Assembly (NCBI RefSeq): GCF_002368415.1 | Contig: NZ_AP018290.1 | Span: 9,849,717 to 9,913,716 of the forward strand | Direction: 5' to 3' | DNA: 64,000 bases | Origin: Calothrix sp. NIES-4105 | GTDB lineage: Bacteria > Cyanobacteriota > Cyanobacteriia > Cyanobacteriales > Nostocaceae | Shown: positions 1 to 64,000 of the stretch, piece by piece | Position numbering within the stretch: position 1 is the stretch's first letter | Layout: every line of letters begins with the position of its first letter | Program-made: the position numbers and the translations under genes | Notes under the pieces: generated by a model | Databases searched by the model: none | What the model saw: only the letters and a program-made list of their open reading frames with translations | What the model was told of the DNA's origin: nothing

Positions 1-59
1 TTGCCTCTGGGGAATTGATTCTTGTTCAACGTAGCAAAAATATTGAAACCTGTAGATAA
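1..59 (+). CDS. C-terminal end of an unidentified protein (partial)
   Basis: An open frame enters the window from the left and ends with TAA at 57-59. It encodes about 18 residues ending in NIETCR. The composition (ELILVQRSKN) looks like ordinary protein, but the piece is too short to assign to a family. It lies 60 bp before a small acidic gene on the same strand. Confidence 0.35.
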   Translation, partial: ASGELILVQRSKNIETCR

Positions 60-118
60 GTGATATACACTTATTTGATGAGGGAAAAAAATTAGCCCTC
101 AAAAGCAGGTGTAAACAG

Positions 119-337
119 TTGACTCAAGTAGAAGGCAATAACAGCGGTAGCGAACCGAAGCTTAACCCCGAAGACATAATTGTCTACGAACCAGTTTTTC
201 CAGCAGGTTCCGAAGAAGAGGAAGAGGCAATCGGTTGGCTTGAAACCGATGTTAAAGGCGAAGAGGGAAGAGTTTTAGATAGCGATGACCTCCCTCCTGA
301 ACTGCGGTCTACTGAACCACACTCGCCAAATGCCTAA
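119..337 (+). CDS. small acidic hypothetical protein
   Basis: This is a 72-residue, strongly acidic protein with a run of five glutamates near residue 33 and no predicted membrane segment or cysteines. It starts at TTG (119-121). No ATG is available in the frame before the conserved-looking body, and no clear ribosome binding site is seen, so the start is uncertain. A good intrinsic terminator follows directly, which supports it as a real transcribed gene. I do not recognise the family. The composition resembles the many short acidic proteins of unknown role in cyanobacteria. Confidence 0.55.
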   Translation: MTQVEGNNSGSEPKLNPEDIIVYEPVFPAGSEEEEEAIGWLETDVKGEEGRVLDSDDLPPELRSTEPHSPNA

Positions 338-351
338 CAGTTAAAGTCCAA

Positions 352-376
352 GCCTCAAGCCTTCTTGAGGCTTTCC
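352..376 (+). terminator. intrinsic terminator
   Basis: A perfect 8-bp stem GCCTCAAG (352-359) pairs with CTTGAGGC (364-371) around a 4-nt loop and is followed by TTTCCTT. It sits 15 bp after the stop of the small acidic gene. Confidence 0.7.
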
Positions 377-400
377 TTACGTCCACTAGGTCTATAAATT

Positions 401-703
401 ATGTTAATTCATCCAGATTATTTTCGTGTATTGTTGCGCCAAAATGGTAAGTGGATTTTAAAAAAATCACGAACTTTTTATAATCGACTTCCGATACAGG
501 TCGATTTTGATGATTTGCAGTTGCTATATGGTATTTCCGAAAAGCAACTGACTAATGAATTATTTAATCTGGCGAACGGGGAAGCTGGCTATTACCTCGC
601 GGACTTACGTCATAAACAGTATTATTATTGCGGCGTAGAGCCAATTAGCGTGAAAGCTAAATTGTTAGACTTAGGTATTGGGCGCCTAGACCCAGTAGCA
701 TAA
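401..703 (+). CDS. hypothetical protein, 100 aa
   Basis: The product is a soluble 100-residue protein. It opens MLIHPDYFRVLLRQNGKW and is rich in tyrosine, with a YYYCG cluster near residue 75. There is no signal peptide and no obvious catalytic motif. The coding pattern, and one GGCGCC site close to its end as in the host genes, fit a genuine resident gene. It precedes a HigA-type antitoxin gene by about 90 bp, but it does not read like a HigB/RelE toxin: the basic RelE-type core is missing. Function unknown. Confidence 0.6.
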   Translation: MLIHPDYFRVLLRQNGKWILKKSRTFYNRLPIQVDFDDLQLLYGISEKQLTNELFNLANGEAGYYLADLRHKQYYYCGVEPISVKAKLLDLGIGRLDPVA

Positions 704-795
704 CCAAAATCCTGTATTCTGGTTAGGTACAAAGGCGCCTAATGAGCAATAATTATCTCGTGCAGTTACATTACGCGCCCTTGTATATTAGAGAT

Positions 796-1143
796 ATGCT
801 AACTCCTAAAAAACGTCCTCCATCACACCCTGGTGAAATATTACTCAAAGATTTCCTAGAGCCAATGGGAATATCACACCAAGAACTCGCAGATGCACTC
901 CACGTACCTCAAGAGCGAATTAATGAAATTGTAAATGAAAAGCGTGGTATTACGATAAGCACAGCATTAAGATTATCAAAGTTTTTTGGAAATAGTTTAC
1001 AGTTCTGGTTAAATCTTCAGCAAAACTGGGAGCTTTTTTATGTGCTTAAGGAAGAAAAACATGACATTGAAACAATTGCTAGTTTATCTTTAGCAAATCA
1101 TGAACACGGCATTAATAATGAGGAATATAAAAATCACATGTAG
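796..1143 (+). CDS. higA: HigA-family addiction-module antitoxin (orphan)
   Basis: This is an XRE-type helix-turn-helix protein of the HigA family. The diagnostic opening RPPSHPGEILLKDFLEP is followed by the HTH (MGISHQELADALHVPQERI) and the family signature ITISTALRLSKFFGNS, then FWLNLQ. HigA proteins bind and neutralise a HigB ribosome-dependent RNase and repress their own promoter. I chose ATG 796, which places the RPPSHPGE motif close to the N-terminus as usual. An upstream in-frame ATG at 742 would add 18 unconserved residues. Normally higB lies directly upstream, but the 92 bp available cannot encode it and the preceding 100-aa gene does not resemble it. The antitoxin therefore appears to be orphaned. 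Confidence 0.8.
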   Translation: MLTPKKRPPSHPGEILLKDFLEPMGISHQELADALHVPQERINEIVNEKRGITISTALRLSKFFGNSLQFWLNLQQNWELFYVLKEEKHDIETIASLSLANHEHGINNEEYKNHM

Positions 1144-1165
1144 TTAATAATTTTTATAAAATCTT

Positions 1166-3022
1166 ATGGATAAAAATTTAAAAGAAGAAGCAGCAAATAA
1201 AAATACATCTGGAGAACGCTTAGAAGAATTAACCAAGATTAATAAAGAACTAGCAGCAATTGTTGCTCAAAATCATGCTGCTCCACCACAGTTATTAGCT
1301 CAATTATATTCTATTCCAAATCAAAGCATTAGAAAAAGTCTCGCACAAAATCCTAATACACCTATCAAGCTTTTGTGGCAGTTAGGAATTGATTTTCCCC
1401 AAGCTTTATTGTCTAATCCTATTTTGATTACTTTACGTATAGAAAACCCTGATTCATTAAAACAAATTCCAGTTGAAACTTTAATACAGCTTTTAAAATA
1501 CGAACAAGTACCAACTTTGTGGTTAGACTTTGCATCCGAACAAGCGGATAAAAAAATAGCTTTGTCGATGCTAATGAATCCTAAAACTTCTTTAAACCAA
1601 TTAAATAACTTATTTAAATTATTTGATGAAGCTTCTGAATTATATTATGATCGTCATGAATACAAGAAAGCATATCAAGATGCATGGGAAGTTTTATATA
1701 GTATTGATTATCACATTAACTGGGGACAAGAACTGAAAGAGGAATGGCAAGAAGAAGCTGTCTGTAATATCATTGACACTCACTATTGTGATAGAGGATA
1801 TGGAAAGTACTTAAAGAGCATCTTCCAGTTTGAAATTGATAATTTATTAATAAATATAGTTAATAATTCATCTTTTAATCATCCTATTTATAAAAATGTT
1901 TGTAGTGAAATTTTAAAGAAACTTTTAAAATTTTTACAAAAAGAAAGTAAATTTTCATTAGCTAGAAATAGCGTGGATGTCAAAATACTAACAGAATTAT
2001 TAACGGATGAAGACCGTCATTTCAATATGACAAAGGCAATGCTTGAAAATCCTAACCTTCCTCAAAAAATACTGGTAGAAATATTAGAAGTATTAATTGT
2101 CAAAAAAGATTCGATTAAGTTAATTAATGATAGTATGTTTCGTCAGGTGCTTATTAAAGCTAAAATTCCTAACGATTTGTTAGAAAAAATTGCAAACAAA
2201 AAAGACTATGAGTGGAAACTTTTTGTTACGGAATACCCAAATACACCTGTTTTTATTCTTGAAAAATATGCTCAATCTTTAAATAATCAAATCCTTGTTA
2301 ATGTAGCGAGTCATCCCAACACACCTCAAAAAATTCTTTGTCAGCTAGCAGTAGCTGATAACTGGTCAATCAAGTATGCTGTCGCTCAAAACCCTAATAC
2401 TCCTAAAGCAATATTAAAAAATTTAACTATTCAAAATCGCTACTCTTTTAACTCATCATTAGCTAATAATTCAAATATTCGGAATATGGATTTTTGGCGT
2501 CTAGCAAGAAATGATAATACACCCACGGAGGTATTAGAGACAGTAGCTTTATTGGCTGATGATTATCGTGTACGTATACATGTTGTTTTAAATGAAAATG
2601 TCACTACTGAAATTTTACAAATATTAGCAAAAGATTCTGATTATGAAGTTCGTTATACTGTTGCAAGAAATAAAAAAACACCAATCAGTATTCTCGAAAA
2701 ATTAGCAGAAGATTCTGATGACGAAGTTCGTTATGCAATATTAACTAATCCCAACTTAGCGAAAAAGCATTTTTTACAATTATTTCGTAAAATATACGGT
2801 ATAGAAAACAATTCTTTAGGCTGTTTAATAGCCTTGTTAGATTATAACGTCTCGCCCAAATTTCTAGATGAGAATGCTGATTCTCTACTGTGGATAGAAC
2901 GCTATGTAATTGCAATTCATCCTAAAACATCTCCAGATACTTTGCAACGTTTAACTCAAGATGCTAACGGCTATGTACGTGCTGCTATAGCGATGCATCA
3001 ACAATTTAAAATAACTCAGTAA
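1166..3022 (+). CDS. LRV/HEAT-like repeat protein
   Basis: This 618-residue all-helical repeat protein is built from units resembling the leucine-rich-repeat variant (LRV). Each unit has an (A)xNPNTP turn followed by an ILxxLA helix and a 'D..VRY.VA.N' helix. Clear copies start near residues 62, 297, 357, 383, 405, 453, 503 and 590. The middle part (about 130-290) is less regular. Such proteins are protein-interaction scaffolds; I see no catalytic motif and no N-terminal iron-sulfur cysteine cluster as in Azotobacter LRV. The gene is AT-rich and has no GGCGCC site in 1.86 kb, unlike the host genes, which hints at a recent arrival. It ends 16 bp before xisI and is probably cotranscribed with it. 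Confidence 0.7.
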   Translation: MDKNLKEEAANKNTSGERLEELTKINKELAAIVAQNHAAPPQLLAQLYSIPNQSIRKSLAQNPNTPIKLLWQLGIDFPQALLSNPILITLRIENPDSLKQIPVETLIQLLKYEQVPTLWLDFASEQADKKIALSMLMNPKTSLNQLNNLFKLFDEASELYYDRHEYKKAYQDAWEVLYSIDYHINWGQELKEEWQEEAVCNIIDTHYCDRGYGKYLKSIFQFEIDNLLINIVNNSSFNHPIYKNVCSEILKKLLKFLQKESKFSLARNSVDVKILTELLTDEDRHFNMTKAMLENPNLPQKILVEILEVLIVKKDSIKLINDSMFRQVLIKAKIPNDLLEKIANKKDYEWKLFVTEYPNTPVFILEKYAQSLNNQILVNVASHPNTPQKILCQLAVADNWSIKYAVAQNPNTPKAILKNLTIQNRYSFNSSLANNSNIRNMDFWRLARNDNTPTEVLETVALLADDYRVRIHVVLNENVTTEILQILAKDSDYEVRYTVARNKKTPISILEKLAEDSDDEVRYAILTNPNLAKKHFLQLFRKIYGIENNSLGCLIALLDYNVSPKFLDENADSLLWIERYVIAIHPKTSPDTLQRLTQDANGYVRAAIAMHQQFKITQ

Positions 3023-3038
3023 ATAGGCGCCGCAGTTT

Positions 3039-3374
3039 ATGGAAAAAGTAGTAAAATACCGTCAACTTGTACAACAAACGTTACTTGAGCATGGTAAGTA
3101 TAAGTACGCTTATGGTGATGTTGAAGTACAAACAATTTTTGACACAGAGCGTGACCATTATCAAGTAGTTTATGTTGGTTGGGATGAAGAAAATTGGATT
3201 CACAGTTGCATTTTACATATTGATATTAAGGATGGTAAAATATGGCTTCAATGCAATGGGACTGAAGACGATATTGCCGCAGATTTTGTTGAGCAAGGAG
3301 TAAGTAGGGAGGATATTGTTTTAGCGTTTCATCCTCCTTACATGCGAAAGTTTACAAAATATGCTGTGGGTTAA
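3039..3374 (+). CDS. xisI: XisI-family protein
   Basis: The 111-residue protein matches the XisI family named after the fdxN-element excision factor of heterocystous cyanobacteria. It opens MEKVVKYRQLVQQTLLEHG, then shows DVEVQTIFDTERDHYQVVYVGW, the central HIDIKDGKIWLQ.NGTED strands and the ending GVSREDIVLAFHPPY. The length is typical (110-115 aa). XisI normally partners XisH, encoded just upstream; here the upstream neighbour is an LRV-repeat gene and no xisH is seen. Most cyanobacterial xisI copies are far from any fdxN element and probably do something other than developmental excision. Confidence 0.85.
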   Translation: MEKVVKYRQLVQQTLLEHGKYKYAYGDVEVQTIFDTERDHYQVVYVGWDEENWIHSCILHIDIKDGKIWLQCNGTEDDIAADFVEQGVSREDIVLAFHPPYMRKFTKYAVG

Positions 3375-3394
3375 GTATAAATTAAATATTGCTA

Positions 3395-3454
3395 GGTGCG
3401 TGAAAGCAGAGAGTTTTTCGTTTATGTTGAGGTTTGTAATGGCTTTCACGCACC
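3395..3454. repeat. inverted repeat of the GGTGCGT/ACGCACC type
   Basis: GGTGCGTGAAAGC (3395-3407) is perfectly complementary to GCTTTCACGCACC (3442-3454). It lies between convergent genes and touches the stop codon of the minus-strand gene, so it may also act as a terminator. A second element with the same outer sequence but a different inner arm lies at 21617-21676, also touching a gene end. Confidence 0.7.
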
Positions 3455-4198
3455 CTACGTTTTTAATTGTTGCTGATTCTTGAAACTTTTGAAACCGTAT
3501 CTAAAGATTTGGTCATCGTAATAGCGAGAGTTCCACTCACTAATTGGTTTTCCAACTAATGTTTCCCATTTTCGTAGTGCTTCTTCTAACAACGGTTGAT
3601 TTTTAATTGCATAGAAGTGATTATCTTGCCAATGTAAATTTAGTTGGTCTAATGTCCTCTCTACCCAAACATCTGTAGAAGTTTCAAAGCTAATGCTACT
3701 GTCTGTTGGTATTAACACTTCATCATCCTCTGATGGTTCCATTACAAAGCCAAAATAAAATGTAGCTGCTTTAGGTATACGAAAAGAGTTTGATATGTTT
3801 CCGTTTATTATATCTTTTGGCTCTTCGATAGATATATGTAAGTCGCAGTTAATAAAAATCGTGGTAAATAAACACGTTTCTGGATTGCTTAAAGACAATT
3901 TTAGTTCTTGCAAAATCTGTGTATTACTTTTTCCTTGAATAATTAAAACTTCTCCTTCTTGTACTTTTTCGACTTTGCCATCTAAATCAAAACTTATAGT
4001 ATTATAATGAATCTCTATTGGTATACACAACTTTTCAAATGTCGATAAAAATACTTTAATTACCCCATAAACATAATTATTTAAAGAAGATATAGATTGA
4101 GCGTCAGGTACGCCTAATTCTATATCCCAAGAGCCTGTTTCTTCTTTAAATCCAAATGTGTCAGTTTTGAATACAATATCTCTAAATTGACTTTTCAT
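3455..4198 (-). CDS. putative immunity protein for the adjacent CDI-type toxin
   Basis: This is a 247-residue soluble acidic protein without a signal peptide. I do not recognise a named family. Its start overlaps the end of the upstream toxin-like gene by 4 bp (ATGA type), which is the arrangement expected of a toxin-immunity pair, and base composition is the same in both (AT-rich, no GGCGCC). The role as immunity protein is therefore inferred from position alone. The C-terminal half is rich in aromatic residues (WVERTLDQLNLHWQDNHFYA), common in protein-binding partners. Confidence 0.55.
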   Translation of the reverse strand: MKSQFRDIVFKTDTFGFKEETGSWDIELGVPDAQSISSLNNYVYGVIKVFLSTFEKLCIPIEIHYNTISFDLDGKVEKVQEGEVLIIQGKSNTQILQELKLSLSNPETCLFTTIFINCDLHISIEEPKDIINGNISNSFRIPKAATFYFGFVMEPSEDDEVLIPTDSSISFETSTDVWVERTLDQLNLHWQDNHFYAIKNQPLLEEALRKWETLVGKPISEWNSRYYDDQIFRYGFKSFKNQQQLKT

Positions 4199-4878
4199 TT
4201 TAGTATCTCACTATAAGACCCATTAACATTTCCATCTGCTGTACGCACCATGAAGCTTCTTTTTAAAATGGTTTTATTACTTACCGTTTCTGGGTAAATT
4301 ATCTCCAAGTAGTCGATATTCCTTAATTGAGCATCGCTAGCGAAACGGTTACCTTTCATTTTACCATTAAGATATCTTTCAACATCTGCCTGGTGTAAAC
4401 CATCTGAACGAGCTAGCGAACCATCAATAATAATGTCTCCATTTCCTTCCTTAGACTGCTTAATCTGATTATTCGCTTTATCTATCTGTTTATTAAGGTT
4501 ACTTTTCGTAATCTGTTTTCCTGGTTCACGGAATTTTACATCTACTCTAGCAGTTTCAGCTTGTTCTGGAAATCTAACGCGAAGATCAGGACTAAAAGGT
4601 TCATCAATTACTGGTGTGTCACCTGCTGGTGTTTCTGACGTAGGGCGAACTATTTCGACTTCATAGCCTGTATCAGCATATCTTTCTGCTAGCCTTAGTT
4701 CTGCTTGAATATCATAGTTTCCTACACGTGCCTGATTAATTTTTTTGACCAACTCGCTATGTGGTAATCCTCGAACTCCTTTTTCTCTAAGACGTTTCTC
4801 CCAAGTCTCAAAGTTAATTTCTCCATTGTTATCACAAGGAGGGTCTGTGGGATGTTTTATTACGGGGCGCCCTGTCAT
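4195..4878 (-). CDS. orphan CdiA-type C-terminal toxin domain (nuclease)
   Basis: This 227-residue protein reads like the free C-terminal tRNase domain of CdiA/polymorphic toxins. AELRLAERYADTGYEVE (59-75) is followed by SPDLRVRF (97-103), VDVKF (112-116), QIDKANNQIK (131-140) and DIIID (148-152). Candidate active-site residues are E60, D98 and the D113-x-K115 pair of a PD-(D/E)XK-like fold. The N-terminal secretion part of a CdiA protein is absent. A stop lies two codons before the ATG, so this is a stand-alone cassette of the kind found as displaced toxin modules, and no Shine-Dalgarno is seen. The downstream gene overlaps by 4 bp and is the likely immunity gene. Confidence 0.65.
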   Translation of the reverse strand: MTGRPVIKHPTDPPCDNNGEINFETWEKRLREKGVRGLPHSELVKKINQARVGNYDIQAELRLAERYADTGYEVEIVRPTSETPAGDTPVIDEPFSPDLRVRFPEQAETARVDVKFREPGKQITKSNLNKQIDKANNQIKQSKEGNGDIIIDGSLARSDGLHQADVERYLNGKMKGNRFASDAQLRNIDYLEIIYPETVSNKTILKRSFMVRTADGNVNGSYSEILK

Positions 4879-5170
4879 TGGTTATGGTAGATGGTGCTTG
4901 CTGTGTTTATTTTTGCCTAATGCAGAAAATATTAACCTACCACATTGATGAAAAACGCTTACCTTACATCTTGCACCTTGACTTTATTGAGAATCAAAGA
5001 GCGCGTGTTCTGCTTATTTTTACGTAGGGTGGGCAGTGCCCACCTTACCCTTATTGAGAAGGTGCAAGTTAGGAGTTACGCTGTTAGTAGAATTTATGAT
5101 TCAGTCTCGCGCAACATGGTAATCTGACATATGGATGGGTGTTGGCGCCCGACATCAGGAGTAGCAGCAT
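4879..5170. other. intergenic region with hairpin repeat
   Basis: There is no gene in this stretch. It contains the dispersed hairpin GGTGGGCAGTGCCCACC (core within 5024-5048), relatives of which lie at about 16793, 21234 and 33232. It also holds the leader of dhaK, whose ribosome binding site AGGAG is at 5157-5161. Confidence 0.6.
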
Positions 5171-6244
5171 ATGAAGAAGCTGATTAATAAACCTGAAGAC
5201 TTTGTACGCGAGAGTCTAGAAGGAATGGCAATTGCCCATGAGGATTTAATAAAAGTTAACTTTGACCCGACTTATGTTTACCGCGCGGATGCACCAGTAC
5301 AGGGTAAGGTCGCTATTATTTCTGGTGGTGGTAGTGGTCATGAACCAATGCACGCGGGATATGTGGGTATGGGTATGCTTGACGCAGCATGTCCTGGTGA
5401 GGTTTTTACGTCCCCAACTCCTGACCAAATGCTTGAAGCTGCAAAACAAGTTGATGGCGGTGCCGGTATTTTATATATAGTTAAAAATTACAGCGGTGAT
5501 GTGATGAACTTCGAGATGGCTACTGAAATAGCTTACTCAGAAGGTATCAAAGTACTTAATATTCTGATTGATGATGATGTCGCTGTTAAAGATAGCTTAT
5601 TCACTCAAGGGCGCCGAGGAGTTGGAACTACAGTATTAGCTGAGAAAATTTGTGGGGCGGCAGCGCAGCAAGGTTATGATTTACACCAAGTTGCTGATTT
5701 GTGTCGCCGAGTTAGTTTGAATGGTCGAAGTATGGGGATAGCATTGTCATCTTGTACTGTTCCTATGCGGATGTCTCCAACGTTTCATTTAGGCGCCTCA
5801 GAGATGGAAGTAGGTATTGGTATTCACGGTGAACCTGGTAGAAAGCGTATAGATGTATTGCCCGCGAATGAAATAACATCGATGTTGGCTTTATCGATTC
5901 TCGAAGACGGGCAGTACAAAAGAACTGTACGTGAGTGGGATATGGACAATGGTAAATGGATAGATGTGGAATTGATTAGCCCCGGATTTCAAAAAGGTGA
6001 TAAATTTTTAGCTTTTATTAATAGTATGGGTGGAACCCCTATTTCAGAACTTTATATTATTTATAGAAAGTTAGCTCAAATTTGTGACAATAGGGGATTA
6101 CATATCGTTCGCAGCTTGATTGGCCCTTATATTACTTCTTTGGAGATGCAAGGTTGCTCAATAACTTTACTTAAATTAGATGATGAGATGATTAAGTTAT
6201 GGGATGCTCCTGTAAAAACTCCAAGTTTTTGTTGGGGGGTTTAA
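5171..6244 (+). CDS. dhaK: PTS-dependent dihydroxyacetone kinase, substrate-binding subunit DhaK
   Basis: DhaK binds dihydroxyacetone covalently and receives phosphate from DhaL-ADP/ATP, giving dihydroxyacetone phosphate in the cytoplasm. The 357-residue protein has the [10 protein letters not shown] motif (51-60) and the hemiaminal-forming histidine in [10 protein letters not shown] (His219). These are the two key sites of the family, and the length is typical (about 330-360). A good ribosome binding site (AGGAG) lies 9 bases before the ATG. It is the first gene of a three-gene operon with dhaL 31 bp downstream and a dhaM-ptsH-ptsI fusion after that, so the phosphate donor should be PEP. Two or more GGCGCC sites in the gene suggest long residence in this genome. 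Confidence 0.95.
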
Positions 6245-6275
6245 TCAAAATCAATAATTATAACCAGAAGGTCGA

Positions 6276-6896
6276 ATGAATACCGAACAAATTTTGCGTT
6301 GGTTGCAGCGATTTGCCACCAAAATCGAACAAAATAAAGAATATTTGACCGAATTAGATGCTGCTATTGGTGATGCTGACCACGGTATCAATATGGAACG
6401 TGGTTTCAAAAAGCTACTTACTCAACTGCCTACTTACTCGTCTAAGGACATTGGCAGTATTCTAAAAGCGGTGAGTATGACTTTAATTTCTAGTATCGGA
6501 GGCGCCAGTGGTCCATTGTATGGTACATTTTTTCTGCGTGCTTCATCTGCTGTTGCCGATAAAGATGAACTTACTGAGTATGATATGCTAGACATGCTCA
6601 AAGCTGGTTTAGATGGAGTAATGGAACGTGGTAAAACTCAGCTAGGTGATAAAACAATGCTCGATGTACTTTACCCAGCAGTAACAGCGTATGAAAAAGC
6701 AGTAAGTGAAGGTAAACCGATGCGTGCGGCAATGCAGCAAGCTTTAGATCGAGCAGAACAAGCACTCAAAGAAACCTCAATGCTGCAAGCTAAAAAAGGT
6801 CGTGCTAGTTATTTGGGTGAACGTAGTGTTGGACATCAAGACCCAGGCGCCGCTTCATGTTACTTAATGTTGAAGTGTCTTTGCGATAGTTTGTAA
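6276..6896 (+). CDS. dhaL: dihydroxyacetone kinase, ADP-binding subunit DhaL
   Basis: This 206-residue subunit carries tightly bound ADP/ATP and passes phosphate from DhaM to DhaK-bound dihydroxyacetone. The magnesium-binding aspartate motif DAAIGDADHG is at 28-37 (D28, D33, D35), followed by the conserved GGASGPLYGTFF nucleotide loop (about 76-87) and the GDKTMLDVLYPA helix. Length and motif order are those of PTS-type DhaL proteins rather than of the fused ATP-dependent kinases. It sits between dhaK and dhaM and is surely cotranscribed with them. Confidence 0.95.
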   Translation: MNTEQILRWLQRFATKIEQNKEYLTELDAAIGDADHGINMERGFKKLLTQLPTYSSKDIGSILKAVSMTLISSIGGASGPLYGTFFLRASSAVADKDELTEYDMLDMLKAGLDGVMERGKTQLGDKTMLDVLYPAVTAYEKAVSEGKPMRAAMQQALDRAEQALKETSMLQAKKGRASYLGERSVGHQDPGAASCYLMLKCLCDSL

Positions 6897-6987
6897 AAAT
6901 GGTATTGCTAGTAGTAGGACTTCAGTCCTTATATTGTTATTACACAACAAACAAAACCTAATCGAGCATCGGAGTTAACAGCAGACA

Positions 6988-9534
6988 GTGGTTGGAATTG
7001 TCATTGTTTCTCACAGCAAGCAACTCGCTCTTGGTGTGCTGGAACTAGCAGCACAGATGGTTCAAGGTCAAGTTCCCCTGGCAGTTGCTGGTGGAATAGA
7101 CGATGCTGAAAACCCGCTTGGTACAGATGTCATGCAAGTGCATCAAGCCATCGAAACTGTTTACAGCGATGCAGGTGTTATTATCCTAATGGATATAGGC
7201 AGCGCTCTAATGAGTGCGGAAATGGCGCTAGAATTTTTATCACCAGAGCAGCGCAATAACATCCGTCTTTGTGAAGCTCCACTTGTCGAAGGCGCCATTG
7301 CTGCTGTTGTTTGTGCTTCCTCTGGTGGTAGCATCGAACAAGTTCTTACCGAAGCGCGCGGTGCTTTGGCAGCAAAAGCCTCACAGTTAGGTATAAATCT
7401 ATCTGTAACACCACCAGAACATATCGAAGAACCCTCAGAAGCATACTCTAAACAAGAATATACCAAAGAGATACACATAGCAGTCAGTAACCGTATGGGG
7501 CTACATGCCCGTCCTGCTGCCCAATTCGTCGCTACATCGTCACGCTTTGAAGCACAAATAAAAGTTAAAAATCTAACTAAAAATACCGGATACGTGCGCG
7601 CGGATAGTATTAACCAAGTAGCAATGCTAGGGGTACGTCATGGGCACTCCCTTTCCATTTCTGCCACAGGTGTCGATGCTGATGCGGCAATAGCTGCTTT
7701 ACAAGCTTTGGTAGAAAATAACTTTGGTGAAGTTGATGCTCCAATTCAGGAGTCACAAATTCACGCGACACCTGATGAAACATTTATATCAACAGCGGCG
7801 CCAACACTTCGAGGTATTCCCGCATCACCGGGTGTTGCTATTGCTCCTAGTCTTCGTTATGCAATGGCGCCTTTAGTGCGGCATCAACTTCCAAATGTTC
7901 AGTCACAGCAATATTATATAGATAACCCAGATAGAGAATGGGAATTTTTACAAAAAGCTCTTAATGACGCAGCGACTGAAATTGAAGTACTACTATCCCA
8001 AACATCAACCCAAATAGGTGATGCAGAAGCGGCAATATTCGACGCGCACTTATTATTTTTAAACGACCCAGTTATTTTAGAAGTGCTGCAACATTATATA
8101 TATGTCCGACGTATTAATGCTGCCTCTTCATGGCAAGCTGTAGTTGAAGAACTGACAAATCAATATCGTACTCATTTTGATTCTTACCTACGCTCGCGCG
8201 CTGCTGACGTTATAGATGTCGGACAACGGGTATTAAGATTATTACTTGGTACAGCAGCAGCACATCTTAATTTGACTCAACCATCAATTTTAATTGCCAC
8301 TGACCTTACACCTTCAGATACCGCTCAGTTAGATACAAGCAAAGTATTAGGTATTTGTACGACAGCGGGAAGTGCTACATCGCACACTGCTATTATTGCG
8401 CGTAGTTTAGGAATTCCAGCAGTTGTAGGTGTTCCCGAAGGTATATTGAGAGTTGCGGATGGTACAACTGTTGCACTCAACGGTGGTACAGGAAACGTAT
8501 GGGTAGAACCAAGTGTAGATATTATTACTGCTATTGAAGCACAGCGCTCCGCATGGCAAACGAGCGAGCAAAGAGCTTTTCGGAACGCTCATAAAAATGC
8601 CATAACTACCGACGGGCGCCGGATGGTTGTGTATGCCAATATTGGAGGAGTCGCAGATGCTCAAGTCGCAATGAGCATGGGAGCAGAAGGTGTTGGGTTA
8701 CTGCGTACAGAATTTTTGTATCTCGACCGTAAAACACCACCTAGCGAAGAAGAACAGTTAAAGGTTTACCAAGGTATCACTCAGGTATTAGAGTCACGTC
8801 CTTTAATAATTCGTACCTTCGATATTGGAGGTGATAAGCCAGTACCATATTTAAATTTACCATCAGAAAACAACCCATTTTTAGGATGGCGGGGAATTAG
8901 ATTTTGTTTAGATAGAACAGAATTATTTAAAACGCAATTACGCGCGATTTTAAGGGCAAGTGCAGAAGGTAATATAAAAGTAATGTTTCCAATGATAGCT
9001 ACCGTTGGAGAACTCAAAGCTGCAAAAGCTATTTTAATGGAAGTGCAAGAAGAACTGCGACAAAAGCAAATTAGCTTCAATGATAAAATTAAAGTCGGGA
9101 TAATGATAGAAGTACCATCAGCAGTAGCAATAGCTGACCAACTGGCGCCTCAAGTCGATTTTTTCAGCATTGGTACCAATGACCTGAGTCAATATGTAAT
9201 GGCGTGCGACCGTACCAACCCACAAGTAGCAAGTTTAGCTGATGCACTCCACCCAGCAGTACTAAGAATGGTACAGCAAGCAGTAAAAGCAGCGCACAAA
9301 GCTGGAATAGTTGTTAGTTTATGTGGTGAGCTTGGGTCAGACCCACTTGCCACACCTATATTAATTGGATTAGGACTTGATGATGTAAGCTTGAATCCTC
9401 AAGCTATTCCTCGCTGTAAAAAAGCAATTACTCAATTGAGTTTTATTGAAGCAGAAACTATTGCTTCGGAAGCACTTAAACAAGAATCTGCAGCAAAAGT
9501 CCGCGAATTACTCAGAACTTTTAAATATTCTTAA
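6988..9534 (+). CDS. dhaM: DhaM-HPr-Enzyme I fusion phosphotransferase
   Basis: This single 848-residue chain carries the whole phosphorelay from PEP to DhaL. In order, the domains are an EIIA-Dha (mannose EIIA-like) domain with His9 in VIVSHSKQLALG, an HPr domain (about 162-250) with His173 in NRMGLHARPAAQF, and an Enzyme I domain (about 270-848). Enzyme I has its phospho-histidine in GSATSHTAIIAR (His466), the PEP-binding GLLRTEFLYLDR and SIGTNDLSQY motifs, and the catalytic cysteine in SLCGELGSDP. The start is GTG 6988, with GGAG about 15 bases upstream. Cyanobacteria generally lack sugar PTS systems, so this self-contained relay is consistent with a dedicated Dha kinase. No EIIB or EIIC gene is nearby. 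Confidence 0.95.
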   Translation: MVGIVIVSHSKQLALGVLELAAQMVQGQVPLAVAGGIDDAENPLGTDVMQVHQAIETVYSDAGVIILMDIGSALMSAEMALEFLSPEQRNNIRLCEAPLVEGAIAAVVCASSGGSIEQVLTEARGALAAKASQLGINLSVTPPEHIEEPSEAYSKQEYTKEIHIAVSNRMGLHARPAAQFVATSSRFEAQIKVKNLTKNTGYVRADSINQVAMLGVRHGHSLSISATGVDADAAIAALQALVENNFGEVDAPIQESQIHATPDETFISTAAPTLRGIPASPGVAIAPSLRYAMAPLVRHQLPNVQSQQYYIDNPDREWEFLQKALNDAATEIEVLLSQTSTQIGDAEAAIFDAHLLFLNDPVILEVLQHYIYVRRINAASSWQAVVEELTNQYRTHFDSYLRSRAADVIDVGQRVLRLLLGTAAAHLNLTQPSILIATDLTPSDTAQLDTSKVLGICTTAGSATSHTAIIARSLGIPAVVGVPEGILRVADGTTVALNGGTGNVWVEPSVDIITAIEAQRSAWQTSEQRAFRNAHKNAITTDGRRMVVYANIGGVADAQVAMSMGAEGVGLLRTEFLYLDRKTPPSEEEQLKVYQGITQVLESRPLIIRTFDIGGDKPVPYLNLPSENNPFLGWRGIRFCLDRTELFKTQLRAILRASAEGNIKVMFPMIATVGELKAAKAILMEVQEELRQKQISFNDKIKVGIMIEVPSAVAIADQLAPQVDFFSIGTNDLSQYVMACDRTNPQVASLADALHPAVLRMVQQAVKAAHKAGIVVSLCGELGSDPLATPILIGLGLDDVSLNPQAIPRCKKAITQLSFIEAETIASEALKQESAAKVRELLRTFKYS

Positions 9535-9544
9535 AAAGCAAGCC

Positions 9545-9660
9545 TTGTGGCACAGGCATCCTTGCCTGTGCAGTGACGTTATTATTTTTACCACAGAGGC
9601 GCAGAGAACACAGAGAGAAGAGAGATGAACCACAAAGGCACAAAGAACACAAAGGAAGAG
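9545..9660. repeat. composite dispersed repeat
   Basis: The GTGGCACAGGCATCC / GCCTGTGC hairpin is followed by a purine-rich 'accacagaggcgcagag...' segment and an 'accacaaaggcacaaag...' segment. The same three blocks recur in the same order at about 34566-34685 with small insertions, and parts recur at 12440-12570, 24665, 29810 and 36040. No coding signal is seen up to the next gene at 9762. Confidence 0.65.
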
Positions 9661-9761
9661 TTATTAAAATATAAACCCTCAAAATATTTTTACAAAAAAA
9701 ATCCGGGGTTAGTTAATTTAGACAAAAATATATCAGGAAAAAATAATGCCCCTAGTTAGCA

Positions 9762-10133
9762 ATGTCGATGAATTTAGAGTTTTCTAAAGACTTGACTCTA
9801 ATTACAGTCAAAGTAGATACCAATAATGGTATTATAACCAACACACTTGAAAAAATGCTAGATTCTCCAAAAGATATATTGGCAGATTATCTCGGTACTT
9901 ATTATTCTGCTGAATTAGAGTCCGACTTTAAAATAAATCTAGTAGATAATAAATTATATTATAAGAGCAAAGGCTATCCACCATCTCCATTGCTTAGTTT
10001 TGGGCAAAACCTATTTCTTATATATCTTACACATGTAGATAAATTTGAATTTGTGCAAGATAGAGAAAATAGAGTAATCGGTTTATATCGTTGTTGTGAC
10101 AGGGTACGAAAACTCTATTTTAGCAAACAGTAA
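9762..10133 (+). CDS. small protein resembling the C-terminal domain of serine-hydrolase (beta-lactamase-like) proteins
   Basis: Residues 38-123 read like the beta-barrel domain that follows class C beta-lactamase/peptidase S12 domains. The pattern is LADYLGTYYSAEL, then INLVDNKLYY, then FEFVQDRENRVIGL...RVRKLYFSK. No catalytic SxxK or YxN motif is present, so this is either a stand-alone barrel or the surviving tail of a larger enzyme gene. An in-frame stop three codons before the ATG means the N-terminal part is not simply missed. The gene is AT-rich with no GGCGCC and lies next to repeats, which favours a remnant. The family call is by pattern only. Confidence 0.45.
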   Translation: MSMNLEFSKDLTLITVKVDTNNGIITNTLEKMLDSPKDILADYLGTYYSAELESDFKINLVDNKLYYKSKGYPPSPLLSFGQNLFLIYLTHVDKFEFVQDRENRVIGLYRCCDRVRKLYFSKQ

Positions 10134-10401
10134 CAAGCCTATTGGAGGAATTTGTATGGTTGTGTTACAAAAATGACAAGTTTAAGGTGAATTACACTCA
10201 TACTGCAACAAGTAGTACATAACGCAAATTTCTTTTCTTTAAGATGGGCGGGCAAGGATGCCCACTCTACAAGAGAATTGATATAAATACATATATATAA
10301 ATGCCTGTAGTGTAGCTCGCTTCAATGGAAAGTAGTGTATATTAGAAAAAGTATATTAAGTATACCTTTTTTAACCTAAAGAATGTAATGCTCTAATCTC
10401 T

Positions 10402-10662
10402 ATGCGATTCGAGTTTGACGAGCGAAAAAGTGCTTCAAATAAAGTCAAACATGGTATTGATTTTGTTGAGGCGCAAGAACTATGGTTTGATACAAATCGA
10501 GTAGAAGTTGCTGCTCGTAATGTTGATGAGCCAAGGTTCCTTGTGATAGGACAAATAAATGCAAAGTACTGGGCTGCTGTGATCACGTATAGAGAGGAGC
10601 GGGTGCGAATTATATCAGTAAGGCGAGCAAGAGATGAGGAGATACAAATATATGAAAGCTGA
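10402..10662 (+). CDS. brnT: BrnT-family toxin (type II toxin-antitoxin)
   Basis: The 86-residue protein is a RelE-fold RNase toxin of the BrnT family. Its diagnostic features are FEFDERKSASNKVKHGIDFVEAQ at the N-terminus, the central 'R.LVIGQ' strand and the C-terminal IISVRRARDEE (basic active-site region). BrnT cleaves RNA and arrests growth until bound by BrnA. The downstream antitoxin gene overlaps its end by 11 bp, so the two are translated together. No promoter elements could be assigned with confidence in the 270 bp upstream, which also carry a degenerate 'gggcgggcaaggatgcccac' hairpin. Confidence 0.9.
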   Translation: MRFEFDERKSASNKVKHGIDFVEAQELWFDTNRVEVAARNVDEPRFLVIGQINAKYWAAVITYREERVRIISVRRARDEEIQIYES

Positions 10663-10876
10663 AGAATTTGATGAAAAATTTGATTCTGGTGAGGATATAA
10701 CTCCTTATTTAGACATGAACACAATTCGTCGTCCTGGTTATGAGCAACGACGGGTAAATGTTGATTTTCCTGCATGGGTTATTGAGGCACTTGACCGGGA
10801 AGCCGCGCGAATTGGTGTAACTCGACAATCAATAATAAAAGTATGGATTGCCGAGCGGCTGGAACAGCATAGCTAA
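10652..10876 (+). CDS. brnA: BrnA-family antitoxin
   Basis: This 74-residue antitoxin has an acidic N-terminus (MKAEEFDEKFDSGEDITPYLD) followed by a ribbon-helix-helix DNA-binding part (RRVNVDFPAWVIEALDREAARIGV, then TRQSIIKVWIAERL). BrnA neutralises BrnT and represses the operon. I prefer ATG 10652 over the upstream ATG at 10634, because the GAGGAG Shine-Dalgarno (10636-10641) then lies at a normal distance and the protein begins like other BrnA proteins. It overlaps brnT by 11 bp. Confidence 0.85.
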   Translation: MKAEEFDEKFDSGEDITPYLDMNTIRRPGYEQRRVNVDFPAWVIEALDREAARIGVTRQSIIKVWIAERLEQHS

Positions 10877-10991
10877 ATTTAATGCTGTGTTTTTACCTAA
10901 GAGTTGATTTATAAACTAAACAATAATGTTGGTGTTGGGTTCATGGGCGCCTCCACCCAACCTACATAATTACTCAGCACGAGCGCACTCT

Positions 10992-11210
10992 CTACTCAGC
11001 ACTGTTACTAGGTACTACAGTCCAACCGGCTTTTAATAACTTTTGGAAAGTTGCCAAACCTTTGGAACTGCCTGGTAATGCATGGTCAGGCGCCGCAAAT
11101 TGTGGAAATGCTGTATATGGGCGCCATCCTTGCTGTGTTTCGGTTTGCAAATGCAATATTTTTTCGCTATCTTCACCATCTCTTGATAACCAGCACATAC
11201 GTCCTTGCAT
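10992..11210 (-). CDS. conserved small hypothetical protein
   Basis: This is a 72-residue soluble protein, opening MQGRMCWLSRDGEDSEKILHL and ending in GWTVVPSNSAE. A strong AAGGAG ribosome binding site stands just before its ATG, which fixes the start. Two GGCGCC sites and host-like codon use suggest an old resident gene. The sequence looks like a small protein conserved in filamentous cyanobacteria, but I cannot name a function. It shows no metal-binding or membrane motif. Confidence 0.65.
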   Translation of the reverse strand: MQGRMCWLSRDGEDSEKILHLQTETQQGWRPYTAFPQFAAPDHALPGSSKGLATFQKLLKAGWTVVPSNSAE

Positions 11211-11392
11211 GGCAAACTCCTTGATATGAATTTAACGCAGAATTTGGAATTTAATTGAAATTTAAACACCAATGATGAACTGAAGAGTTAGATGAGTAAT
11301 CTATGAATGTTCATATGATATTATCTATAATTTAGGTATATGTGTGTAGTTACAATTACGTTTTGAAAGTTTGAAAATTAAGAAATTCTAAT

Positions 11393-11430
11393 AAAAAGAA
11401 ACCCGACGACTTTTACGCACGTTGGGTTTA
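11393..11430 (-). terminator. intrinsic terminator of the TPR lipoprotein gene
   Basis: Read on the minus strand, AACCCAACG (11428-11420) pairs with CGTCGGGTT (11408-11400), including one G-T pair, and is followed by TCTTTTTAT. It lies 19 bp after the stop of the gene at 11447-12292. Confidence 0.7.
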
Positions 11431-11446
11431 TAGATATAGCAATAAT

Positions 11447-12292
11447 TTACTTTCTAAGTTGGTTTAAAGTATTAGTAATTTGTTGAGCAAGTTGTTGTGA
11501 ACCTTGCTGTTGAAATAAGTCTGCCGCACGCTGTAAATCAGCAATGGCGCCTTGTCTATCTCCAGATGCTGCGCGCGCATTTCCTCTATTATTATATGCT
11601 GCGGCAAAATTTGGATTTATACGAATCGCTTCATCGTAGTCAGCTATGGCGCCGTTTGTATCACCTTGGGCTGCACGAGCGTTCCCGCGATTGTTATAAG
11701 CTACTGAGTATTGAGGATTAAGTTCAATAGCTCTATTATAATCGGCGAGAGCATTGTTTCTATCTCCTAATGCTGCACGCGCGTTACCTCGGTTGTTATA
11801 GGCATCGGCATAATTGGGATTGATACGAATTGCTTCGTTGTAATCTGAAATTGCAGCGTTATTATCACCCAGTACTGCACGAACATTACCTCGGTAGTTA
11901 TATGCTTGAGCATCGTTCGGGTTAATTTCCAGCGCTTGGTTGTAATCTGATATGGCGCCTTGTCTATCACCCGAATCAAACTTTGCTAAACCACGACTAT
12001 TATATGCGGCGCCGTATTTGGGATTGAGTTTAATTGCTTGACTGTAAGCTGCTATGGCGCCGCGTAAGTCACCTTTGCTTTGGCGTTGTTGTCCGATAGC
12101 AAAGAAATCAGCAGGTTTGGTTGGCTTGAGCGGTGTATTTTTTGGTGAAGCAACTCCAATTTCTGTTACTAACACATCGTTATTTGGTTGGCTACAAGAA
12201 GCGATTGTAGTAGCAACTAATCCTGTTAGGATAACTACAATAACTGTTTTGCTTGCCCTTGATGACTTTCGTTTAAACAACCACAAGTTCAT
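11447..12292 (-). CDS. TPR-repeat lipoprotein
   Basis: The protein (281 aa) starts with a basic stretch and a hydrophobic segment (about 17-31) ending in the lipobox TIASC, so it is predicted to be a membrane-anchored lipoprotein. A short linker is followed by six tetratricopeptide repeats of 34 residues (about 60-265) with the repeated pattern 'GD..GAI.DYN.AI.INP.YA.AYNNRGNARA'. TPR arrays hold protein partners together; no enzymatic domain is present. The near-identity of the internal repeats and five GGCGCC sites falling at equivalent positions in them show that the array grew by unit duplication. Confidence 0.8.
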   Translation of the reverse strand: MNLWLFKRKSSRASKTVIVVILTGLVATTIASCSQPNNDVLVTEIGVASPKNTPLKPTKPADFFAIGQQRQSKGDLRGAIAAYSQAIKLNPKYGAAYNSRGLAKFDSGDRQGAISDYNQALEINPNDAQAYNYRGNVRAVLGDNNAAISDYNEAIRINPNYADAYNNRGNARAALGDRNNALADYNRAIELNPQYSVAYNNRGNARAAQGDTNGAIADYDEAIRINPNFAAAYNNRGNARAASGDRQGAIADLQRAADLFQQQGSQQLAQQITNTLNQLRK

Positions 12293-12414
12293 ATATTGGT
12301 ATACAAAGAGTTAATGCCCCCAACCCCCCTTAGTAAGCGGGACTTCAGTCCCCTTCTTGTTGCCTGCTTATTAAAGAGGGCTTTAATACCCCCTCTTGTT
12401 CCCCCCTTATCAAG

Positions 12415-12604
12415 CTACCGTGTACACACAAGTTTCTAAAACTTACTTCTCTTCTCTTTCTTTTCTTTCTTTGTGTCCTTTGTGACCTTTGTGGTTCATT
12501 AAAAAAGGAAAAACCACATAATCCGGAGGATTTCCCGCTTTCTTAGACACAAAGGGCACAAAGGGAATACAATTCCAGATTATAGAGATGTGTGTACACG
12601 GTAG
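12415..12604. mobile_element. 190-bp MITE with 16-bp terminal inverted repeats and 10-bp target duplication
   Basis: The ends CTACCGTGTACACACA (12415-12430) and TGTGTGTACACGGTAG (12589-12604) are perfect inverted complements. They are flanked on both sides by the identical 10-mer CCTTATCAAG (12405-12414 and 12605-12614). Joining the flanks restores a continuous ccccccttatcaagggggct repeat, showing that this is an insertion. Inside, CTTTGTGTCCTTTGTG and CACAAAGGGCACAAAG form a second near-perfect inverted pair. No coding sequence is present, so the element must be moved by a transposase from elsewhere. The rest of the 12293-12798 gap holds C/G-rich dispersed repeats and AT-rich DNA. Confidence 0.85.
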
Positions 12605-12798
12605 CCTTATCAAGGGGGCTAGGGGGGATCTAAGAGAGGCTAAAAATATCAAGTATAAATGCTTAGTACTTTCGATATTAATATTGATCCTAGAGACATC
12701 ATCGAATTTTAATACTGTTTAGGTTTATTTTAAATAAATATACTATAAATATTTAAACAATTTTTTTTTATTTCTGAGTGTTTATTTTTACAATCCTA

Positions 12799-13725
12799 TT
12801 AAAAATCATCTTCATTTTTTTGAGGAGTCAGTTTCAAACTAGCAGTTTTTTCAATATCAACATTTAATTGTTCAAGATTTTCCCCTAAACCTTTTTGTAT
12901 ATCTTTTGTCAAAGTTACAGGAAAATCTATATCTATACCTTGTTCCACTAGCTTAACAAGTTCACCAAGAGCAACTTTAACTGTTGTGCGTTCGTAGCTG
13001 GTTAACTTAAACTCTGAAGTTTCAGTTATATTTTGCGCTTGCATTGCCTTTTTGATACGTTCTTGCAAATGCTCATACTCTGAATTCAAAATTTTATACT
13101 GGTCTTCAATTTGTTTGTATCTTTTTGTTAGAGATACAATGTCATCTGTCTCAGGGTCAGGATTTACTTCTTCTTTTAATTCTAATAATGCTTGGTGAAC
13201 CTGAGCGAGATAAATACAATCAAGGATAGCGTACTCTATTTGGTCTTCGCTTAAAGGGCGCCTTCCCCAGTCGCTAGTTTGCTGCTGCTTATCAATATCA
13301 TCAAAATGACAAAGTTCACTTGCTAACGTTTGTAGTTTATAATCCTGTAACGGCAAAATATGGTAAGGAATTTTTTTTGCCATTTCTAGCGTGCAGGTGA
13401 TATTCTTGGCTTTTTTACTACCGCCAAGATATTTTAGGTCAAAGCTGGCATTATGAAATACTTTTTCAATATCAGGATTTATAATGATGGTATTAATAAA
13501 ATCTTTTACTACATCAGGTTGTTCGAGTACGTCCAAAATAAATATTCTCTTGCCACTCATATCCTCAGCGTCATCAAGAACTTGAATGAGCGATAATTTC
13601 GGAGTTTTGGTTCTAAAATCCGCAACTTCTGTGTCTAACCACAGTGTTTCTTTTTTAGTGCATTCTGTAATAAATTTACGAATTTCAGAGAGAGAATCTA
13701 AGTATGGCATTTGAATTATGTCCAA
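12799..13725 (-). CDS. RNase D-like 3'-5' exonuclease (DEDDy family)
   Basis: The N-terminal 185 residues form a DEDD exonuclease domain. LWLDTEVADF (about 29-38) supplies the Asp/Glu pair of motif Exo I, NASFDLKYL (about 92-100) supplies Exo II, and EYAILDCIYLAQVH (about 160-173) supplies the Tyr and Asp of Exo III. QQTSDWGRRPLSEDQ precedes Exo III, as in RNase D relatives. Residues from about 190 form a predicted coiled coil ending in a charged tail, where canonical RNase D would carry HRDC domains. It probably trims RNA or DNA 3' ends. A second DEDDy exonuclease gene lies at 40863-41489. Confidence 0.8.
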   Translation of the reverse strand: MDIIQMPYLDSLSEIRKFITECTKKETLWLDTEVADFRTKTPKLSLIQVLDDAEDMSGKRIFILDVLEQPDVVKDFINTIIINPDIEKVFHNASFDLKYLGGSKKAKNITCTLEMAKKIPYHILPLQDYKLQTLASELCHFDDIDKQQQTSDWGRRPLSEDQIEYAILDCIYLAQVHQALLELKEEVNPDPETDDIVSLTKRYKQIEDQYKILNSEYEHLQERIKKAMQAQNITETSEFKLTSYERTTVKVALGELVKLVEQGIDIDFPVTLTKDIQKGLGENLEQLNVDIEKTASLKLTPQKNEDDF

Positions 13726-13810
13726 TAGTAGATAGATTTACTAAAAAATTAGAGTGATATTAGACAAAGATTAAATCTTTCTTAACATCCTGCAAATATC
13801 GACTTAAATC

Positions 13811-15518
13811 ATGCGTTACTTTGTTTTAGCCACCGACTATGATGGCACGTTAGCAACCGATGGTCACGTTAACGATGCTACTTTAGATGCGCTTAAGCGT
13901 CTACGCACTTCGGGTAGAAGATTGGTTTTAGTAACGGGTAGAGAACTTGATGATTTGCAGCGCGAATTTCCACATCTTGATTTATTTGATTATGCTGTGG
14001 TAGAAAATGGTGCTGTAATCTATTGTCCTGCTACACGTACTGTAAAGTTACTGGGTGAGGCGCCACCAGAGGGGTTTGTTCAAGCATTACGGGCGAAAAA
14101 TGTTGACCCACTATCTGCAGGCAAGGTTATTGTTGCAACTTGGCACCCAAATGAAGATAAAGTCCTCGAAACTATCCGCGAATTAGGGTTAGAGTTACAA
14201 GTTATTTTTAATAAAGGCGCCGCTCCGGGTGTTGCCAAGCGGTATCAATAAAGCAGCAGGACTGAAAGCAGCATTAGAAGAGATGAAAGTTTCACCACAC
14301 AACGTTGTTGCAGTGGGTGACGCAGAAAATGACCACGCTTTCATGAATATATCCGAATGTTCGGTAGCTGTTGCTAATGCTTTACCTTCTTTGAAGGACA
14401 GGGTTGACTTTGTTACTGAAGGTAGTCGCGGTGATGGTGTAATTGAATTAATCGATAAATTGATTGCTTCTGATTTGTCAGAGCTTGATGAGAAATTAAA
14501 GCGTGAAAATATACACGTCGGCAAAGCTGAAGATGATGTGGAAATCAGCATTAAACCCTATGGTACTAGTGCATTATTAGCTGGGACATCAGGTGGTGGT
14601 AAGTCAACGCTAGCAACGGGTATTATAGAACGTATTGCCGAAGCTGGATATCAATTTTGTATTATTGACCCTGAAGGTGATTATGAAAACTTTGATGGTG
14701 CAGTAATTTTGGGTGATGCAGACCGGGCGCCAAGTATTGATGAAATTCAGAGTATATTAGAACAGCCTAATCAAAATTTGATTATTAATTTATTAGGTGT
14801 TGGTTTGCACGACAGACCAAAATTCTTCGCTGAACTTTTACCAGCTTTACTTGAATTAAGAAGTCGTACTGGGCGCCCGCATTGGATTATTGTAGATGAA
14901 GCACATCATTTACTACCAGCATCATTAAATACTGCTGCCTTCACACTACCGCAACAGCTAAATGGGTTGATGATGATAACCGTTCATCCAGACCATGTTG
15001 CACCTGCGGCAGTATCTTTAGTAAATACATTACTTACAGTTGGTCAGGCGCCTGAGAATAATATCAAGCTATTTTGCGAAACCGTTGGTGACAAAGTACC
15101 TGAACTTTCACCCCAAAAACTTGAAAAAGGTCAAGCACTTATTTGGTACCGTGGTGGTACACCGCAGCGCTTCCACTTTACCCCTGGACATACTGAACGT
15201 CGGCGCCATGTACGTAAATATGCTGAAGGACAATTAGGAGAAGATAAGAGTTTTTACTTTAAAGGCAAAGAAGGTAAATTAAATTTGCGCGCGCAAAACC
15301 TGATTTTATTTACCCAAATAGCCGAAGGTGTAGATGATGATACTTGGTTATATCATTTACATGAAGGTGATTACTCGCAATGGTTCCGCGAAGCTATTAA
15401 AGATAATAGTTTAGCTGAAGAAGTTGAAGAAATCGAAAAAAATGCTAATGGTTCAGCGTCCGATAGTCGTCAAGCAATAAAAGCTGCAATTGAAGAACGT
15501 TATACATTGCCTGCTTAA
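13811..15518 (+). pseudogene. HAD-IIB phosphatase / HerA-like ATPase fusion gene, frameshifted
   Basis: Two overlapping frames together encode one protein of about 570 aa. The first (13811-14251) gives the N-terminal half of a HAD-IIB phosphatase: DYDGTLATD with the nucleophile and acid aspartates, and VLVTGR. The second (14229-15518) continues with LPSGINKAAGLKAAL and VAVGDAENDHAF (HAD motifs III/IV), then an ATPase with Walker A GTSGGGKST and Walker B WIIVDEAH, as in HerA/DUF87 proteins. The family join would read NKGA..VLPSGINKA. It is broken by one extra base in the CCGGG at about 14225-14229, two codons after a GGCGCC. The frames are otherwise intact, so this is either a recent mutation, a programmed shift or a sequencing error. 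Confidence 0.75.
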
Positions 15519-15525
15519 AACTTAT

Positions 15526-15591
15526 CTTGTGGAACAGGCATCCTTGCCTGTACCATCATATTCTGCAGGCTTTCTATGCCTGCTCCACAAG
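15526..15591. repeat. 66-bp inverted repeat (CTTGTGGAACAGGCAT family)
   Basis: CTTGTGGAACAGGCAT (15526-15541) pairs with ATGCCTGCTCCACAAG (15576-15591) with one mismatch. It may serve as a terminator of the preceding gene. Partial relatives occur at 9545, 24665 and 36042. The rest of the gap to 15906 is AT-rich; apart from a GGCGCC close to the next gene, I see nothing in it. Confidence 0.7.
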
Positions 15592-15906
15592 AGATTGCAA
15601 ATTTGAACTCAGCACTAAAATACTACTTTAAGTTAATTTGAGTGACACTAAAATTTCTGTCATAACAAATGTACTTAAGTATTAATGTTTTATAAAATAA
15701 TTTATTACTAACTTAAACATCAAATATCCGAGCTATCCAAAATTATGCCCAGGTGCTGCACTCCAAAACTGCTTATTTACTCCGAACTACCCACTCAAAC
15801 AGGTGCCTTCAACTTCTTTGCTCTAGTTAAATTAATAGATAATATAATAGTACATAGGTTTGCACAAATATTAAATCGTTGGCGCCGTTACTCGGAGTGA
15901 GATTTT

Positions 15907-16785
15907 ATGACACCACAACAAGTTGCCGAATTAACTCAAGACTTGGTTTCGGAGACTCAAGAGTTAGTAGAAGATTCAGGCGCCGACAAGTGGCAACCCC
16001 CGATGCCACCAACCGATTTAATATTTGATGATGGAGAGCCATTGGAAAGCAGTCGTCACCGTGTCGCCATAAATGCGTTAATTCGTTCTTTTCGGCATCA
16101 CTTTGCAGCAAGGAACGACTTTTTTGTTGGCGGTAATATGTTTGTTTACTACAGCAGTCAACAAGTTAAAAACAAAGACTTTAAAGGTCCTGACTTTTTT
16201 GTAGTGTTAGATGTGCCACCAAACCCAGCACGCCCCGGTTGGGTATCTTGGGAGGAGAATGGACGTTATCCAGATATGATTGTTGAATTACTTTCTGACA
16301 CAACAGAAGTTAAAGACCTTGGAAGTAAAAAGGAACTTTACGAAAAGGTATTTAAAACCAAAGATTATTTCGTTTTCCATCCTTACAAAGCCAACTCATT
16401 ACAAGGATGGCGCCTGGATAGTTACAAAGGTTATCAACCAATCGAAGAAAATCCGCAGGGGTGGGTATGGTGCGAGAGTTTGAGGCTTTGGTTAGGAACA
16501 TGGCAAGGACAGATAGAAGACGATGATGCGGTTTGGCTAAGGTTTTACGACGAAGCTGGAAATCTGGTGTTGCTACCAGAGGAAGCGGAACAACAACGTG
16601 CTAATGCTGAACAACAACGTGCCGATGCTGAACAACAACGTGCCGATGCTGAACGGCAACGTGCCGATGCTGAACGGCAAGCAAGGTTAAATGCAGTATC
16701 TCAGTTGTTACAAATGGGAATGAGCGTGGAACAAATCGCCCAAGCTCTATCACTAACTGTAGAAGAAGTAGAACAAATGAGGTAG
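15907..16785 (+). CDS. Uma2-family (DUF820) putative endonuclease with coiled-coil tail
   Basis: Residues 1-210 match the Uma2 (DUF820) family, predicted restriction-like nucleases very abundant in cyanobacteria. Typical features are GPDFFVVLDVPP, then YPDMIVELLSDTTEVKDLGSKKELYEK with the catalytic-type acidic residues, then YFVFHPY. From about 220 the protein changes to heptads EQQRADAERQRADA, five tandem 21-base units, forming a coiled coil. It ends with a small helix-turn-helix-like piece (GMSVEQIAQALSLTVEEVEQM). The tail arrangement is common in this family. The biological role of these proteins is not established; mobile or defence functions have been suggested. Confidence 0.8.
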   Translation: MTPQQVAELTQDLVSETQELVEDSGADKWQPPMPPTDLIFDDGEPLESSRHRVAINALIRSFRHHFAARNDFFVGGNMFVYYSSQQVKNKDFKGPDFFVVLDVPPNPARPGWVSWEENGRYPDMIVELLSDTTEVKDLGSKKELYEKVFKTKDYFVFHPYKANSLQGWRLDSYKGYQPIEENPQGWVWCESLRLWLGTWQGQIEDDDAVWLRFYDEAGNLVLLPEEAEQQRANAEQQRADAEQQRADAERQRADAERQARLNAVSQLLQMGMSVEQIAQALSLTVEEVEQMR

Positions 16786-16792
16786 TTCTATA

Positions 16793-16817
16793 GTATGGTG
16801 GGCAGTGCCCACCTTAC
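16793..16817. repeat. GGTGGGCAGTGCCCACC hairpin repeat / bidirectional terminator
   Basis: This dispersed hairpin lies in the 35-bp gap between convergent genes, 8 bp after the Uma2 stop and 4 bp before the desaturase stop, a position suited to terminate both. Confidence 0.6.
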
Positions 16818-16820
16818 TTT

Positions 16821-17684
16821 TTATAGTTGTGGTGGCATTACAACTTTTTTGGCTAAACCTAAAGTTTGTAGCGCTTTAATGCTCCACCAAGTAACATCTA
16901 TTTCCCACCAACGGAACCCTGATTTTGCGACGTTTGGATAAGCGTGGTGATTGTTGTGCCATCCTTCACCGTAGGTTACTATCGATACCCACCATAAGTT
17001 ACGCGCGTTGTCGTCGCCATCATCAAAAGTACGATATCCCCATGTATGTGTGGCTGAGTTTACAAACCAAGTTGAATGCCATAATAAAACGGCTCTTAAA
17101 AATACTCCGTAAATTACGAATGACCATCCGCCAATAAGATACAGTCCTAAAGCTACGGGAATTTGCAACATTAAAAAGTTACGGTCAAGCCAGCAGTAGA
17201 AAGGTTGTCTTGCTAAGTCAGGCGCCGCTTTTTGATAGATTTCGCGGGTAAAAAATTCTTGACGTGGGTAGAATAGCCATAACATGTGGCTCCACCAAAA
17301 CCCACGCTTTGCTGAATATGGGTCTTGATCAACATCTTCGGTATGAGCATGATGCAAACGGTGACCGCTTACCCAAAAAATTGGTCCACCTTGAAGTGCT
17401 AATGCTCCAATCGTCGCAATTATATACTCTAACCACTTCGGTACCTGAAAGCTTTTATGGGTTAATAATCGGTGGTACCCCAAACAAATACCAATACTCC
17501 CGAATAACCAGTGTAGAAATATTGCTGTAAATAGTGCTGACCACGAGAAAAACCACGGCGCCAATAGTGCTAGTCCATGAAATGCTGCGAAGAACAATAC
17601 ATATGTGATACTTGGCGAAGCATATTTTCCATCCTCTGGGACGGGAGATAGAAATTTTGCAGTCATATTAATTCCTGTTGACAA
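16821..17684 (-). CDS. desC: acyl-lipid delta-9 type fatty acid desaturase
   Basis: This membrane di-iron desaturase introduces the first double bond into membrane-lipid acyl chains. It has the three histidine boxes in the right order and spacing: HRLLTH (about 70-75), HRLHHAH (about 108-114) and HNNHH (about 241-245). Four hydrophobic membrane spans lie around residues 27-60, 85-100 and 170-205. The length of 287 aa fits soluble-tail-free cyanobacterial DesC proteins. The N-terminus (PVPEDGKYASPS) differs from the usual DesC1, so it may be a second, DesC2-like copy. It is divergent from a TetR-type regulator across a 228-bp region with two palindromic operators, so regulation by that protein is likely. 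Confidence 0.85.
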   Translation of the reverse strand: MSTGINMTAKFLSPVPEDGKYASPSITYVLFFAAFHGLALLAPWFFSWSALFTAIFLHWLFGSIGICLGYHRLLTHKSFQVPKWLEYIIATIGALALQGGPIFWVSGHRLHHAHTEDVDQDPYSAKRGFWWSHMLWLFYPRQEFFTREIYQKAAPDLARQPFYCWLDRNFLMLQIPVALGLYLIGGWSFVIYGVFLRAVLLWHSTWFVNSATHTWGYRTFDDGDDNARNLWWVSIVTYGEGWHNNHHAYPNVAKSGFRWWEIDVTWWSIKALQTLGLAKKVVMPPQL

Positions 17685-17739
17685 ATTGCCTATATGTTGG
17701 ACTTGATGCTGGCGCCTGCTTTCGGGTCATGGTAGATAA

Positions 17740-17807
17740 GCAAGTGCCACTTACATTTATTATCCTAACAACGGTTTCCAAATATTGCAAGTGGTACTTG
17801 CAATATT
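17740..17807. promoter_or_regulatory. two palindromic operators in the desaturase/TetR divergent promoter region
   Basis: Site 1 is GCAAGTGCCACTTAC (17740-17754). Site 2 is a perfect 12-3-12 palindrome, AATATTGCAAGT-GGT-ACTTGCAATATT (17781-17807). Both share GCAAGTGNNACTTRC, with centres 47 bp apart. They lie between the desaturase start (17684) and the TetR start (17913), where an autoregulating TetR protein would be expected to bind. Confidence 0.7.
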
Positions 17808-17912
17808 TATGTTAATTTTAGGTTTATATTAAATTGAACGAATTCCTGCGCTAGTGTACATGTATAATTAAGCGCTTTCCGCGATACTAAGAAACTTTAT
17901 ATTTTTTATATT

Positions 17913-19193
17913 ATGACTTCTCATACTAGTTCTACACGTCAGCGAATTGTGCAAGCAGCACTTGAATTATTTGTGACTCAGGGAGTGACAAACACCACGA
18001 CTCGACAAATAGCGGAGTTGGCAGAAGTCAATGAGGTAACGCTATTTCGCCAGTTTGGTAACAAACATGGGTTGGTTTTAGCTTTGATTGAAGAGTCGAA
18101 TGCTTTTGAGAACTTGGGAGAATCGTTTGTACAGAATTCGGGTATCACTGAAGATACTTATCAGGTTTTAAGAGAGTATATAGATAAAGTGTTACTTGCA
18201 TTAGAACGAGTACCAGAGTTAATACGGTCAATAGTCGGGGAAGCAAGTCAGTACCCTATCGAAAATCGTCGTGCGTTGGGACGAGGGTTAAGTCAGATTA
18301 ATCAATATATGGGTCAGTATTTAGGTAGTGCAATTGACCCAGATGCTTTTGGTACACAACTACCACCACAAACGATTGTTTGTTTGCTCAATGTAATTAT
18401 TCTGGGATATGCGATTACAGAATTTACAACTACGACCGAACAAAGCGAACTTTGGGATAGAGATAAATTTATAGATAACTTGGTAGAACTATTTTTGAAT
18501 GGCGCCTTTGTCAAACCGGAAGCTCAAACTACAAAATTAGCTGTTGATGTAGTTAATACAGTTGAAACAGTTGAGACAGTGACTAGTATTACTAAGACTA
18601 ACTCGAATCGAGGAAGTATAAGCATAGTTGATTTGCCAGCGACAAAAGTCCACGAAATTTTACAGCAAGCTAAAAAAACGGGATTACAGGATTTTGCCTT
18701 AGCGTATGTACTATTTGCAGCAGGTTTATCCGTTGATGAAATAGTAAACTTACAGCGTTCGCACCAAATCTATGATAATCAAGCGTTAATACTTCAAATC
18801 ACAACTCGTGAATCTACTCGTCAAGTGCCTGTTAATCAATGGATAATGGGTAAACGCTACGGTTCGTACAATAATAATCCTTTAACTAAATGGCTCAAAA
18901 GTCGTAAAGATATTGAAACTGCGATATTTATTAATGAAACTGGGGCGCCTATATCACAATCAGAGATACAACAACACTGGGAAAAATGGACGCAATCAAT
19001 CCTAACACCAGATGGAACGCCATCAATTATTCAAGCACAGCAAACTTGGCGCATTGAAATGTTGATGCGGGGTATGAGTTTAGAAAATCTCAGCATTTTA
19101 ACAGGTTGTACTATTTCACAACTCCAACCTCTCGCGCGTCGAGCAAAAGAAAAAGCTGCCATTGAAGAAGCTACCCGTCTTGATCAAAAATAG
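17913..19193 (+). CDS. TetR-type regulator with degenerate integrase-like C-terminal domain
   Basis: Residues 7-55 are a TetR DNA-binding domain (RQRIVQAALELFVTQG, then TTTRQIAELAEVNEVTLFRQFGNKHGL), followed by a helical TetR-like ligand or dimer domain to about 195. After a threonine-rich linker, residues 240-426 resemble the catalytic fold of tyrosine recombinases: FAAGLSVDEIVNLQ, then WRIEMLMRGMSLENLSILTGCT. The catalytic Arg-His-Arg-Tyr set cannot be found, so it is probably a structural or ligand domain. The total of 426 aa is about double a normal TetR protein. It is divergent from a desaturase gene with two shared operators, so it is a candidate regulator of membrane-lipid desaturation. 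Confidence 0.75.
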   Translation: MTSHTSSTRQRIVQAALELFVTQGVTNTTTRQIAELAEVNEVTLFRQFGNKHGLVLALIEESNAFENLGESFVQNSGITEDTYQVLREYIDKVLLALERVPELIRSIVGEASQYPIENRRALGRGLSQINQYMGQYLGSAIDPDAFGTQLPPQTIVCLLNVIILGYAITEFTTTTEQSELWDRDKFIDNLVELFLNGAFVKPEAQTTKLAVDVVNTVETVETVTSITKTNSNRGSISIVDLPATKVHEILQQAKKTGLQDFALAYVLFAAGLSVDEIVNLQRSHQIYDNQALILQITTRESTRQVPVNQWIMGKRYGSYNNNPLTKWLKSRKDIETAIFINETGAPISQSEIQQHWEKWTQSILTPDGTPSIIQAQQTWRIEMLMRGMSLENLSILTGCTISQLQPLARRAKEKAAIEEATRLDQK

Positions 19194-19216
19194 GCAACGG
19201 ATTGGCAACGGATAAG

Positions 19217-19253
19217 AACGGATGTAACGGATGGTTTATCCGTTACATCCGTT
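19217..19253. terminator. bidirectional terminator, 16-bp perfect stem
   Basis: AACGGATGTAACGGAT (19217-19232) and ATCCGTTACATCCGTT (19238-19253) pair perfectly around a 5-nt loop. The stem lies between convergent genes and reaches the last two bases of the cysteine desulfurase gene. It is built from short tandem ACGGATGTA units. Confidence 0.7.
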
Positions 19254-20403
19254 ACATCCGTTGCAAGCTTTGCACTGTTAAAATTACTTGTTGTGCGACC
19301 GTATCAATTTCTTCTGCGGTATTAAATCTGCCGATGCCAAACCTAATTGACGCATAAGCTAATTTTTCTGAGTGTCCTAACGCTGTGAGAACATGGGAAG
19401 GCGCCGTTGTTGTTGATGAACATGCGGAACCTGAAGATACTGCCATTATAGATTGGAGTCCTAATAGTAATGCGGCGCCATCTACTCGTTCGATACTAAT
19501 ATTTAAATTGCCTGCTAGTCGTTGCGTAGGATGTCCGTTTAAATGAATACCTTTTATTTTTGATAATCGTTCCCATAATTTATTGCGTAATTGGGTGAGG
19601 CGCCTATTTTCTTGTTCAAGTTCAGCCAAAGCTATTTCTACGGCTTTCCCAAATCCTACTATTTGCGGTGTATACAAAGTGCCCGAACGCATTCCTCGTT
19701 CGTGTCCGCCACCGTGTTGCTGTGCTGCTAGTTTAACGCGGGGGTTACGGCGCCGGACATATAAGGCGCCAATTCCTTTGGGTCCATATATTTTGTGTGC
19801 TGTGAGCGACATTAAGTCTATTTGGGATATTTGGACATCAAGGGGTATTTTACCAATTGCTTGGGCTGCGTCGGTATGGAAAATAATATCGTGCGCGCGG
19901 CAGATTTTTCCTATTTCTGCTAAAGGTTGGATTACTCCTATTTCATTATTTGCTGCCATTATAGAGACTAAGATTGTTTCGGGACGTATTGCTTTTTCTA
20001 ATTCGTCTAAGTTAATTAGTCCGTCTTTTTGAACTGGCAATATTGTGATTTCAAATCCTAGTGTTTCTAAATATTTACAAGGGTCTAGAACTGCGTTGTG
20101 TTCGGTGGCGAGAGTTATTATATGTTGACCTTTTTGGAAGTAGGCTTCGGCTACTCCTTTGATTGCTAAATTGTTTGCTTCGGTGGCGCCGCTTGTAAAG
20201 ATGATTTCTTCTGGTGATGCGTTTATGGCTTTGGCTAAAGTATCGCGCGTTTTTTTTACTGCTGCTTCTGCTTCCCATCCATATTGATGGTTGATGCTGG
20301 ATGGGTTGCCGAAGTGTTCGGTGAAGTAGGGTATCATGGCGTCTACTACACGTTTGTCTACGGGTGTTGTGGCGTGGTTGTCTAGGTAGATAGGGCGATG
20401 CAT
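19252..20403 (-). CDS. iscS: cysteine desulfurase (IscS/NifS type)
   Basis: This PLP enzyme converts L-cysteine to alanine and supplies persulfide sulfur for Fe-S clusters, thiolated tRNA and cofactors. The 383-residue protein shows YLDNHATTPVD at the start, TSGATEANN, the ATEHNAVLDP loop, HTDAAQAIGK, the Schiff-base lysine in LTAHKIYGPKG and the mobile-loop catalytic cysteine in SSGSACSS (about residue 327). The short loop around the cysteine is of the IscS/NifS (class I) type. No iscU or nif gene is adjacent, so it is probably a general housekeeping copy. Many GGCGCC sites show long residence. Confidence 0.9.
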   Translation of the reverse strand: MHRPIYLDNHATTPVDKRVVDAMIPYFTEHFGNPSSINHQYGWEAEAAVKKTRDTLAKAINASPEEIIFTSGATEANNLAIKGVAEAYFQKGQHIITLATEHNAVLDPCKYLETLGFEITILPVQKDGLINLDELEKAIRPETILVSIMAANNEIGVIQPLAEIGKICRAHDIIFHTDAAQAIGKIPLDVQISQIDLMSLTAHKIYGPKGIGALYVRRRNPRVKLAAQQHGGGHERGMRSGTLYTPQIVGFGKAVEIALAELEQENRRLTQLRNKLWERLSKIKGIHLNGHPTQRLAGNLNISIERVDGAALLLGLQSIMAVSSGSACSSTTTAPSHVLTALGHSEKLAYASIRFGIGRFNTAEEIDTVAQQVILTVQSLQRM

Positions 20404-20594
20404 TTTGGGTTATCGTGGGGGTTGGTGGGGGGCGGGTTTAGAGATATTTTAAAACTAATTTAAGTTGTCGTGAACCCGCCCTTACGGTATACGGGATAGG
20501 GGGCACTTACTTTTTGGTAACTAGTTTACTTTGGTTGGTGTTTGCTTTTATTATCGGTTTCGGCTATCTCAAGAGAGAGTATTACGAGGATTGT

Positions 20595-21185
20595 ATGGGA
20601 ACCGTTGCAATTATTTATTTTTCGGGTAGTGGTCATACACATTTGATGGCTGAAGCTGTTGCTGAAGGCGCCCTTTCAGTTGATGGGACAAAGGTTGAGT
20701 TATTAAGAATTACGGGTGAACAAATACATGAAGGTCGCTGGAAAGATGATGCGATGATAGGGTCTTTGAATGGCGCCGATGCTATTATATTTGGTTCACC
20801 AACTTATATGGGAGGTGTGGCAGCACAGTTTAAAGCTTTTGTTGATGCGGCAAGTTCAATTTGGTTTCAACAAGGTTGGAAAGATAAACTTGCTGCTGGT
20901 TTCACACATTCGAGTTCGCCAAGTGGTGACAAACAAAGCACTTTATTATATATGACGATTAATGCTGCACAACACAGTATGACATGGATTAATCCCGGTG
21001 AACTTTCTAGTTTCCTTTTGGGTAAAGATGATGGTATTAACCGTCTAGGTTCGTATTTGGGAGTAATGGGACAAAGTGTATTAGATATGAGTGGTAAACC
21101 TGCTGAACTCGACTCAGGTGATAGATTAACAGCACACAAACTTGGAACGCGCGTAGCTGATATGGTACAGCGATTTAAAAAATAA
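20595..21185 (+). CDS. flavodoxin-fold FMN protein (WrbA/NADPH-quinone-reductase-like)
   Basis: The protein opens MGTVAIIYFSGSGHTHLMAEAVAEG, the FMN-phosphate loop of the flavodoxin fold (SGSGHT). It continues with GADAIIFGSPTYMGGVAAQFKAF, the signature of the WrbA-like branch, and the GFTHSSSPSGDKQSTL segment. A two-electron quinone or FMN reductase role in the cytoplasm is likely. I place the start at ATG 20595, 27 codons inside the longest frame, because AGGA precedes it and the upstream residues form an unrelated hydrophobic stretch. The gene is 191 bp from the divergent cysteine desulfurase start. Confidence 0.8.
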   Translation: MGTVAIIYFSGSGHTHLMAEAVAEGALSVDGTKVELLRITGEQIHEGRWKDDAMIGSLNGADAIIFGSPTYMGGVAAQFKAFVDAASSIWFQQGWKDKLAAGFTHSSSPSGDKQSTLLYMTINAAQHSMTWINPGELSSFLLGKDDGINRLGSYLGVMGQSVLDMSGKPAELDSGDRLTAHKLGTRVADMVQRFKK

Positions 21186-21233
21186 TTATATGTTTAAAAC
21201 ATAATTGTATTGCTCGATATTACTCCATATTAT

Positions 21234-21258
21234 GTAGGGTGGGCACTGCCCACCTTAC
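21234..21258. repeat. GGTGGGCACTGCCCACC hairpin repeat
   Basis: This is a copy of the dispersed hairpin also at 5024 and 16793. It stands about 50 bp after the flavodoxin-like gene. Confidence 0.55.
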
Positions 21259-21264
21259 TATTGA

Positions 21265-21369
21265 TTACGCAGCGAATGAAGATTGTTTAAAAGCTCCTGT
21301 TTGTGTATCCACTACCCAAATATCTTCTTCAATACTGTAAATTTCTATCTCGCTATCACGAATTAGCAT
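21265..21369 (-). pseudogene. remnant related to the gene at 25518-26012
   Basis: This 34-codon frame encodes a peptide whose C-terminal half (IEEDIWVVDTQTGAFKQS) nearly repeats the end of the 164-aa protein encoded at 25518-26012 (IEGNIWVVDIQTGAFKQS). Nothing corresponding to its first 130 residues is present upstream, so this is a tail fragment left by a duplication or deletion. Confidence 0.6.
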
Positions 21370-21420
21370 AGTTTAGGAATAATAGTAGTAATACCAATTA
21401 TTTATGAACGTGCATAGAAA

Positions 21421-21522
21421 GAACCCCACCCCCAACCCCCTCCCCTAGAAAGGGGAGGGGAAAGAAAGCTTATAAAATCTTACTCCCGTCTCCGTTACGG
21501 GGAGGGGTTGGGGGAGGGGTCA
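21421..21522. repeat. 100-bp G/C-rich inverted repeat
   Basis: ACCCCACCCCCAACCCCC at the left end is matched in reverse by GGTTGGGGGAGGGGT at the right end. A small internal hairpin (CCCCTAGAAAGGGG) is also present. It has the structure of the palindromic mini-elements common in cyanobacterial intergenic DNA. No coding capacity. Confidence 0.65.
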
Positions 21523-21616
21523 AATAATATCCAGCTTTAGATTAAATATAATCAAATTTACTTTCTTTAATTGTAAATCCATTTCCTTGAATCATGATAG
21601 CAGGCACCTAATTGAT

Positions 21617-21676
21617 GGTGCGTAACGGCATTATATTTGTGGCTTCGTTTCTAGTTCTTGGATACCGTTACGCACC
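21617..21676. repeat. inverted repeat of the GGTGCGT/ACGCACC type
   Basis: GGTGCGTAACGG (21617-21628) pairs with CCGTTACGCACC (21665-21676), ending exactly at the stop of the pseudokinase gene. It has the same outer arms and the same position as the element at 3395-3454. Confidence 0.65.
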
Positions 21677-23176
21677 CTACGTGGGAATTTTGCGCCACAT
21701 TAGAATACAAATTCCTGTTATCAAGCCAAAACCGACTAAACCCAGAATACCACCAAATATACTGTAAGCATTGCCCAAAAAGTATTGTACGCCTTTGTAA
21801 ATAGCAATTCCAATTACACCACCACTACTACTTGCCAATACCCACCAGTACGCGCGTCTCACGTGTTGCCGCAATACTAACCACTGGAATAATCCTACTG
21901 CGATACTTGGTATGATAAGCATTTCACCTTTGGCGCCATATCCAGTCAATACGCTCAAAATTCCTTCAATTGTAAATCCTAAGATGGTTACTAGCATCCA
22001 CCATTTAAATTTATAATCATGTTGATGTAATACTAGACTTTGCGCTGCTCCTACTAAAATTCCAGTTATTAAACCAAATATGGCACCACCAGATATATAA
22101 CCTATAGTTACACTTTTAGTAATGGCGCCGACCATAAATTCTGCTGCAAACCCAATTATAAAGCCAATTAGACCACCAATCATTACACCTGTAATAGTTG
22201 CTAATATCCAAGATAGTAAAAAGTTAAATTCAAACTTACCCCATTTTTTTGGGAAGGATGGCTTAATTGAGTTGGGTAATTCAATATATGGCGCCGTTTG
22301 ATGTGGTGTCAGTACATTTAAGATTTCTTGTGTATTTGGACGCTGCATTGGCGCCAAGGTCATCATTTTATCGAGTAAGTCTAATAATTTTGGTGATATA
22401 TGTGATGCATACTTACGCCAAGATATTTCATTTGAATCATTTAAACTTGTTTCATATAAATCAAGGAATTTGCTAGGGTCTTTACCTGTAACCAGAAAAG
22501 CAAAAACGCGCGCAACTGCAAAAATATCAGATTGTGGAAATAATTTACCATGAAACTGTTCAGAGGGTGTATAAGCAATCGCTGGTTTATAAATAGCATC
22601 TTCAGATGATATATAAGGTTGTCCAAAACCAATTAATGCCAAATTTAAATCGTCTGGTTTCAATATTAGGTTTGATGGGTTAATACGCGAGTGCAATACA
22701 TTATAAGTATGAATTTCTTGAAGAATTGTTATAACTTGTTGTAACCACTTGACTGCTTGCTGCTCACTTATATTTTTACCAGCTTGATGTTCTAAATACT
22801 TATATAAATTTAACCCCTCAATTTTTTCCATCACTAAACAGTGTAAGCGAATAGCCTTATCGCGCGGGAAATAAATAAAGTAATCGTTTGCCTCAACTTT
22901 CGGAATACCAGAATTATTTATAGCTTTGAGTGCTGCTGCTGTTTTCTCAAACGACTCCACCACCTCAGCTTTATCAACCGTTAAAACTTGTAACACCTTA
23001 AGAGTATCATTACCAACTTCGCGAACTTCATATGTATTACCATTTGTATAGTAATCAAGTAAATTGACCACCCGGTAACGTCCAGCAAGTAACAATTCCG
23101 ATCCGCAGTTTGCACAAAAGCGATTAGTATTTGAGTTGTCCTGCTTATCACAATTGGGGTTAATACACAAATTCAT
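21677..23176 (-). CDS. zinc-ribbon protein-kinase-like protein, probable pseudokinase, with membrane tail
   Basis: Residues 1-30 form a zinc ribbon (CINPNCDKQ...FCANCGSELL), followed by an Hanks-type kinase fold (about 35-310) and a glycine-rich C-terminus with about six membrane spans (from 325). Key catalytic residues are replaced. The HRDxKxxN loop reads VLHSRINPSNLIL, so the catalytic Asp and Lys are missing. The DFG motif reads LIGFGQP, losing the metal-binding Asp. It should still fold and may bind nucleotide or partners, probably as a membrane sensor. I prefer ATG 23176; the ATG at 23224 would add 16 residues encoded by a gtgctgagt repeat. Confidence 0.7.
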   Translation of the reverse strand: MNLCINPNCDKQDNSNTNRFCANCGSELLLAGRYRVVNLLDYYTNGNTYEVREVGNDTLKVLQVLTVDKAEVVESFEKTAAALKAINNSGIPKVEANDYFIYFPRDKAIRLHCLVMEKIEGLNLYKYLEHQAGKNISEQQAVKWLQQVITILQEIHTYNVLHSRINPSNLILKPDDLNLALIGFGQPYISSEDAIYKPAIAYTPSEQFHGKLFPQSDIFAVARVFAFLVTGKDPSKFLDLYETSLNDSNEISWRKYASHISPKLLDLLDKMMTLAPMQRPNTQEILNVLTPHQTAPYIELPNSIKPSFPKKWGKFEFNFLLSWILATITGVMIGGLIGFIIGFAAEFMVGAITKSVTIGYISGGAIFGLITGILVGAAQSLVLHQHDYKFKWWMLVTILGFTIEGILSVLTGYGAKGEMLIIPSIAVGLFQWLVLRQHVRRAYWWVLASSSGGVIGIAIYKGVQYFLGNAYSIFGGILGLVGFGLITGICILMWRKIPT

Positions 23177-23236
23177 AAGAGTGCTGAGTGCTGAGTGCTG
23201 AGTTAGTAGTATATTCGGTTTCAACTAAGGTAAAAT

Positions 23237-23734
23237 TTAAACTACAGTTCCTCGCTGTACAACTCCGTATATTTCATCAACATCTTTGTTTTTCAACGAA
23301 GGACATCCCAAAGTCCAGTTTTGCCGTTTATCTATAAATCCGTCACTACCTTGAGGAACACCGTGAATTCCAACTTCTCCACCAACAGGCAAAAACCAGT
23401 CAAACTCGCCTTCTGACTTTGCTAGCAGATGTTTTTTCCAAGATTCTCTGTTTGGGTAGTCTAACCACATAAACTTCGACCGTTGCGGATGTGGGTACAG
23501 TTTATCCCCATTAACCAGTTCATACCCCCTTACAGGTGTATGGACAAACGACTGCAAAACACAACCCTTTATACACAGCATTCCTGGAATCTCAGTAATT
23601 GGAATGACGTAACCAAACCTCGATAGCAGTAAATATAATAATGGAATTGGAGAAAAGACTAGGAGAAAACGGAGTATGAAACTTTTTGCAAAGTAATTTT
23701 TCAGACTTTGACGAATATTGGTAAAAAATATCAC
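23237..23734 (-). CDS. L,D-transpeptidase (YkuD)-like protein
   Basis: This 165-residue protein has an N-terminal membrane anchor (about 20-40), so the catalytic part should face the periplasm. The C-terminal half has the YkuD features EVGIHGVPQG (conserved His) and NWTLGCPSLKNKDVDEIY with the nucleophilic cysteine. In classical YkuD proteins the cysteine motif is S/T-H-G-C; here the residue before Gly is Leu (TLGC), a variant that may alter activity. The likely role is cross-linking or lipoprotein attachment on peptidoglycan. It lies 60 bp upstream of the pseudokinase gene on the same strand, so they could form an operon. Confidence 0.75.
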   Translation of the reverse strand: MIFFTNIRQSLKNYFAKSFILRFLLVFSPIPLLYLLLSRFGYVIPITEIPGMLCIKGCVLQSFVHTPVRGYELVNGDKLYPHPQRSKFMWLDYPNRESWKKHLLAKSEGEFDWFLPVGGEVGIHGVPQGSDGFIDKRQNWTLGCPSLKNKDVDEIYGVVQRGTVV

Positions 23735-23795
23735 TTATTTGACCAAAATATACTTATAGTTTAGCCTAAACAAGACTCACACACGAATTTAACTA

Positions 23796-24647
23796 ATGAC
23801 TAACGACATGCGACGCGACTTTGCCAACCGCGAAGAGTTGGCAGCATATTTAAAAGAGCAATTTCCTGAAGCAACAGAACGCGACGACAATATTAGTCAA
23901 ATTATTGGCGGGCGCCAAGCAGCGGAAACTGCACTTGAAAAAGTTGACCCAGTTAAATACGCGAAATCACGTAACTTTTTAACAGGCGCCGTAACTCGTT
24001 TGTCCCCTTACATTCGCTACGGTGTATTAGGGTTACGCGAAGCCAGAGATTTTGCCTTTAGTAAAATTCGCAACCAAGATGAAGCAACTAAATTTGTCAA
24101 CGAACTAGGTTGGCGTGACTACTGGCAAAGACTTTACATGAAACTTGGTGACGGTGTTTGGAAAGACCAAGAAGAATATAAAACCGGATATAGCGCTTCG
24201 GAATACGCCACAGAATTACCTCAAGACATCCGTGAAGGTACAACTGGACTAGTTTGTATCGATAGTTTTAGTCGTGATCTCCGAGAAATTGGTTACTTAC
24301 ATAACCATATGCGAATGTGGTTAGCTGCTTATATCGTTCACTGGCGCCGAGTTCGCTGGCAAGAAGGTACAAAATGGTTTCTCGAACACCTTTTAGACGG
24401 CGACCCAGCTTCTAACAACATGTCATGGCAATGGGTAGCCAGCACCTTCAGCCATAAACCCTACTTCTTCAACCGCGAAAACCTAGAACGCTACACAGAA
24501 GGAGTTTACTGCAAAAAATGCCCACTCTACGGAAAATGTGACTTTGAAGGAAGCTACGAACAACTAGAAGCAAAATTATTTCCCAAAGGTGAATTTGTCC
24601 AAAAAGATAACAGCCAAAGCTGGCAAAAAGGCAAACGCAAACGCTAA
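23796..24647 (+). CDS. stand-alone FAD-binding domain of the photolyase/cryptochrome family
   Basis: The 283-residue protein corresponds only to the C-terminal helical FAD-binding half of photolyases. LSPYIRYGVLGLREA, then FVNELGWRDYWQRLY, then GYLHNHMRMWLAAYIVHW, then DGDPASNNMSWQWVASTFS are all hallmark FAD and DNA-contacting segments. The N-terminal antenna-binding domain is absent. The C-terminus has a CKKCPLYGKC cluster, which could be a metal site. A separate gene for a photolyase N-terminal-type domain lies at 27498-27914 on the same strand. The protein could work alone as a flavoprotein or pair with that product. Four GGCGCC sites indicate a resident gene. Confidence 0.85.
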   Translation: MTNDMRRDFANREELAAYLKEQFPEATERDDNISQIIGGRQAAETALEKVDPVKYAKSRNFLTGAVTRLSPYIRYGVLGLREARDFAFSKIRNQDEATKFVNELGWRDYWQRLYMKLGDGVWKDQEEYKTGYSASEYATELPQDIREGTTGLVCIDSFSRDLREIGYLHNHMRMWLAAYIVHWRRVRWQEGTKWFLEHLLDGDPASNNMSWQWVASTFSHKPYFFNRENLERYTEGVYCKKCPLYGKCDFEGSYEQLEAKLFPKGEFVQKDNSQSWQKGKRKR

Positions 24648-24741
24648 AGGAGGCAAATTAAACTCTTGTGGAACAGGCATCCTGCCTGTTCTTCTTAATA
24701 TACTTGCTAATTATCTATAATTCATAATTGAATACAAGTCT

Positions 24742-25494
24742 ATGACTTTTGAAATGATGCCCATCAGCAACAATCAGAGAAAAACAATGACTGCTTGGGC
24801 TGATTATATTATCGAGGAAGCAAAGCAAAAAATGTATAAAGGAGAAAATTATTTAATATGGGATGGAATATATTATTGTAAAGCAGGAGATGCTTGGATT
24901 AATGAAAGCTGGTGGATAGAAACTGCAAAAATACTATTAAATAAATACAATCAAGAATATAAAAGCTGGGGTGTTATCATTCCCTGAGAAATTTTAGCTT
25001 TTTATTTTCCTGAGAAATATCGAGATTTAGCAAGGCAAAAAATAGATGAATGGTACTATAAGTCAGGTCATGACCCAGAATATTGGTGGGATTTAATTGA
25101 ATTAGTTTACCCCAAACATCAAGCTCTTCAAGAATTTATAGAACCACCAGAAAATACTAGAGAATGGTCTATCCTTGCTCGTGTAGGTTGTGAAAAAGCA
25201 AAAAATCACATCCGCGAGTTAATTTTAGAAGAAGTTGAACAAAAAGACATGTTTTGGCTGAATGAGAAACTCATACACTCAGGTAAATCTTTAATTGAAG
25301 AAATTTTATTTAATCATGAAATTCAGCAAATTAAAGAATTGCTGATTGATTGGTCTGCTCAAGAAATTCCACTGGATGAAGACTACTCCCTTAATCAACT
25401 ATCGCTTATCCAATCAGGTATCATAATGCAATGGCAAGAAATCGTCAATATTTTATCAAATAACGAAGTTTATTTAAATAACTTAAGTTGTTAA
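24742..25494 (+). pseudogene. hypothetical protein gene with in-frame TGA
   Basis: A continuous frame of 250 codons is interrupted by one TGA at 24985-24987. The first part (81 codons) ends ...SWGVIIP. After the stop the same frame continues EILAFYFPEKYRDLARQKID and runs open to TAA at 25492-25494, with unchanged composition (rich in Glu, Lys, Trp, Tyr). The stop therefore appears to be a nonsense mutation or a sequencing error. No family is recognised; the protein would be soluble with tryptophan-rich WYYKSGHDPEYWWDL segments. The gene has no GGCGCC. Confidence 0.6.
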
Positions 25495-25517
25495 CCTGCA
25501 GGTGCCAGACAGATACT

Positions 25518-26012
25518 TTAAATTCCGGTAACTGGAGATTGTTTGAAGGCGCCTGTTTGTATATCTACTACCCAAATATTTCCTTCAATATCAGTAATTT
25601 TCACATCCCAATCACAAATAGACATTTCTGACGCTAATTCGGGTAAGCCTTTGGCAAATCGAATTGAACCATCTAAATTGAAAAGTAGCAACTCTGACTC
25701 TGTAAGTACAACAGTAACTTTTTTAGCTGCCTGAATTTGTAAAATGTTTGTCATTAAAGGTAAGCTGACAACAATATGTCCTGTATGTAAATTTAAAGCT
25801 ACTAGTCGCTGGTCAACTCCAACCCAAATTTTTTTATCAGACGATACTACAATAGTGGGTTCAAGCAAATCACTTCTCCAACTGAAACCATAACAGCCCA
25901 ACTTCTCACCTAAATCAATTATTGCAAATCGGCGTGCATTTTCGTGAACAATAATCTGCTTAGATTGTTCAATTTGGGAAAATTGATATTTTTCAATACA
26001 TTGGATTTTCAT
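25518..26012 (-). CDS. hypothetical protein, beta-propeller-like fragment
   Basis: The 164-residue product has repeated beta-strand patterns (KKIWVGVDQRLVALNLHTGHIVV, then NIWVVDIQTGAFKQSP) like two or three blades of a PQQ/WD-type propeller, but too few for a closed ring. It has no signal peptide. A 34-codon remnant of a related gene lies at 21265-21369, so the family has been duplicated locally. Function unknown. The upstream small frame at 26015 ends 2 bp before its start and may be cotranscribed. Confidence 0.6.
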   Translation of the reverse strand: MKIQCIEKYQFSQIEQSKQIIVHENARRFAIIDLGEKLGCYGFSWRSDLLEPTIVVSSDKKIWVGVDQRLVALNLHTGHIVVSLPLMTNILQIQAAKKVTVVLTESELLLFNLDGSIRFAKGLPELASEMSICDWDVKITDIEGNIWVVDIQTGAFKQSPVTGI

Positions 26013-26014
26013 TG

Positions 26015-26215
26015 CTACTCTTGGTTAGATATTTTAGGGATTATAGTAGTAACTTCTGGAATATTCAGTAAATTTCCACTCTTGTAGAAGTATGCAATTT
26101 CAATCACTCCTTTTACTTCATTGCTCGAAACTTCAACTTGTTTAATTATTGTAGTGCCGTATTCGTTAGTTTTGCGTTTGACGGAGAATGTCTTAGTCCC
26201 AAAAAAACCCTGCAC
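26015..26215 (-). CDS. hypothetical protein, probably a gene remnant
   Basis: This is a 66-codon frame two bases upstream of the next gene on the minus strand. The first 10 codons lie inside a duplicated stretch of the photolyase-N-like gene (see 26181-26253), so the original start of this gene has probably been replaced. The rest (TTIIKQVEVSSNEVKGVIEI) reads like ordinary beta-rich protein. No family recognised. Confidence 0.35.
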   Translation of the reverse strand: MQGFFGTKTFSVKRKTNEYGTTIIKQVEVSSNEVKGVIEIAYFYKSGNLLNIPEVTTIIPKISNQE

Positions 26216-26253
26216 TTGAAGAATACCCAGACGCCCCTGCTATCTGGGTATGG
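26181..26253 (+). pseudogene. duplicated fragment of the photolyase-N-like gene at 27498
   Basis: These 73 bases copy 27523-27594 of the downstream gene with only a few changes. One is an expanded run of seven A residues that breaks the frame; another changes GGCGCC to GACGCC. Only codons 9-32 of the source gene are covered. It is a dead fragment left by a local duplication. Confidence 0.75.
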
Positions 26254-26295
26254 ATAGTTTTGGGTGTTTTTTATTTGGAAGTCCCTTATTGTCAA

Positions 26296-26745
26296 TCAAA
26301 TTAAACGCCATTCACGAGCATCTATAAACTGTGACAAATGGCCTACATTTGTAGTTGCAATTATTACTTCGTGTCCTAAATCTTCTACTAATATTGCCTG
26401 TGCTGCTAAAATCACATCACCATCAAGCTCTTTTGGGTCTGCGGTTGGCTTTCCAGAACGTCGTGACTCTGCCCACAATTCAGCAGCTTTAAGCATTGTT
26501 TCTGTGGTAATAGTCAAATATGGAATCAGTGTTTTAAGTAAGTCGAGTTGTCTGACCCCAGCTAATTTTCCTGCACGAAGTAATTCACGTCGCACCTCGT
26601 AGTCGGTAATTTCAGGCAAAATCACTTCGTAGTTTTTTGATGCTAGACTGGTAAACCACAGCCTACATTCTTCACATAAGGGTGTTGCTTTGGGATTAGT
26701 TAACATTCCCAAAGGTCCAGAATCTAATAAAACAAACCTGCTCAT
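26296..26745 (-). CDS. PIN-domain nuclease (VapC-like toxin)
   Basis: The 149-residue protein has a PIN fold: FVLLDSGPLGML with the first catalytic Asp at about residue 8, EITDYEVRREL (Glu), then DPKELDGDVILAAQAI with the later acidic residues, and IATTNVGHLSQF (near C-terminal Asn/Asp position). PIN toxins are Mg-dependent RNases, often of tRNA. Its partner is probably the 120-aa protein encoded 11 bp upstream. The arrangement antitoxin-then-PIN is common in cyanobacteria. Confidence 0.8.
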   Translation of the reverse strand: MSRFVLLDSGPLGMLTNPKATPLCEECRLWFTSLASKNYEVILPEITDYEVRRELLRAGKLAGVRQLDLLKTLIPYLTITTETMLKAAELWAESRRSGKPTADPKELDGDVILAAQAILVEDLGHEVIIATTNVGHLSQFIDAREWRLI

Positions 26746-26756
26746 ACAAGACTCAG

Positions 26757-27119
26757 TTAGGTAGAAATGCTGTTGTCATTCACACCTAAAGCTTGACTTA
26801 GAATTGCCCAGGTTTCTTTTTGCTCTTGTTCATCTCCTTTTGAAGCCCATGTTTCTAGAAGTTGGGAAAGCGCTTGCTGTCGTGCTGCTTTGACTACTGG
26901 GTCTAGATTTGTTAATTGACTTATCACTTCTGAAGTGGTATTTGCTGATGGTGTTTTATTTATTACACTTTCACGAAATAAACGAATAATTTGCAGTAAG
27001 TTTGACCAGTGTTCTTGAGGTATTTTTTCTATTTCTAGCACTATCGATGCAAGAGAGTCTTGAGACGGTTCAGTCCAGTTACTTTGTAATAATTCTTTCT
27101 CTTTTACTTGTTCAGCCAT
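26757..27119 (-). CDS. putative antitoxin partner of the PIN-domain protein
   Basis: This is a 120-residue acidic, mostly helical protein. An N-terminal part includes EIEKIPQEHWSNLLQIIRLFRES, and a C-terminal helix (QQALSQLLETWASKGDEQEQKETW) is typical of proteins that wrap a toxin. No known DNA-binding motif is evident. It is called antitoxin from its position, 11 bp upstream of the PIN gene on the same strand. Confidence 0.6.
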   Translation of the reverse strand: MAEQVKEKELLQSNWTEPSQDSLASIVLEIEKIPQEHWSNLLQIIRLFRESVINKTPSANTTSEVISQLTNLDPVVKAARQQALSQLLETWASKGDEQEQKETWAILSQALGVNDNSIST

Positions 27120-27497
27120 ATTTATTAAATGTACTTTATTTTATACTACTTTAGCAGGTTTTGTTTAAGAGCGACACATCCGGCAGTGCCTAACTTTTCC
27201 GCATGTTTTTAATATCTCTCCCCCAACCCCTGTCCTATAGGTATTAAGCATATGTACTATAAATTCTTTTGTAGGGAACTCTATTGGGGGTTTATATTTT
27301 TCATATGACGTGAAAAGTCAGGGATGCTGTCTTCCTCAAATCTGATAAAAATGTTATTCGTACCAGGTTGAATGAGGTACATGTTCAACTCGTAAATACA
27401 CAGCATTTAACACGCTCAAAGCTTGGCGCCGTTGAAGTTTATTTTCGCCAAGCTTAAAATTCAATAACACCCTGGTAGCAATTACTCAACCAACCTC
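27120..27497. other. intergenic region, promoters of divergent genes
   Basis: No gene is seen in 378 bp. It contains a 10-bp inverted repeat AAGCTTGGCG / CGCCAAGCTT (27419-27428 and 27446-27455) about 43 bp before the photolyase-N-like gene, and a short GTACC...GGTAC type dyad near 27360. Either could be regulatory. Confidence 0.4.
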
Positions 27498-27914
27498 ATG
27501 GCAAAACCAATAATCTGGGTAAACGGAGACTGTCTTAGTCCCAAAAGCCCTGCACTTGAAGAATACCCAGGCGCCCCTGCTATCTGGGTATGGGATGATG
27601 CTTTGCTTGATGAATGGCAAATTAGCCTCAAGCGTATTACGTTTATTTACGAATGCTTGCTGGAATTACCCGTTACTATTCGACGTGGTGATGTAGCTTC
27701 CGAAGTTTTAGCGTTTGCCAAAGAAAACAATGCGACTCAAGTTGTCACTACAAATAGTCCCAGTCCTAGGTTCAACAAGATTTGCGATGAAATTGAAAAA
27801 AGTCTTGAACTAGAAGTGTTTGAGGTAGACCCCTTCTTTGAATACGACGGTTACATTGACCTCAAGCGCTTCTCACGTTACTGGAAAGTTGCCGAAAAAT
27901 ACGTGTTTGATTAA
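27498..27914 (+). CDS. photolyase N-terminal (alpha/beta) domain-like protein
   Basis: The 138-residue protein resembles the N-terminal Rossmann-like domain of DNA photolyases. It opens PIIWVNGDCLSPKSPAL (compare the 'WFRRDLR' strand region of photolyases), has GAPAIWVWDDALLDEWQIS and ITFIYECLLELPVTIRRGD, and continues with VLAFAKENNATQVVTT. It stops where the linker to the FAD domain would begin. The stand-alone FAD domain encoded at 23796-24647 could be its partner, giving a split photolyase-like pair, but this is inference. A 73-bp fragment of this gene is duplicated at 26181. Confidence 0.7.
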   Translation: MAKPIIWVNGDCLSPKSPALEEYPGAPAIWVWDDALLDEWQISLKRITFIYECLLELPVTIRRGDVASEVLAFAKENNATQVVTTNSPSPRFNKICDEIEKSLELEVFEVDPFFEYDGYIDLKRFSRYWKVAEKYVFD

Positions 27915-27960
27915 TTGACTATTTCCATACATGTAAGTCATGGGACTACATGACTAGACA

Positions 27961-27998
27961 AAACTAATGCTGTTAGTTTAAACTAATAGTGTTAGTTT
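27961..27998. promoter_or_regulatory. twin abutting TetR operators
   Basis: Two 19-bp palindromes stand end to end: AAACTAATGCTGTTAGTTT (27961-27979) and AAACTAATAGTGTTAGTTT (27980-27998). Each has 7-bp arms AAACTAA/TTAGTTT around a 5-bp centre. They are 38 bp before a TetR-family gene, a typical autoregulatory site. Confidence 0.8.
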
Positions 27999-28035
27999 TT
28001 TAATCTAAAACTCATGTGCGGAGCAAAATTAAAAT

Positions 28036-28629
28036 ATGCCTCGTCCGAAAGGGCAAACGCTGACGCAGAAGGATATTGTCGAAGCTGCAATTGCCTGCTT
28101 GCACAAAGAAGGTGAATCAGCTTTGGGTATAAACCGAGTTGCTAGGGAACTAGGAATTCAGCCTCCATCGATATATAACCATTTTGCGTCTTTTGAAGAA
28201 TTGCGGCGCGCTGTAGTGCTGGAAGGTTGGCGCCGATTTCTTGATGTGTACTTTAAAAACACTGAGGGTATTGAGGATAGGAACTCATTGTTAAAGACTG
28301 CTGCTTATACCTACAGAAATTGCGCGCGTGAAAGTTCTGCACTATATATAGTTGTCACAAATTATCCATTAGAGTTGGAAGACCCGGAGTTTATACCGAT
28401 TATTCAAAGGCTACTGGCATTTTACGATAAAGTGCTGGGGAAATTTAGCTTGAGTCAAAATGAAATAATTCATGCCGCGCGGATGTTTAATACAATGCTG
28501 CACGGGTTTGTGCTTGCGGATAAAGCGGGTTTATTTTTATTTCCAGAGTCGGTTGACGATAGTTTTGATTGGATGGTCGAAACTTTGATTTATGCAATAG
28601 AACGTAGGGGTGGGTTAAATGATACTTAA
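28036..28629 (+). CDS. TetR-family transcriptional regulator
   Basis: The protein (197 aa) has an N-terminal helix-turn-helix (LTQKDIVEAAIACLHKEG, then LGINRVARELGIQPPSIYNHF). Its C-terminal domain resembles the TetR subfamily with a 'MFNTMLHGFVLADKAGLF' helix. It should bind the two AAACTAA-N5-TTAGTTT palindromes directly upstream and repress itself and probably the Rieske oxygenase gene that follows on the same strand 167 bp downstream. The ligand is unknown. Confidence 0.85.
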   Translation: MPRPKGQTLTQKDIVEAAIACLHKEGESALGINRVARELGIQPPSIYNHFASFEELRRAVVLEGWRRFLDVYFKNTEGIEDRNSLLKTAAYTYRNCARESSALYIVVTNYPLELEDPEFIPIIQRLLAFYDKVLGKFSLSQNEIIHAARMFNTMLHGFVLADKAGLFLFPESVDDSFDWMVETLIYAIERRGGLNDT

Positions 28630-28656
28630 TAAAACGCGCGTGATATCTTATCTGTT

Positions 28657-28724
28657 GCGACGGGGCGGGTTTACGATGATTTTTAATTCAGCGACGGGGC
28701 GGGTTTACGATGATTTTTAATTCA
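28657..28724. repeat. 34-bp direct repeat, two tandem copies
   Basis: A 34-bp unit starting GCGACGGGGCGGGTTTACGA occurs twice in tandem. An inverted relative (AACCCGCCCCTACG) follows at 28741. The same GGGCGGGTT motif also occurs at 20437 and, inverted, at 20473. Heptamer-like TCTAAAA repeats run from 28764 to the next gene. Confidence 0.7.
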
Positions 28725-28796
28725 GTTTAGGGTATTTGTTAACCCGCCCCTACGATATCCATTATCTAAAATTTAAAATCTAAAATCTAAAATCAT

Positions 28797-29762
28797 ATGT
28801 GGAATTTACCCGGCGCCCCTTGGTTAATTGCTCACAAATCTATGCTGCCTGTAAATAAGCCAAAGTTATTTACAATTTGTGGACAAGATTATGTTTTGTG
28901 GAAAAATGAGAAAGGCGAAATTTCGGCATTAGATAATATTTGCCCGCATCTTGGCGCCAAGCTTTCGGATGGTTGGATATGTAATAAGACTAATACTATA
29001 GCATGTCCTTATCATGGTGTAGAGTTTGACGGTGAAGGAAGGGCAATTTTAGGCTCGGAAAAAATATCTAAACCGCTTGCGAAAAAATTAGACATAATTG
29101 TTCAGGGTAACTGGGTTTGGACGTATGCGAATACTGAACCGCGAATTCCAATTCCTAATGCAATGGAAGAAATTGAAAATGAATATTTCTTTGCTGGTGT
29201 ATCTGGTGATTTTACTATTCAGGCGCCGTTACTTTATGCACTAGAAGTCAATCACGATTACAATCATGCTAAAGCAACCCATCGTGATTTATTCAAGTTT
29301 AAAGATATTCAAATCGATTCGTTTGATCACAAAGATTACTTTTCTGTAGTTCATTTGCACCAAATACGGGAAGATAACACATTTGCTGAATACATTCAAA
29401 ACCCATTGCTGTTATCTTATCCAAAATCGATTAAGGCAGTTGCTAAAAGTTATTTTCCTTCAATTGTGGCATTTTATTCAGATACCCCACTTGGCAGTAT
29501 ATGCGATGTTTTTGTGATTTATCCAGAAGCCGAAAACAAAACTCGTACATTTATGCTTATTTACCGCTCCAGGTCGCTTGGTATTCTCAACTCAATAACA
29601 GACAAGTTGCTAATTCAAGCTGGAGATGATGTTTTACACCAAGATGCCCATGTAATTGAGAATCTTTATCCTAGATTTGAGCCTAAAATGCGGTTGCCAA
29701 ATGAGCAGCCTTGGAACTGGGTTAGAAAATTATATTTTGATTCCCCCAACCCCCCTTATTAA
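28797..29762 (+). CDS. Rieske non-heme iron oxygenase
   Basis: The N-terminal Rieske domain binds a 2Fe-2S cluster through CPHLGAKL (about residues 49-56) and CPYHGVEF (about 69-76). The catalytic domain has a 2-His-1-carboxylate iron site: ALEVNHDYNHAKATHRD supplies the histidines and GDDVLHQDAHVIENL the acidic ligand. Proteins of this shape hydroxylate or demethylate aromatic or tetrapyrrole compounds with a separate reductase. The last residues (SPNPPY) are encoded by a dispersed C-rich repeat, so the natural C-terminus may have been altered. A TetR gene with operators stands upstream and probably controls it. Confidence 0.85.
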   Translation: MWNLPGAPWLIAHKSMLPVNKPKLFTICGQDYVLWKNEKGEISALDNICPHLGAKLSDGWICNKTNTIACPYHGVEFDGEGRAILGSEKISKPLAKKLDIIVQGNWVWTYANTEPRIPIPNAMEEIENEYFFAGVSGDFTIQAPLLYALEVNHDYNHAKATHRDLFKFKDIQIDSFDHKDYFSVVHLHQIREDNTFAEYIQNPLLLSYPKSIKAVAKSYFPSIVAFYSDTPLGSICDVFVIYPEAENKTRTFMLIYRSRSLGILNSITDKLLIQAGDDVLHQDAHVIENLYPRFEPKMRLPNEQPWNWVRKLYFDSPNPPY

Positions 29763-30061
29763 GGCTAGTATTATATGTCATTAATTTTGGCAGGTTAATC
29801 TCTTAAAAATTCTTCCTTTGTGCCCTTTGTGTCTTTGTGGTTCATTCCTCCTACCTTCCAAAACTTATGACACAGACTACTAGGAGGGATTCTACTGATA
29901 TAAATATTAAAAATAATTATTTTCTACGTAAAAATACTACTTTTAAAAAATGATAATTTATACATATTTATTTCCTGATGTAAAAAATAAACTCTGTAAC
30001 GGTTAAATAGGTGCGGCGCCGTTCTACCTTTGAAATATATAGCGATTGACAGGGTAAGAAA
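29763..30061. other. intergenic region with dispersed repeat
   Basis: No gene is seen. The first 90 bp carry the 'cctttgtgccctttgtgtctttgtggttcat' type repeat in the inverted orientation relative to 9545. The remainder is AT-rich with one GGCGCC about 50 bp before the next start. Confidence 0.5.
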
Positions 30062-30946
30062 ATGAATACAGCAAACTTATTAGATGATATTTCATTAATT
30101 AAAGAGTATATTGAGGGTAAAAACAAGTTAGGTTTTAACCATAACTTGCGTATCGAACCTATTGGACAAACAATTCAGTTACTTAATAAAAAAGGTATTT
30201 TGCTGGCATCTGTAAATGTAGCAAGTCAATTTAAAGTTATTTTAGTGCGCCAAAATTCTAATTATTGGGAACTGATTAATAAAATTCTCTTAGAAAATAG
30301 TTTGATGCCGACAGGAAAACTGGTGAATGAATTAATGCGTTATGAATATCACCCAATTCCAAGAGGTTATAAGATTAACTATGCTGAAGCTAACGAACTA
30401 TGGCTGTACTGGCAGCGTAACACTAGTCAAGACACTGAAGGTACAAAACGCTTGAATTTACTTGTTTTCAACCCTCAAGGTTGGCAACCTATTAAAGATA
30501 TTGGACTGAGTAACGAAACTGTTTTTATCAAAACTTACGGCTCAGATGTAGTAGTTCACAATTGCTCTCGAATTGCTTGGCTGGCGCCAACCCGCGATAT
30601 TGACACTTTAAATTCACAGAATTTCGATTTTGGAGAGCTTGCTGCTCAACAAAATTTGCCAGCTATTCTAGAGGACAGCAATAGTGAAAACTTGGAGATT
30701 GTTGTCCAAAATATGTTATGGAGTGGAGCTACAGTTAATAAAGAAACTGAACAAATACAACAACCTCATATGAGTGCAAGTACTCATAGCAGTTCAAATA
30801 CAGGCAGCGTTCTGAATATTTACCAAGGAAGACTCTACATCCAAACCATTGAAGGTGAAATTGTAGTAGAAGGTTCAGATTTAGCATTTTGGTTTAGTCC
30901 TCCCGAAGGTCAAGATATTAAACCTCAACCTGTGAAAGTTAAATAA
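30062..30946 (+). CDS. hypothetical protein, 294 aa
   Basis: This is a soluble protein with no signal peptide. The first 200 residues mix helices and strands (IRIEPIGQTIQLLNKKGILL-type strands and a central WLYWQRN segment). A polar linker rich in Ser, Thr and Gln (about 225-255) is followed by a small beta-rich domain (VLNIYQGRLYIQTIEGEIVV). I do not recognise the family; nothing in it suggests catalysis. It is preceded by AT-rich DNA and followed by a weak hairpin. Confidence 0.6.
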   Translation: MNTANLLDDISLIKEYIEGKNKLGFNHNLRIEPIGQTIQLLNKKGILLASVNVASQFKVILVRQNSNYWELINKILLENSLMPTGKLVNELMRYEYHPIPRGYKINYAEANELWLYWQRNTSQDTEGTKRLNLLVFNPQGWQPIKDIGLSNETVFIKTYGSDVVVHNCSRIAWLAPTRDIDTLNSQNFDFGELAAQQNLPAILEDSNSENLEIVVQNMLWSGATVNKETEQIQQPHMSASTHSSSNTGSVLNIYQGRLYIQTIEGEIVVEGSDLAFWFSPPEGQDIKPQPVKVK

Positions 30947-31320
30947 GGTGTAAAAATTTAGGGGTAAAACTTAAGGGGTAAAGGTTTTATTTCACCTTTC
31001 CCCTGTCTCAATATATAGAGAAAATATTTATTAACTATTAATATAATTTTTTACAATTAGTAACTTTTTTTAAGTATTTAAAAATACTTAATTAAAAATA
31101 TTTTCCATAATAATACGTATATAGTTGCGAATGAAAGTAATCGTGTATGTAATATAGATTGCCAGTGATAATAAAGTTATATGAGACACAAATCAAAGAA
31201 GGAGTTCTGTAAGATAAAATACACTTACCCGCGAAAATAGTCGCAATGTACCCAATATGGGGAGCTACCTCAGCGTGGGAAAATCAAACAGAGAAATATT
31301 AGAGAGGAAAACCGTATAGT
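30947..31320. other. intergenic region upstream of dxs
   Basis: A hairpin (AGGGG.AAAGGT at 30974-30985 with ACCTTTCCCCT at 30994-31004) follows the hypothetical gene, but there is no T-run. The remaining 300 bp are very AT-rich and should contain the dxs promoter and leader. A GAGAGGA ribosome binding site precedes the dxs ATG. Confidence 0.5.
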
Positions 31321-33228
31321 ATGCACCTGAGTGATATCACCCATCCTAACCAGTTGCACGGTTTATCGATTCGACAGTTGCAACAAATTGCCCGCCAGAT
31401 TCGTGACAAGCACCTCCAAACAGTTGCGGCAAGTGGTGGACATTTAGGGCCTGGACTGGGTGTTGTTGAGTTAACGCTTGGGCTTTATCAAACACTTGAT
31501 TTAGACTGCGATAAAGTTATCTGGGACGTTGGACATCAAGCATACCCTCATAAGTTGATTACAGGGCGTTATAGCAATTTTGATACGCTGCGGCAAAAAG
31601 ACGGTATCGCGGGTTATCTTAAACGCTGTGAAAATAAATTTGACCATTTTGGCGCCGGACATGCTTCGACTTCTATTTCCGCTGCTTTGGGTATGGCGTT
31701 AGCGCGCGATATCAAAGGCGAAAAGTTCAAAGTTGCTGCTATCATCGGCGATGGCGCTTTGACAGGAGGTATGGCACTCGAAGCTATTAACCATGCTGGA
31801 CACTTGCCAAAAACCAATTTGCTGGTAGTTCTCAACGATAACGAGATGTCTATTTCTCCAAACGTTGGCGCCATTCCCCGCTACCTAAACAAAATGCGTC
31901 TTTCGCCTCCAGTGCAGTTTATCGCTGATAACTTTGAGGAACAGTTCAAAAACTTACCGTTTGTTGGTGAGTCTCTTTCTCCAGAGCTTGGACGCATCAA
32001 AGAAGGAATGAAGCGGTTAGCGGTGCCCAAAGTTGGAGCAGTGTTTGAAGAGCTAGGCTTTACTTATGTGGGACCAGTCGATGGACACAATTTGGAAGAA
32101 TTGATATCAACATTTAATAGCGCACACCAAATTCCTGGGCCTGTGTTAGTTCATGTTGCCACAACTAAGGGTAAAGGTTATGAACTAGCAGAAAAAGACC
32201 AAGTTGGTTATCACGCTCAAACTCCATTTAACCTTAGTACAGGCAAAGCGATTCCTTCGACCAAGCCCAAACCACCTGGTTATAATAAAGTATTTGCTCA
32301 TACCCTTGTTAAGCTTGCTGAACAAAATCCGAAAATTATCGGTATTACTGCAGCAATGGCAACTGGTACGGGTTTAGATAAACTCCAACAAAAACTCCCA
32401 AATCAATATATAGATGTGGGTATTGCCGAACAGCACGCAGTAACTTTGGCGGCAGGACTTGCAACCGAGGGAATACGTCCTGTATGCGCTATTTATTCAA
32501 CTTTCTTGCAACGAGCATACGACCAAATTATTCACGACGTGTGTATCCAAAACCTACCTGTGTTTTTCTGTCTTGACCGGGCAGGAATTGTTGGTTCGGA
32601 TGGTCCCACACATCAAGGGATGTATGATATTGCTTACCTACGCTGTATTCCTAACATCGTAGTTATGGCGCCTAAAGACGAAGCCGAACTACAGCGTATG
32701 GTTGTAACTGGTGTAAATCATATTAGCGGTCCAATTGCAATGCGATTCCCGCGCGGTAGTGGTTACGGCGTACCTTTGATGGAAGAAGGTTGGGAAGCGT
32801 TAGAAATTGGTAAAGGTGAAATCCTTCGTAACGGCGACGACGTATTGCTTGTGGCATACGGTACAATGGTCTACCCAGCCATGCAAACCGCCGAAGTTCT
32901 CTCAGAACACGGTATTCAAGCGACTGTAATTAACGCGCGTTTTGCCAAACCGTTGGATACAGAGTTAATACTACCACTAGCGAAGAAAATCAAACGTGTT
33001 GTAACCCTTGAAGAAGGTTGTATAATGGGTGGTTTTGGTACTGCCGTTGCCGAAGCACTGTTAGACGCGGACATTGTAGTTCCGGTTAAACGTATTGGCG
33101 TTCCCGATATTTTAGTCGAACACGCAGAACCAAACGAATCTAAAGCCGAGCTAGGTTTAACTAGTTCACAAATGGCTGACACTGTTATGCAGGCTTTCTT
33201 CAAGCAAGAACTTTCAGTCGTCGGTTAA
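31321..33228 (+). CDS. dxs: 1-deoxy-D-xylulose-5-phosphate synthase
   Basis: DXS condenses pyruvate and glyceraldehyde 3-phosphate with thiamine diphosphate in the first step of the MEP isoprenoid pathway, feeding carotenoids, phytol and quinones. The 635-residue protein has the full set of features: [27 protein letters not shown], the ThDP/Mg motif [13 protein letters not shown]...[29 protein letters not shown] and [17 protein letters not shown]-like residues. The length is normal. It stands alone, followed by a hairpin repeat. Many GGCGCC sites. Confidence 0.97.
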
Positions 33229-33231
33229 CAA

Positions 33232-33252
33232 GTAGGGTGGGCACCGCCCACC
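33232..33252. repeat. GGTGGGCACCGCCCACC hairpin repeat
   Basis: This is another copy of the dispersed hairpin, 4 bp after the dxs stop codon. It may act as a terminator. Confidence 0.55.
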
Positions 33253-33348
33253 ATAAACTTCAATATCATGTAAATTTAAATCACGCATGTGGTATCGCCT
33301 ACCCGTGACAAATTAATATTTTGATGCGTAAAGCCCAAATTTTTAACC

Positions 33349-34413
33349 ATGAACCTTTCTAACAGCCAAGTATACTCTGTTATCTGGCATAACGATGCCG
33401 TTTCACTTATCGACCAAACCCGTATACCATACGAATACGCCAGAGTAGAAATTCACCGCTGCGACGACATGGCGCGCGCGATCAAAACCATGATAGTTCG
33501 AGGCGCCCCTGCAATTGGAGTTGCAGCAGCATATGGTATGTACTTGGGTGCAAGAGAAATAAAAACCGACAAGCGCGATGTCTTTTTGCAGGAGTTAGAG
33601 AAAGTTGCCGTAATGCTACGCGCGACTCGTCCGACCGCAGTTAATTTATTTTGGGCAATATCGCGGTCAATGAAAGTAGCATATGAGATATTAGGTACTG
33701 TTGACGATATTAGAAAAGCCTTACTAGAAACCGCCCAAGCAATTCAAGTAGAAGACTTACAAACTTGTCAAGCTATCGGTGACAATGGGTTAAAAGCACT
33801 ACCTGCAAATCCTGAACAACTAACTTTACTTACTCATTGCAATGCAGGCGCCCTAGCTACTGCCGGATATGGTACAGCATTAGGTGTAGTACGTTCAGCT
33901 TGGCGCGAAGGCAGATTAACAAGAGTATTTGCCGACGAAACTCGTCCTAGACTACAAGGCGCCAAATTAACAGCGTGGGAATGTGCCCAAGAAGGTATAC
34001 CTGTTACGGTAATTACTGATAGTATGGCAGCACACTGCATGAAACAAGGCTTAATACATGCTGTAGTAGTAGGCGCCGACCGTATCGCAGCCAATGGTGA
34101 CACAGCAAATAAAATAGGCACGTATAGTTTAGCACTCGTAGCAAAAGCACATAACGTACCCTTCTTTGTAGCGGCGCCGCTTTCAACAATTGATTTTGAC
34201 CTAGCAGACGGTAGCGGAATACCCATTGAAGAACGCGACCCCACAGAAATCTCTCAAGTTGGTGAAACCATTATCACGCCAACTATAGGCGTAGACTACT
34301 ATAACCCCGCCTTCGATGTTACACCCGCACAATTGATAGAAGCAATAATCACAGAAAATGGTGTATTTGCTCCCAAAGACCTAGCAAAATCAAAAGAACT
34401 ACAACCCGTATAA
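33349..34413 (+). CDS. mtnA: methylthioribose-1-phosphate isomerase
   Basis: MtnA isomerises methylthioribose-1-phosphate to methylthioribulose-1-phosphate in the methionine salvage pathway. The protein (354 aa) shows [26 protein letters not shown], the catalytic cysteine in [14 protein letters not shown] and the catalytic aspartate in [21 protein letters not shown], which are diagnostic within the eIF2B-like fold. No other mtn gene is adjacent. It is preceded by 120 bp containing a hairpin repeat. Confidence 0.95.
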
Positions 34414-34843
34414 AACGTAGGTTGGGTGGAGCGCTTTTCGGTTCCCAACATAAATATTAGTCCGTTATTATTTCTTGTAGAGACGCGATTAAATCGCGTC
34501 TCTACGCACGTTAAAACAACAAAAGGGCAGGTTCACCAAAATTCGATGTAATTAATTTTAGACAGTTGTAGCATAGGCTTATAGCCTGTGCAGTCCAGTT
34601 AATTATTTTTACCACGCCCGTCGCAGAGGACACAGAGAGAAAAGGAATAAACCACGCTCCAAAGCGCTCGTACACAAAGGAAGAATTAAGAAGAGAGAAT
34701 TCCCAAAACTTTTAACATCAAAAATCCCTACCTTACTATTTACCACACAGGGCATAGAGAGATTAAAATTCGGCGCCTAAACCAATCTTTAATTTGTGAA
34801 GCTACAGAGTTACTATTTGATTTTTGAAGTATAAGTAGTAACG
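34414..34843. repeat. repeat-filled intergenic region
   Basis: There is no gene here. In order it holds a GTAGGTTGGGTGGAGCG repeat half-element (from 34422), a near-perfect hairpin GTAGAGACGCGATT-A-AATCGCGTCTCTAC (34477-34505), and a second copy (34566-34685) of the composite repeat at 9545. In that copy short blocks containing GCCCGTCGC and GCGCTCGTAC interrupt the normal repeat. One GGCGCC lies at about 34770. Confidence 0.65.
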
Positions 34844-35074
34844 TTAGGCAACTTGCAAAGGCTTTGTAGGAAGCATCCTAGGTTCAGGTAGCGGTTGATT
34901 TTCCTGACTCAGCATTTCAACGAAAGCTTCAATTACCTCCTGACCATTTTTGGCTGCTTCTTCATAAGTTCTGCCGTGCGTATGAAACTCTTGCCAAGGA
35001 AATTCAGGCAAGTGGACTAAGAAAAGTTGGTCTTCTTCTGACCATTGAATTACCATACTGTAGCGATAGCTCAT
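34844..35074 (-). CDS. hicB: HicB-family antitoxin
   Basis: The 76-residue protein is a HicB partial RNase-H-fold antitoxin. It opens YRYSMVIQWSEEDQLFLVHLPEFP and has the HTHGRTYEEAAKNGQEVIEAFVE helix. There is no added ribbon-helix-helix domain. It follows hicA with a 4-bp overlap, the toxin-first order normal for hicAB. Two strands and the helix complete the usual core. Confidence 0.9.
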   Translation of the reverse strand: MSYRYSMVIQWSEEDQLFLVHLPEFPWQEFHTHGRTYEEAAKNGQEVIEAFVEMLSQENQPLPEPRMLPTKPLQVA

Positions 35075-35319
35075 TCTTCACCTTCCTGTTTTTCTTGTTC
35101 TTCTTGTTCTTGTAGTTCTTGCAGCTTTTTCAATACCCGTTCAATGCTCTTTTCTAAATATAGCGGAGCATCATCTCCATCTTTACCTGGGATGGTTAAG
35201 GGTTCTTTAGGCAGCAAGGGGTGTCTCCAATACGTATGACTTCCTTTACCTCGACCTGGTTGAAGGACATAACCAACTTTTGCGACCTTGGCTTTCAATT
35301 CTCTTATTTTCTGTGGCAT
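35071..35319 (-). CDS. hicA: HicA-family mRNA interferase toxin
   Basis: The protein (82 aa) shows MPQKIRELKAKVAKVGYVL, then GRGKGSHTYWRHPLLP with the catalytic histidine in the GSH motif, a double-stranded-RNA-binding-like fold. The C-terminal tail EEQEEQEKQEGEE is unusually acidic and is encoded by a tandem trinucleotide-rich stretch. I chose ATG 35319; a TTG start at 35334 would add five residues not seen in the family. It overlaps hicB by 4 bp. Confidence 0.85.
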   Translation of the reverse strand: MPQKIRELKAKVAKVGYVLQPGRGKGSHTYWRHPLLPKEPLTIPGKDGDDAPLYLEKSIERVLKKLQELQEQEEQEKQEGEE

Positions 35320-35378
35320 TGCCCGAATTATCAACTCTTATTTTATTTCTTTTGCTAGAAAGTTACAAATTCAAATTT

Positions 35379-35849
35379 TTACCAGCCTTCGAGTGTAACA
35401 GGTTCACCTTTATAACCGACTGCTTTTAAGGCTGTGTTAAATCTGTCTAACCCGATTTTTCTTATATCATCGACTATTTCACATAACATCATGTAACCCA
35501 GCTTGGAACCTTCATCGTCCAGCTTTTGGGCTTCTAGGTACTCGCGCGCTAGTTTACGTGCTTCGGTATCTTTTAGTGCATCGGAAGCATTATTTACAGG
35601 GTTTATTCCTTTGGACTGTAGGAAGCTAACGACACCTTTATGATTCCATAGGTAGTAAGTTTTACCTTGATTAGGCTCGATTTTCTGAAATAGTCCATTG
35701 GCTGTTTCCGTGGGTTCACCTTCTGCGTTACGGAGTCCGTTTTCTTTTAATATCTTTCCGAAAGCTATTGCTGATTTACCAAATTCGGCGCCGAGTTCAG
35801 TAAGTGTTCTCCATTCTGAGCGGAAATTCTTCTTAGACTTGTTACCCAT
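35379..35849 (-). CDS. hypothetical protein, possible DNA-binding/phage-like
   Basis: The 156-residue basic protein opens MGNKSKKNFRSEWRTLTELG. An N-terminal helix-rich part (ELGAEFGKSAIAFGKILKENGL) looks like a winged-helix or antirepressor-type module, followed by KTYYLWNHKGVVSFLQSKG. No family can be named. I chose ATG 35849, directly after AGAGGTG, over an upstream in-frame start at 35876. It lies about 60 bp upstream of hicA on the same strand. Confidence 0.55.
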   Translation of the reverse strand: MGNKSKKNFRSEWRTLTELGAEFGKSAIAFGKILKENGLRNAEGEPTETANGLFQKIEPNQGKTYYLWNHKGVVSFLQSKGINPVNNASDALKDTEARKLAREYLEAQKLDDEGSKLGYMMLCEIVDDIRKIGLDRFNTALKAVGYKGEPVTLEGW

Positions 35850-36007
35850 ATACACACCTCTGGCTTTAATAATCAATATCGATTCAATATTGATTTCTTA
35901 TTGCTGAGGATAGCGCAATTATTTGGAGGTTATATTTTATTTAAAGAAAAATAACAAGAACATTAGTACGTTTATCCAAAATCGTAATCATACTTAACAT
36001 GCAAGTA

Positions 36008-36059
36008 CAGGCAAGATGAAAACACAGGCAAGATGAAAACACAGGCAAGATGCCTGTGC
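36008..36059. repeat. 17-bp tandem repeat
   Basis: CAGGCAAGATGAAAACA occurs twice in tandem, followed by a third partial unit that runs into the GGCAAGATGCCTG hairpin of the widespread 'caggcatccttgcctg' family. It is next to the stop of the ABC ATPase gene. Confidence 0.7.
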
Positions 36060-37141
36060 TACAAGATAGGGTATAATTTATTGCCTGTGGCGGGATCAAA
36101 TACGAATAAGTAATTTAAATCTAGGTTTAAATTTAATTTGTCACCAGGATGAGGACGTATATTTCCGGGAGCTTGAATACTTAGAGTTTCTGTTGAACCC
36201 GGTAAAGTCGCGCGTATTAATGTTTCTCTTCCTAATGGTTCGACAACTTTTACGTCAACAACTAAAGCTGAAGGTTCAGAAGAAATAGTTATGTGTTCGG
36301 GACGAATACCTAAGTCAAGCTGCTGTGCTGTTGAAAAATTAGATTTTTTCATTCCAGCAGGTAGGGGTAGTGCTTGACCTGAAATATCAAACCCGTTACC
36401 TGTAAATTTTGCAGGTAAAATATTCATTGGTGGATTACCAATGAAAGTTGCTACCATCCGGTTTGCTGGTTGATTATAAATTGTTTGCGGTTCTCCGATT
36501 TGTTGGATGTGTCCTTGGCTTAATACCACGATTTTATCTGCTAGAGTCATTGCCTCTACTTGGTCGTGGGTAACATATACTGTTGTGTTTCGTAAATTTT
36601 GATGTAACTGTTTCAACTCCGCGCGTGTGTCGTCGCGTAGTTGTGCGTCTAAGTTTGATAGTGGTTCGTCGAGTAAAAATACTTGTGCTTGTCTGGCAAT
36701 TGCTCTTCCTAATGCGACTCGCTGTTGCTGTCCACCAGAAAGCTGCTTCGGTTTACGGTCGAGCAAATGGTCTAACGATAAAGAAGCGGCAACTTCTGCA
36801 ACGCGCTGCTGAATAATTCGAGGGTCTACCTTCCGCATCTTCATCCCAAAGGCAATATTTTCACCTACCGACATATGAGGATATAGGGCATAATTCTGAA
36901 ACACCATTGCCACATCCCGTTGTCGTGCTGGAACATTATTAACTAAATTTTCCCCGATGTAGAGATTTCCCGAAGTGGCATTTTCCAACCCTGCTATCGT
37001 TCGGAGTATTGTAGACTTCCCACATCCACTTGGACCAACCAATACCCAAAACTCACCATCAGGTATCTCAAAGGTGATATCCTCTATTGCCGTAACATTG
37101 TTAAAGCGGCGTTTGATGTTTTCAAGACGAACGTTTGCCAT
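36059..37141 (-). CDS. ugpC: sugar-type ABC transporter ATP-binding protein (UgpC/MalK family)
   Basis: The 360-residue ATPase energises a CUT1-type importer for sugars or polyols such as glycerol-3-phosphate, maltose or glucosylglycerol. It shows Walker A GPSGCGKST (about 37-45), the Q-loop FQNYALYPHM, the signature LSGGQQQRVALGRA and Walker B VFLLDEPLSNLD, then the switch histidine in VTHDQ. A C-terminal TOBE/MRP-like regulatory domain spans about 240-360. No permease or binding-protein gene is adjacent. Such orphan MsmK/UgpC-type ATPases often serve several transporters. Confidence 0.9.
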   Translation of the reverse strand: MANVRLENIKRRFNNVTAIEDITFEIPDGEFWVLVGPSGCGKSTILRTIAGLENATSGNLYIGENLVNNVPARQRDVAMVFQNYALYPHMSVGENIAFGMKMRKVDPRIIQQRVAEVAASLSLDHLLDRKPKQLSGGQQQRVALGRAIARQAQVFLLDEPLSNLDAQLRDDTRAELKQLHQNLRNTTVYVTHDQVEAMTLADKIVVLSQGHIQQIGEPQTIYNQPANRMVATFIGNPPMNILPAKFTGNGFDISGQALPLPAGMKKSNFSTAQQLDLGIRPEHITISSEPSALVVDVKVVEPLGRETLIRATLPGSTETLSIQAPGNIRPHPGDKLNLNLDLNYLFVFDPATGNKLYPIL

Positions 37142-37270
37142 TGATTTGCAGGTCTTCTCTCATAACTCTTAAATTTTATAGGAAAATATCTTGATAATGG
37201 CTTCGTGGCACCAATCTTAAATCTCTCTTCCCAATATATAATCTTAACTTCAGAAGTGATTTTTAGTGTT

Positions 37271-37304
37271 TTTGTTGAATTTTGTTGAATTTTGTTGAAT
37301 TTTT
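37271..37304. repeat. 10-bp tandem repeat TTTGTTGAAT
   Basis: Three tandem copies, in the promoter region between the divergent ABC ATPase and the nucleotidyltransferase-like gene. Confidence 0.65.
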
Positions 37305-37368
37305 CGCAATATAAAGTTGCTTACGCTGGATAATTAGGGTCTGTCAGGGTGTGAGAGGTGTTGACGAG

Positions 37369-37821
37369 ATGATTCCAAAATTTGATGATAATGGAAATTT
37401 GCCGCCAGGAATACATTTGGTAGAATGGGAAGAGTTCGATGAAAGATTTAACTACAATCCTACCAGGCTGCGGCTAATGAAAGGGCTAAAACTAGCCATG
37501 ACCCATCTGAAAGCTGCAAATTGCAGGATAATCTACATAGATGGCAGTTTTGTTAGTAACAAAGAAAAGCCAGGAGATTTTGACGCTTGTTGGGAGGAAA
37601 ATGGGGTTGATATCAATGAGTTAAACTTGGTAGCTCCAACTTTGTATAATTTTGCACTACGACGTACAGAACAAAAAACGAAGTACAGAGGTGAAATTTT
37701 TCCAGCTAACTATCCTGCGAATGATTCTGCTACGCCATATATAGATTTTTTTCAATTTGATACAAGAACAAATATCAGTAAAGGCATTATTGCTATAGAT
37801 TTAATAAGGTGGGAACCATAA
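37369..37821 (+). CDS. DUF6932-like putative nucleotidyltransferase (toxin candidate)
   Basis: The protein (150 aa) opens MIPKFDDNGNLPPGIHLVEWEEF and carries YIDGSFVSNKEKPGDFDACW (about 57-76). This is a GS-x8-DFD pattern like the active site of minimal nucleotidyltransferases. Proteins with this opening are often encoded next to HTH genes and are suspected toxins. The start ATG 37369 gives the family-like N-terminus; the GTG at 37351 is an alternative. Its stop overlaps the start of the HTH gene (TAATG), so translation is coupled. AT-rich and free of GGCGCC, so probably acquired. Confidence 0.65.
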   Translation: MIPKFDDNGNLPPGIHLVEWEEFDERFNYNPTRLRLMKGLKLAMTHLKAANCRIIYIDGSFVSNKEKPGDFDACWEENGVDINELNLVAPTLYNFALRRTEQKTKYRGEIFPANYPANDSATPYIDFFQFDTRTNISKGIIAIDLIRWEP

Positions 37822-38342
37822 TGATAAAGAACGAGCAACAATATCATATTACTAAAGAGTGGCTAAAGAAGTTTGAGCAGTCAGTAGCAGGAATTGAGAA
37901 TGATGAAAGTTTAAAAGCAGACCCATTACGTTGGAAGCTATATAGGGATGCATACCAAAGTCAGGTTGAGGAGTTTTTGGAAGAAATTGCCGAATATGAA
38001 AGATTGATTAATTCTGATAAAAATCAACCAATTAAAATCAAAGTTGAAAATTTTAATAAACTTCCAGATGTATTGATAAAAGCTCGCATTGCCGCTAAAA
38101 TGAGCCAGAAAGAACTGGCTGATATTTTAGGCATCGAGGAACAAAGAATCAAAGAGTGTGAAGATAAAGATTATCAATGTGCTAGCTTTATAGAAGTACT
38201 TAATGTAAGTGAAGCGTTAGGTGTAGAATTTAACAATGCATTTGTGCAAGTAGATTTTGAGGAAATAGAAGAGTTCAAAGAAGTCGCTCTTGAATGGCAC
38301 CAACGACAACAAGAAAAGAAAAATATCAAAGCTACAGCATAG
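37821..38342 (+). CDS. helix-turn-helix protein, probable antitoxin
   Basis: The protein (173 aa) has a helical N-terminal part with a coiled-coil look (about 10-80). An XRE-type helix-turn-helix follows (LIKARIAAKMSQKELADILGIEEQRIKECE, about 90-120). The C-terminal tail is helical. It starts one base before the end of the nucleotidyltransferase-like gene. By analogy with toxin-antitoxin pairs it would neutralise that protein and repress the operon. Confidence 0.65.
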   Translation: MIKNEQQYHITKEWLKKFEQSVAGIENDESLKADPLRWKLYRDAYQSQVEEFLEEIAEYERLINSDKNQPIKIKVENFNKLPDVLIKARIAAKMSQKELADILGIEEQRIKECEDKDYQCASFIEVLNVSEALGVEFNNAFVQVDFEEIEEFKEVALEWHQRQQEKKNIKATA

Positions 38343-38495
38343 AGTAAATCAGATTTTTACAGGCACCTTCCTCAACCTCCCTCTATAGCTCCTCTCTCTG
38401 TGAACTCTAGTGGTTTCTGTGGTCAAGATAAATACATAACTGCAAATCTGAGACAGACATGCTACGAATCGTTAAAAACTTAACCAGGTTATAAA

Positions 38496-39536
38496 ATGAA
38501 TCGTCCTCGTTTAGCAATTACTTTGGGAGATCCTGCGGGGATAGGACCCGAAGTCGTTTTGAAAGCTGTATCAGATTCTCAGTTTCGAGAATTTGATATC
38601 ACTGTTGTAGGTACTCGAAGTTTACTTGTTGATACGTACACAAAACTTCAAGGTATTGAGGGTATCGGTAAGTTAGCCGAACCTGATGATTTAAAAATTT
38701 TAGATGTCGATATAGACGCTGCTACTTTAGCTAATATTACTCCTGGAGAAGGTTCGGCTGCAAGCGGCACCGCTAGTTTTGCTTTTTTGGAAGTAGCTAT
38801 TGCGCGCGCACTATCAGGATTTGATGCTATTGTGACGGCGCCGATTGCTAAGTCAGCATGGAAAGCAGCAGGGTATAATTACCCTGGACAAACTGAATTA
38901 TTGGCAGAAAAATCTCGCGCTCATAGTGTGGGAATGCTATTTGTCGCACGTTCTCCTCACACTGGTTGGACACTTAGAACATTATTAGTCACTACACATA
39001 TTCCACTATGTCAAGTAGCTAAAGTATTAACTCCAGAATTAATGACGCAAAAACTTGATTTATTAGTAGAGTGTCTGAAAAATGATTTTGGGATCGAAAA
39101 TCCTCGGATTGCTATTTCTGGATTGAATCCTCATAGCGGTGAACAAGGACAGTTGGGAACTGAGGAACGTGACTGGTTAATTCCTTGGATAGAAGAGCAA
39201 CGTGCTAACTTACAATTAGATGGTCCAATTCCACCAGATACCATGTGGGTAAAACCAGGTTTAGCTTGGTATGTCCATCAAAACTCTAATCCTGCTGATG
39301 CTTACTTAGCACTGTATCATGACCAAGGTTTAATACCCGTTAAGTTAATGGCGTTTGACCGCGCGGTTAATACTTCGATTGGTTTACCTTTTGTTCGTAC
39401 TTCTCCAGACCACGGTACAGCATTTGATATTGCCCATAAAGGTATTGCCGATGCTACAAGTATGAAAGCAGCAATTGAATTAGCTAACTCTTTGTGCATC
39501 CAACGCCAAAAGCAAAAATTTCCTGCCCTCGTTTAA
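38496..39536 (+). CDS. pdxA: 4-hydroxythreonine-4-phosphate dehydrogenase
   Basis: PdxA oxidises 4-phosphohydroxy-L-threonine for pyridoxal 5'-phosphate synthesis in the DXP-dependent route. The protein (346 aa) opens [20 protein letters not shown] and has [26 protein letters not shown] and the metal and substrate histidines in [13 protein letters not shown] and [20 protein letters not shown]. It ends with the catalytic-loop [17 protein letters not shown]. Substrate and NAD sites are complete. The DXS product encoded at 31321 is the other precursor of PLP in this route, although the genes are not linked. Confidence 0.95.
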
Positions 39537-39653
39537 TCTTCTTTAATATATTCATTAAAACCAATCAAATGTATAAAAAAAATGAATAGATTTATGACTT
39601 TACACAGTTAATGATAGTATTATCCACAATAATTTAATCCATCAGGAGAAACA

Positions 39654-40166
39654 ATGAACAAGAATTTACTTCGTAATGTATTAGTTGGTGCAGGTATTGC
39701 TACCGTTGGTGCAATCGGAACGAAGGCAGCAGTAGATTATTTTAAAAATCGTGGAGAAGAAAAAGTTGTTGATGATAGTCAAGATGATGCTGAAGCGACA
39801 TCACCTGAAGAAGTTGCCTATGCTACTGTAGAACCAAGTTCTGTACAGTCGTTTTTAGATGCAAGCTTCGGCGCCCCAGGTCGGTATGTTCCAAACCGCC
39901 CCCCAAAAGTATTTGATTATCAAGGTAAGCAGTACATGGTTATTTGGGCACGAGATAACAAGCAAAACAAAAATCAAATGATGGCGTTCCAGTATACTGA
40001 TGCTGGACGTAAAATGATTGCTAGTGTAGGATACACAAGTAATAAAACTGATTACAACCTTAACTTAGCAGGAACACCTTTTGCCGTTAATGTCAATGGA
40101 AAATTATTAACTTCCGGTCAATCACAAGCTGCTGGAACTTCGGACGTTGACTTTGTGCTTGCTTAA
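39654..40166 (+). CDS. hypothetical protein with N-terminal hydrophobic segment
   Basis: The protein (170 aa) starts MNKNLLRNVLVGAGIATVGA, a single hydrophobic segment that could anchor it or serve as a signal. An acidic linker follows (about 35-60), then a compact domain with PNRPPKVFDYQGKQYMVIWA. A GGAG ribosome binding site precedes the ATG. I see no catalytic motif and cannot name a family. It is 163 bp from the downstream rhodanese-like gene. Confidence 0.6.
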   Translation: MNKNLLRNVLVGAGIATVGAIGTKAAVDYFKNRGEEKVVDDSQDDAEATSPEEVAYATVEPSSVQSFLDASFGAPGRYVPNRPPKVFDYQGKQYMVIWARDNKQNKNQMMAFQYTDAGRKMIASVGYTSNKTDYNLNLAGTPFAVNVNGKLLTSGQSQAAGTSDVDFVLA

Positions 40167-40328
40167 ACGTATTCAGTCAGGGGGAGTATATTCTAACTAA
40201 AGATATATATCTCCATAGTTCACCCTATGGAAAGATTAAATGTCGGTTAGTATTAGATAAATTTTTCTTAGTAATCAAAATTCTGTAGTATATCTGGCAT
40301 TCATAATATATGTCAGGGAGGAGATAAA

Positions 40329-40781
40329 ATGACTAACAAACTTTTTGATAATATCATTCCCCAACAACCACCCACCAACGACCGTTCTGACGTTCATGCC
40401 CTGAAGTCGCGTCTCGAATGGGGTGAGCCTGCTTTTACAATCCTTGATGTACGTGAGCGTAGAGCATTTAATGAAGGGCATATCATGGGCGCCATGTCAA
40501 TGCCATTGGAAGACCTAGAAAGAATGGCAGCTACAATTCAAAAAAGTCGTGACATTTACATTTACGGTGAAGGTGAAGAACAAACTGCCCAAGCTGCACA
40601 ACAACTTAGAAGTGCTGGATATGAGAGCATCTCAGAACTAAAAGGTGGTTTACCTGCATGGAAAGCTATCGGTGGACCAACCGAAGGAATTATCGAATCT
40701 ATGACTCCTGCTGGTGCCGATGATTACAACGTCGTAGCACGTATGAAAAATCATACCGAAACACAGAATAAAGAAGTGTAA
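40329..40781 (+). CDS. rhodanese-like domain protein, catalytic cysteine absent
   Basis: A single rhodanese fold fills residues 20-115. RLEWGEPAFTILDVRERRAFNEGHI carries the conserved Asp-Val-Arg and the GHI motif, and the C-terminal part is LRSAGYESISELKGGLPAWKAIG. The active-site loop, normally C-x4-R, reads YIYGEGEEQTAQ with no cysteine, so sulfur transfer is unlikely. Such inactive rhodaneses act as binding or sensing modules. It is followed by a bidirectional terminator made of gtgctgagt repeats. Confidence 0.85.
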   Translation: MTNKLFDNIIPQQPPTNDRSDVHALKSRLEWGEPAFTILDVRERRAFNEGHIMGAMSMPLEDLERMAATIQKSRDIYIYGEGEEQTAQAAQQLRSAGYESISELKGGLPAWKAIGGPTEGIIESMTPAGADDYNVVARMKNHTETQNKEV

Positions 40782-40807
40782 AACAAAGTTATTAGTGCTG
40801 AGTGCTG

Positions 40808-40855
40808 AGTGCTGAGTGCTGAGTTAAGACTTTTAACTCAGCACTCAGCACTTTT
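40808..40855. terminator. bidirectional terminator built from STRR repeats
   Basis: AGTGCTGAGTGCTGAGTTAA (40808-40827) and its exact complement (40833-40852) form a 20-bp stem with a 5-nt loop, followed by TTT. It lies between the convergent rhodanese-like and RNase D-like genes. The arms are heptamer repeats of the AGTGCTG type. Confidence 0.75.
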
Positions 40856-40862
40856 AACTATT

Positions 40863-41489
40863 TTAGTGTTCAAATAAATCTTTAAACTGCATCAAATCTA
40901 ACGTTACGATTGTGGGCAGACACTGAAAACAATGTTGCGCGATTTCGTAACGTTCTTCGCGTTCTAGCATATCTATTAATTTTTGCCGCGCGCTGATTAA
41001 GTATCTAACATCGTTGGCAGCATAACTTAACTGTGCCTCACTCAAGTTAACTGCGTTTCCCCAGTCGGAACTTTGTGCGCTTTTGTCAAGTTCTACTTTT
41101 TCGAGTTCGAGGATTAAATCTTTGAGTCCGTGACGATTAGTGTAGGTACGCGCGAGTTTGCTAGCTATTTTAGTACAGAAAACAGGCTCGACGTTGATCG
41201 TAAGATTGTAACGGAGCGCAGCAAGGTCAAAACGCGCGAAGTGAAAGATTTTTACGATATTTGTAGCTTCAAGAAGTTTTTTTAAGTTTTTGGCTTCGGT
41301 TTGTCCGCGCTCAATCCTAACAGCGGTAACTTGACCTTCGCTATTACACAATTGAACCAAGCACAAACGGTCACGTTGTGGCAAAAGTCCCATTGTTTCG
41401 GTGTCAACAGCAATTGCATCGCTTTTTAAGTAAGTCGATAGAGTCGCTTCATCAATATCGCTATCACAAACTTGGAAATCAGATAACAT
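40863..41489 (-). CDS. rnd: RNase D-like 3'-5' exonuclease
   Basis: The protein (208 aa) contains only the DEDDy exonuclease domain. AIAVDTETMGL (Exo I, Asp and Glu) is followed by FHFARFDLAALRYN (Exo II), then SSDWGNAVNLSEAQLSYAANDVRYL (Exo III with the Tyr and Asp). The HRDC domains of full-length E. coli RNase D are absent, as in many cyanobacterial homologues. It probably trims 3' ends of tRNA precursors or other structured RNA. A longer relative with a coiled-coil tail is encoded at 12799-13725. Confidence 0.85.
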   Translation of the reverse strand: MLSDFQVCDSDIDEATLSTYLKSDAIAVDTETMGLLPQRDRLCLVQLCNSEGQVTAVRIERGQTEAKNLKKLLEATNIVKIFHFARFDLAALRYNLTINVEPVFCTKIASKLARTYTNRHGLKDLILELEKVELDKSAQSSDWGNAVNLSEAQLSYAANDVRYLISARQKLIDMLEREERYEIAQHCFQCLPTIVTLDLMQFKDLFEH

Positions 41490-41539
41490 AATAGTGCTGA
41501 GTAATGAGTGCGCTCGTGCGCTCGTGCTGAGTAATGAGT

Positions 41540-41587
41540 GCGCTCGTGCGCTCGTGCGCTCGTGCGCTCGTGCGCTCGTGCGCTCGT
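41540..41587. repeat. octamer tandem array GCGCTCGT x6
   Basis: Six perfect copies of GCGCTCGT lie in the middle of a gtgctgagt-type repeat. A two-copy version stands just upstream (41509-41525). Together the block from 41492 to 41595 forms the leader of the RNase D-like gene. Related single copies occur at 10980 (as ACGAGCGC) and 34670. Confidence 0.75.
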
Positions 41588-41624
41588 GCTGAGTGAAAAG
41601 ACAATAAATTGAATTGTGTTTCTA

Positions 41625-41767
41625 CTCAGCACTATATTACCTCTACTCAGCACTCAGCACTTTCCACTCAGCACTATATTACCCCTACTCAGCACTCAGC
41701 ACTTTCCACTCAGCACTATATTACCCCTACTCAGCACTCAGCACTTTCCACTCAGCACTCAGCACTA
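41625..41767. repeat. 42-bp tandem repeat, three copies plus partial
   Basis: Units start at 41625, 41667, 41709 and 41751 and have the form CTCAGCACTATATTACCCCT plus ACTCAGCACTCAGCACTTTCCA. The array directly abuts the stop of the CAP-domain gene at 41765. Confidence 0.85.
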
Positions 41768-42286
41768 CTTACTGTTGATGAAAATCTCGGTGAAGTAGAT
41801 TTCTCCCTTACTATTGGCAGCTACACCGATTCCAGTTTGGCTGTAATTTCCCTCAATGTTTTTCTTGTGACCTCGGCTTTTGAGCCAACCTTGAACAGCT
41901 TGGGTTGCTGGGTCTTTGTAACCTTGATTGTATGCTACGTTTTCAGCGGCGCCACTATAAGCAATGCCTATGGATTTGACGCGATTACTAAAATCTTGAT
42001 GACCAAACGGAGTTTTTCCATTAGCCATATCTTGACTGTGACTTCTAGCGTGATCGTCGATTTTAGTATTACGTGCTAATCGAGACAATCCTTTTGATGT
42101 ACGATACTGATTTATTTTCTCAAAAATTGACTGTTCGAGTGTATCAGTCTTAACAGTGGTAGATTGTGCGACCTGGATAACTTGCGGCGCCTGTTGATAA
42201 TGCCGAGTGTTTGCAGAAGTGCTATCGGGCGAGGAAAATAAACCGCCTGCCAATAAAATAGCACCGATAGTAACATGTCGGTTCAT
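41765..42286 (-). CDS. secreted CAP-domain protein
   Basis: The protein (173 aa) has a short signal peptide (to about residue 24, SANTRH) and a CAP/SCP domain from about 50. LEQSIFEKINQYRTSKGLSRL, then HARSHSQDMANGKTPFGH with conserved His, then SGAAENVAYNQGY and GWLKSRGHKKNIEGNY with the second His/Glu set follow. The domain ends TGIGVAANSKGEIYFTEIFI. Bacterial CAP proteins are extracellular and of largely unknown function. It is a tandem paralogue of the gene at 42442. Confidence 0.85.
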   Translation of the reverse strand: MNRHVTIGAILLAGGLFSSPDSTSANTRHYQQAPQVIQVAQSTTVKTDTLEQSIFEKINQYRTSKGLSRLARNTKIDDHARSHSQDMANGKTPFGHQDFSNRVKSIGIAYSGAAENVAYNQGYKDPATQAVQGWLKSRGHKKNIEGNYSQTGIGVAANSKGEIYFTEIFINSK

Positions 42287-42441
42287 AAGTATCTAGCTTG
42301 TCAATTAATAGGGAACACTGTTTTAATCTACACCGATTATTTTTTATCTGTTTACTTAAAAATCGGTTTGAGGACAGTTTCTAAATTGACACATAGAAAA
42401 ATATATATTAAGTATTTACACTCGGCACTCACCACTCTCTA

Positions 42442-42978
42442 TTAATTAAGAATAAAAATTTGGGTGAGATAGACTTGTCCTTGCTTGTTAGTCGCAACTC
42501 CAACACCAGTAAGCCTGTACTTGCCTTTGAGATTTTTTAAATGACCAGGACTTTTAATCCAACCCCTAATAGCTTCAGCAGCGGGATCGTCGTACCCTTG
42601 GTTAAAGGCAACGTTTTCAGCAGCACTCTGAAAGCTTATCGAGGTGGACTTTACACGCTTTTCAAATCCGTTATGGCTAAAAGGGACTTTACCACTAGCC
42701 ATATTTTGACTGTGAATCCTTGCCTGCTTTGAAATTCTTTTGTTCAGCGTGAGTTTTGATAAACCTTTGGAAGCTCGATAGCTATTGATTTGGTCAAAAA
42801 TAGATTTTTCTAATTCGGTTGTATTGAAATTGTTTGTCAGTACAGCTTGACTTGAGATTGTTCCTGTATTGACTTGATTAGTTTTTTTTGCCGAATACTG
42901 GGTTGGTATGGCATTTGTCAACCCGCTAGCAAGGACAATCGTACTTAGAGCTATGCCAAAAGCAGTTTGTCGAATCAT
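42442..42978 (-). CDS. secreted CAP-domain protein (paralogue)
   Basis: This 178-residue protein has an N-terminal signal peptide (ALSTIVLASGLTNAIP) and the same CAP motifs as its neighbour: LEKSIFDQINSYRASKGLSKL, ARIHSQNMASGKVPFSHNGF, AAENVAFNQGYDDPAAEAIRGW and SPGHLKNLKGKY. Conserved histidines and glutamates are present. The two genes are on the same strand 155 bp apart and clearly arose by tandem duplication; this copy lacks the GGCGCC sites of the other. They are probably exported surface proteins. Confidence 0.85.
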   Translation of the reverse strand: MIRQTAFGIALSTIVLASGLTNAIPTQYSAKKTNQVNTGTISSQAVLTNNFNTTELEKSIFDQINSYRASKGLSKLTLNKRISKQARIHSQNMASGKVPFSHNGFEKRVKSTSISFQSAAENVAFNQGYDDPAAEAIRGWIKSPGHLKNLKGKYRLTGVGVATNKQGQVYLTQIFILN

Positions 42979-43303
42979 TTATAACTCGTTGGTGTAGGTG
43001 TATTTAAATTAAAAGAGTACAGCAAGTGCTGGTTATTTCTTTGATATACGTGTGTACTTAGCAATATTCCGGAATTACGGAAATCTTTCCAGATTCCGAT
43101 TTTCGCCTCAATATCAATTAAATACAATCTATAACTATAAAGTAATTACTAAATCCTGTTAAAAATTTTAATAAGTTTACGTAAAGTTTGCGTATTTTTC
43201 CGGTACTGGCGCCAACCCAACCAAAAAAACCTAACTTCTAAGGTTCCCCAAGCGCATCCCAAAATGATTGAATGTAAAATGATGAATAAATGTGGAGATT
43301 AAA

Positions 43304-43396
43304 ATGGGCGTAATATTCTTCGTTCTTTACCTTGCCGGATTTTTTGCTTTGGCTGTAGGTCTGTTGTTTGGTCTACGCGCGGCTAAGATTATTTAA
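43304..43396 (+). CDS. petL: cytochrome b6f complex subunit 6-like (PetL)
   Basis: This 30-residue single-span protein begins MGVIFFVLYLAGFFALAVGL and ends LFGLRAAKII. The pattern 'aromatic-rich start, LAGFFALAVGLLFGLR, basic-hydrophobic end' matches PetL of the photosynthetic cytochrome b6f complex in the thylakoid membrane, which is 30-32 residues. A GGAG ribosome binding site lies 7-11 bases before the ATG. The gene is short, so its assignment rests on this pattern; another small photosynthetic subunit is possible but less likely. The preceding 325 bp carry its promoter and otherwise show nothing. Confidence 0.75.
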   Translation: MGVIFFVLYLAGFFALAVGLLFGLRAAKII

Positions 43397-43403
43397 TCCT
43401 GTT

Positions 43404-43461
43404 GTAGAGACGCGATATATCGCGTCTTAATATATCGCGTCTTGATATATCGCGTCTCTAC
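43404..43461. repeat. GAGACGCGATATATCGCGTC hairpin repeat
   Basis: GTAGAGACGCGATATATCGCGTC is extended by two more ATATATCGCGTCTT units and ends CGCGTCTCTAC. It sits between convergent petL and bioB. It is related to the hairpin at 34477. Confidence 0.7.
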
Positions 43462-43474
43462 ATTTGTGTTGGAA

Positions 43475-44479
43475 TTAGCCGATGCTAACTTGGGGGATCG
43501 CTTGATTTTTCTTAACGAATGGCGCCCGTGTGGAAAGTCCGAGTAAATTTAATAATTCACTATCGGAGTCATAACCAGGACAAGGAGTAGTGACGGTGAG
43601 CATATGTCCATCGTCGCTAGAAAAGATAGAATTGGCGCCTGCCATAAAGCAAAATGCTTGTTCGACTTTTGAAAGTCTAGCTCTGCCTGCACTTAAACGC
43701 ACATCAGATGTGGGCATAATAATACGAGCAGTAGAAATCATTCGTACTACATCCCAAAATGGAACATCGGGTTGATTTTCTAAGGGTGTACCTTTAACTT
43801 GTGAAAGAATATTAATCGGTACCGATTCAGGGTGAGGATTGAGCGTTGAGAGGGTGTGCAGCATCGAAATGCGGTCTTCGGCACTTTCGCCCAAACCTAA
43901 AATACCACCCGAACAAACGGTTACATTCGTTTGACGAACGTTATTTATTGTATTGAGACGGTCATCATAAGTTCGTGTCGTGATAATCGTGCTGTAATAA
44001 TCGCGCGATGTATCGAGATTATGGTTATAAGCGTAAAGTCCTGCTTCATCTAAACGCTTTGCTTGGTTCTCGGTAAGCATACCTAAGGTGCAGCAAACCT
44101 CTAACCCCATTGAAGTCACGTCTTTAACCATATCAAGAACGTCTTCAAATTGCTTATTATCCTTGACTTCACGCCAAGCGGCGCCCATACAAACGCGACT
44201 AATACCGCTAGCTTTAGCTTTTTGAGCAATATCAAGAACTGTTTCTTTTTCGAGAAGTGCTTGGGGTTTGACTTCAGTTTTGTAGCGAGATGACTGGGCA
44301 CAGTAACCACAATCTTCGGGACAGGCGCCTGTTTTAATAGATATCAGCTTACAAACTTGAATTTGTTTCGGGTTATGGTACTGGCGATGGACGCTAGCTG
44401 CGGTATAAACTAGCTCTAGCAAAGGTGTATTATAGATTTCGCGTATTTCGGCTTCTTGCCAATCGTAGCGTACTATCAC
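43475..44479 (-). CDS. bioB: biotin synthase
   Basis: BioB inserts sulfur into dethiobiotin to give biotin by radical SAM chemistry. The protein (334 aa) has the radical SAM motif [14 protein letters not shown] (Cys-x3-Cys-x2-Cys), the [12 protein letters not shown]-like strand, [14 protein letters not shown] (conserved 2Fe-2S-side residues) and [12 protein letters not shown]. It ends in the typical [24 protein letters not shown] region. The 2Fe-2S ligands are in place, including the conserved Arg of RLSAGR. The gene is isolated, with a leader containing no clear BirA operator. Confidence 0.95.
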
Positions 44480-44557
44480 GAATCCGCCATCCTTATAATC
44501 GAGAATTTCTATGATATTACCTATTATCCTGCGTTACTTGTACGTTTTCTTTTAAAT

Positions 44558-44673
44558 TTGAGCCGACTCCCCGCTATAAATAGACGGGGATTCTAGCTAA
44601 CCCGCAGTCTCGGTTGCCCAAAACCACTTACTTCTAGCTTTTTGCCCTCTTAAAGGCTATCTGGCTAGATTGG
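44558..44673 (-). ncRNA. candidate omega/reRNA scaffold and right end of a TnpB element
   Basis: Directly downstream of tnpB (minus strand) is a compact non-coding stretch with a stem CCCCG(TCTATTTATAG)CGGGG at about 44589-44569. It ends in GGCTCAA at about 44558. In IS200/IS605 elements the guide RNA is transcribed through the 3' end of tnpB into the right end and stops being scaffold at a terminal TCAA-type sequence, after which flanking DNA forms the guide. The position and hairpin fit that plan; the exact 5' end is unknown. Confidence 0.45.
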
Positions 44674-46197
44674 TTAGTCTTTACACAGTTCTGCTCTGCG
44701 GGGGAAATGACACCACCGGGCGCGCGAACTAGTCTGAGCACTCGCAGTTTTAAACTCACTCCACGCCTGTGTTAAGAACGGCTCCGTCCTTTCCCAATCT
44801 CTACAAGCTTGAGACACGTTGAGTTCCGAGTTATCATTAACGTATCTACTAAGATATGCAGAAAATAAATCCCTCTGCATTTCAAAACCACTTACATCTT
44901 TATGAACCCTTTCTGATAGTGACTTCTTAATCCGAGTTCCGTCAAGATGCGTTTGAGACAACGCAGTTTTGTTAGTAGAAAATGTCGTGAATTTGCCACC
45001 AGCACTTTCAGCCTTGCGTGCTAATTCCGATTGAAAAAAACCTGGTGAAAGAGCAGATATTGCTTTACCATAACGGCGTTGCCAAGCCTTTACTGATACT
45101 TTTTCAGCTTTAATATTATTACCAAATTCGCGAACTACTTTATTCGCTAAACCTCGGTTTTGATATTTAGTGTAAGCGGCTTTACGTCTTTCTAGTGTAC
45201 GTTTTTTACGCGCATATTTTAGATAGGCGTTAGAATTTTTCCATCTTCGAGTACCTTTTTTAACTTTACCTTTTTTGCGCTTATTGCTACGCCCAACTTT
45301 TTTCTCAAAATTTGGTTCGTAATTATCTGGATTGGTTGCACGACGCGACCGCTCCATCTTGCGTTGTAAAGTCTTAATTTCTTGTTCAAATTTTGGCACG
45401 TTTTCTGCAAATGGAAATAAACCTGCTTTCTCATCACCAACTACAGCTACAACACTAACATTTAAATCAATACCGACTAACCCAGTATTAGAATTAACTT
45501 GATTATGTAGTTTATAAGCTGGAGTTTCTTTGTACGGTACACCATCCGAAATAAGTTGTACATACCAACGACGCTTACCATTTATTTCTCGCCACAAGAT
45601 GCGACAGTATTTAACTTTTGAACGATACCCATATTCAAGTACTTCGTTCCATTCCAAAGGGAATCTAATTGGAAGAGTTAAATATGACCCCCATTTCACA
45701 CAGCAATCAGTATCACCAAGAAATCTAATTCCTGATGCATTCGTTTTACCCTCCAAGGAATGAAACGCATTAAAACTTTTAAATCTTGCTTTTCTAGCTT
45801 TGCCAAATAAGACGCGCTCTGCTGCTTTAAACGCCCGCGTCCCAATTTTTTGGATTGTATGCGAATCCAATTTCTCGACAATCCATTTTGCATTCTTAGC
45901 TGTTATAGTGGCGAATTCTTGCAACTCAAAGTCAGAAAAGTGCGATTGCTTTCGTGCAGTCGCAAAGAGTTCACTTCTTAGTTTTTTATCTTCGTCGTTT
46001 TTAACCTTTATTTTCTTCGCTTCTTGATATGACTCAGAATTACGTACTTGTTGTACGCGAATTATTGCCTCACCTAGTACCGCATTATAAAGATGCCTGC
46101 CAGCTTGGAATCTAGCATCGAGTTCTTTTTCTGAAGAACTTGTTACTATTAGTTCAAACTCTGTAACAAAGGATGGTTTCTTTTCTTTCTTCGCCAT
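44674..46197 (-). CDS. tnpB: TnpB-type RNA-guided nuclease (IS200/IS605 family), zinc-ribbon cysteines lost
   Basis: This 507-residue protein resembles large cyanobacterial TnpB proteins. RuvC motif I is TGLVGIDLNVSVVAVV (Asp near 240), motif II is KAEKVSVKAWQRRYGKAI (Glu near 365) and motif III is EMQRDLFSAYLSRYV (Asp near 445), so the triad is complete. Where other members have a CxxC...CxxC ribbon (SQTC..CG...RVH.C.CG), this one reads SQTHLDGTRIKKSLSERVHKDVSG with no cysteine. TnpA is absent. I chose ATG 46197, just after an exceptionally strong AAGGAGGTGA site, rather than the in-frame GTG at 46206. No GGCGCC in the gene: an acquired element. Confidence 0.8.
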   Translation of the reverse strand: MAKKEKKPSFVTEFELIVTSSSEKELDARFQAGRHLYNAVLGEAIIRVQQVRNSESYQEAKKIKVKNDEDKKLRSELFATARKQSHFSDFELQEFATITAKNAKWIVEKLDSHTIQKIGTRAFKAAERVLFGKARKARFKSFNAFHSLEGKTNASGIRFLGDTDCCVKWGSYLTLPIRFPLEWNEVLEYGYRSKVKYCRILWREINGKRRWYVQLISDGVPYKETPAYKLHNQVNSNTGLVGIDLNVSVVAVVGDEKAGLFPFAENVPKFEQEIKTLQRKMERSRRATNPDNYEPNFEKKVGRSNKRKKGKVKKGTRRWKNSNAYLKYARKKRTLERRKAAYTKYQNRGLANKVVREFGNNIKAEKVSVKAWQRRYGKAISALSPGFFQSELARKAESAGGKFTTFSTNKTALSQTHLDGTRIKKSLSERVHKDVSGFEMQRDLFSAYLSRYVNDNSELNVSQACRDWERTEPFLTQAWSEFKTASAQTSSRARWCHFPRRAELCKD

Positions 46198-46206
46198 ATC
46201 ATTCAC

Positions 46207-46776
46207 CTCCTTGAGCTTTTGATATTTTTAAATTAATATTAATTATAATATTCTATCAAATAGTTGTCAATAAGATTTTTGTGTAAATGCAAAATAAAAT
46301 TTATCGTCATAATAATCACATAAAATTGTAGTGCTATTGTACCTCAATATTTGGATGTAATCAGCAAATAAAAAAGTATTAATAGAAGAGTGTTAAAACA
46401 AGGTGATCGCTGCCATCCTTACCAAGATTTCTTTCTTTTGAATGGGTGGTTATAAAAGCAATGGTTTAGGGCGCCCGACCATGAACACAAAGCTTATAGA
46501 GTCCCCCGCAGTGGCAATCCATCAAATTGAATCGCTCGTTTAAAGGACGCTATAGATTGTTATTTAAGACGTGAATATCCACGTTTGTTACGTCTTTCAT
46601 CCATGAAGGATAAACGCCTATTTCTACAACATAACTGTCCAAGTCTCAACGGCTGTTATTCAATACTATATTAACGACCCAGTGGAATGCACTCACCATA
46701 CCTTTAATACATAAAATAGCGAGTGCGATTAAAATCGCATGTGGCTTTCATCCCCGTTATAAATAACGTAAAAGTA
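46207..46776. other. intergenic region, possible left end of the TnpB element and old element debris
   Basis: No intact gene is seen. The first 150 bp are very AT-rich. Further on are dyads AAGACGT/ACGTCTT (about 46566-46596), TGCGATTAAAATCGCA (about 46724-46739) and CGTTATAAATAACG (46755-46768). These resemble ends of IS200/IS605-like elements, but I could not assign a protein remnant. One GGCGCC-like site (GGGCGCCC) is at about 46469. Confidence 0.35.
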
Positions 46777-48012
46777 TTAATTATTGTTGGAATTAATACT
46801 TTTACTACGGGGCAAAGAGCCTTTTACATTAGACATGGTAAACGTGGCGCCAGTGGCAAAAATAAATAAACCCAGCGTTGCCCCAGGTTCTGGTATTGAT
46901 GTACTTGAGGATATGGGTTGTAATATAAATGCATGTTGAACATTGTTGATTATACCAGTGCCAACGATATATCCGCCGTCATTGATTCCTGTTGCCTGGT
47001 TGAGAAGCCAGCCACTATTCGTGGGTATCAGATTATTTAAATCAGTTATGACTCCGTTTTGCCAAATTACAGCTCTATTACCTTGACTGGAGCTTGATAA
47101 GCCAACAATTTGACTGTTCTCGTTAATACTAAATGCTTGGCTTATATTATTGTCGCCAGGTAAGGCGCCTAAATTTTGTACACCGTTTATTCTGTCCCAT
47201 AGAAAAGCCTGTTGATTAGCAAAATTGGCGACACCTACAACCTGACTTTTTTCATTGATACCATAACCAGTGCCAGCAAATTTCAGGTCTTGTAAACCGT
47301 TGGTGTTATCCCACAGGAAAACATTACCAGAAGTACCAACTACCTCACCTTTGTCGTTAATAGCGTAAGCTTCACTAGCACTACGATTATTAAAATCGTC
47401 TTGATTGGCGCCTAACGTACCAAGGTTTCGTATACCGTTGACGCTATCAGATATGTAAGCACGTCTCCCTTGCTCAATGTCCGAGCTACCAACAACTTGG
47501 TTATTGTTGTTAATTGCGCGTGCAATACTGAAAGCAATAACAGGGTTTGTTGGCAGAATTAGTGGTATGTCCCTTATTTCCTCTGCTTTTTGACTATCCC
47601 ACGCAAACCCTCTGCGACTTTGCCTACCAGTAACTGTGTCGCCAACAACTATGCCTTTATCGTTGATGCCGTATGCGTTAGTATTGCCAAACGGGCCTAT
47701 TGATGAGATGCCAATATTTTGAAACTTATTTTGAGTATCCCAAACAAAACCGCCACCACCATTAGGTGTAAAACCAATCGTAGAAACACCGACCACTTGG
47801 TTTTTATTGTTAATTCCAAATGCTTGGCTGCTTTCTTCCCCGGTTATAAAGCTACGATCAATAACACCAATATCGGTAATTGAGTAAAGCGAAGCGGCGT
47901 TGACGGAACGGGTTGTAGTAAGACCCAGTATCGTTGACGCTGACAGAGCGACTCCAATTTTTAAGATGCTGACCATAATTGCTTGTTTGATTAAGTAACT
48001 ATAATTAAGCAT
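46777..48012 (-). CDS. PEP-CTERM extracellular HAF-repeat protein
   Basis: The protein (411 aa) has an N-terminal signal peptide (hydrophobic part about 17-38, ending SVNAAS). Eight or so repeats carry the pattern 'AxGIN..NQVVG....G..RAF.W' (HAF-type beta repeats). The C-terminal PEP-CTERM sorting signal is SIPEPGATLGLFIFATGATF, followed by a basic tail. Such proteins are exported and processed by an exosortase, ending in the extracellular matrix. No exosortase gene is in the window. An internal ATG at 47976 is an alternative start. Confidence 0.8.
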   Translation of the reverse strand: MLNYSYLIKQAIMVSILKIGVALSASTILGLTTTRSVNAASLYSITDIGVIDRSFITGEESSQAFGINNKNQVVGVSTIGFTPNGGGGFVWDTQNKFQNIGISSIGPFGNTNAYGINDKGIVVGDTVTGRQSRRGFAWDSQKAEEIRDIPLILPTNPVIAFSIARAINNNNQVVGSSDIEQGRRAYISDSVNGIRNLGTLGANQDDFNNRSASEAYAINDKGEVVGTSGNVFLWDNTNGLQDLKFAGTGYGINEKSQVVGVANFANQQAFLWDRINGVQNLGALPGDNNISQAFSINENSQIVGLSSSSQGNRAVIWQNGVITDLNNLIPTNSGWLLNQATGINDGGYIVGTGIINNVQHAFILQPISSSTSIPEPGATLGLFIFATGATFTMSNVKGSLPRSKSINSNNN

Positions 48013-48036
48013 AATTACTTATCCAAAAGCAAGATA

Positions 48037-48116
48037 GTAGGTTGGGTGAAGGCTTTGCGTAACCCAACGTCCTGATAAAAACATAATGTTGGGTTCCGTT
48101 CCTCCACCCAACCTAC
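48037..48116. repeat. nested inverted repeat GTAGGTTGGGTG / CACCCAACCTAC
   Basis: The outer arms (48037-48048 and 48105-48116) are perfect complements. Inner arms (AACCCAACGT and ATGTTGGGTT) add a second stem. The element overlaps the last bases of the phosphoesterase gene. Half elements occur at 10930-10970 and 34422. Confidence 0.7.
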
Positions 48117-49048
48117 GAATCGCTACATTTAAGAGTAATAATTGTTACTTCTGGTGGACAAAACAGGCGCCCAGGAGGGTAAGTTCCTAAGCCACGATTG
48201 ACGTAAAGTTGATTGTCTCCAATTTTGTGGAAACCTTGCGCCCATTCCCAGTGTCGTACAACTTTGGCACAACCACCACGTAGAAAAGGAATATATTTAC
48301 GAATTTTACGTGGTATTTTGCGAATAAATTTATAGTAGTACACCACTAGTGGCCCGATACCAGGAATCACGATTTGTGAACCGTGGGTATGACCACTAAG
48401 CTGCAAATCTACACGCCGCTTTTGTACGAATTCAAACGTATCTGGATTATGCGACAGGACAATGCGGGGTGTATTGGGGTCTATTTGGTTAAGTACTGTT
48501 GGGTCAAATTCTCCTGACCAATAATCAGCAAGACCTATAAATGGTAAATCATTCCCTAATGGATAACCTATTTCGTTCCATAAAACTTGAACACCGATAC
48601 TTGTAAAAGCATCGGTGACTGTAGAGCGCGAGTATTTATAGTACAAATCGTGGTTTCCCAAACAAGCGCAAATTCCAGCGCTTGCTTGCAAGTGCTTAAG
48701 GTGCTGCACTAGTTGATGAATTGGTGATGGGTCATCGGTGACATAATCACCCGTGAGTATAACTAAATCAGGTTCGGCTTCGTTTGCTATCTTAATCGCC
48801 TTTTCGAGCATTTTATCTGACAAGCGCAAGCCATCGTAATGCAAATCAGACAGATGTACTAATATAGTTCCATCTAAGGATGTCGGCAGATTTGCAATAT
48901 TAACCGTTATTCTCTCAACACTTAACCGTCCAGAAAACAACAAGCGCATATGGGTTAACGTTACTCCTCCTACCAGCGCTATCAGCTTAACAAATCGTGA
49001 AGATGATTTGCGTATTAACCGCAATATTTTATTGAAAACTTTATTCAA
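48113..49048 (-). CDS. membrane-associated metallophosphoesterase
   Basis: The protein (311 aa) has an N-terminal hydrophobic span (about 20-40) and a calcineurin-type phosphoesterase domain: VHLSDLHYDG (Asp, His), VILTGDYVTD, CLGNHDLYY, VLSHNPD and LSGHTHGSQI. All five metal-binding motifs are present. This subgroup is like YaeI/LpxG-type enzymes acting on membrane lipids or nucleotides. It is convergent with nothing and followed by a repeat. Substrate unknown. Confidence 0.85.
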   Translation of the reverse strand: MNKVFNKILRLIRKSSSRFVKLIALVGGVTLTHMRLLFSGRLSVERITVNIANLPTSLDGTILVHLSDLHYDGLRLSDKMLEKAIKIANEAEPDLVILTGDYVTDDPSPIHQLVQHLKHLQASAGICACLGNHDLYYKYSRSTVTDAFTSIGVQVLWNEIGYPLGNDLPFIGLADYWSGEFDPTVLNQIDPNTPRIVLSHNPDTFEFVQKRRVDLQLSGHTHGSQIVIPGIGPLVVYYYKFIRKIPRKIRKYIPFLRGGCAKVVRHWEWAQGFHKIGDNQLYVNRGLGTYPPGRLFCPPEVTIITLKCSDS

Positions 49049-49792
49049 ACATTAGAAGAGCGACAAGGATTGAAAATAGGTATAAGTTTTTTCGCAGGCG
49101 CCTGTTTCTGGTCACGTAGAGCTTCAGCACAAAGGTCACATAGAAAATAAATATATTTACGGATTTGTATAATATCTTACGAATAACTTAGTTAAGGTCA
49201 AGATTCTCTATCACTTCTGTGATGTTAGGAATCTGACTACCCGCAGTACGTATTCAAACGTATTTAGCTGGGAGACAGTGCAGGGTGTATCGGCGCCTAA
49301 CTTAGTTAAGTATTGTTAAGCCAAATTTTCTAGATAATTAATAATCAACAAGACTAACTAGAGTTTACGTATAAACCACATGACTTATAAAAATCTCTGC
49401 GAAAGAATAATTAATTACAGTGTTATTACGGTATTCACTCCTGACATTAAACTGTTAAATTTCTTTTATACAGCAGATTTACGTTAAGTAGTTTTGCTAT
49501 AAAGTATTTTTATATACTTTACAGTAGAAAATTGCTTTGTTACATTAATAAAGTTTATACTTATCCAAGTGTAAAATTTGTATAAGTAATAGTGATTAAT
49601 CTGCAAATAAAGAAATTTAGGACTGCAAACCAATAATCAGTCTTTGTTGATTTGTACTCGTTAAAAGCTGAATTAAGCAGAATTTACTAGTGTTGTTTTA
49701 GTGCTGTTTTGGGTGTTGTTCTTAGTAATTTATGAATCAAATAATAGACAGTAGTTATACAAGTTAGCAAATATCAGAGATTAATTGTTACC
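49049..49792. other. long AT-rich intergenic region before the polysaccharide island
   Basis: There are 744 bp without a gene. The first 270 bp hold GGCGCC sites at about 49097 and 49290 and repeat debris. From about 49330 the DNA becomes very AT-rich and GGCGCC stops. This marks the left boundary of the island and probably contains its promoter, although no clear element can be assigned. Confidence 0.5.
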
Positions 49793-50986
49793 ATGTTGAA
49801 TGTTGTAATTGATGCAACTCCAATAAATCCTAAGCCAACTGGTGTAGGATTTCACATTGCAAATCTAATTAGTTCTCTTAGCGATTTACAGCAACAAGAA
49901 AATTTTAGATTAGGATTGGTCTTTCAACCTCGCCTAGAGAGTTGGTTACGAGGTAATTGGAATTTTCCTGATAGTCTAAAATCATACTCTAATACACATT
50001 TTTTTCCGATGCCAGTTAGGGTGTCAGATTTGTTACTAGCAACAGAAAGTAAACCACTTTTTTCTTATTTTGAGAGATATTTTGGCAATCCTCATGTAAT
50101 TCATGGCACTAACTACTCTGTATATCCATGTCGTAAAAGTTTAAAGGTTATGAATTTATATGACCTAACTTTTATGAAATATCCTAAATATATAGATTCG
50201 GTTGTTGCAAAGTATGCAGATAAAGTCAAACGTTGTTTAAAATGGACGGATTTAATAATAACAATATCTGAAAGTTCAAAGAAAGATATTATTGAATATT
50301 TACATGTAGAACCAGAAAAAATACATATAACTCACCTTGCTAGCCGCTATAGTCAAGATAAATTATCTTTAAAACAAGTTGAGAACTTTGTAGACGTTGG
50401 CTACGATTTTTCACAACCATATCTACTATTTGTCAGTACCATTGAACCAAGAAAAAACGTTGATGCTTTGATTACAGCGTTTAATTATCTAAAATCAAAG
50501 TATAAAATTCCTCACAATTTAGTGCTAATTGGGAAGAAAGGCTGGCACTACGAATCAACCTTCACAGCGATTGAGAATTCACCTTGGAACAATTCGATTC
50601 GTCATCTCGACTACCTATCTGATGATTTGGTTGCATTGTTCTATTCTAAAGCTGACGCTTTTGTTTATCCATCTTACTATGAAGGATTTGGATTACCAGT
50701 GTTAGAGGCAATGACTCTAGGCGCCCCAGTCATTTGTTCTAATTCTTCTTCAATTCCAGAAGTTGCAGGAGATGCAGCTGTACAAGTTAATCCTGATGAA
50801 CCTATCGAACTAGCTGAAGCGATCTTAAATGTGATTAGCGATTCTCAGCTACGTCAAGAGTTAATTAGTAAAGGTAAAAAAAGAGCGAAGTTGTTTACTT
50901 GGGAGAGGACGGCACGAGAAACATTAAAAGTTTATAGAAATTGTTTAAATTATGATTTAAAAACTAACGAGCTAATTTTGTCATAA
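49793..50986 (+). CDS. GT4-family glycosyltransferase
   Basis: The protein (397 aa) is a GT-B fold retaining glycosyltransferase. [16 protein letters not shown] is the N-terminal loop, [16 protein letters not shown] ends the N-terminal domain, [14 protein letters not shown] is the start of the nucleotide-sugar domain, and [21 protein letters not shown] carries the EX7E motif, followed by [12 protein letters not shown]. It should transfer a sugar to a growing cell-surface glycan at the cytoplasmic face of the membrane. It is the first gene of the island. The single GGCGCC here lies in the conserved LGAPV codons. Confidence 0.9.
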
Positions 50987-51560
50987 AAAGTAATGATTTT
51001 TAACTTGTTATGTTAATTAAATCAATATTGCTTATTCTATATCGCATTTAGTATTAAATAAATTTATGTTAAGGGGATTTACAAAAAGTTGATAATCTGA
51101 GTCAGTTTGATATACGTATAAATTTTGATTCTTTTCAGAATGCTGCTGATTCAGTAAGTAGAATAATGTAGTTAATGCTACAGCATTTCTCTTTTAGTTC
51201 TTTTGTATTAACGAGCAAGGACACGTATTCGGTGCAGAAATTTTTGAAAATTGCTTTTGGATATGTTAATGTCAACTGGAATACTTATATTGAGTTTAAT
51301 GCGCGCTGTCAACAACTAATTGAGGTATATTTATTAATTGGTGGTGTAACGGAGGTAAAGTAACAGTTGTTGTACCAATTATTGGTTAAGTTTGAGCAGT
51401 CGGTGGAGTTGATGGATAAAGCTGATTTACAAACACGCTTGTTTAAGCATTGGTAAGACAGATGCTTTATTATAATGTGCTTAATAATGCGATAATTAAG
51501 AAAACTCAATGAATGCAATAATTTAGCTGTTTCCTTTGTTTAATATTGAAGTCATTTTAT
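50987..51560. other. AT-rich intergenic region inside the island
   Basis: No gene can be supported. Short frames of 60-69 codons occur on both strands but lack ribosome binding sites and protein-like composition. The region may contain the promoter of the exporter genes. Confidence 0.4.
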
Positions 51561-52676
51561 ATGTTAATACCACTAATTTGCTTGTTTTTGGGAATAATTT
51601 TATGTCTGTACACAGTTCTCGCGTATAGGGGGAATAGGTTATTGTATCGATTTCCTTTTTTCAAAAGCCTCGAAGGAAATTTATTTTTTTCTCTAGGATT
51701 TTTTTTATTAGCATTTGCATTAATTTTAGGTATTGTTGGTTATTTTAATTATATAAATGCTATTTTATTGCGCTATTTTAGAATATTACTAGCTACTGTG
51801 GGGTTTTTCATAGTTAGCTATGAGATTAGAAAAATTGTAATCACTAATTACTCGTTTAAAGATTTAAAACTGCGATTACAGACACGAACAATTTCCGAAT
51901 TTAAACGTTTTAATCGTTATTTAGAATTATTGGAAGTTCTAGTTTCAAGAAATTTGAAGACTCGATATCGTGGGTCTTTTCTTGGAGTATACTGGTCTCT
52001 TTTAAATCCATTGATTATGACAGGATTATATACTGCAGTATTTGGAACTACATTTTCAAAATATTATAATAATTCGGTTCTTAATTATGTTTTAGCAGCT
52101 TTTACTGGATTAGTTGTAATCAACTTTTTTGCAGCAGCAACAAATCAAGCGCTAGTAAGCGTAGTTGGAAATGGCACATTACTGAATAAAATTCGTCTAC
52201 CAATGACTGTTTTTCCAGTTTCAATTATTGCAGCAAATATATTTCAATTATGTGTAGGTGTTTTACCACTACTCGCAATCATGACTTTGATTAATACAAA
52301 AAATTTATTGAACGTAGTAGCTTTAGTGTTACCTTTATTTGCATTAATTATATTTTCAACTGGTGTCGCGTTTTTAGTTAGTTCTTTGTATGTTTTTTTC
52401 AGGGATTTACCATATTTTTATGAGCTAGCTGTATTTTTTTTGTGGGTTGGTAGTCCTATATTTTACCCAGCCGCAATAGTTCCGGACACAGTAAAAATGT
52501 ATTTAGGTCTAAATCCAATGTCACCAATAATTGAAAGTATTCGTCAAATTGTTTTATCAGGAGGTTCGCCAGATTTAAAACTAATTACGTCAGCACTACT
52601 AAGTGGAGTGATTATTTTGGTATTTGGATGGAGTTGGTTTCAAGGGCTAAAATCTCAATTTATGGATTTACTGTAA
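51561..52676 (+). CDS. wzm: ABC-2 type polysaccharide exporter, permease subunit (Wzm-like)
   Basis: The protein (371 aa) has two extra N-terminal spans (residues 1-90), then the ABC-2 permease core: RYLELLEVLVSRNLKTRYRG (the conserved cytoplasmic helix), SFLGVYWSLLNPLIM, six membrane spans, and the LVSSLYVFFRDLPYFYELAVF segment typical of O-antigen and teichoic-acid exporters. It forms a pair with the ATPase encoded directly downstream. The ATG at 51561 is preferred; a TTG at 51546 would add five residues. Confidence 0.85.
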   Translation: MLIPLICLFLGIILCLYTVLAYRGNRLLYRFPFFKSLEGNLFFSLGFFLLAFALILGIVGYFNYINAILLRYFRILLATVGFFIVSYEIRKIVITNYSFKDLKLRLQTRTISEFKRFNRYLELLEVLVSRNLKTRYRGSFLGVYWSLLNPLIMTGLYTAVFGTTFSKYYNNSVLNYVLAAFTGLVVINFFAAATNQALVSVVGNGTLLNKIRLPMTVFPVSIIAANIFQLCVGVLPLLAIMTLINTKNLLNVVALVLPLFALIIFSTGVAFLVSSLYVFFRDLPYFYELAVFFLWVGSPIFYPAAIVPDTVKMYLGLNPMSPIIESIRQIVLSGGSPDLKLITSALLSGVIILVFGWSWFQGLKSQFMDLL

Positions 52677-53408
52677 ATGGAAGTAATTAGATTAGATAAA
52701 GTTAATTTATGGCGTAGAACGCAAGAAGAATTTTCTTACGATCTGAAAAAGACTGTCCTTTCTATTATAGAAGGTAAATATCGACAGCCAGCCAAAAAAT
52801 TAATATTAGATAAAATAGATTTGGTTATTGAATCAGGCGAAAAAATAGGTATTATTGGCGGAAATGGCTCTGGTAAGTCTACACTACTCAAAATTATTAG
52901 TGGAATTTTACAGCCAACTAGTGGAACCGTTAGAGTACGAGGTAAAATTGCGCCTTTGATTGAATTAGGAGCGGGGTTTGATCCGGAAATTTCAGTCATT
53001 GATAATATTTATCTTTATGGTGTTCTTCTAGGCTTTTCTAAAGCAGATATACGTAAAAGGGCACAGTCAATTTTAGATTTTGCTGAACTACAAGATTACG
53101 CACTTGCTCCAGTAAAAGCACTATCTTCAGGTATGACCGCGCGTTTAGGGTTTGCAATTGCTACCGATACACAGCCAGATATATTAATATTAGATGAAGT
53201 TTTATCGGTGGGGGATGAGAGTTTTAAGAATAAGTGTAAACAAAGGATGGATAAGTTTTGGGATGGGAGTACTACAGTTTTAGTTGTGTCCCATGATTTG
53301 GAATTCGTGAAGGAGTCTTGTCAAAGGGGGATATGGTTAGACAAAGGAAAAATTAGGTTTATTGGAAATGCAGAAGAAACCGTTAATTACTATCTTAATA
53401 AAATTTAA
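52677..53408 (+). CDS. wzt: ABC polysaccharide exporter, ATP-binding subunit (Wzt/TagH-like)
   Basis: The start codon follows the permease stop directly (TAA-ATG), so the two are translated together. The ATPase (243 aa) has Walker A GGNGSGKST (about 61-69), the polysaccharide-exporter hallmark GKIAPLIELGAGFDPE after the Q-loop region, the signature LSSGMTARLGFA, Walker B LILDEVLSVGD and VSHD. There is no C-terminal carbohydrate-binding extension, so chain-terminus recognition of the Wzt-O9a type is not expected. Confidence 0.9.
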   Translation: MEVIRLDKVNLWRRTQEEFSYDLKKTVLSIIEGKYRQPAKKLILDKIDLVIESGEKIGIIGGNGSGKSTLLKIISGILQPTSGTVRVRGKIAPLIELGAGFDPEISVIDNIYLYGVLLGFSKADIRKRAQSILDFAELQDYALAPVKALSSGMTARLGFAIATDTQPDILILDEVLSVGDESFKNKCKQRMDKFWDGSTTVLVVSHDLEFVKESCQRGIWLDKGKIRFIGNAEETVNYYLNKI

Positions 53409-53444
53409 CTAATATTGAAACACTAATAAATAGAAATTATATAT

Positions 53445-54119
53445 ATGATTACAATTTTGTCTCATCGAGCTAATATTAATGGTTCAAATCACCTCACAGA
53501 AAATACTGTAAAAACATGTAAAGAATCATTACATTTAGGGTTTGGATTAGAATTAGATGTGCGAGGTTACAATGAAAAGTTGTATGCTAAACATGACCCT
53601 ATAAAATCTGACGAAGAACAATTATGGAATGAGATAGTTATGGTTATCAAGGACTATCCAGAGTTACCAATAGCTATTAATATTAAAGATACTGGTCATG
53701 AATCTTCTATTATTCAAAGTATCAGCGAAATAGATAAATCCAATCTTTTTCTCTTTGATTTAGAACTTGTAGTTGGATTAGAGAACTATAACTCATTAGC
53801 ATCTCTATATCGTAACCTAGACCCTAATCTTGAAGTCGCTATTAGAGTTAGCGATCGCTCCGAGACTTTAGAACGCGCGGTTTCCTCAAACTCAACAGTA
53901 GTTTGGTTAGATGAGTTTGATAAATTTTGGGTTTCAAAAGAAAGTGTTTATACTTTAAATCAAGCAGGCAAGACAATATATGCGGTTGCTCCAGATTTAC
54001 ACGGTCATTCTGCTCAAGTATCCATGAGTAGATGCCAAGAATTTATCGATTGGGGTGTTACAGGAATCTGTACGGATTACCCTATAATGCTAAGAAAATT
54101 GTGTGAGGAGATAGTTTAA
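53445..54119 (+). CDS. glycerophosphodiester phosphodiesterase-like protein
   Basis: The TIM-barrel GDPD catalytic set is present in 224 aa: His7-Arg8 (LSHRAN), TEN at 18-20 (the usual PENT), Glu36 and Asp38 in LELDVR, and His50-Asp51 (KHDP). Normal GDPDs release glycerol-3-phosphate from phosphodiesters. Within this capsule-type cluster and directly next to a HAD-nucleotidyltransferase (zero-base spacing, TAA then ATG), it could act on a glycan-linked or lipid phosphodiester, or supply glycerol phosphate for activation. It contains the only GCGATCGC octamer of the window (about 53851). Confidence 0.8.
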   Translation: MITILSHRANINGSNHLTENTVKTCKESLHLGFGLELDVRGYNEKLYAKHDPIKSDEEQLWNEIVMVIKDYPELPIAINIKDTGHESSIIQSISEIDKSNLFLFDLELVVGLENYNSLASLYRNLDPNLEVAIRVSDRSETLERAVSSNSTVVWLDEFDKFWVSKESVYTLNQAGKTIYAVAPDLHGHSAQVSMSRCQEFIDWGVTGICTDYPIMLRKLCEEIV

Positions 54120-55466
54120 ATGAGCAAAGTTGCCTCTATTTTATTTGACCTTGATGGAGTATTAGTTGATGCCGACGAATGGCATTGCGAAGCTTTAAAT
54201 CGTGCTTTGCAACATTACGGATTAACAATTACAAAAGAACAACATATCTATTTCTTTAAAGCTTTATCAACAAAAACGAAGCTAGAGATATTATCTATAA
54301 GATATGGGCTTCCAAGAGAGTATCACCAGGAAATAAACGATTTAAAGCAACGATATACTTTTGACATTATTAAGGATAAATGCCAGCCTCAACCTGAGAA
54401 ATTAGCGATGTTGGAATATCTCCATAAAAGATATCGAGTTGCAGTTTGCTCTAACTCAAGACGAGAAACTGTTAAACTCATGCTGGAGAAGTCCGATTTG
54501 CTTGATTACTTCGAGTTTTACTTGAGCAATGAAGATGTTAGCAGCCCTAAACCTTCTCCTGAAATCTATTTTTCAGCAATGTCAAAAATGGGTTTAAACC
54601 CTGAAGAATGCCTAATTGTAGAAGATTCCGAAACTGGGCTGCAAGCAGCACAAAATTGTGGAGCGCATATTTGCAAGGTTAGCGAACCCTCAGAAGTAAA
54701 CTTGGAGAAAATAATGACTAGTTTGAAGAATGTAGGCAAAATAAAAGTTATAATTCCAATGGCTGGTGAAGGTAGTCGGTTCTCCAGAGCTGGTTACATA
54801 GACCCCAAACCTATGATTCGTGTCTTCGGTAAACCCATGATTCAATGGGTTGTTGAGAATATGAATTTAGATAATAGCTATTTCATTTTCTTATGCCGTA
54901 AGAATCATTTAGAAGAATATAAGCTGAGTTCGTATCTGAAATCTTTACGACCAAATTCTTCCATCGTTACCGTAGATAAACTTACTGAAGGTGCTGCTTG
55001 CACAGTTCTTCTAGCTGAAGATTATTTAACAGATCACGATGAACTCATAATTGCTAATTCAGATCAATATATTGATGCTTCAGTAGCAGATTTTGTTGAT
55101 AAAATGAGATATTTAAATGCTGATGCTGGAATTATTACATTCGATGCATCAGAAAGCAAATGGAGTTATGCAGAGGCTGATGAAACTGGATTAGTTAAAA
55201 GAGTCGCAGAAAAACAACCTATAAGTAATCATGCGACAGTAGGAATTTATTACTACAAACGAGCTTGTGAGTTTGCCAAGTTTGCCAAATCGATGATTGC
55301 TAAAAATATTCGCACAAACAACGAGTTTTATGTTTGTCCAATATTTAATGAGTATATCGAAGCGGGTAAATCAGTATATATCCACAACATTGATAGAAGC
55401 CAGATGCATGGTTTAGGTACTCCAGAAGATTTAGATGAGTTTATGAAAGTTAAGAGTTCCCATTAA
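54120..55466 (+). CDS. HAD phosphatase - nucleotidyltransferase fusion
   Basis: Residues 1-200 are a beta-phosphoglucomutase-like HAD domain: LFDLDGVLVD (Asp10, Asp12), VCSNSRRET, SSPKPSPEIY and IVEDSETGLQAA. Residues 207-448 are a sugar-type nucleotidyltransferase: VIIPMAGEGSRFSRAGY, PKPMIRVFGKPMI, IIANSDQYID (metal-binding Asp) and HGLGTPEDLDEF. Thus one protein could dephosphorylate or isomerise a sugar or polyol phosphate and activate one with NTP. It begins directly after the GDPD-like gene stop. Exact substrate unknown. Confidence 0.85.
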   Translation: MSKVASILFDLDGVLVDADEWHCEALNRALQHYGLTITKEQHIYFFKALSTKTKLEILSIRYGLPREYHQEINDLKQRYTFDIIKDKCQPQPEKLAMLEYLHKRYRVAVCSNSRRETVKLMLEKSDLLDYFEFYLSNEDVSSPKPSPEIYFSAMSKMGLNPEECLIVEDSETGLQAAQNCGAHICKVSEPSEVNLEKIMTSLKNVGKIKVIIPMAGEGSRFSRAGYIDPKPMIRVFGKPMIQWVVENMNLDNSYFIFLCRKNHLEEYKLSSYLKSLRPNSSIVTVDKLTEGAACTVLLAEDYLTDHDELIIANSDQYIDASVADFVDKMRYLNADAGIITFDASESKWSYAEADETGLVKRVAEKQPISNHATVGIYYYKRACEFAKFAKSMIAKNIRTNNEFYVCPIFNEYIEAGKSVYIHNIDRSQMHGLGTPEDLDEFMKVKSSH

Positions 55467-55629
55467 TCAAATGTGGGGTTACTCTTTGGATTTGCCCAAC
55501 TGCGTTTTTTAAAATTTGGCGTTGTATAATTCTAGAATAGTTTGAATTTATACTAGTATTTTATACGGTGCCAAATTTATCTCCTTAGATAAATAATTAC
55601 TTTTTTAATAAAAAATTTATAGAGAGCGT

Positions 55630-57450
55630 ATGAAAAGTCTAATTAATATTGAATCAATTTTAAAATCATTAAAATTGGATAGTTTTTGTACTAGTGATGA
55701 TACTGTTATTTCTAAATCACCTAAATCGGAAATCTCATTGCTGGATGAGCAAACAAATCAAACAAACAGCAAAGTATTTTTTGATACTACAATAGTAGAC
55801 CAAACTTACAGATTATCAAAAGAGTGTGAAAACAAAAACGTTAAATTAATAATTAGCATAGAAAGATTATTTTGGACTAAGTTTGACAGAATTATAATTA
55901 ATGAATACTATTATTCTCTGAAACAGAATGGTTACTTGATATTAATTATTTCTCCTGAGTTTAAGGATTCAGCATATTACCTTAAAGACCTTTTATTTAA
56001 AGAATATAAAGGTAGCTTTGAATTTGTTAGTTGTACAAACCTTAACGGTTGTGATGTTGTTTGCTTCCGCAAAACCGATATTCCAAGAGTTGCGGAAAGT
56101 GATATTAAGAAATGGACTTTTGGTTTTATTGGTAATGGGAAAAAAGATAAGTTTATTGACGAACAAATAAAGCGTATTCAAAAACTTCCTCTTAAAGATT
56201 GGGAAGTGATAATTTGCGGTACATATAATCTACCTCTTGAGGATGAAAAAGTAAAGTATATTAATTTTACAGAGAATGATGATAAAGGTTGGATAACAAA
56301 GAAAAAGAATTTAATTGCTCAAGCTGCTACATATGAAAATTTAGTCATTCTCCATGACCGATACATTATACCAGATGACTTTGTAGAGAAAATGGAAGAA
56401 TGGGGAAACGATTTTGAACTGTTAGGTGCAAAACAGGTTTTATATCGTAGTCCTTTAAGAATAGATCAAGTCAGGATTCAAGACTGGATGATGAGTCCTT
56501 ATGGTGTACAGGTTGATAAAGAAACTAAATGGAAATTCCAATTTTTCTTTTTGGAATACACAGACTGGGATATTTTAGCGTATATAGTAGGTGGTTTATA
56601 TATAGTTAAAAAATCTCTAATGTTAAAGATTCCTCAAAATGAAGAACTATTTTGGTATTTTCCAGAAGATTTGACATTTTCGCAAGATTTTTCTACTAAT
56701 GGTTATTGCGTAAGAATCAATACAAAACTCAAATTTGAAACTGTCTCATTTGCTCACGAAGTTGAATTTGTACCTCATAGAATTGTTAGTGATAAAAGAT
56801 ACTTAGGTAATATTAAGACTGACATTAATCCTTCATATATATATGAAAGATTTGTAGAAAAATTAATGCCAAAATATATGGAGTCTAAATATGAAATAGA
56901 AACTAAAGGCGCCTTAAAACTACTTTTTGGAGATAATATACCTAGTTATATACTTGAGGCTAATCCTATTAGCACTATACGTTCGGAGAATGATTTAATA
57001 ATTTGGTATTACCAGTTAATGACTATAGATTATGTCAGACTTATGTTTTGCCAAATGAGTGCAGAGCAAAAAATACAAACTCTACATAAAATAATTCTGC
57101 GTCGGAGAATTACAGATACCTATTTACTAAGTAATATGGTAACTGCTTTTAAAGAATCTCATTTATATGATGAAAGGGCAGTTATTAAATCTTTTCTTGA
57201 GGATACTGGAGAATTGCAAAGAAGAATCAGAAACTTAACAGTTCCTAATTATCCATTCGATACAGTTAAAAATATGTTACACATCAGGTTAGCTTTATTA
57301 TGTAAACCAATTGCAATATTCCTAATTAAAACATTGTATCAAAAACAGAGATTATACAGAATTATCGCTTCAACTGCCAGATTTTTTTTCAAATCATTTA
57401 TGTGGTTTACTCCATATAAAATCAATTCATATACTTCTAAACAAAGTTAA
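55630..57450 (+). CDS. large GT-A-like glycosyltransferase, paralogue 1
   Basis: The 606-residue protein has an N-terminal remnant of a SAM-methyltransferase-like fold (about 50-150, ending with EYYYSLKQNGYLILII). A GT-A-like domain follows (about 160-400): KWTFGFIGNGKKDKF, DWEVIICGTY, KGWITKKKNLIAQAATYENL, LHDRYIIPDDF at 241-251 (probable metal-binding motif in place of DxD), IVGGLYIVKKSLM and PEDLTFSQDF. A helical C-terminal part ends with a membrane-like segment (about 560-590). It is clearly homologous to the protein encoded at 57676. It probably adds a sugar to the exported glycan. Confidence 0.7.
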   Translation: MKSLINIESILKSLKLDSFCTSDDTVISKSPKSEISLLDEQTNQTNSKVFFDTTIVDQTYRLSKECENKNVKLIISIERLFWTKFDRIIINEYYYSLKQNGYLILIISPEFKDSAYYLKDLLFKEYKGSFEFVSCTNLNGCDVVCFRKTDIPRVAESDIKKWTFGFIGNGKKDKFIDEQIKRIQKLPLKDWEVIICGTYNLPLEDEKVKYINFTENDDKGWITKKKNLIAQAATYENLVILHDRYIIPDDFVEKMEEWGNDFELLGAKQVLYRSPLRIDQVRIQDWMMSPYGVQVDKETKWKFQFFFLEYTDWDILAYIVGGLYIVKKSLMLKIPQNEELFWYFPEDLTFSQDFSTNGYCVRINTKLKFETVSFAHEVEFVPHRIVSDKRYLGNIKTDINPSYIYERFVEKLMPKYMESKYEIETKGALKLLFGDNIPSYILEANPISTIRSENDLIIWYYQLMTIDYVRLMFCQMSAEQKIQTLHKIILRRRITDTYLLSNMVTAFKESHLYDERAVIKSFLEDTGELQRRIRNLTVPNYPFDTVKNMLHIRLALLCKPIAIFLIKTLYQKQRLYRIIASTARFFFKSFMWFTPYKINSYTSKQS

Positions 57451-57675
57451 AGAAAAATCATGTTGATTTTTCATAATAAAAAAGTCATTTTGAGGTTTAT
57501 GCTAAATCCTAATTTTGTGCTGACATTTTTATTAGTTAATAATTATTGATAATTAGTCTGTGGAAGCAAGGTTTTTGTTTGATAACTTACCGCGAACACT
57601 CAAAAATCAAGATGCTTAAGAGCAATGTAATATACTTACTACAATTCTAAAGATTTTCTGATCAAGGATTAATAA

Positions 57676-59394
57676 ATGTTAAACCCAGATTCAATAGAGA
57701 GACTAATCAAAATAGGACTCCCAGAAGTATATGTAGAGCGCAAGCAAATATTAATTTCTAGTGATAAAAGCGAATTTCATACAACTGATTTTTGTATAGA
57801 TAATTTACCTATTAATCAATGCTACCGAATCTCACAAAAATTTCATGAGATAAAAATTATAATTAGTAGTGGCAAACTATTTATAAGTAAATATGATTGG
57901 ATTATTTGGTATGAATATTATTCTATTTTAGAACCATCAGGATATTTACTCATTTTAACGGAAAAAAATTATGATGAATTAAACATTCCTGAATACTTTC
58001 AATCAAAGTTTAAACTCTTAAATCAATTTCATGTAGAACAAAATACTTACTGTTTCTGTCTACAGAAAACAGATGTTTGTAATTTATATAAACTTGATGA
58101 CATACAGAAATGGTCATTTGGGTTTATTACTAATGGAAGTAAAAATGAATTTATTAATGAGCAGATAAATAGAATAGCTAATTTGGGTTTAGATGAGTGG
58201 GAAGTAGTAATATGTGGAACATTTGAACTGTCATTATCTCATCAAGAACATGTTAAATATATTCCTTTTACCGAACAAGATGATAAGGGTTGGATTACAA
58301 GGAAAAAGAATTTAATTTGTCAAGCTGCAACTTATGAAAATTTGGTAATACTTCATGACCGTTACATTATTCCACTTGATTTTTTAGAAAAAATGAAGCT
58401 ATGGGGTAACAATTTTGACCTACTTGGAGCAAGACAAATTTACTATCCTTCGCCACTAGACCGAACTCCAATTAGATGTCAAGACTGGATGACTTACTCT
58501 AGACCATTAGAAGTAGAAAAAAAAGACCGTTCCTGCGATAATATTGGTCTACTTCAAGCAGAAGACTGGGATAAATGGTGTTATATAACTGGTGGATTAT
58601 ATATAGTCAAACGTTCTTTAATGTTAAAAGTGCCTCAAGACGAAGATTTATTTTGGAACGAAGTAGAAGATATTAAATTTTGTCACGACTTTACAAAGGC
58701 TGGCTATTTAATTAGATTTAATCCTTATCTCATCTTTGAATCTGTATCTTATAGATGGACTGCTTTAGCTGTGCAGTATAATCAAAACCAACATCAATTA
58801 GGTGAAAAGCGGATTTCTCAAGAAACATTAACCTATTGGTATTTATTATTACTGGATTTATTATTTTTATCTAATGAAATAAAACAAGCTTTAAATTTAT
58901 TTGCAGATGATTTTTTGAATAAAATCAAACATAATATACTCCATAATCCAAATAATTGTTTAAATAAAATTCAACGTTATGACATTACTAAAGTTGGGCA
59001 ATTAAAACAATTTTGTCAAGAAATTTTGCTGATGCCTCAAGTTTATGAGTCAATTAAAAATATTGATAAAGTTACGCAAACTCGTTTAGCATTTAATTTG
59101 ATTTTAGGCCGTTCACCATCTCCTCATGAAGAAGTTATATGGCTAGAAAAACATAAACCATTTGATGAAATAGTTATTGATTTGCTTTCTCTTCCTGATT
59201 TTCAGTATAAAATCAGCAATAATGCTCGTGCTAAGTATACAAAAGAACAAAATTATAATTTGTTGTTAAAAATAATACTATTAATCAAACCTTTGATTTT
59301 ATTTGTAATTGCCTTAATCACAAATTTAGTAATTTTTAATCCTCAAATATTTGTGCTAACAAAAAAGATAATTAAAACAATTATTTTTAAATAA
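57676..59394 (+). CDS. large GT-A-like glycosyltransferase, paralogue 2
   Basis: The protein (572 aa) shares its plan with the preceding gene product: a methyltransferase-like remnant (about 45-130; EYYSILEPSGYLLIL), then the GT-A-like core (about 145-370) with KWSFGFITNGSKNEF, EWEVVICGTFE, KGWITRKKNLICQAATYENL, LHDRYIIPLDF (226-236), ITGGLYIVKRSLM and VEDIKFCHDF. Near residues 470-520 lies a DUF4214-like helical piece (RLAFNLILGRSPSPHEEVIW...LLSLPDFQ). A hydrophobic C-terminus (about 535-560) suggests membrane attachment. It is the last gene of the island. Confidence 0.7.
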   Translation: MLNPDSIERLIKIGLPEVYVERKQILISSDKSEFHTTDFCIDNLPINQCYRISQKFHEIKIIISSGKLFISKYDWIIWYEYYSILEPSGYLLILTEKNYDELNIPEYFQSKFKLLNQFHVEQNTYCFCLQKTDVCNLYKLDDIQKWSFGFITNGSKNEFINEQINRIANLGLDEWEVVICGTFELSLSHQEHVKYIPFTEQDDKGWITRKKNLICQAATYENLVILHDRYIIPLDFLEKMKLWGNNFDLLGARQIYYPSPLDRTPIRCQDWMTYSRPLEVEKKDRSCDNIGLLQAEDWDKWCYITGGLYIVKRSLMLKVPQDEDLFWNEVEDIKFCHDFTKAGYLIRFNPYLIFESVSYRWTALAVQYNQNQHQLGEKRISQETLTYWYLLLLDLLFLSNEIKQALNLFADDFLNKIKHNILHNPNNCLNKIQRYDITKVGQLKQFCQEILLMPQVYESIKNIDKVTQTRLAFNLILGRSPSPHEEVIWLEKHKPFDEIVIDLLSLPDFQYKISNNARAKYTKEQNYNLLLKIILLIKPLILFVIALITNLVIFNPQIFVLTKKIIKTIIFK

Positions 59395-59485
59395 TTAGAA
59401 TGGAATGTTATTAAAGCTGCACCGACGATAAAGGTGCCCATAAAAAAATAGCAGTATTTAGAAATCACGCATTCTTGTTAGGGGA

Positions 59486-62071
59486 TCACAACCAATTCCC
59501 TATCAAAACAAACGGCGCCCAATAAAATGGATGTTTAAAAGCTGGTTCTCTTAATAATGCAATTTGAGCATTGCGTAGCGCTTCAGCTTTAGTAACATTG
59601 GCGAGTGAAAGTTGTTTGTAAAACTCAACCATAAAGGCAGAAGTTGAGGTATCATCTACTGACCATAAAGTTGCTATTGTACTACGGGCGCCACTTCTTA
59701 CAGCCATACCCGCAAGTCCTAAAACCGCGCGTTTATCACCATCAGCAGTTTGACAAGCACTTAACACTAATAGTTCAATTGCATTACTATCATTTGAAGC
59801 ACGGTTTTGCAGCAACTCACCAAGCTGCTTTACATTAATTCGATTATCCCAAGTCAGTACAAAAGTTTCATCAGCGTTTGAGCTAAATTGACCGTGGGTT
59901 GCAAGGTGGACTACTGGGTAACGAGTAGTGTTAACTTGTTTCTCAATTGCTTTAGTAGTAAAAGTTTGATTTAGGAGTACTTGTGCGGGAACCTTGGTTT
60001 TGATTTGATTAATTTCACTCTCAACTCCTGGTAATGGAACAAAACCTTGTCGTGCTTCGCTAAGTCCACCAGCGAGTACCTTCAAACTCTTTGTTTCAAG
60101 AGGACGGGGAGCAAATAACTGTAAACCTGGAGTTAATGCCAAATTATATTTCTCTACAAGATACCGTTGCCCGTCGTATAATATCGCCATTGGCAAGTTT
60201 TTCATGGCGCCGTCAAGAACAAACGCCAAAGTTTTGATATTATTGCGTTGCAAATCAGCTTCGACAGGTAAAATTAGTAAATTATATAGTTGTTGAGTTA
60301 TATTTAATCGGTCTTTTTGACTTGAAGTTCTATGCAGCGAACGACGCATTTTGTCAAACATTTTCTCAAGTTGAGCTTGCGGTATTATCGAAACGTAGTG
60401 ACGTAGTGGTTGATTTGGTATTGAGGCAATTACTTCAAAACGGTCTTTAAGAATAATCGGGTATATTACTGCTGCACTTTTATCAATTTGGTCGATTTGT
60501 TGCGGACGCGCGGTTAAACATGCTTCACGAAAATAGTTATCTAACTCAGCTAGCTGTAATGATTCGATAACTTCGCGCGCTTTTTTGAGATTTTCTTGAC
60601 TAACGTTTGTAACCGCTTCGTTTGTCTTACTAGCAATAAGCTTCGGTTGCAGTAGTAAACTTACTAACTCACGATATACAGGTTCGACGCTTTCACGAAA
60701 AGAAAACTGAACATCTACGTTACTTGACACTAAGTCATTACGAATATACCCAAGAGTTTTAACGGCTTCATTATAAGACGTAATTGCCTCCTGTATATTT
60801 CCTTGTGCTTTGAGCAGGCGCCCTATTTGCCATTGCCAGCGATACGCAATATCAGGAGCATTACTAAGAAGCGCTAAATTCAAAGCTTGCTTAGTTAACT
60901 TTTGCGCTTCACCGAACTGCTGCGAAACTTCATAAAGCTCACCTAAGTAACCTAGTGCATAAGATTGCGCTCTTTTATCACCAATGCTTTCAGCGTTTTT
61001 TGCCGCAGTCGCAAGAAGAAGTGCTGAGTGATGAGTGCTGAGTGCTGAGTTTTGAGTAAGATTTCGTAGTTTTTTTAGACTTTGGGCAAAGTTAACTTGT
61101 GCGTAAATAGAAGTTCTACTGGGAGGTAATGTGTCAAGCTGTGGTTGAATTTGTTCGATAAGCGAAAAAGCTTCATCCCTTTGTTCGGTTTCTACGAATA
61201 ATCGTAATAGGTTTAATTGTGCCTGTAGTTTAATATGAGGATTCGACGCAGCAATAACTTGTTTATAGTATTCTTGTGCTTTCTCGGTATCTTGAACGCG
61301 CGCACTTGAACCCAGACTTAACAGCACCAAGCTCACGTCGTCCTTTAAATTCAGCTTTTGAGCAAGTTCCAGAGTTTGCTGTAGTGTTTGAATAGAAGCT
61401 TTTCTGTCACCCATCAACCGCAATGTATCACCCAAGTGAAATAAAACTGCGACTTTAAGCTCTGAGTCTGGTTCTTTTTGTAGACTTTGGCTAACTTCCT
61501 CTAAATTTGAAGAAGCACGTCGATACATTCCCAATGCTCGCAGTGCTTTTGACTCGTTTAATAAACTGCGCGCGGTAAGTGCTTTATCTCCTAACTTCTT
61601 ATATATAGATGTCGCTGACTCCCATGTTGACAGTGCTTGTTCTGCTTGTCCTTGCGATAACTGTAAACTACCCTGAACATTCAAAGCGCTTGCTAAAAGA
61701 CTTTGATTTGTTGTGTTTTGAAGTAGCTTTAAGCTTTGGGATATTGCAGTATTCGCTTGTTGCCAGTCTCCTAGCTGCTGGTACGAAGACGCTAAATTAG
61801 TTAACACAACCGCAGTATTGATGCTATCACTTTGGGCTATCAGCTTTTGGGCTTGGCGCCAGAGTTGAATCGCATCTGCAAATTGTCCTGCTTGGTACTT
61901 TTGTTTTCCAGCTTGTATTAGTTCTACGGTTGAGTTAGACGTTGAAGGTACTGCTGCAATAACCGCAGTATTAGCATGGTGAATAAAAACGCTATTACTT
62001 AATACCGCTGTCAAGATAGCGACAAACAGCCCTAAGCTAAAGCGCTGAAGGGCTTTGCGAATATAAGACAT
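59486..62071 (-). CDS. CHAT-domain protease-like protein with TPR repeats
   Basis: An N-terminal signal or anchor segment (FSLGLFVAILTAVLSNSVFI) is followed by a long array of about ten TPR units (to about residue 460). The C-terminus is a caspase-like CHAT domain with the catalytic His in VHLATHGQFSS and Cys in LLVLSACQTADGD, 47 residues apart, and the typical GARSTIATLWSVDD ending. CHAT proteins are peptidases in cell-death-like or signalling roles; the secreted TPR-CHAT type is common in filamentous cyanobacteria. I chose ATG 62071, close to the signal peptide; ATG 62110 adds 13 basic residues. A gtgctgagt repeat is inserted in frame (61020-61057). Confidence 0.85.
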   Translation of the reverse strand: MSYIRKALQRFSLGLFVAILTAVLSNSVFIHHANTAVIAAVPSTSNSTVELIQAGKQKYQAGQFADAIQLWRQAQKLIAQSDSINTAVVLTNLASSYQQLGDWQQANTAISQSLKLLQNTTNQSLLASALNVQGSLQLSQGQAEQALSTWESATSIYKKLGDKALTARSLLNESKALRALGMYRRASSNLEEVSQSLQKEPDSELKVAVLFHLGDTLRLMGDRKASIQTLQQTLELAQKLNLKDDVSLVLLSLGSSARVQDTEKAQEYYKQVIAASNPHIKLQAQLNLLRLFVETEQRDEAFSLIEQIQPQLDTLPPSRTSIYAQVNFAQSLKKLRNLTQNSALSTHHSALLLATAAKNAESIGDKRAQSYALGYLGELYEVSQQFGEAQKLTKQALNLALLSNAPDIAYRWQWQIGRLLKAQGNIQEAITSYNEAVKTLGYIRNDLVSSNVDVQFSFRESVEPVYRELVSLLLQPKLIASKTNEAVTNVSQENLKKAREVIESLQLAELDNYFREACLTARPQQIDQIDKSAAVIYPIILKDRFEVIASIPNQPLRHYVSIIPQAQLEKMFDKMRRSLHRTSSQKDRLNITQQLYNLLILPVEADLQRNNIKTLAFVLDGAMKNLPMAILYDGQRYLVEKYNLALTPGLQLFAPRPLETKSLKVLAGGLSEARQGFVPLPGVESEINQIKTKVPAQVLLNQTFTTKAIEKQVNTTRYPVVHLATHGQFSSNADETFVLTWDNRINVKQLGELLQNRASNDSNAIELLVLSACQTADGDKRAVLGLAGMAVRSGARSTIATLWSVDDTSTSAFMVEFYKQLSLANVTKAEALRNAQIALLREPAFKHPFYWAPFVLIGNWL
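61020..61057. repeat. STRR repeat inserted inside the CHAT/TPR gene
   Basis: About 38 bp of the gtgctgagt family (AGTGCTGAGTGATGAGTGCT and following) lie within the coding sequence. They encode NSALSTHHSALL on the minus strand between two TPR units. The frame is kept. Confidence 0.7.
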
Positions 62072-62376
62072 TTTAGTGAACTTTACGTGTTTATTCTGTT
62101 TTAATAACATCAGTATATTTAACTATATTTAAAATAGTTATGGTATTGAATTATTCTTACTGTTATAGCTTCTGATTAATTAAAATGAGAATAGTTAAGT
62201 TAATTTACAAAATTGAATTACATAAAGAAAGAGGAATTTGTGCATTGGTCAGGCAGGACACCTAAGCTACACGCTAAAAATATTAACAACATCTGTCAAT
62301 AGTGGTTAAATACGAATCTAACTAAGGCAGGGTTAATGTAAAAACGCAGGTTTCTATGATGTTGGAAGTGTAAAGG

Positions 62377-62402
62377 AAAAACCCAAAGTTAAGGGTTTTT
62401 TT
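62377..62402 (+). terminator. terminator-like hairpin in the leader of the helical carotenoid protein gene
   Basis: AAAAACCC (62377-62384) pairs with GGGTTTTT (62393-62400) around an 8-nt loop, followed by more T. It ends 25 bp before the start codon, too close for a promoter in between, so it may be an attenuator. The rest of the 62072-62426 gap is AT-rich with no other structure seen. Confidence 0.6.
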
Positions 62403-62426
62403 CAAAGAAAGCAATCGGAGAATATT

Positions 62427-62897
62427 ATGACGACATCTTACTTTGCAACCAACGATAAAGTTAAAAAAGCTTTGGAAAATTTCCAAAACTTTGATGTAGA
62501 TACTCAACTAGCGTTGTTTTGGTTTGGCTATCTCGACTTAAAAGAAAAACTCACACCTGCAAATAGCCCATCTTCCCAAGCAACAGCAGAAGCAGTTTTC
62601 AACCAAATTGTTGCGATGTCTTATGAAGAACAGTTACAAGCACAGCGCGATATCGCAGGTCACGCAAATTCCGAAATTAGTAAACTGTACGGTGGTCTAG
62701 ACCCAAGTGCTAAACTTGACGTGTGGTTGAGACTCGCGCAAGCTATGGAAGATGGTAGAGTTACACCATTTCCCCAAGACTATAAACTCCCAGAAAACAC
62801 CAACCAATTCGTACAAGAAGTAAAATCTCTCGAATTTGAAGAAAGTGTCGAATTCTCCCGCCAGACAGCATTCAGTATGGGCGCCACTATTAGTTAG
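62427..62897 (+). CDS. hcp: helical carotenoid protein (OCP N-terminal domain homologue)
   Basis: The protein (156 aa) corresponds to the carotenoid-binding N-terminal domain of orange carotenoid protein alone. FDVDTQLALFWFGYLDLKEKLTPA is the diagnostic helix pair, followed by EEQLQAQRDIAGH and LYGGLDPSAKLDVWLRLAQAM. The C-terminal NTF2-like domain is missing, as in HCP proteins, which quench singlet oxygen or phycobilisome excitation. The start is at ATG 62427 with CGGAG upstream. A strong terminator follows. The subtype within the HCP clades cannot be told by eye. Confidence 0.9.
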   Translation: MTTSYFATNDKVKKALENFQNFDVDTQLALFWFGYLDLKEKLTPANSPSSQATAEAVFNQIVAMSYEEQLQAQRDIAGHANSEISKLYGGLDPSAKLDVWLRLAQAMEDGRVTPFPQDYKLPENTNQFVQEVKSLEFEESVEFSRQTAFSMGATIS

Positions 62898-62920
62898 TAC
62901 TAGTATATAATAACTTTCTT

Positions 62921-62960
62921 TAGATTCCCGACTCCTTAAAAAAGTCGGGAATCTAGTTTT
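62921..62960 (+). terminator. intrinsic terminator
   Basis: TAGATTCCCGACT (62921-62933) and AGTCGGGAATCTA (62943-62955) form a perfect 13-bp stem followed by GTTTTT. It ends the helical carotenoid protein gene. Confidence 0.85.
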
Positions 62961-62978
62961 TCAGCAAAGTTAAATTAT

Positions 62979-63581
62979 ATGGCATTTGAAGACCAGCTAG
63001 AAACAGTTTACGCACAAGACCGTCAACAATGGCGCCTATGGTTAGAGAAAAATTACGATATTTCTATTGGCATATGGTTAATCTACTATAAAGTTAAAAG
63101 CGGTAAACCAAGTATCAAGTACAACGAAGCAGTGAAAGAAGCTTTATGTTTTGGTTGGATTGATAGCAAAGTCAAAACTCTAGATAAAGAACGCTACATG
63201 CAAATATTTACACCTCGAAAATCTAAGAGTGTTTGGTCAAAACTGAATAAGCAATATATAGAAGAACTTATTGAAACAGGTTTAATGACTGAAGCTGGTA
63301 TCAAGAAAATTGAAGCAGCGAAGCAAGATGGTTCATGGACTAGTTTAGATGCTATCGAAGCATTGTTAATTCCACCAGATTTACAGCAAGCATTAGAAGC
63401 TTCGGATGCAGCTACAAAATACTTTGCAGGATTTAGCAATACATCCAAGAAGAATATACTGCAGTGGATTAAAAGCGCGAAACGCCCAGAAACTCGATTA
63501 AAACGCATAGAGCAAACTATAATTTCAGCATCACAAAACAAAAATCCTCTGGTTAAAGATACAAATAAAATCAAGTCATAA
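62979..63581 (+). CDS. YdeI/OmpD-associated family protein
   Basis: The protein (200 aa) matches the YdeI family: WRLWLEKNYDISIGIWLIYYKV at the start, then YNEAVKEALCFGWIDSKVKTLD and RYMQIFTPRKSKSVWSKLN (the hallmark middle), ending in FAGFSNTSKKNILQWIKSAKRPETR. Family members have been linked to bacteriocin or antimicrobial-peptide resistance in proteobacteria; the molecular role is not known. It is 18 bp after a terminator, so it has its own promoter or relies on readthrough. Confidence 0.8.
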   Translation: MAFEDQLETVYAQDRQQWRLWLEKNYDISIGIWLIYYKVKSGKPSIKYNEAVKEALCFGWIDSKVKTLDKERYMQIFTPRKSKSVWSKLNKQYIEELIETGLMTEAGIKKIEAAKQDGSWTSLDAIEALLIPPDLQQALEASDAATKYFAGFSNTSKKNILQWIKSAKRPETRLKRIEQTIISASQNKNPLVKDTNKIKS

Positions 63582-63663
63582 TTAGAGAAATCTATCTACT
63601 GATAGATGAATATTTGGTTGTAGAGTGAGAGCCTCGATTTAATTATTTAATAGGTTGTATCTC

Positions 63664-64000
63664 ATGTTATTAAAAGAGTATATTGCTCATCGTCTAATTG
63701 GTACACCTTTAGAACCAATAGCGCGCAGTCTACGCGATTTAACACAAATAAAACAACGAATTCAGCATCCCGAACTTCACGAAATTTATCATGAATCATC
63801 GCTAATAGATGCTGCATTACCTCGAATCATCGATAAATCAATGAATTGTATTGATGTCGGCGCCCATTTAGGTTCAGTATTAAGTGTTATAAAAGAACTT
63901 TCTCCACACGGAAAACATATTGCTATCGAACCAATACCCTATAAATACCAATGGTTAAAGCAGAAATATCCAGATGTAAAAGTTTTGCAAGTCGCCGTTA
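63664..64000 (+). CDS. FkbM-family SAM methyltransferase (partial)
   Basis: The frame begins at ATG 63664 and runs off the window after 112 codons. MNCIDVGAHLGSVLSVIKEL is the SAM-binding glycine loop and AIEPIPYKYQWLKQKY the acidic strand-2 position, both typical of FkbM-type methyltransferases that modify sugars or lipids. Such enzymes often accompany surface-glycan genes, like those ending at 59394. Confidence 0.8.
   Translation, partial: MLLKEYIAHRLIGTPLEPIARSLRDLTQIKQRIQHPELHEIYHESSLIDAALPRIIDKSMNCIDVGAHLGSVLSVIKELSPHGKHIAIEPIPYKYQWLKQKYPDVKVLQVAV

Follow-up and report, generated by a model that had tools for sequence, protein, structure and literature searches.

The iterated palindrome HIP1 (GCGATCGC) is present at 300 to 2700 copies per Mb in most cyanobacteria according to the Elhai 2015 survey (PMC4390886), and the reason for thousands of copies of one palindrome in these genomes is a long-standing question. 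The same survey describes alternate HIPs, including GCSGC in Cyanothece PCC 7822 and RCCGGY in Oscillatoria PCC 10802, single genomes in which low HIP1 accompanies a high, methyltransferase-linked, GC-rich palindrome, as well as GGCGCC in Calothrix PCC 7103, where Calothrix D253 fragments from Robinson 1995 are also cited; it argues that alternate HIPs do not persist in clades (PMC4390886). PCC 7103 (G061 here) belongs to the same genus of filamentous cyanobacteria as Calothrix sp. NIES-4105, the subject of this work; the core finding that GGCGCC replaces HIP1 is already published for this genus-mate. NIES-4105 shares with it the hexamer, the loss of HIP1 and the class of methyltransferase; what differs is that we find these features common to seven species, two of which harbor a single copy of the enzyme. 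GGCGCC resembles HIP1 in that both are palindromes that contain a methyltransferase target and number in the hundreds or thousands per Mb, but its sequence is distinct, and the methyltransferases linked to HIP1 recognize GATC and CGATCG, not GRCGYC. The HindVP, BsaHI and HgiDI restriction-modification systems recognize GRCGYC, and in most of the relatives examined here an RE_HindVP-type endonuclease lies beside the methyltransferase.

We analyzed a window of 64,000 bp (GC 37.8%) from the NIES-4105 genome (Table 1). The window harbors 98 GGCGCC sites, compared with 2.9 expected from base composition and 4.8 from a first-order Markov model (mean of 4.6 and maximum of 10 in 30 simulations), which bears out the estimate of about a hundred copies against a few expected in a first-pass annotation of this DNA. 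A maximal-order Markov model predicts 45 sites and thus only an ≈2-fold excess, with the sub-words of that model mostly sitting within GGCGCC itself. That codon use, GC content or repeats generate the hexamer, which would then be no HIP at all, is scarcely credible and is refuted by the counts. Although 45 of the 98 sites are in-frame GGC-GCC, the Gly-Ala codons recognized in the first pass, the predicted frames contain 69 Gly-Ala codon pairs in all, spelled GGCGCC in 45 cases where codon use predicts 1.5; sites occur in all three reading frames and in spacers (16 of 98 are non-coding, as had also been seen), and the reversed control word CCGCGG is found only seven times in the 12.04-Mb genome. 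The placement of some sites in tandem-repeat units did not hold up, with none of the 98 inside an array found by TRF in the window. The frequency of CGCGCG and the single copy of GCGATCGC were both correctly read. The lone HIP1 copy falls in a GGCGCC-poor stretch, the two parts of which have a GC content of 0.322 and 0.283; the stretch probably represents a surface-polysaccharide/ABC-2 export gene cluster of recent acquisition.

Table 1. Palindromes and associated features in the 64,000-bp window
Feature	Position	Strand	Details
GGCGCC, 98 copies	681..63864	.	Last start 63859; ~1 per 653 bp
CGCGCG, 44 copies, overlaps counted; second, weaker palindrome	5282..61574	.	4.3 expected
GCGATCGC (HIP1), sole copy in window	53851..53858	.	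Word count
GGCGCC-poor stretch; one copy at 56908, also the lone HIP1	50726..59513	.	Word positions, GC

The NIES-4105 genome contains 18,131 GGCGCC and 125 GCGATCGC, the latter near background (75 for its control); thus, neither of the two outcomes named in advance as speaking against the proposal, a genome-wide GGCGCC count close to expectation or abundant HIP1 elsewhere, was found. These are the traits of an alternate HIP, a GC-rich palindrome far over expectation genome-wide with HIP1 near background. The other genomes of the genus, which share 80 to 88% core DNA identity with NIES-4105 by two measures, show the same pattern. GGCGCC density is 1150 to 1711 per Mb in all seven genus genomes, and the swap is found in none of the 210 other genomes examined from the family, the highest count among these being 1053 in 9.5 Mb (control in the same genome, 1270). 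Reciprocally, HIP1 is reduced to 31 to 163 copies per genome in the genus, compared with 535 to 8803 copies in 209 of the 210 others. Even in the basal genome G063, core regions harbor 185 GGCGCC against 13.3 expected and one HIP1 against 0.8. The replacement proposed in the first pass for this lineage is therefore genus-wide, in seven of seven species, which goes beyond the single strain published in 2015 and contradicts a sporadic, non-clade occurrence of alternate HIPs. Old HIP1 sites were not simply converted into GGCGCC: the HIP1 sites of two outgroups, compared with three clade genomes, reveal scattered changes.

A restriction enzyme directed at GATC or CGATCG might have stripped HIP1 from the genome, leaving a gap that GGCGCC then filled, and GATC is indeed found at 0.10 to 0.19 of expectation in six of the seven genus genomes; for PCC 7103, the Elhai survey also notes a candidate restriction gene for GATC and a CGATCG methyltransferase gene that has been partly deleted (PMC4390886). 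We consider this explanation improbable, however. For its GATC form, basal G063 is already swapped yet retains GATC at 0.415, equal to that of two outgroups after HIP1 subtraction (0.42; 0.55 in a third), such that the extreme depletion of GATC seems to be later than the swap.

All seven genus genomes encode a C5-methyltransferase of the HindVP/BsaHI (GRCGYC) class (C5 DNA methylase domain, PF00145 and TIGR00675). These enzymes are mutually 80 to 99% identical. One flanking gene is shared by six of the seven genomes, and the neighbor on the opposite side by five, with a partial match in a sixth; two of the seven genomes have a single copy at E ≤ 1e-70. No RE_HindVP homolog is found in any clade locus (3.9–21 kb around the methyltransferase). 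Outside the clade, among 73 loci retained from the best 80 of 408, such a homolog adjoins the methyltransferase in 58 (scored as homologs of one reference gene, itself PF09519 at E 2e-154, and including some fragments), and many of these RE_HindVP-type endonucleases show BsaHI motifs. In the same 73 loci from the best 80 of 408, GRCGYC words are found at 0.06 to 0.17 of expectation, while 14 neighboring words are at ≥0.57, except for two that contain GGCC (0.35 and 0.39); this avoidance is weak proof of the target, because GTGCAC (0.10), GGGCCC (0.12) and GTCGAC (0.12) are equally rare there. In the clade loci, GGCGCC is enriched rather than avoided and ranks top of 69 words (≈25-fold), whereas the other three GRCGYC words are rare at 0.18 to 0.36 of expectation (GACGCC and GGCGTC are reverse complements, and their ranks are interdependent). 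From these relationships, we infer that the clade enzyme targets GRCGYC, which includes but is broader than GGCGCC. For M.BsaHI, the methylated base is the central C of GRCGYC (PMC2413257), and the clade enzyme is predicted to modify the inner cytosine as well, probably giving GG-mC-GCC. The suggestion in the first-pass annotation of a methyltransferase of matching specificity is thus partly borne out: an enzyme with no restriction gene in the flanks examined is present in seven of seven genomes, but its predicted target is no exact match, nor is the enzyme sufficient. Relatives are found in 53 family genomes outside the genus, all with HIP1 and few GGCGCC, and thus the enzyme alone fails to explain the palindrome; moreover, in the 15 of the 73 outside loci that lack a restriction gene, GGCGCC is still at 0.10.

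To follow sites over time, we compared aligned core regions, leaving out overlapping pieces as well as any column that was gapped or lacked a genome; polarized branch counts further dropped pieces <200 bp, with all seven genomes required for terminal-branch gains and losses and for private sites, and the five E-group genomes for the loss spectrum and branch losses. Among the polarized single-base losses of GGCGCC, 25 of 29 are C3>T or G4>A, the expectation if the inner C is methylated; a second comparison gives 81 of 100 single differences, which are not independent because all share G000. At wobble positions, C3>T is found in 32 of 425 cases versus 196 of 5195 for other CpG wobble positions (p = 0.0005) and 2 of 390 at C6. 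On short branches, GGCGCC is lost at 33 of 495 sites, a rate above the 4.1% of the remaining hexamers taken together (p = 0.006) but no different from that of GC-rich ones (463 of 7735; p = 0.56), and the term hotspot therefore applies to base C3 and not to the whole site. These losses are uneven: at the extremes, G060 has lost none of 99 sites and G061 has lost 13 of 99. Assembly error may contribute. On the long G000 branch, only 2 of 47 GGCGCC sites are lost compared with 4252 of 17,580 (24%) other hexamers (p = 0.0005) and 141 of 680 GC-rich hexamers (p = 0.004), and on the E stem 2 of 52 compared with 3949 of 19,233 other hexamers; these deep counts are small and were drawn from eight core regions for which a single genome served as the anchor. 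Gly-Ala pairs read in frame but spelled otherwise, the nearest control, offer just six deep cases, none lost. Rare loss on a long branch despite ordinary loss on short ones gives the appearance of sites that are maintained.

Repair could mimic such maintenance. Very-short-patch repair can shift word counts, and a Vsr endonuclease working together with the methyltransferase could restore or create sites, the observed losses being of the T:G type that Vsr corrects. This cause is very unlikely, as the Vsr family (PF03852) is absent from all seven genus genomes and found in 1 of 217 in the family. A more serious contender, if still an unlikely one, is the ratchet of Elhai, in which mismatch repair directed by G-mC turns near-misses into GGCGCC and the abundance is a functionless by-product. 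A methyltransferase expected to act on GGCGCC is present in the genus, among the GRCGYC words GGCGCC alone is iterated, as the model predicts, and the predicted methylated base, the same as that of M.BsaHI, is the one the model requires; such repair could also yield retention. In addition, the five-species group has 21 of 135 GGCGCC sites to itself, pointing to gains on its stem, and gaps of 6 to 50 bp are scarce (7 versus 20.2 expected). Against it, the five short terminal branches show 24 losses and no gains under a strict rule for gains, the single enzyme copy in two of seven genomes makes the stressed second copy of the model dispensable now, and apart from the few gaps <50 bp, spacing is near random (variance/mean of 0.87 at 1 kb, 0.96 at 2 kb and 1.21 at 5 kb), and the even spacing that a ratchet close to saturation might leave is not seen.

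On balance, we marginally favor a model in which the Calothrix/Dulcicalothrix genus has GGCGCC as its fixed alternate HIP, with the inner C methylated by an orphan GRCGYC-class enzyme and the sites maintained. The methyltransferase would have been inherited without a restriction enzyme, at one chromosomal place in most species; putative methylation to GG-mC-GCC would make that base a C-to-T hotspot, and the sites would nonetheless be retained over long times, a retention which suggests that abundance reflects maintenance more than neutral accumulation. The sites may be maintained by purifying selection, or by a repair process that has the same outcome. The most likely use would be as a methylated landmark every ≈660 bp that does the work of HIP1, for example, in strand discrimination or DNA repair. 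A swapped genus with species at several distances allows polarized counts to test selected function against repair by-product, and these first counts lean toward maintenance.

A possible replicate is found in another family, where G288 has lost HIP1 and gained CGGCGCCG, a motif not identical to GGCGCC; a relative of the genus methyltransferase is encoded there too. This swap is probably a second origin, independent of that in the genus. We tentatively extend the model to a broader one, for which the case is suggestive but short of even, in which HIPs are interchangeable methylated landmarks: a GRCGYC enzyme without a restriction partner would be recruited after HIP1 loss and its palindrome built up, with selection outweighing methylation decay, at least twice in cyanobacteria (GGCGCC in the genus and CGGCGCCG in G288). 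Two further candidates were set aside: G424, from the phylum sample, keeps HIP1 (26 copies) and has 21 GGCGCC against 20.9 expected in 65.6 kb, and in G194, from the family, no GC-rich palindrome is strongly elevated over 40 kb. The CGCGCG palindrome of NIES-4105 is a separate gain in this genome, poorly conserved in core-region comparisons and largely recent, with 8759 copies compared with 3257 to 5058 in the six genus-mates. Finally, GGCGCC exceeds its control in further genomes of the phylum, including G266, G230, G224, G254, G405 and G481.

GGCGCC is strongly overrepresented in the window, as the first-pass annotation had proposed. It occurs 98 times in 64,000 bp (GC 37.8%), compared with 2.9 copies expected from composition, 4.8 from a first-order model, and a maximum of 10 in 30 simulations; a maximal-order model, which is made from the sub-words of GGCGCC itself, gives 45. 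The described placement at Gly-Ala codons and in spacers is borne out, with 45 of the 98 sites in frame as Gly-Ala (1.5 expected) and 16 non-coding; the placement in tandem-repeat units is not, since 0/98 sites fall inside a tandem array. Across the 12.04 Mb genome of Calothrix sp. NIES-4105, in which the window spans G000:C1:9849717-9913716, GGCGCC is found 18,131 times (reversed control word, 7), and HIP1 (GCGATCGC), the usual cyanobacterial iterated palindrome, is scarce at 125 copies (control word, 75). GGCC (7 versus 109 expected) and TGCGCA (0 versus 13.9 expected) are strongly avoided in the window, and three outgroups avoid both words too.

The replacement of HIP1 extends to the whole genus, all seven genomes of which are rich in GGCGCC (7,475–20,380 copies) and carry only 31 to 163 copies of HIP1. 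None of 210 other genomes of the family is GGCGCC-rich (maximum 1,053; control word there, 1,270), and 209 of them hold 535 to 8,803 copies of HIP1, the lone exception being G182 (3.2 Mb, 88% complete) with 30. The finding is real, and its core is already published: Elhai 2015 (PMC4390886) described GGCGCC as the alternate HIP of Calothrix PCC 7103 and also recorded it in Calothrix D253 fragments. The same paper argues that alternate HIPs arise sporadically and are not maintained within clades, and proposes that a methylated-GC-guided repair system makes the sites as a by-product. In the open-licence literature, we found no other paper apparently on GGCGCC in cyanobacteria. New here are the spread of GGCGCC across the genus, the orphan state of a HindVP-class methyltransferase, a spectrum of losses of the methylation type, the persistence of GGCGCC over long times although its short-term loss is ordinary, and a candidate for a second origin. 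In a tree built from eight core regions, G063, a metagenome-assembled genome, is basal, followed by NIES-4105 and then a group of five species ≈96% identical; given this order and the presence of GGCGCC in 7/7 genomes, the alternate HIP most simply predates the split of the genus, which runs against the sporadic argument. GATC stands at 0.415 of expectation in G063, equal to two outgroups (0.42; third outgroup, 0.55; HIP1 subtracted in the outgroups), and at 0.10 to 0.19 in the six other genus genomes, so that the severe depletion of GATC appears to postdate the palindrome swap.

Aligned GGCGCC sites are identical between NIES-4105 and its six genus-mates in 54 to 87% of cases, versus 33 to 48% for all hexamers, ranking first in retention in three of six comparisons and third, third, and ninth in the others. 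On short terminal branches, the rate of GGCGCC loss is above that of other hexamers (33/495 versus 7,566/185,550; p = 0.006) and not above that of GC-rich hexamers (463/7,735; p = 0.56). On the long NIES-4105 branch, loss is only 2/47, far below all other hexamers (4,252/17,580; p = 0.0005) and below GC-rich hexamers (141/680; p = 0.004), and the stem of the five species gives 2/52 versus 3,949/19,233 (p = 0.0015). In-frame sites on the NIES-4105 branch lost 1/28, compared with 239/807 for other fourfold-codon pairs (p = 0.001); other Gly-Ala pairs lost 0, in only six cases. Decay that does not accumulate in this way would be given by purifying selection or by restoring repair. Xu, Lawrence and Durand reportedly treated selection for HIP1 in 2018. 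Of 135 sites, 21 occur in the five-species group alone, 4 in NIES-4105 alone, and 12 in G063 alone; sites were therefore also gained on the five-species stem, against pure maintenance, and for the terminal branches a stricter set of sites gives 24 polarised losses and 0 gains. Maintenance, our main reading, is made slightly less likely by these stem gains and by the lack of a difference in short-branch loss from GC-rich hexamers. Dulcicalothrix desertica PCC 7102, which has a single copy of the clade methyltransferase (E ≤ 1e-70), lost 0/99 sites versus 33/396 in the other four species (p = 0.001, a comparison picked after the data were seen).

When losses are polarised against four sister species and an outgroup, they concentrate on the inner CpG: C3>T or G4>A accounts for 25 of the 29 single-base changes, and a further 4 losses are multiple changes. 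Codon position as the cause is ruled out because in the frame GGC-GCC, where C3 and C6 are both silent, 15 losses fall at C3 and 1 at C6. Wobble C3>T (32/425) exceeds C>T at other CpG wobble positions (196/5,195; p = 0.0005), and C6 (2/390) lies below non-CpG wobble C>T (378/15,460; p = 0.007). Judged from these substitutions, the inner C appears to behave like 5-methylcytosine, and the outer C to be more tightly kept than an ordinary wobble C.

A comparison of C5-methyltransferases across the seven genomes (including some of the fragments) reveals one subfamily common to all, 80 to 99% identical, flanked in 6/7 by a RuBisCO-like gene and on the other side in five of those six by an SLH/GHL10 gene (partial match only in G064). 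Paralogs, some broken, are found in 5/7 genomes; at E ≤ 1e-70, only G063 and D. desertica PCC 7102 carry a single copy. Each genus genome has 9 to 17 matches to the C5-methylase domain PF00145, several of which are interrupted by stops or cover the domain incompletely, a sign that modification genes turn over rapidly. Elhai 2015 (PMC4390886) credits PCC 7103 with two methyltransferases for GRCGYC, recognises none specific to GGCGCC, and states that the methylated base was known for no enzyme of GRCGYC specificity; M.BsaHI methylates the central C of GRCGYC (PMC2413257).

Beyond the genus, 53 genomes of the family contain relatives of the clade enzyme (56–71% identity). In 73 outside loci, among the best 80 of 408 from a wider scan, the four GRCGYC words stand at 0.06 to 0.17 of expectation, other RGCGCY words at 0.57 to 0.73, and most other neighbour words above 1. 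This avoidance alone is weak proof of target, since GTGCAC (0.10) and GGGCCC (0.12) are as rare in the same loci. Stronger is the neighbourhood: a homolog of the restriction endonuclease RE_HindVP, in some cases a fragment, lies beside the gene in 58 of these 73 loci, many homologs carrying the WGKNQF and SPERRFD motifs described for BsaHI, and is absent from the 3.9–21 kb around the gene in the clade loci (0/7), which points to GRCGYC as the predicted target and to a putative orphan enzyme in the clade. In clade loci, GGCGCC is enriched 24.7-fold over expectation, and the three remaining GRCGYC words stand at 0.18 to 0.36. An orphan enzyme is not sufficient, as 15 outside loci without the endonuclease keep GGCGCC at 0.10. 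The suggested link to a methyltransferase of matching specificity is partly supported: an enzyme of the predicted GRCGYC class occurs in 7/7 genus genomes, and this enzyme alone does not explain the abundance.

From a phylum sample of 386 genomes, two candidates, G288 and G424, were examined further. G288, from another family of the same order, harbors 9,489 GGCGCC in 3.8 Mb (control, 2,450), versus 304 to 343 in three genomes of its genus. In 210 kb of G288 (GC 0.546), CGGCGCCG occurs 270 times (10.9 expected) and HIP1 4 times (4.7 expected); two sisters keep HIP1 (47 versus 0.3 and 92 versus 0.6 expected). Its methyltransferase (L254) is 53 to 54% identical to the clade enzyme (70% in the target-domain core), compared with ≤36% identity to the NIES-4105 enzyme for the best C5-methylases of three sisters, and has no RE_HindVP in the 3.9 kb around it. 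AGCGCC (495) and GGCGCT (455) are also raised over about 82 expected, and all four GRCGYC words exceed expectation, making the match of enzyme and palindrome less neat than in the genus. The third sister, G234 (L273–L277), is low in HIP1 (4 versus 0.9 expected) with GGCC at 1234 versus 656, suggesting further HIP turnover in the genus of G288.

CGCGCG numbers 8,759 in NIES-4105 and 3,257 to 5,058 in its six genus-mates, about twice the frequency of most of them. Only 12 of 56 aligned NIES-4105 sites are common to the five-species group, and 12 of 19 in the reverse direction; CGCGCG looks like a recent gain, unlike the old, conserved GGCGCC, and may be a second, still young palindrome served by a separate methyltransferase. 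The GGCGCC-poor stretch has genes for ABC-2 export and for a HAD/nucleotidyl transferase fusion, together with two large proteins that match no Pfam family. It is probably a surface-polysaccharide cluster that the genome acquired recently, and foreign DNA may be recognisable by its GGCGCC density. The 429-aa frame has a PADLOC match to mad8.

Features of the window and of the NIES-4105 genome (G000)
Feature	Position	Description
CGCGCG sites	window 5282-61574	
429-aa frame	window 14229-15518	HAD-hydrolase C-terminal match joined to HerA/DUF87-like ATPase domain
GGCGCC-poor stretch, ~8.8 kb	window 50726-59513	one GGCGCC (56908), GC 0.28-0.32
Only HIP1 of the window	window 53851	inside 50726-59513
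Clade C5-methyltransferase gene	G000:C1:10505801-10506793	outside the window
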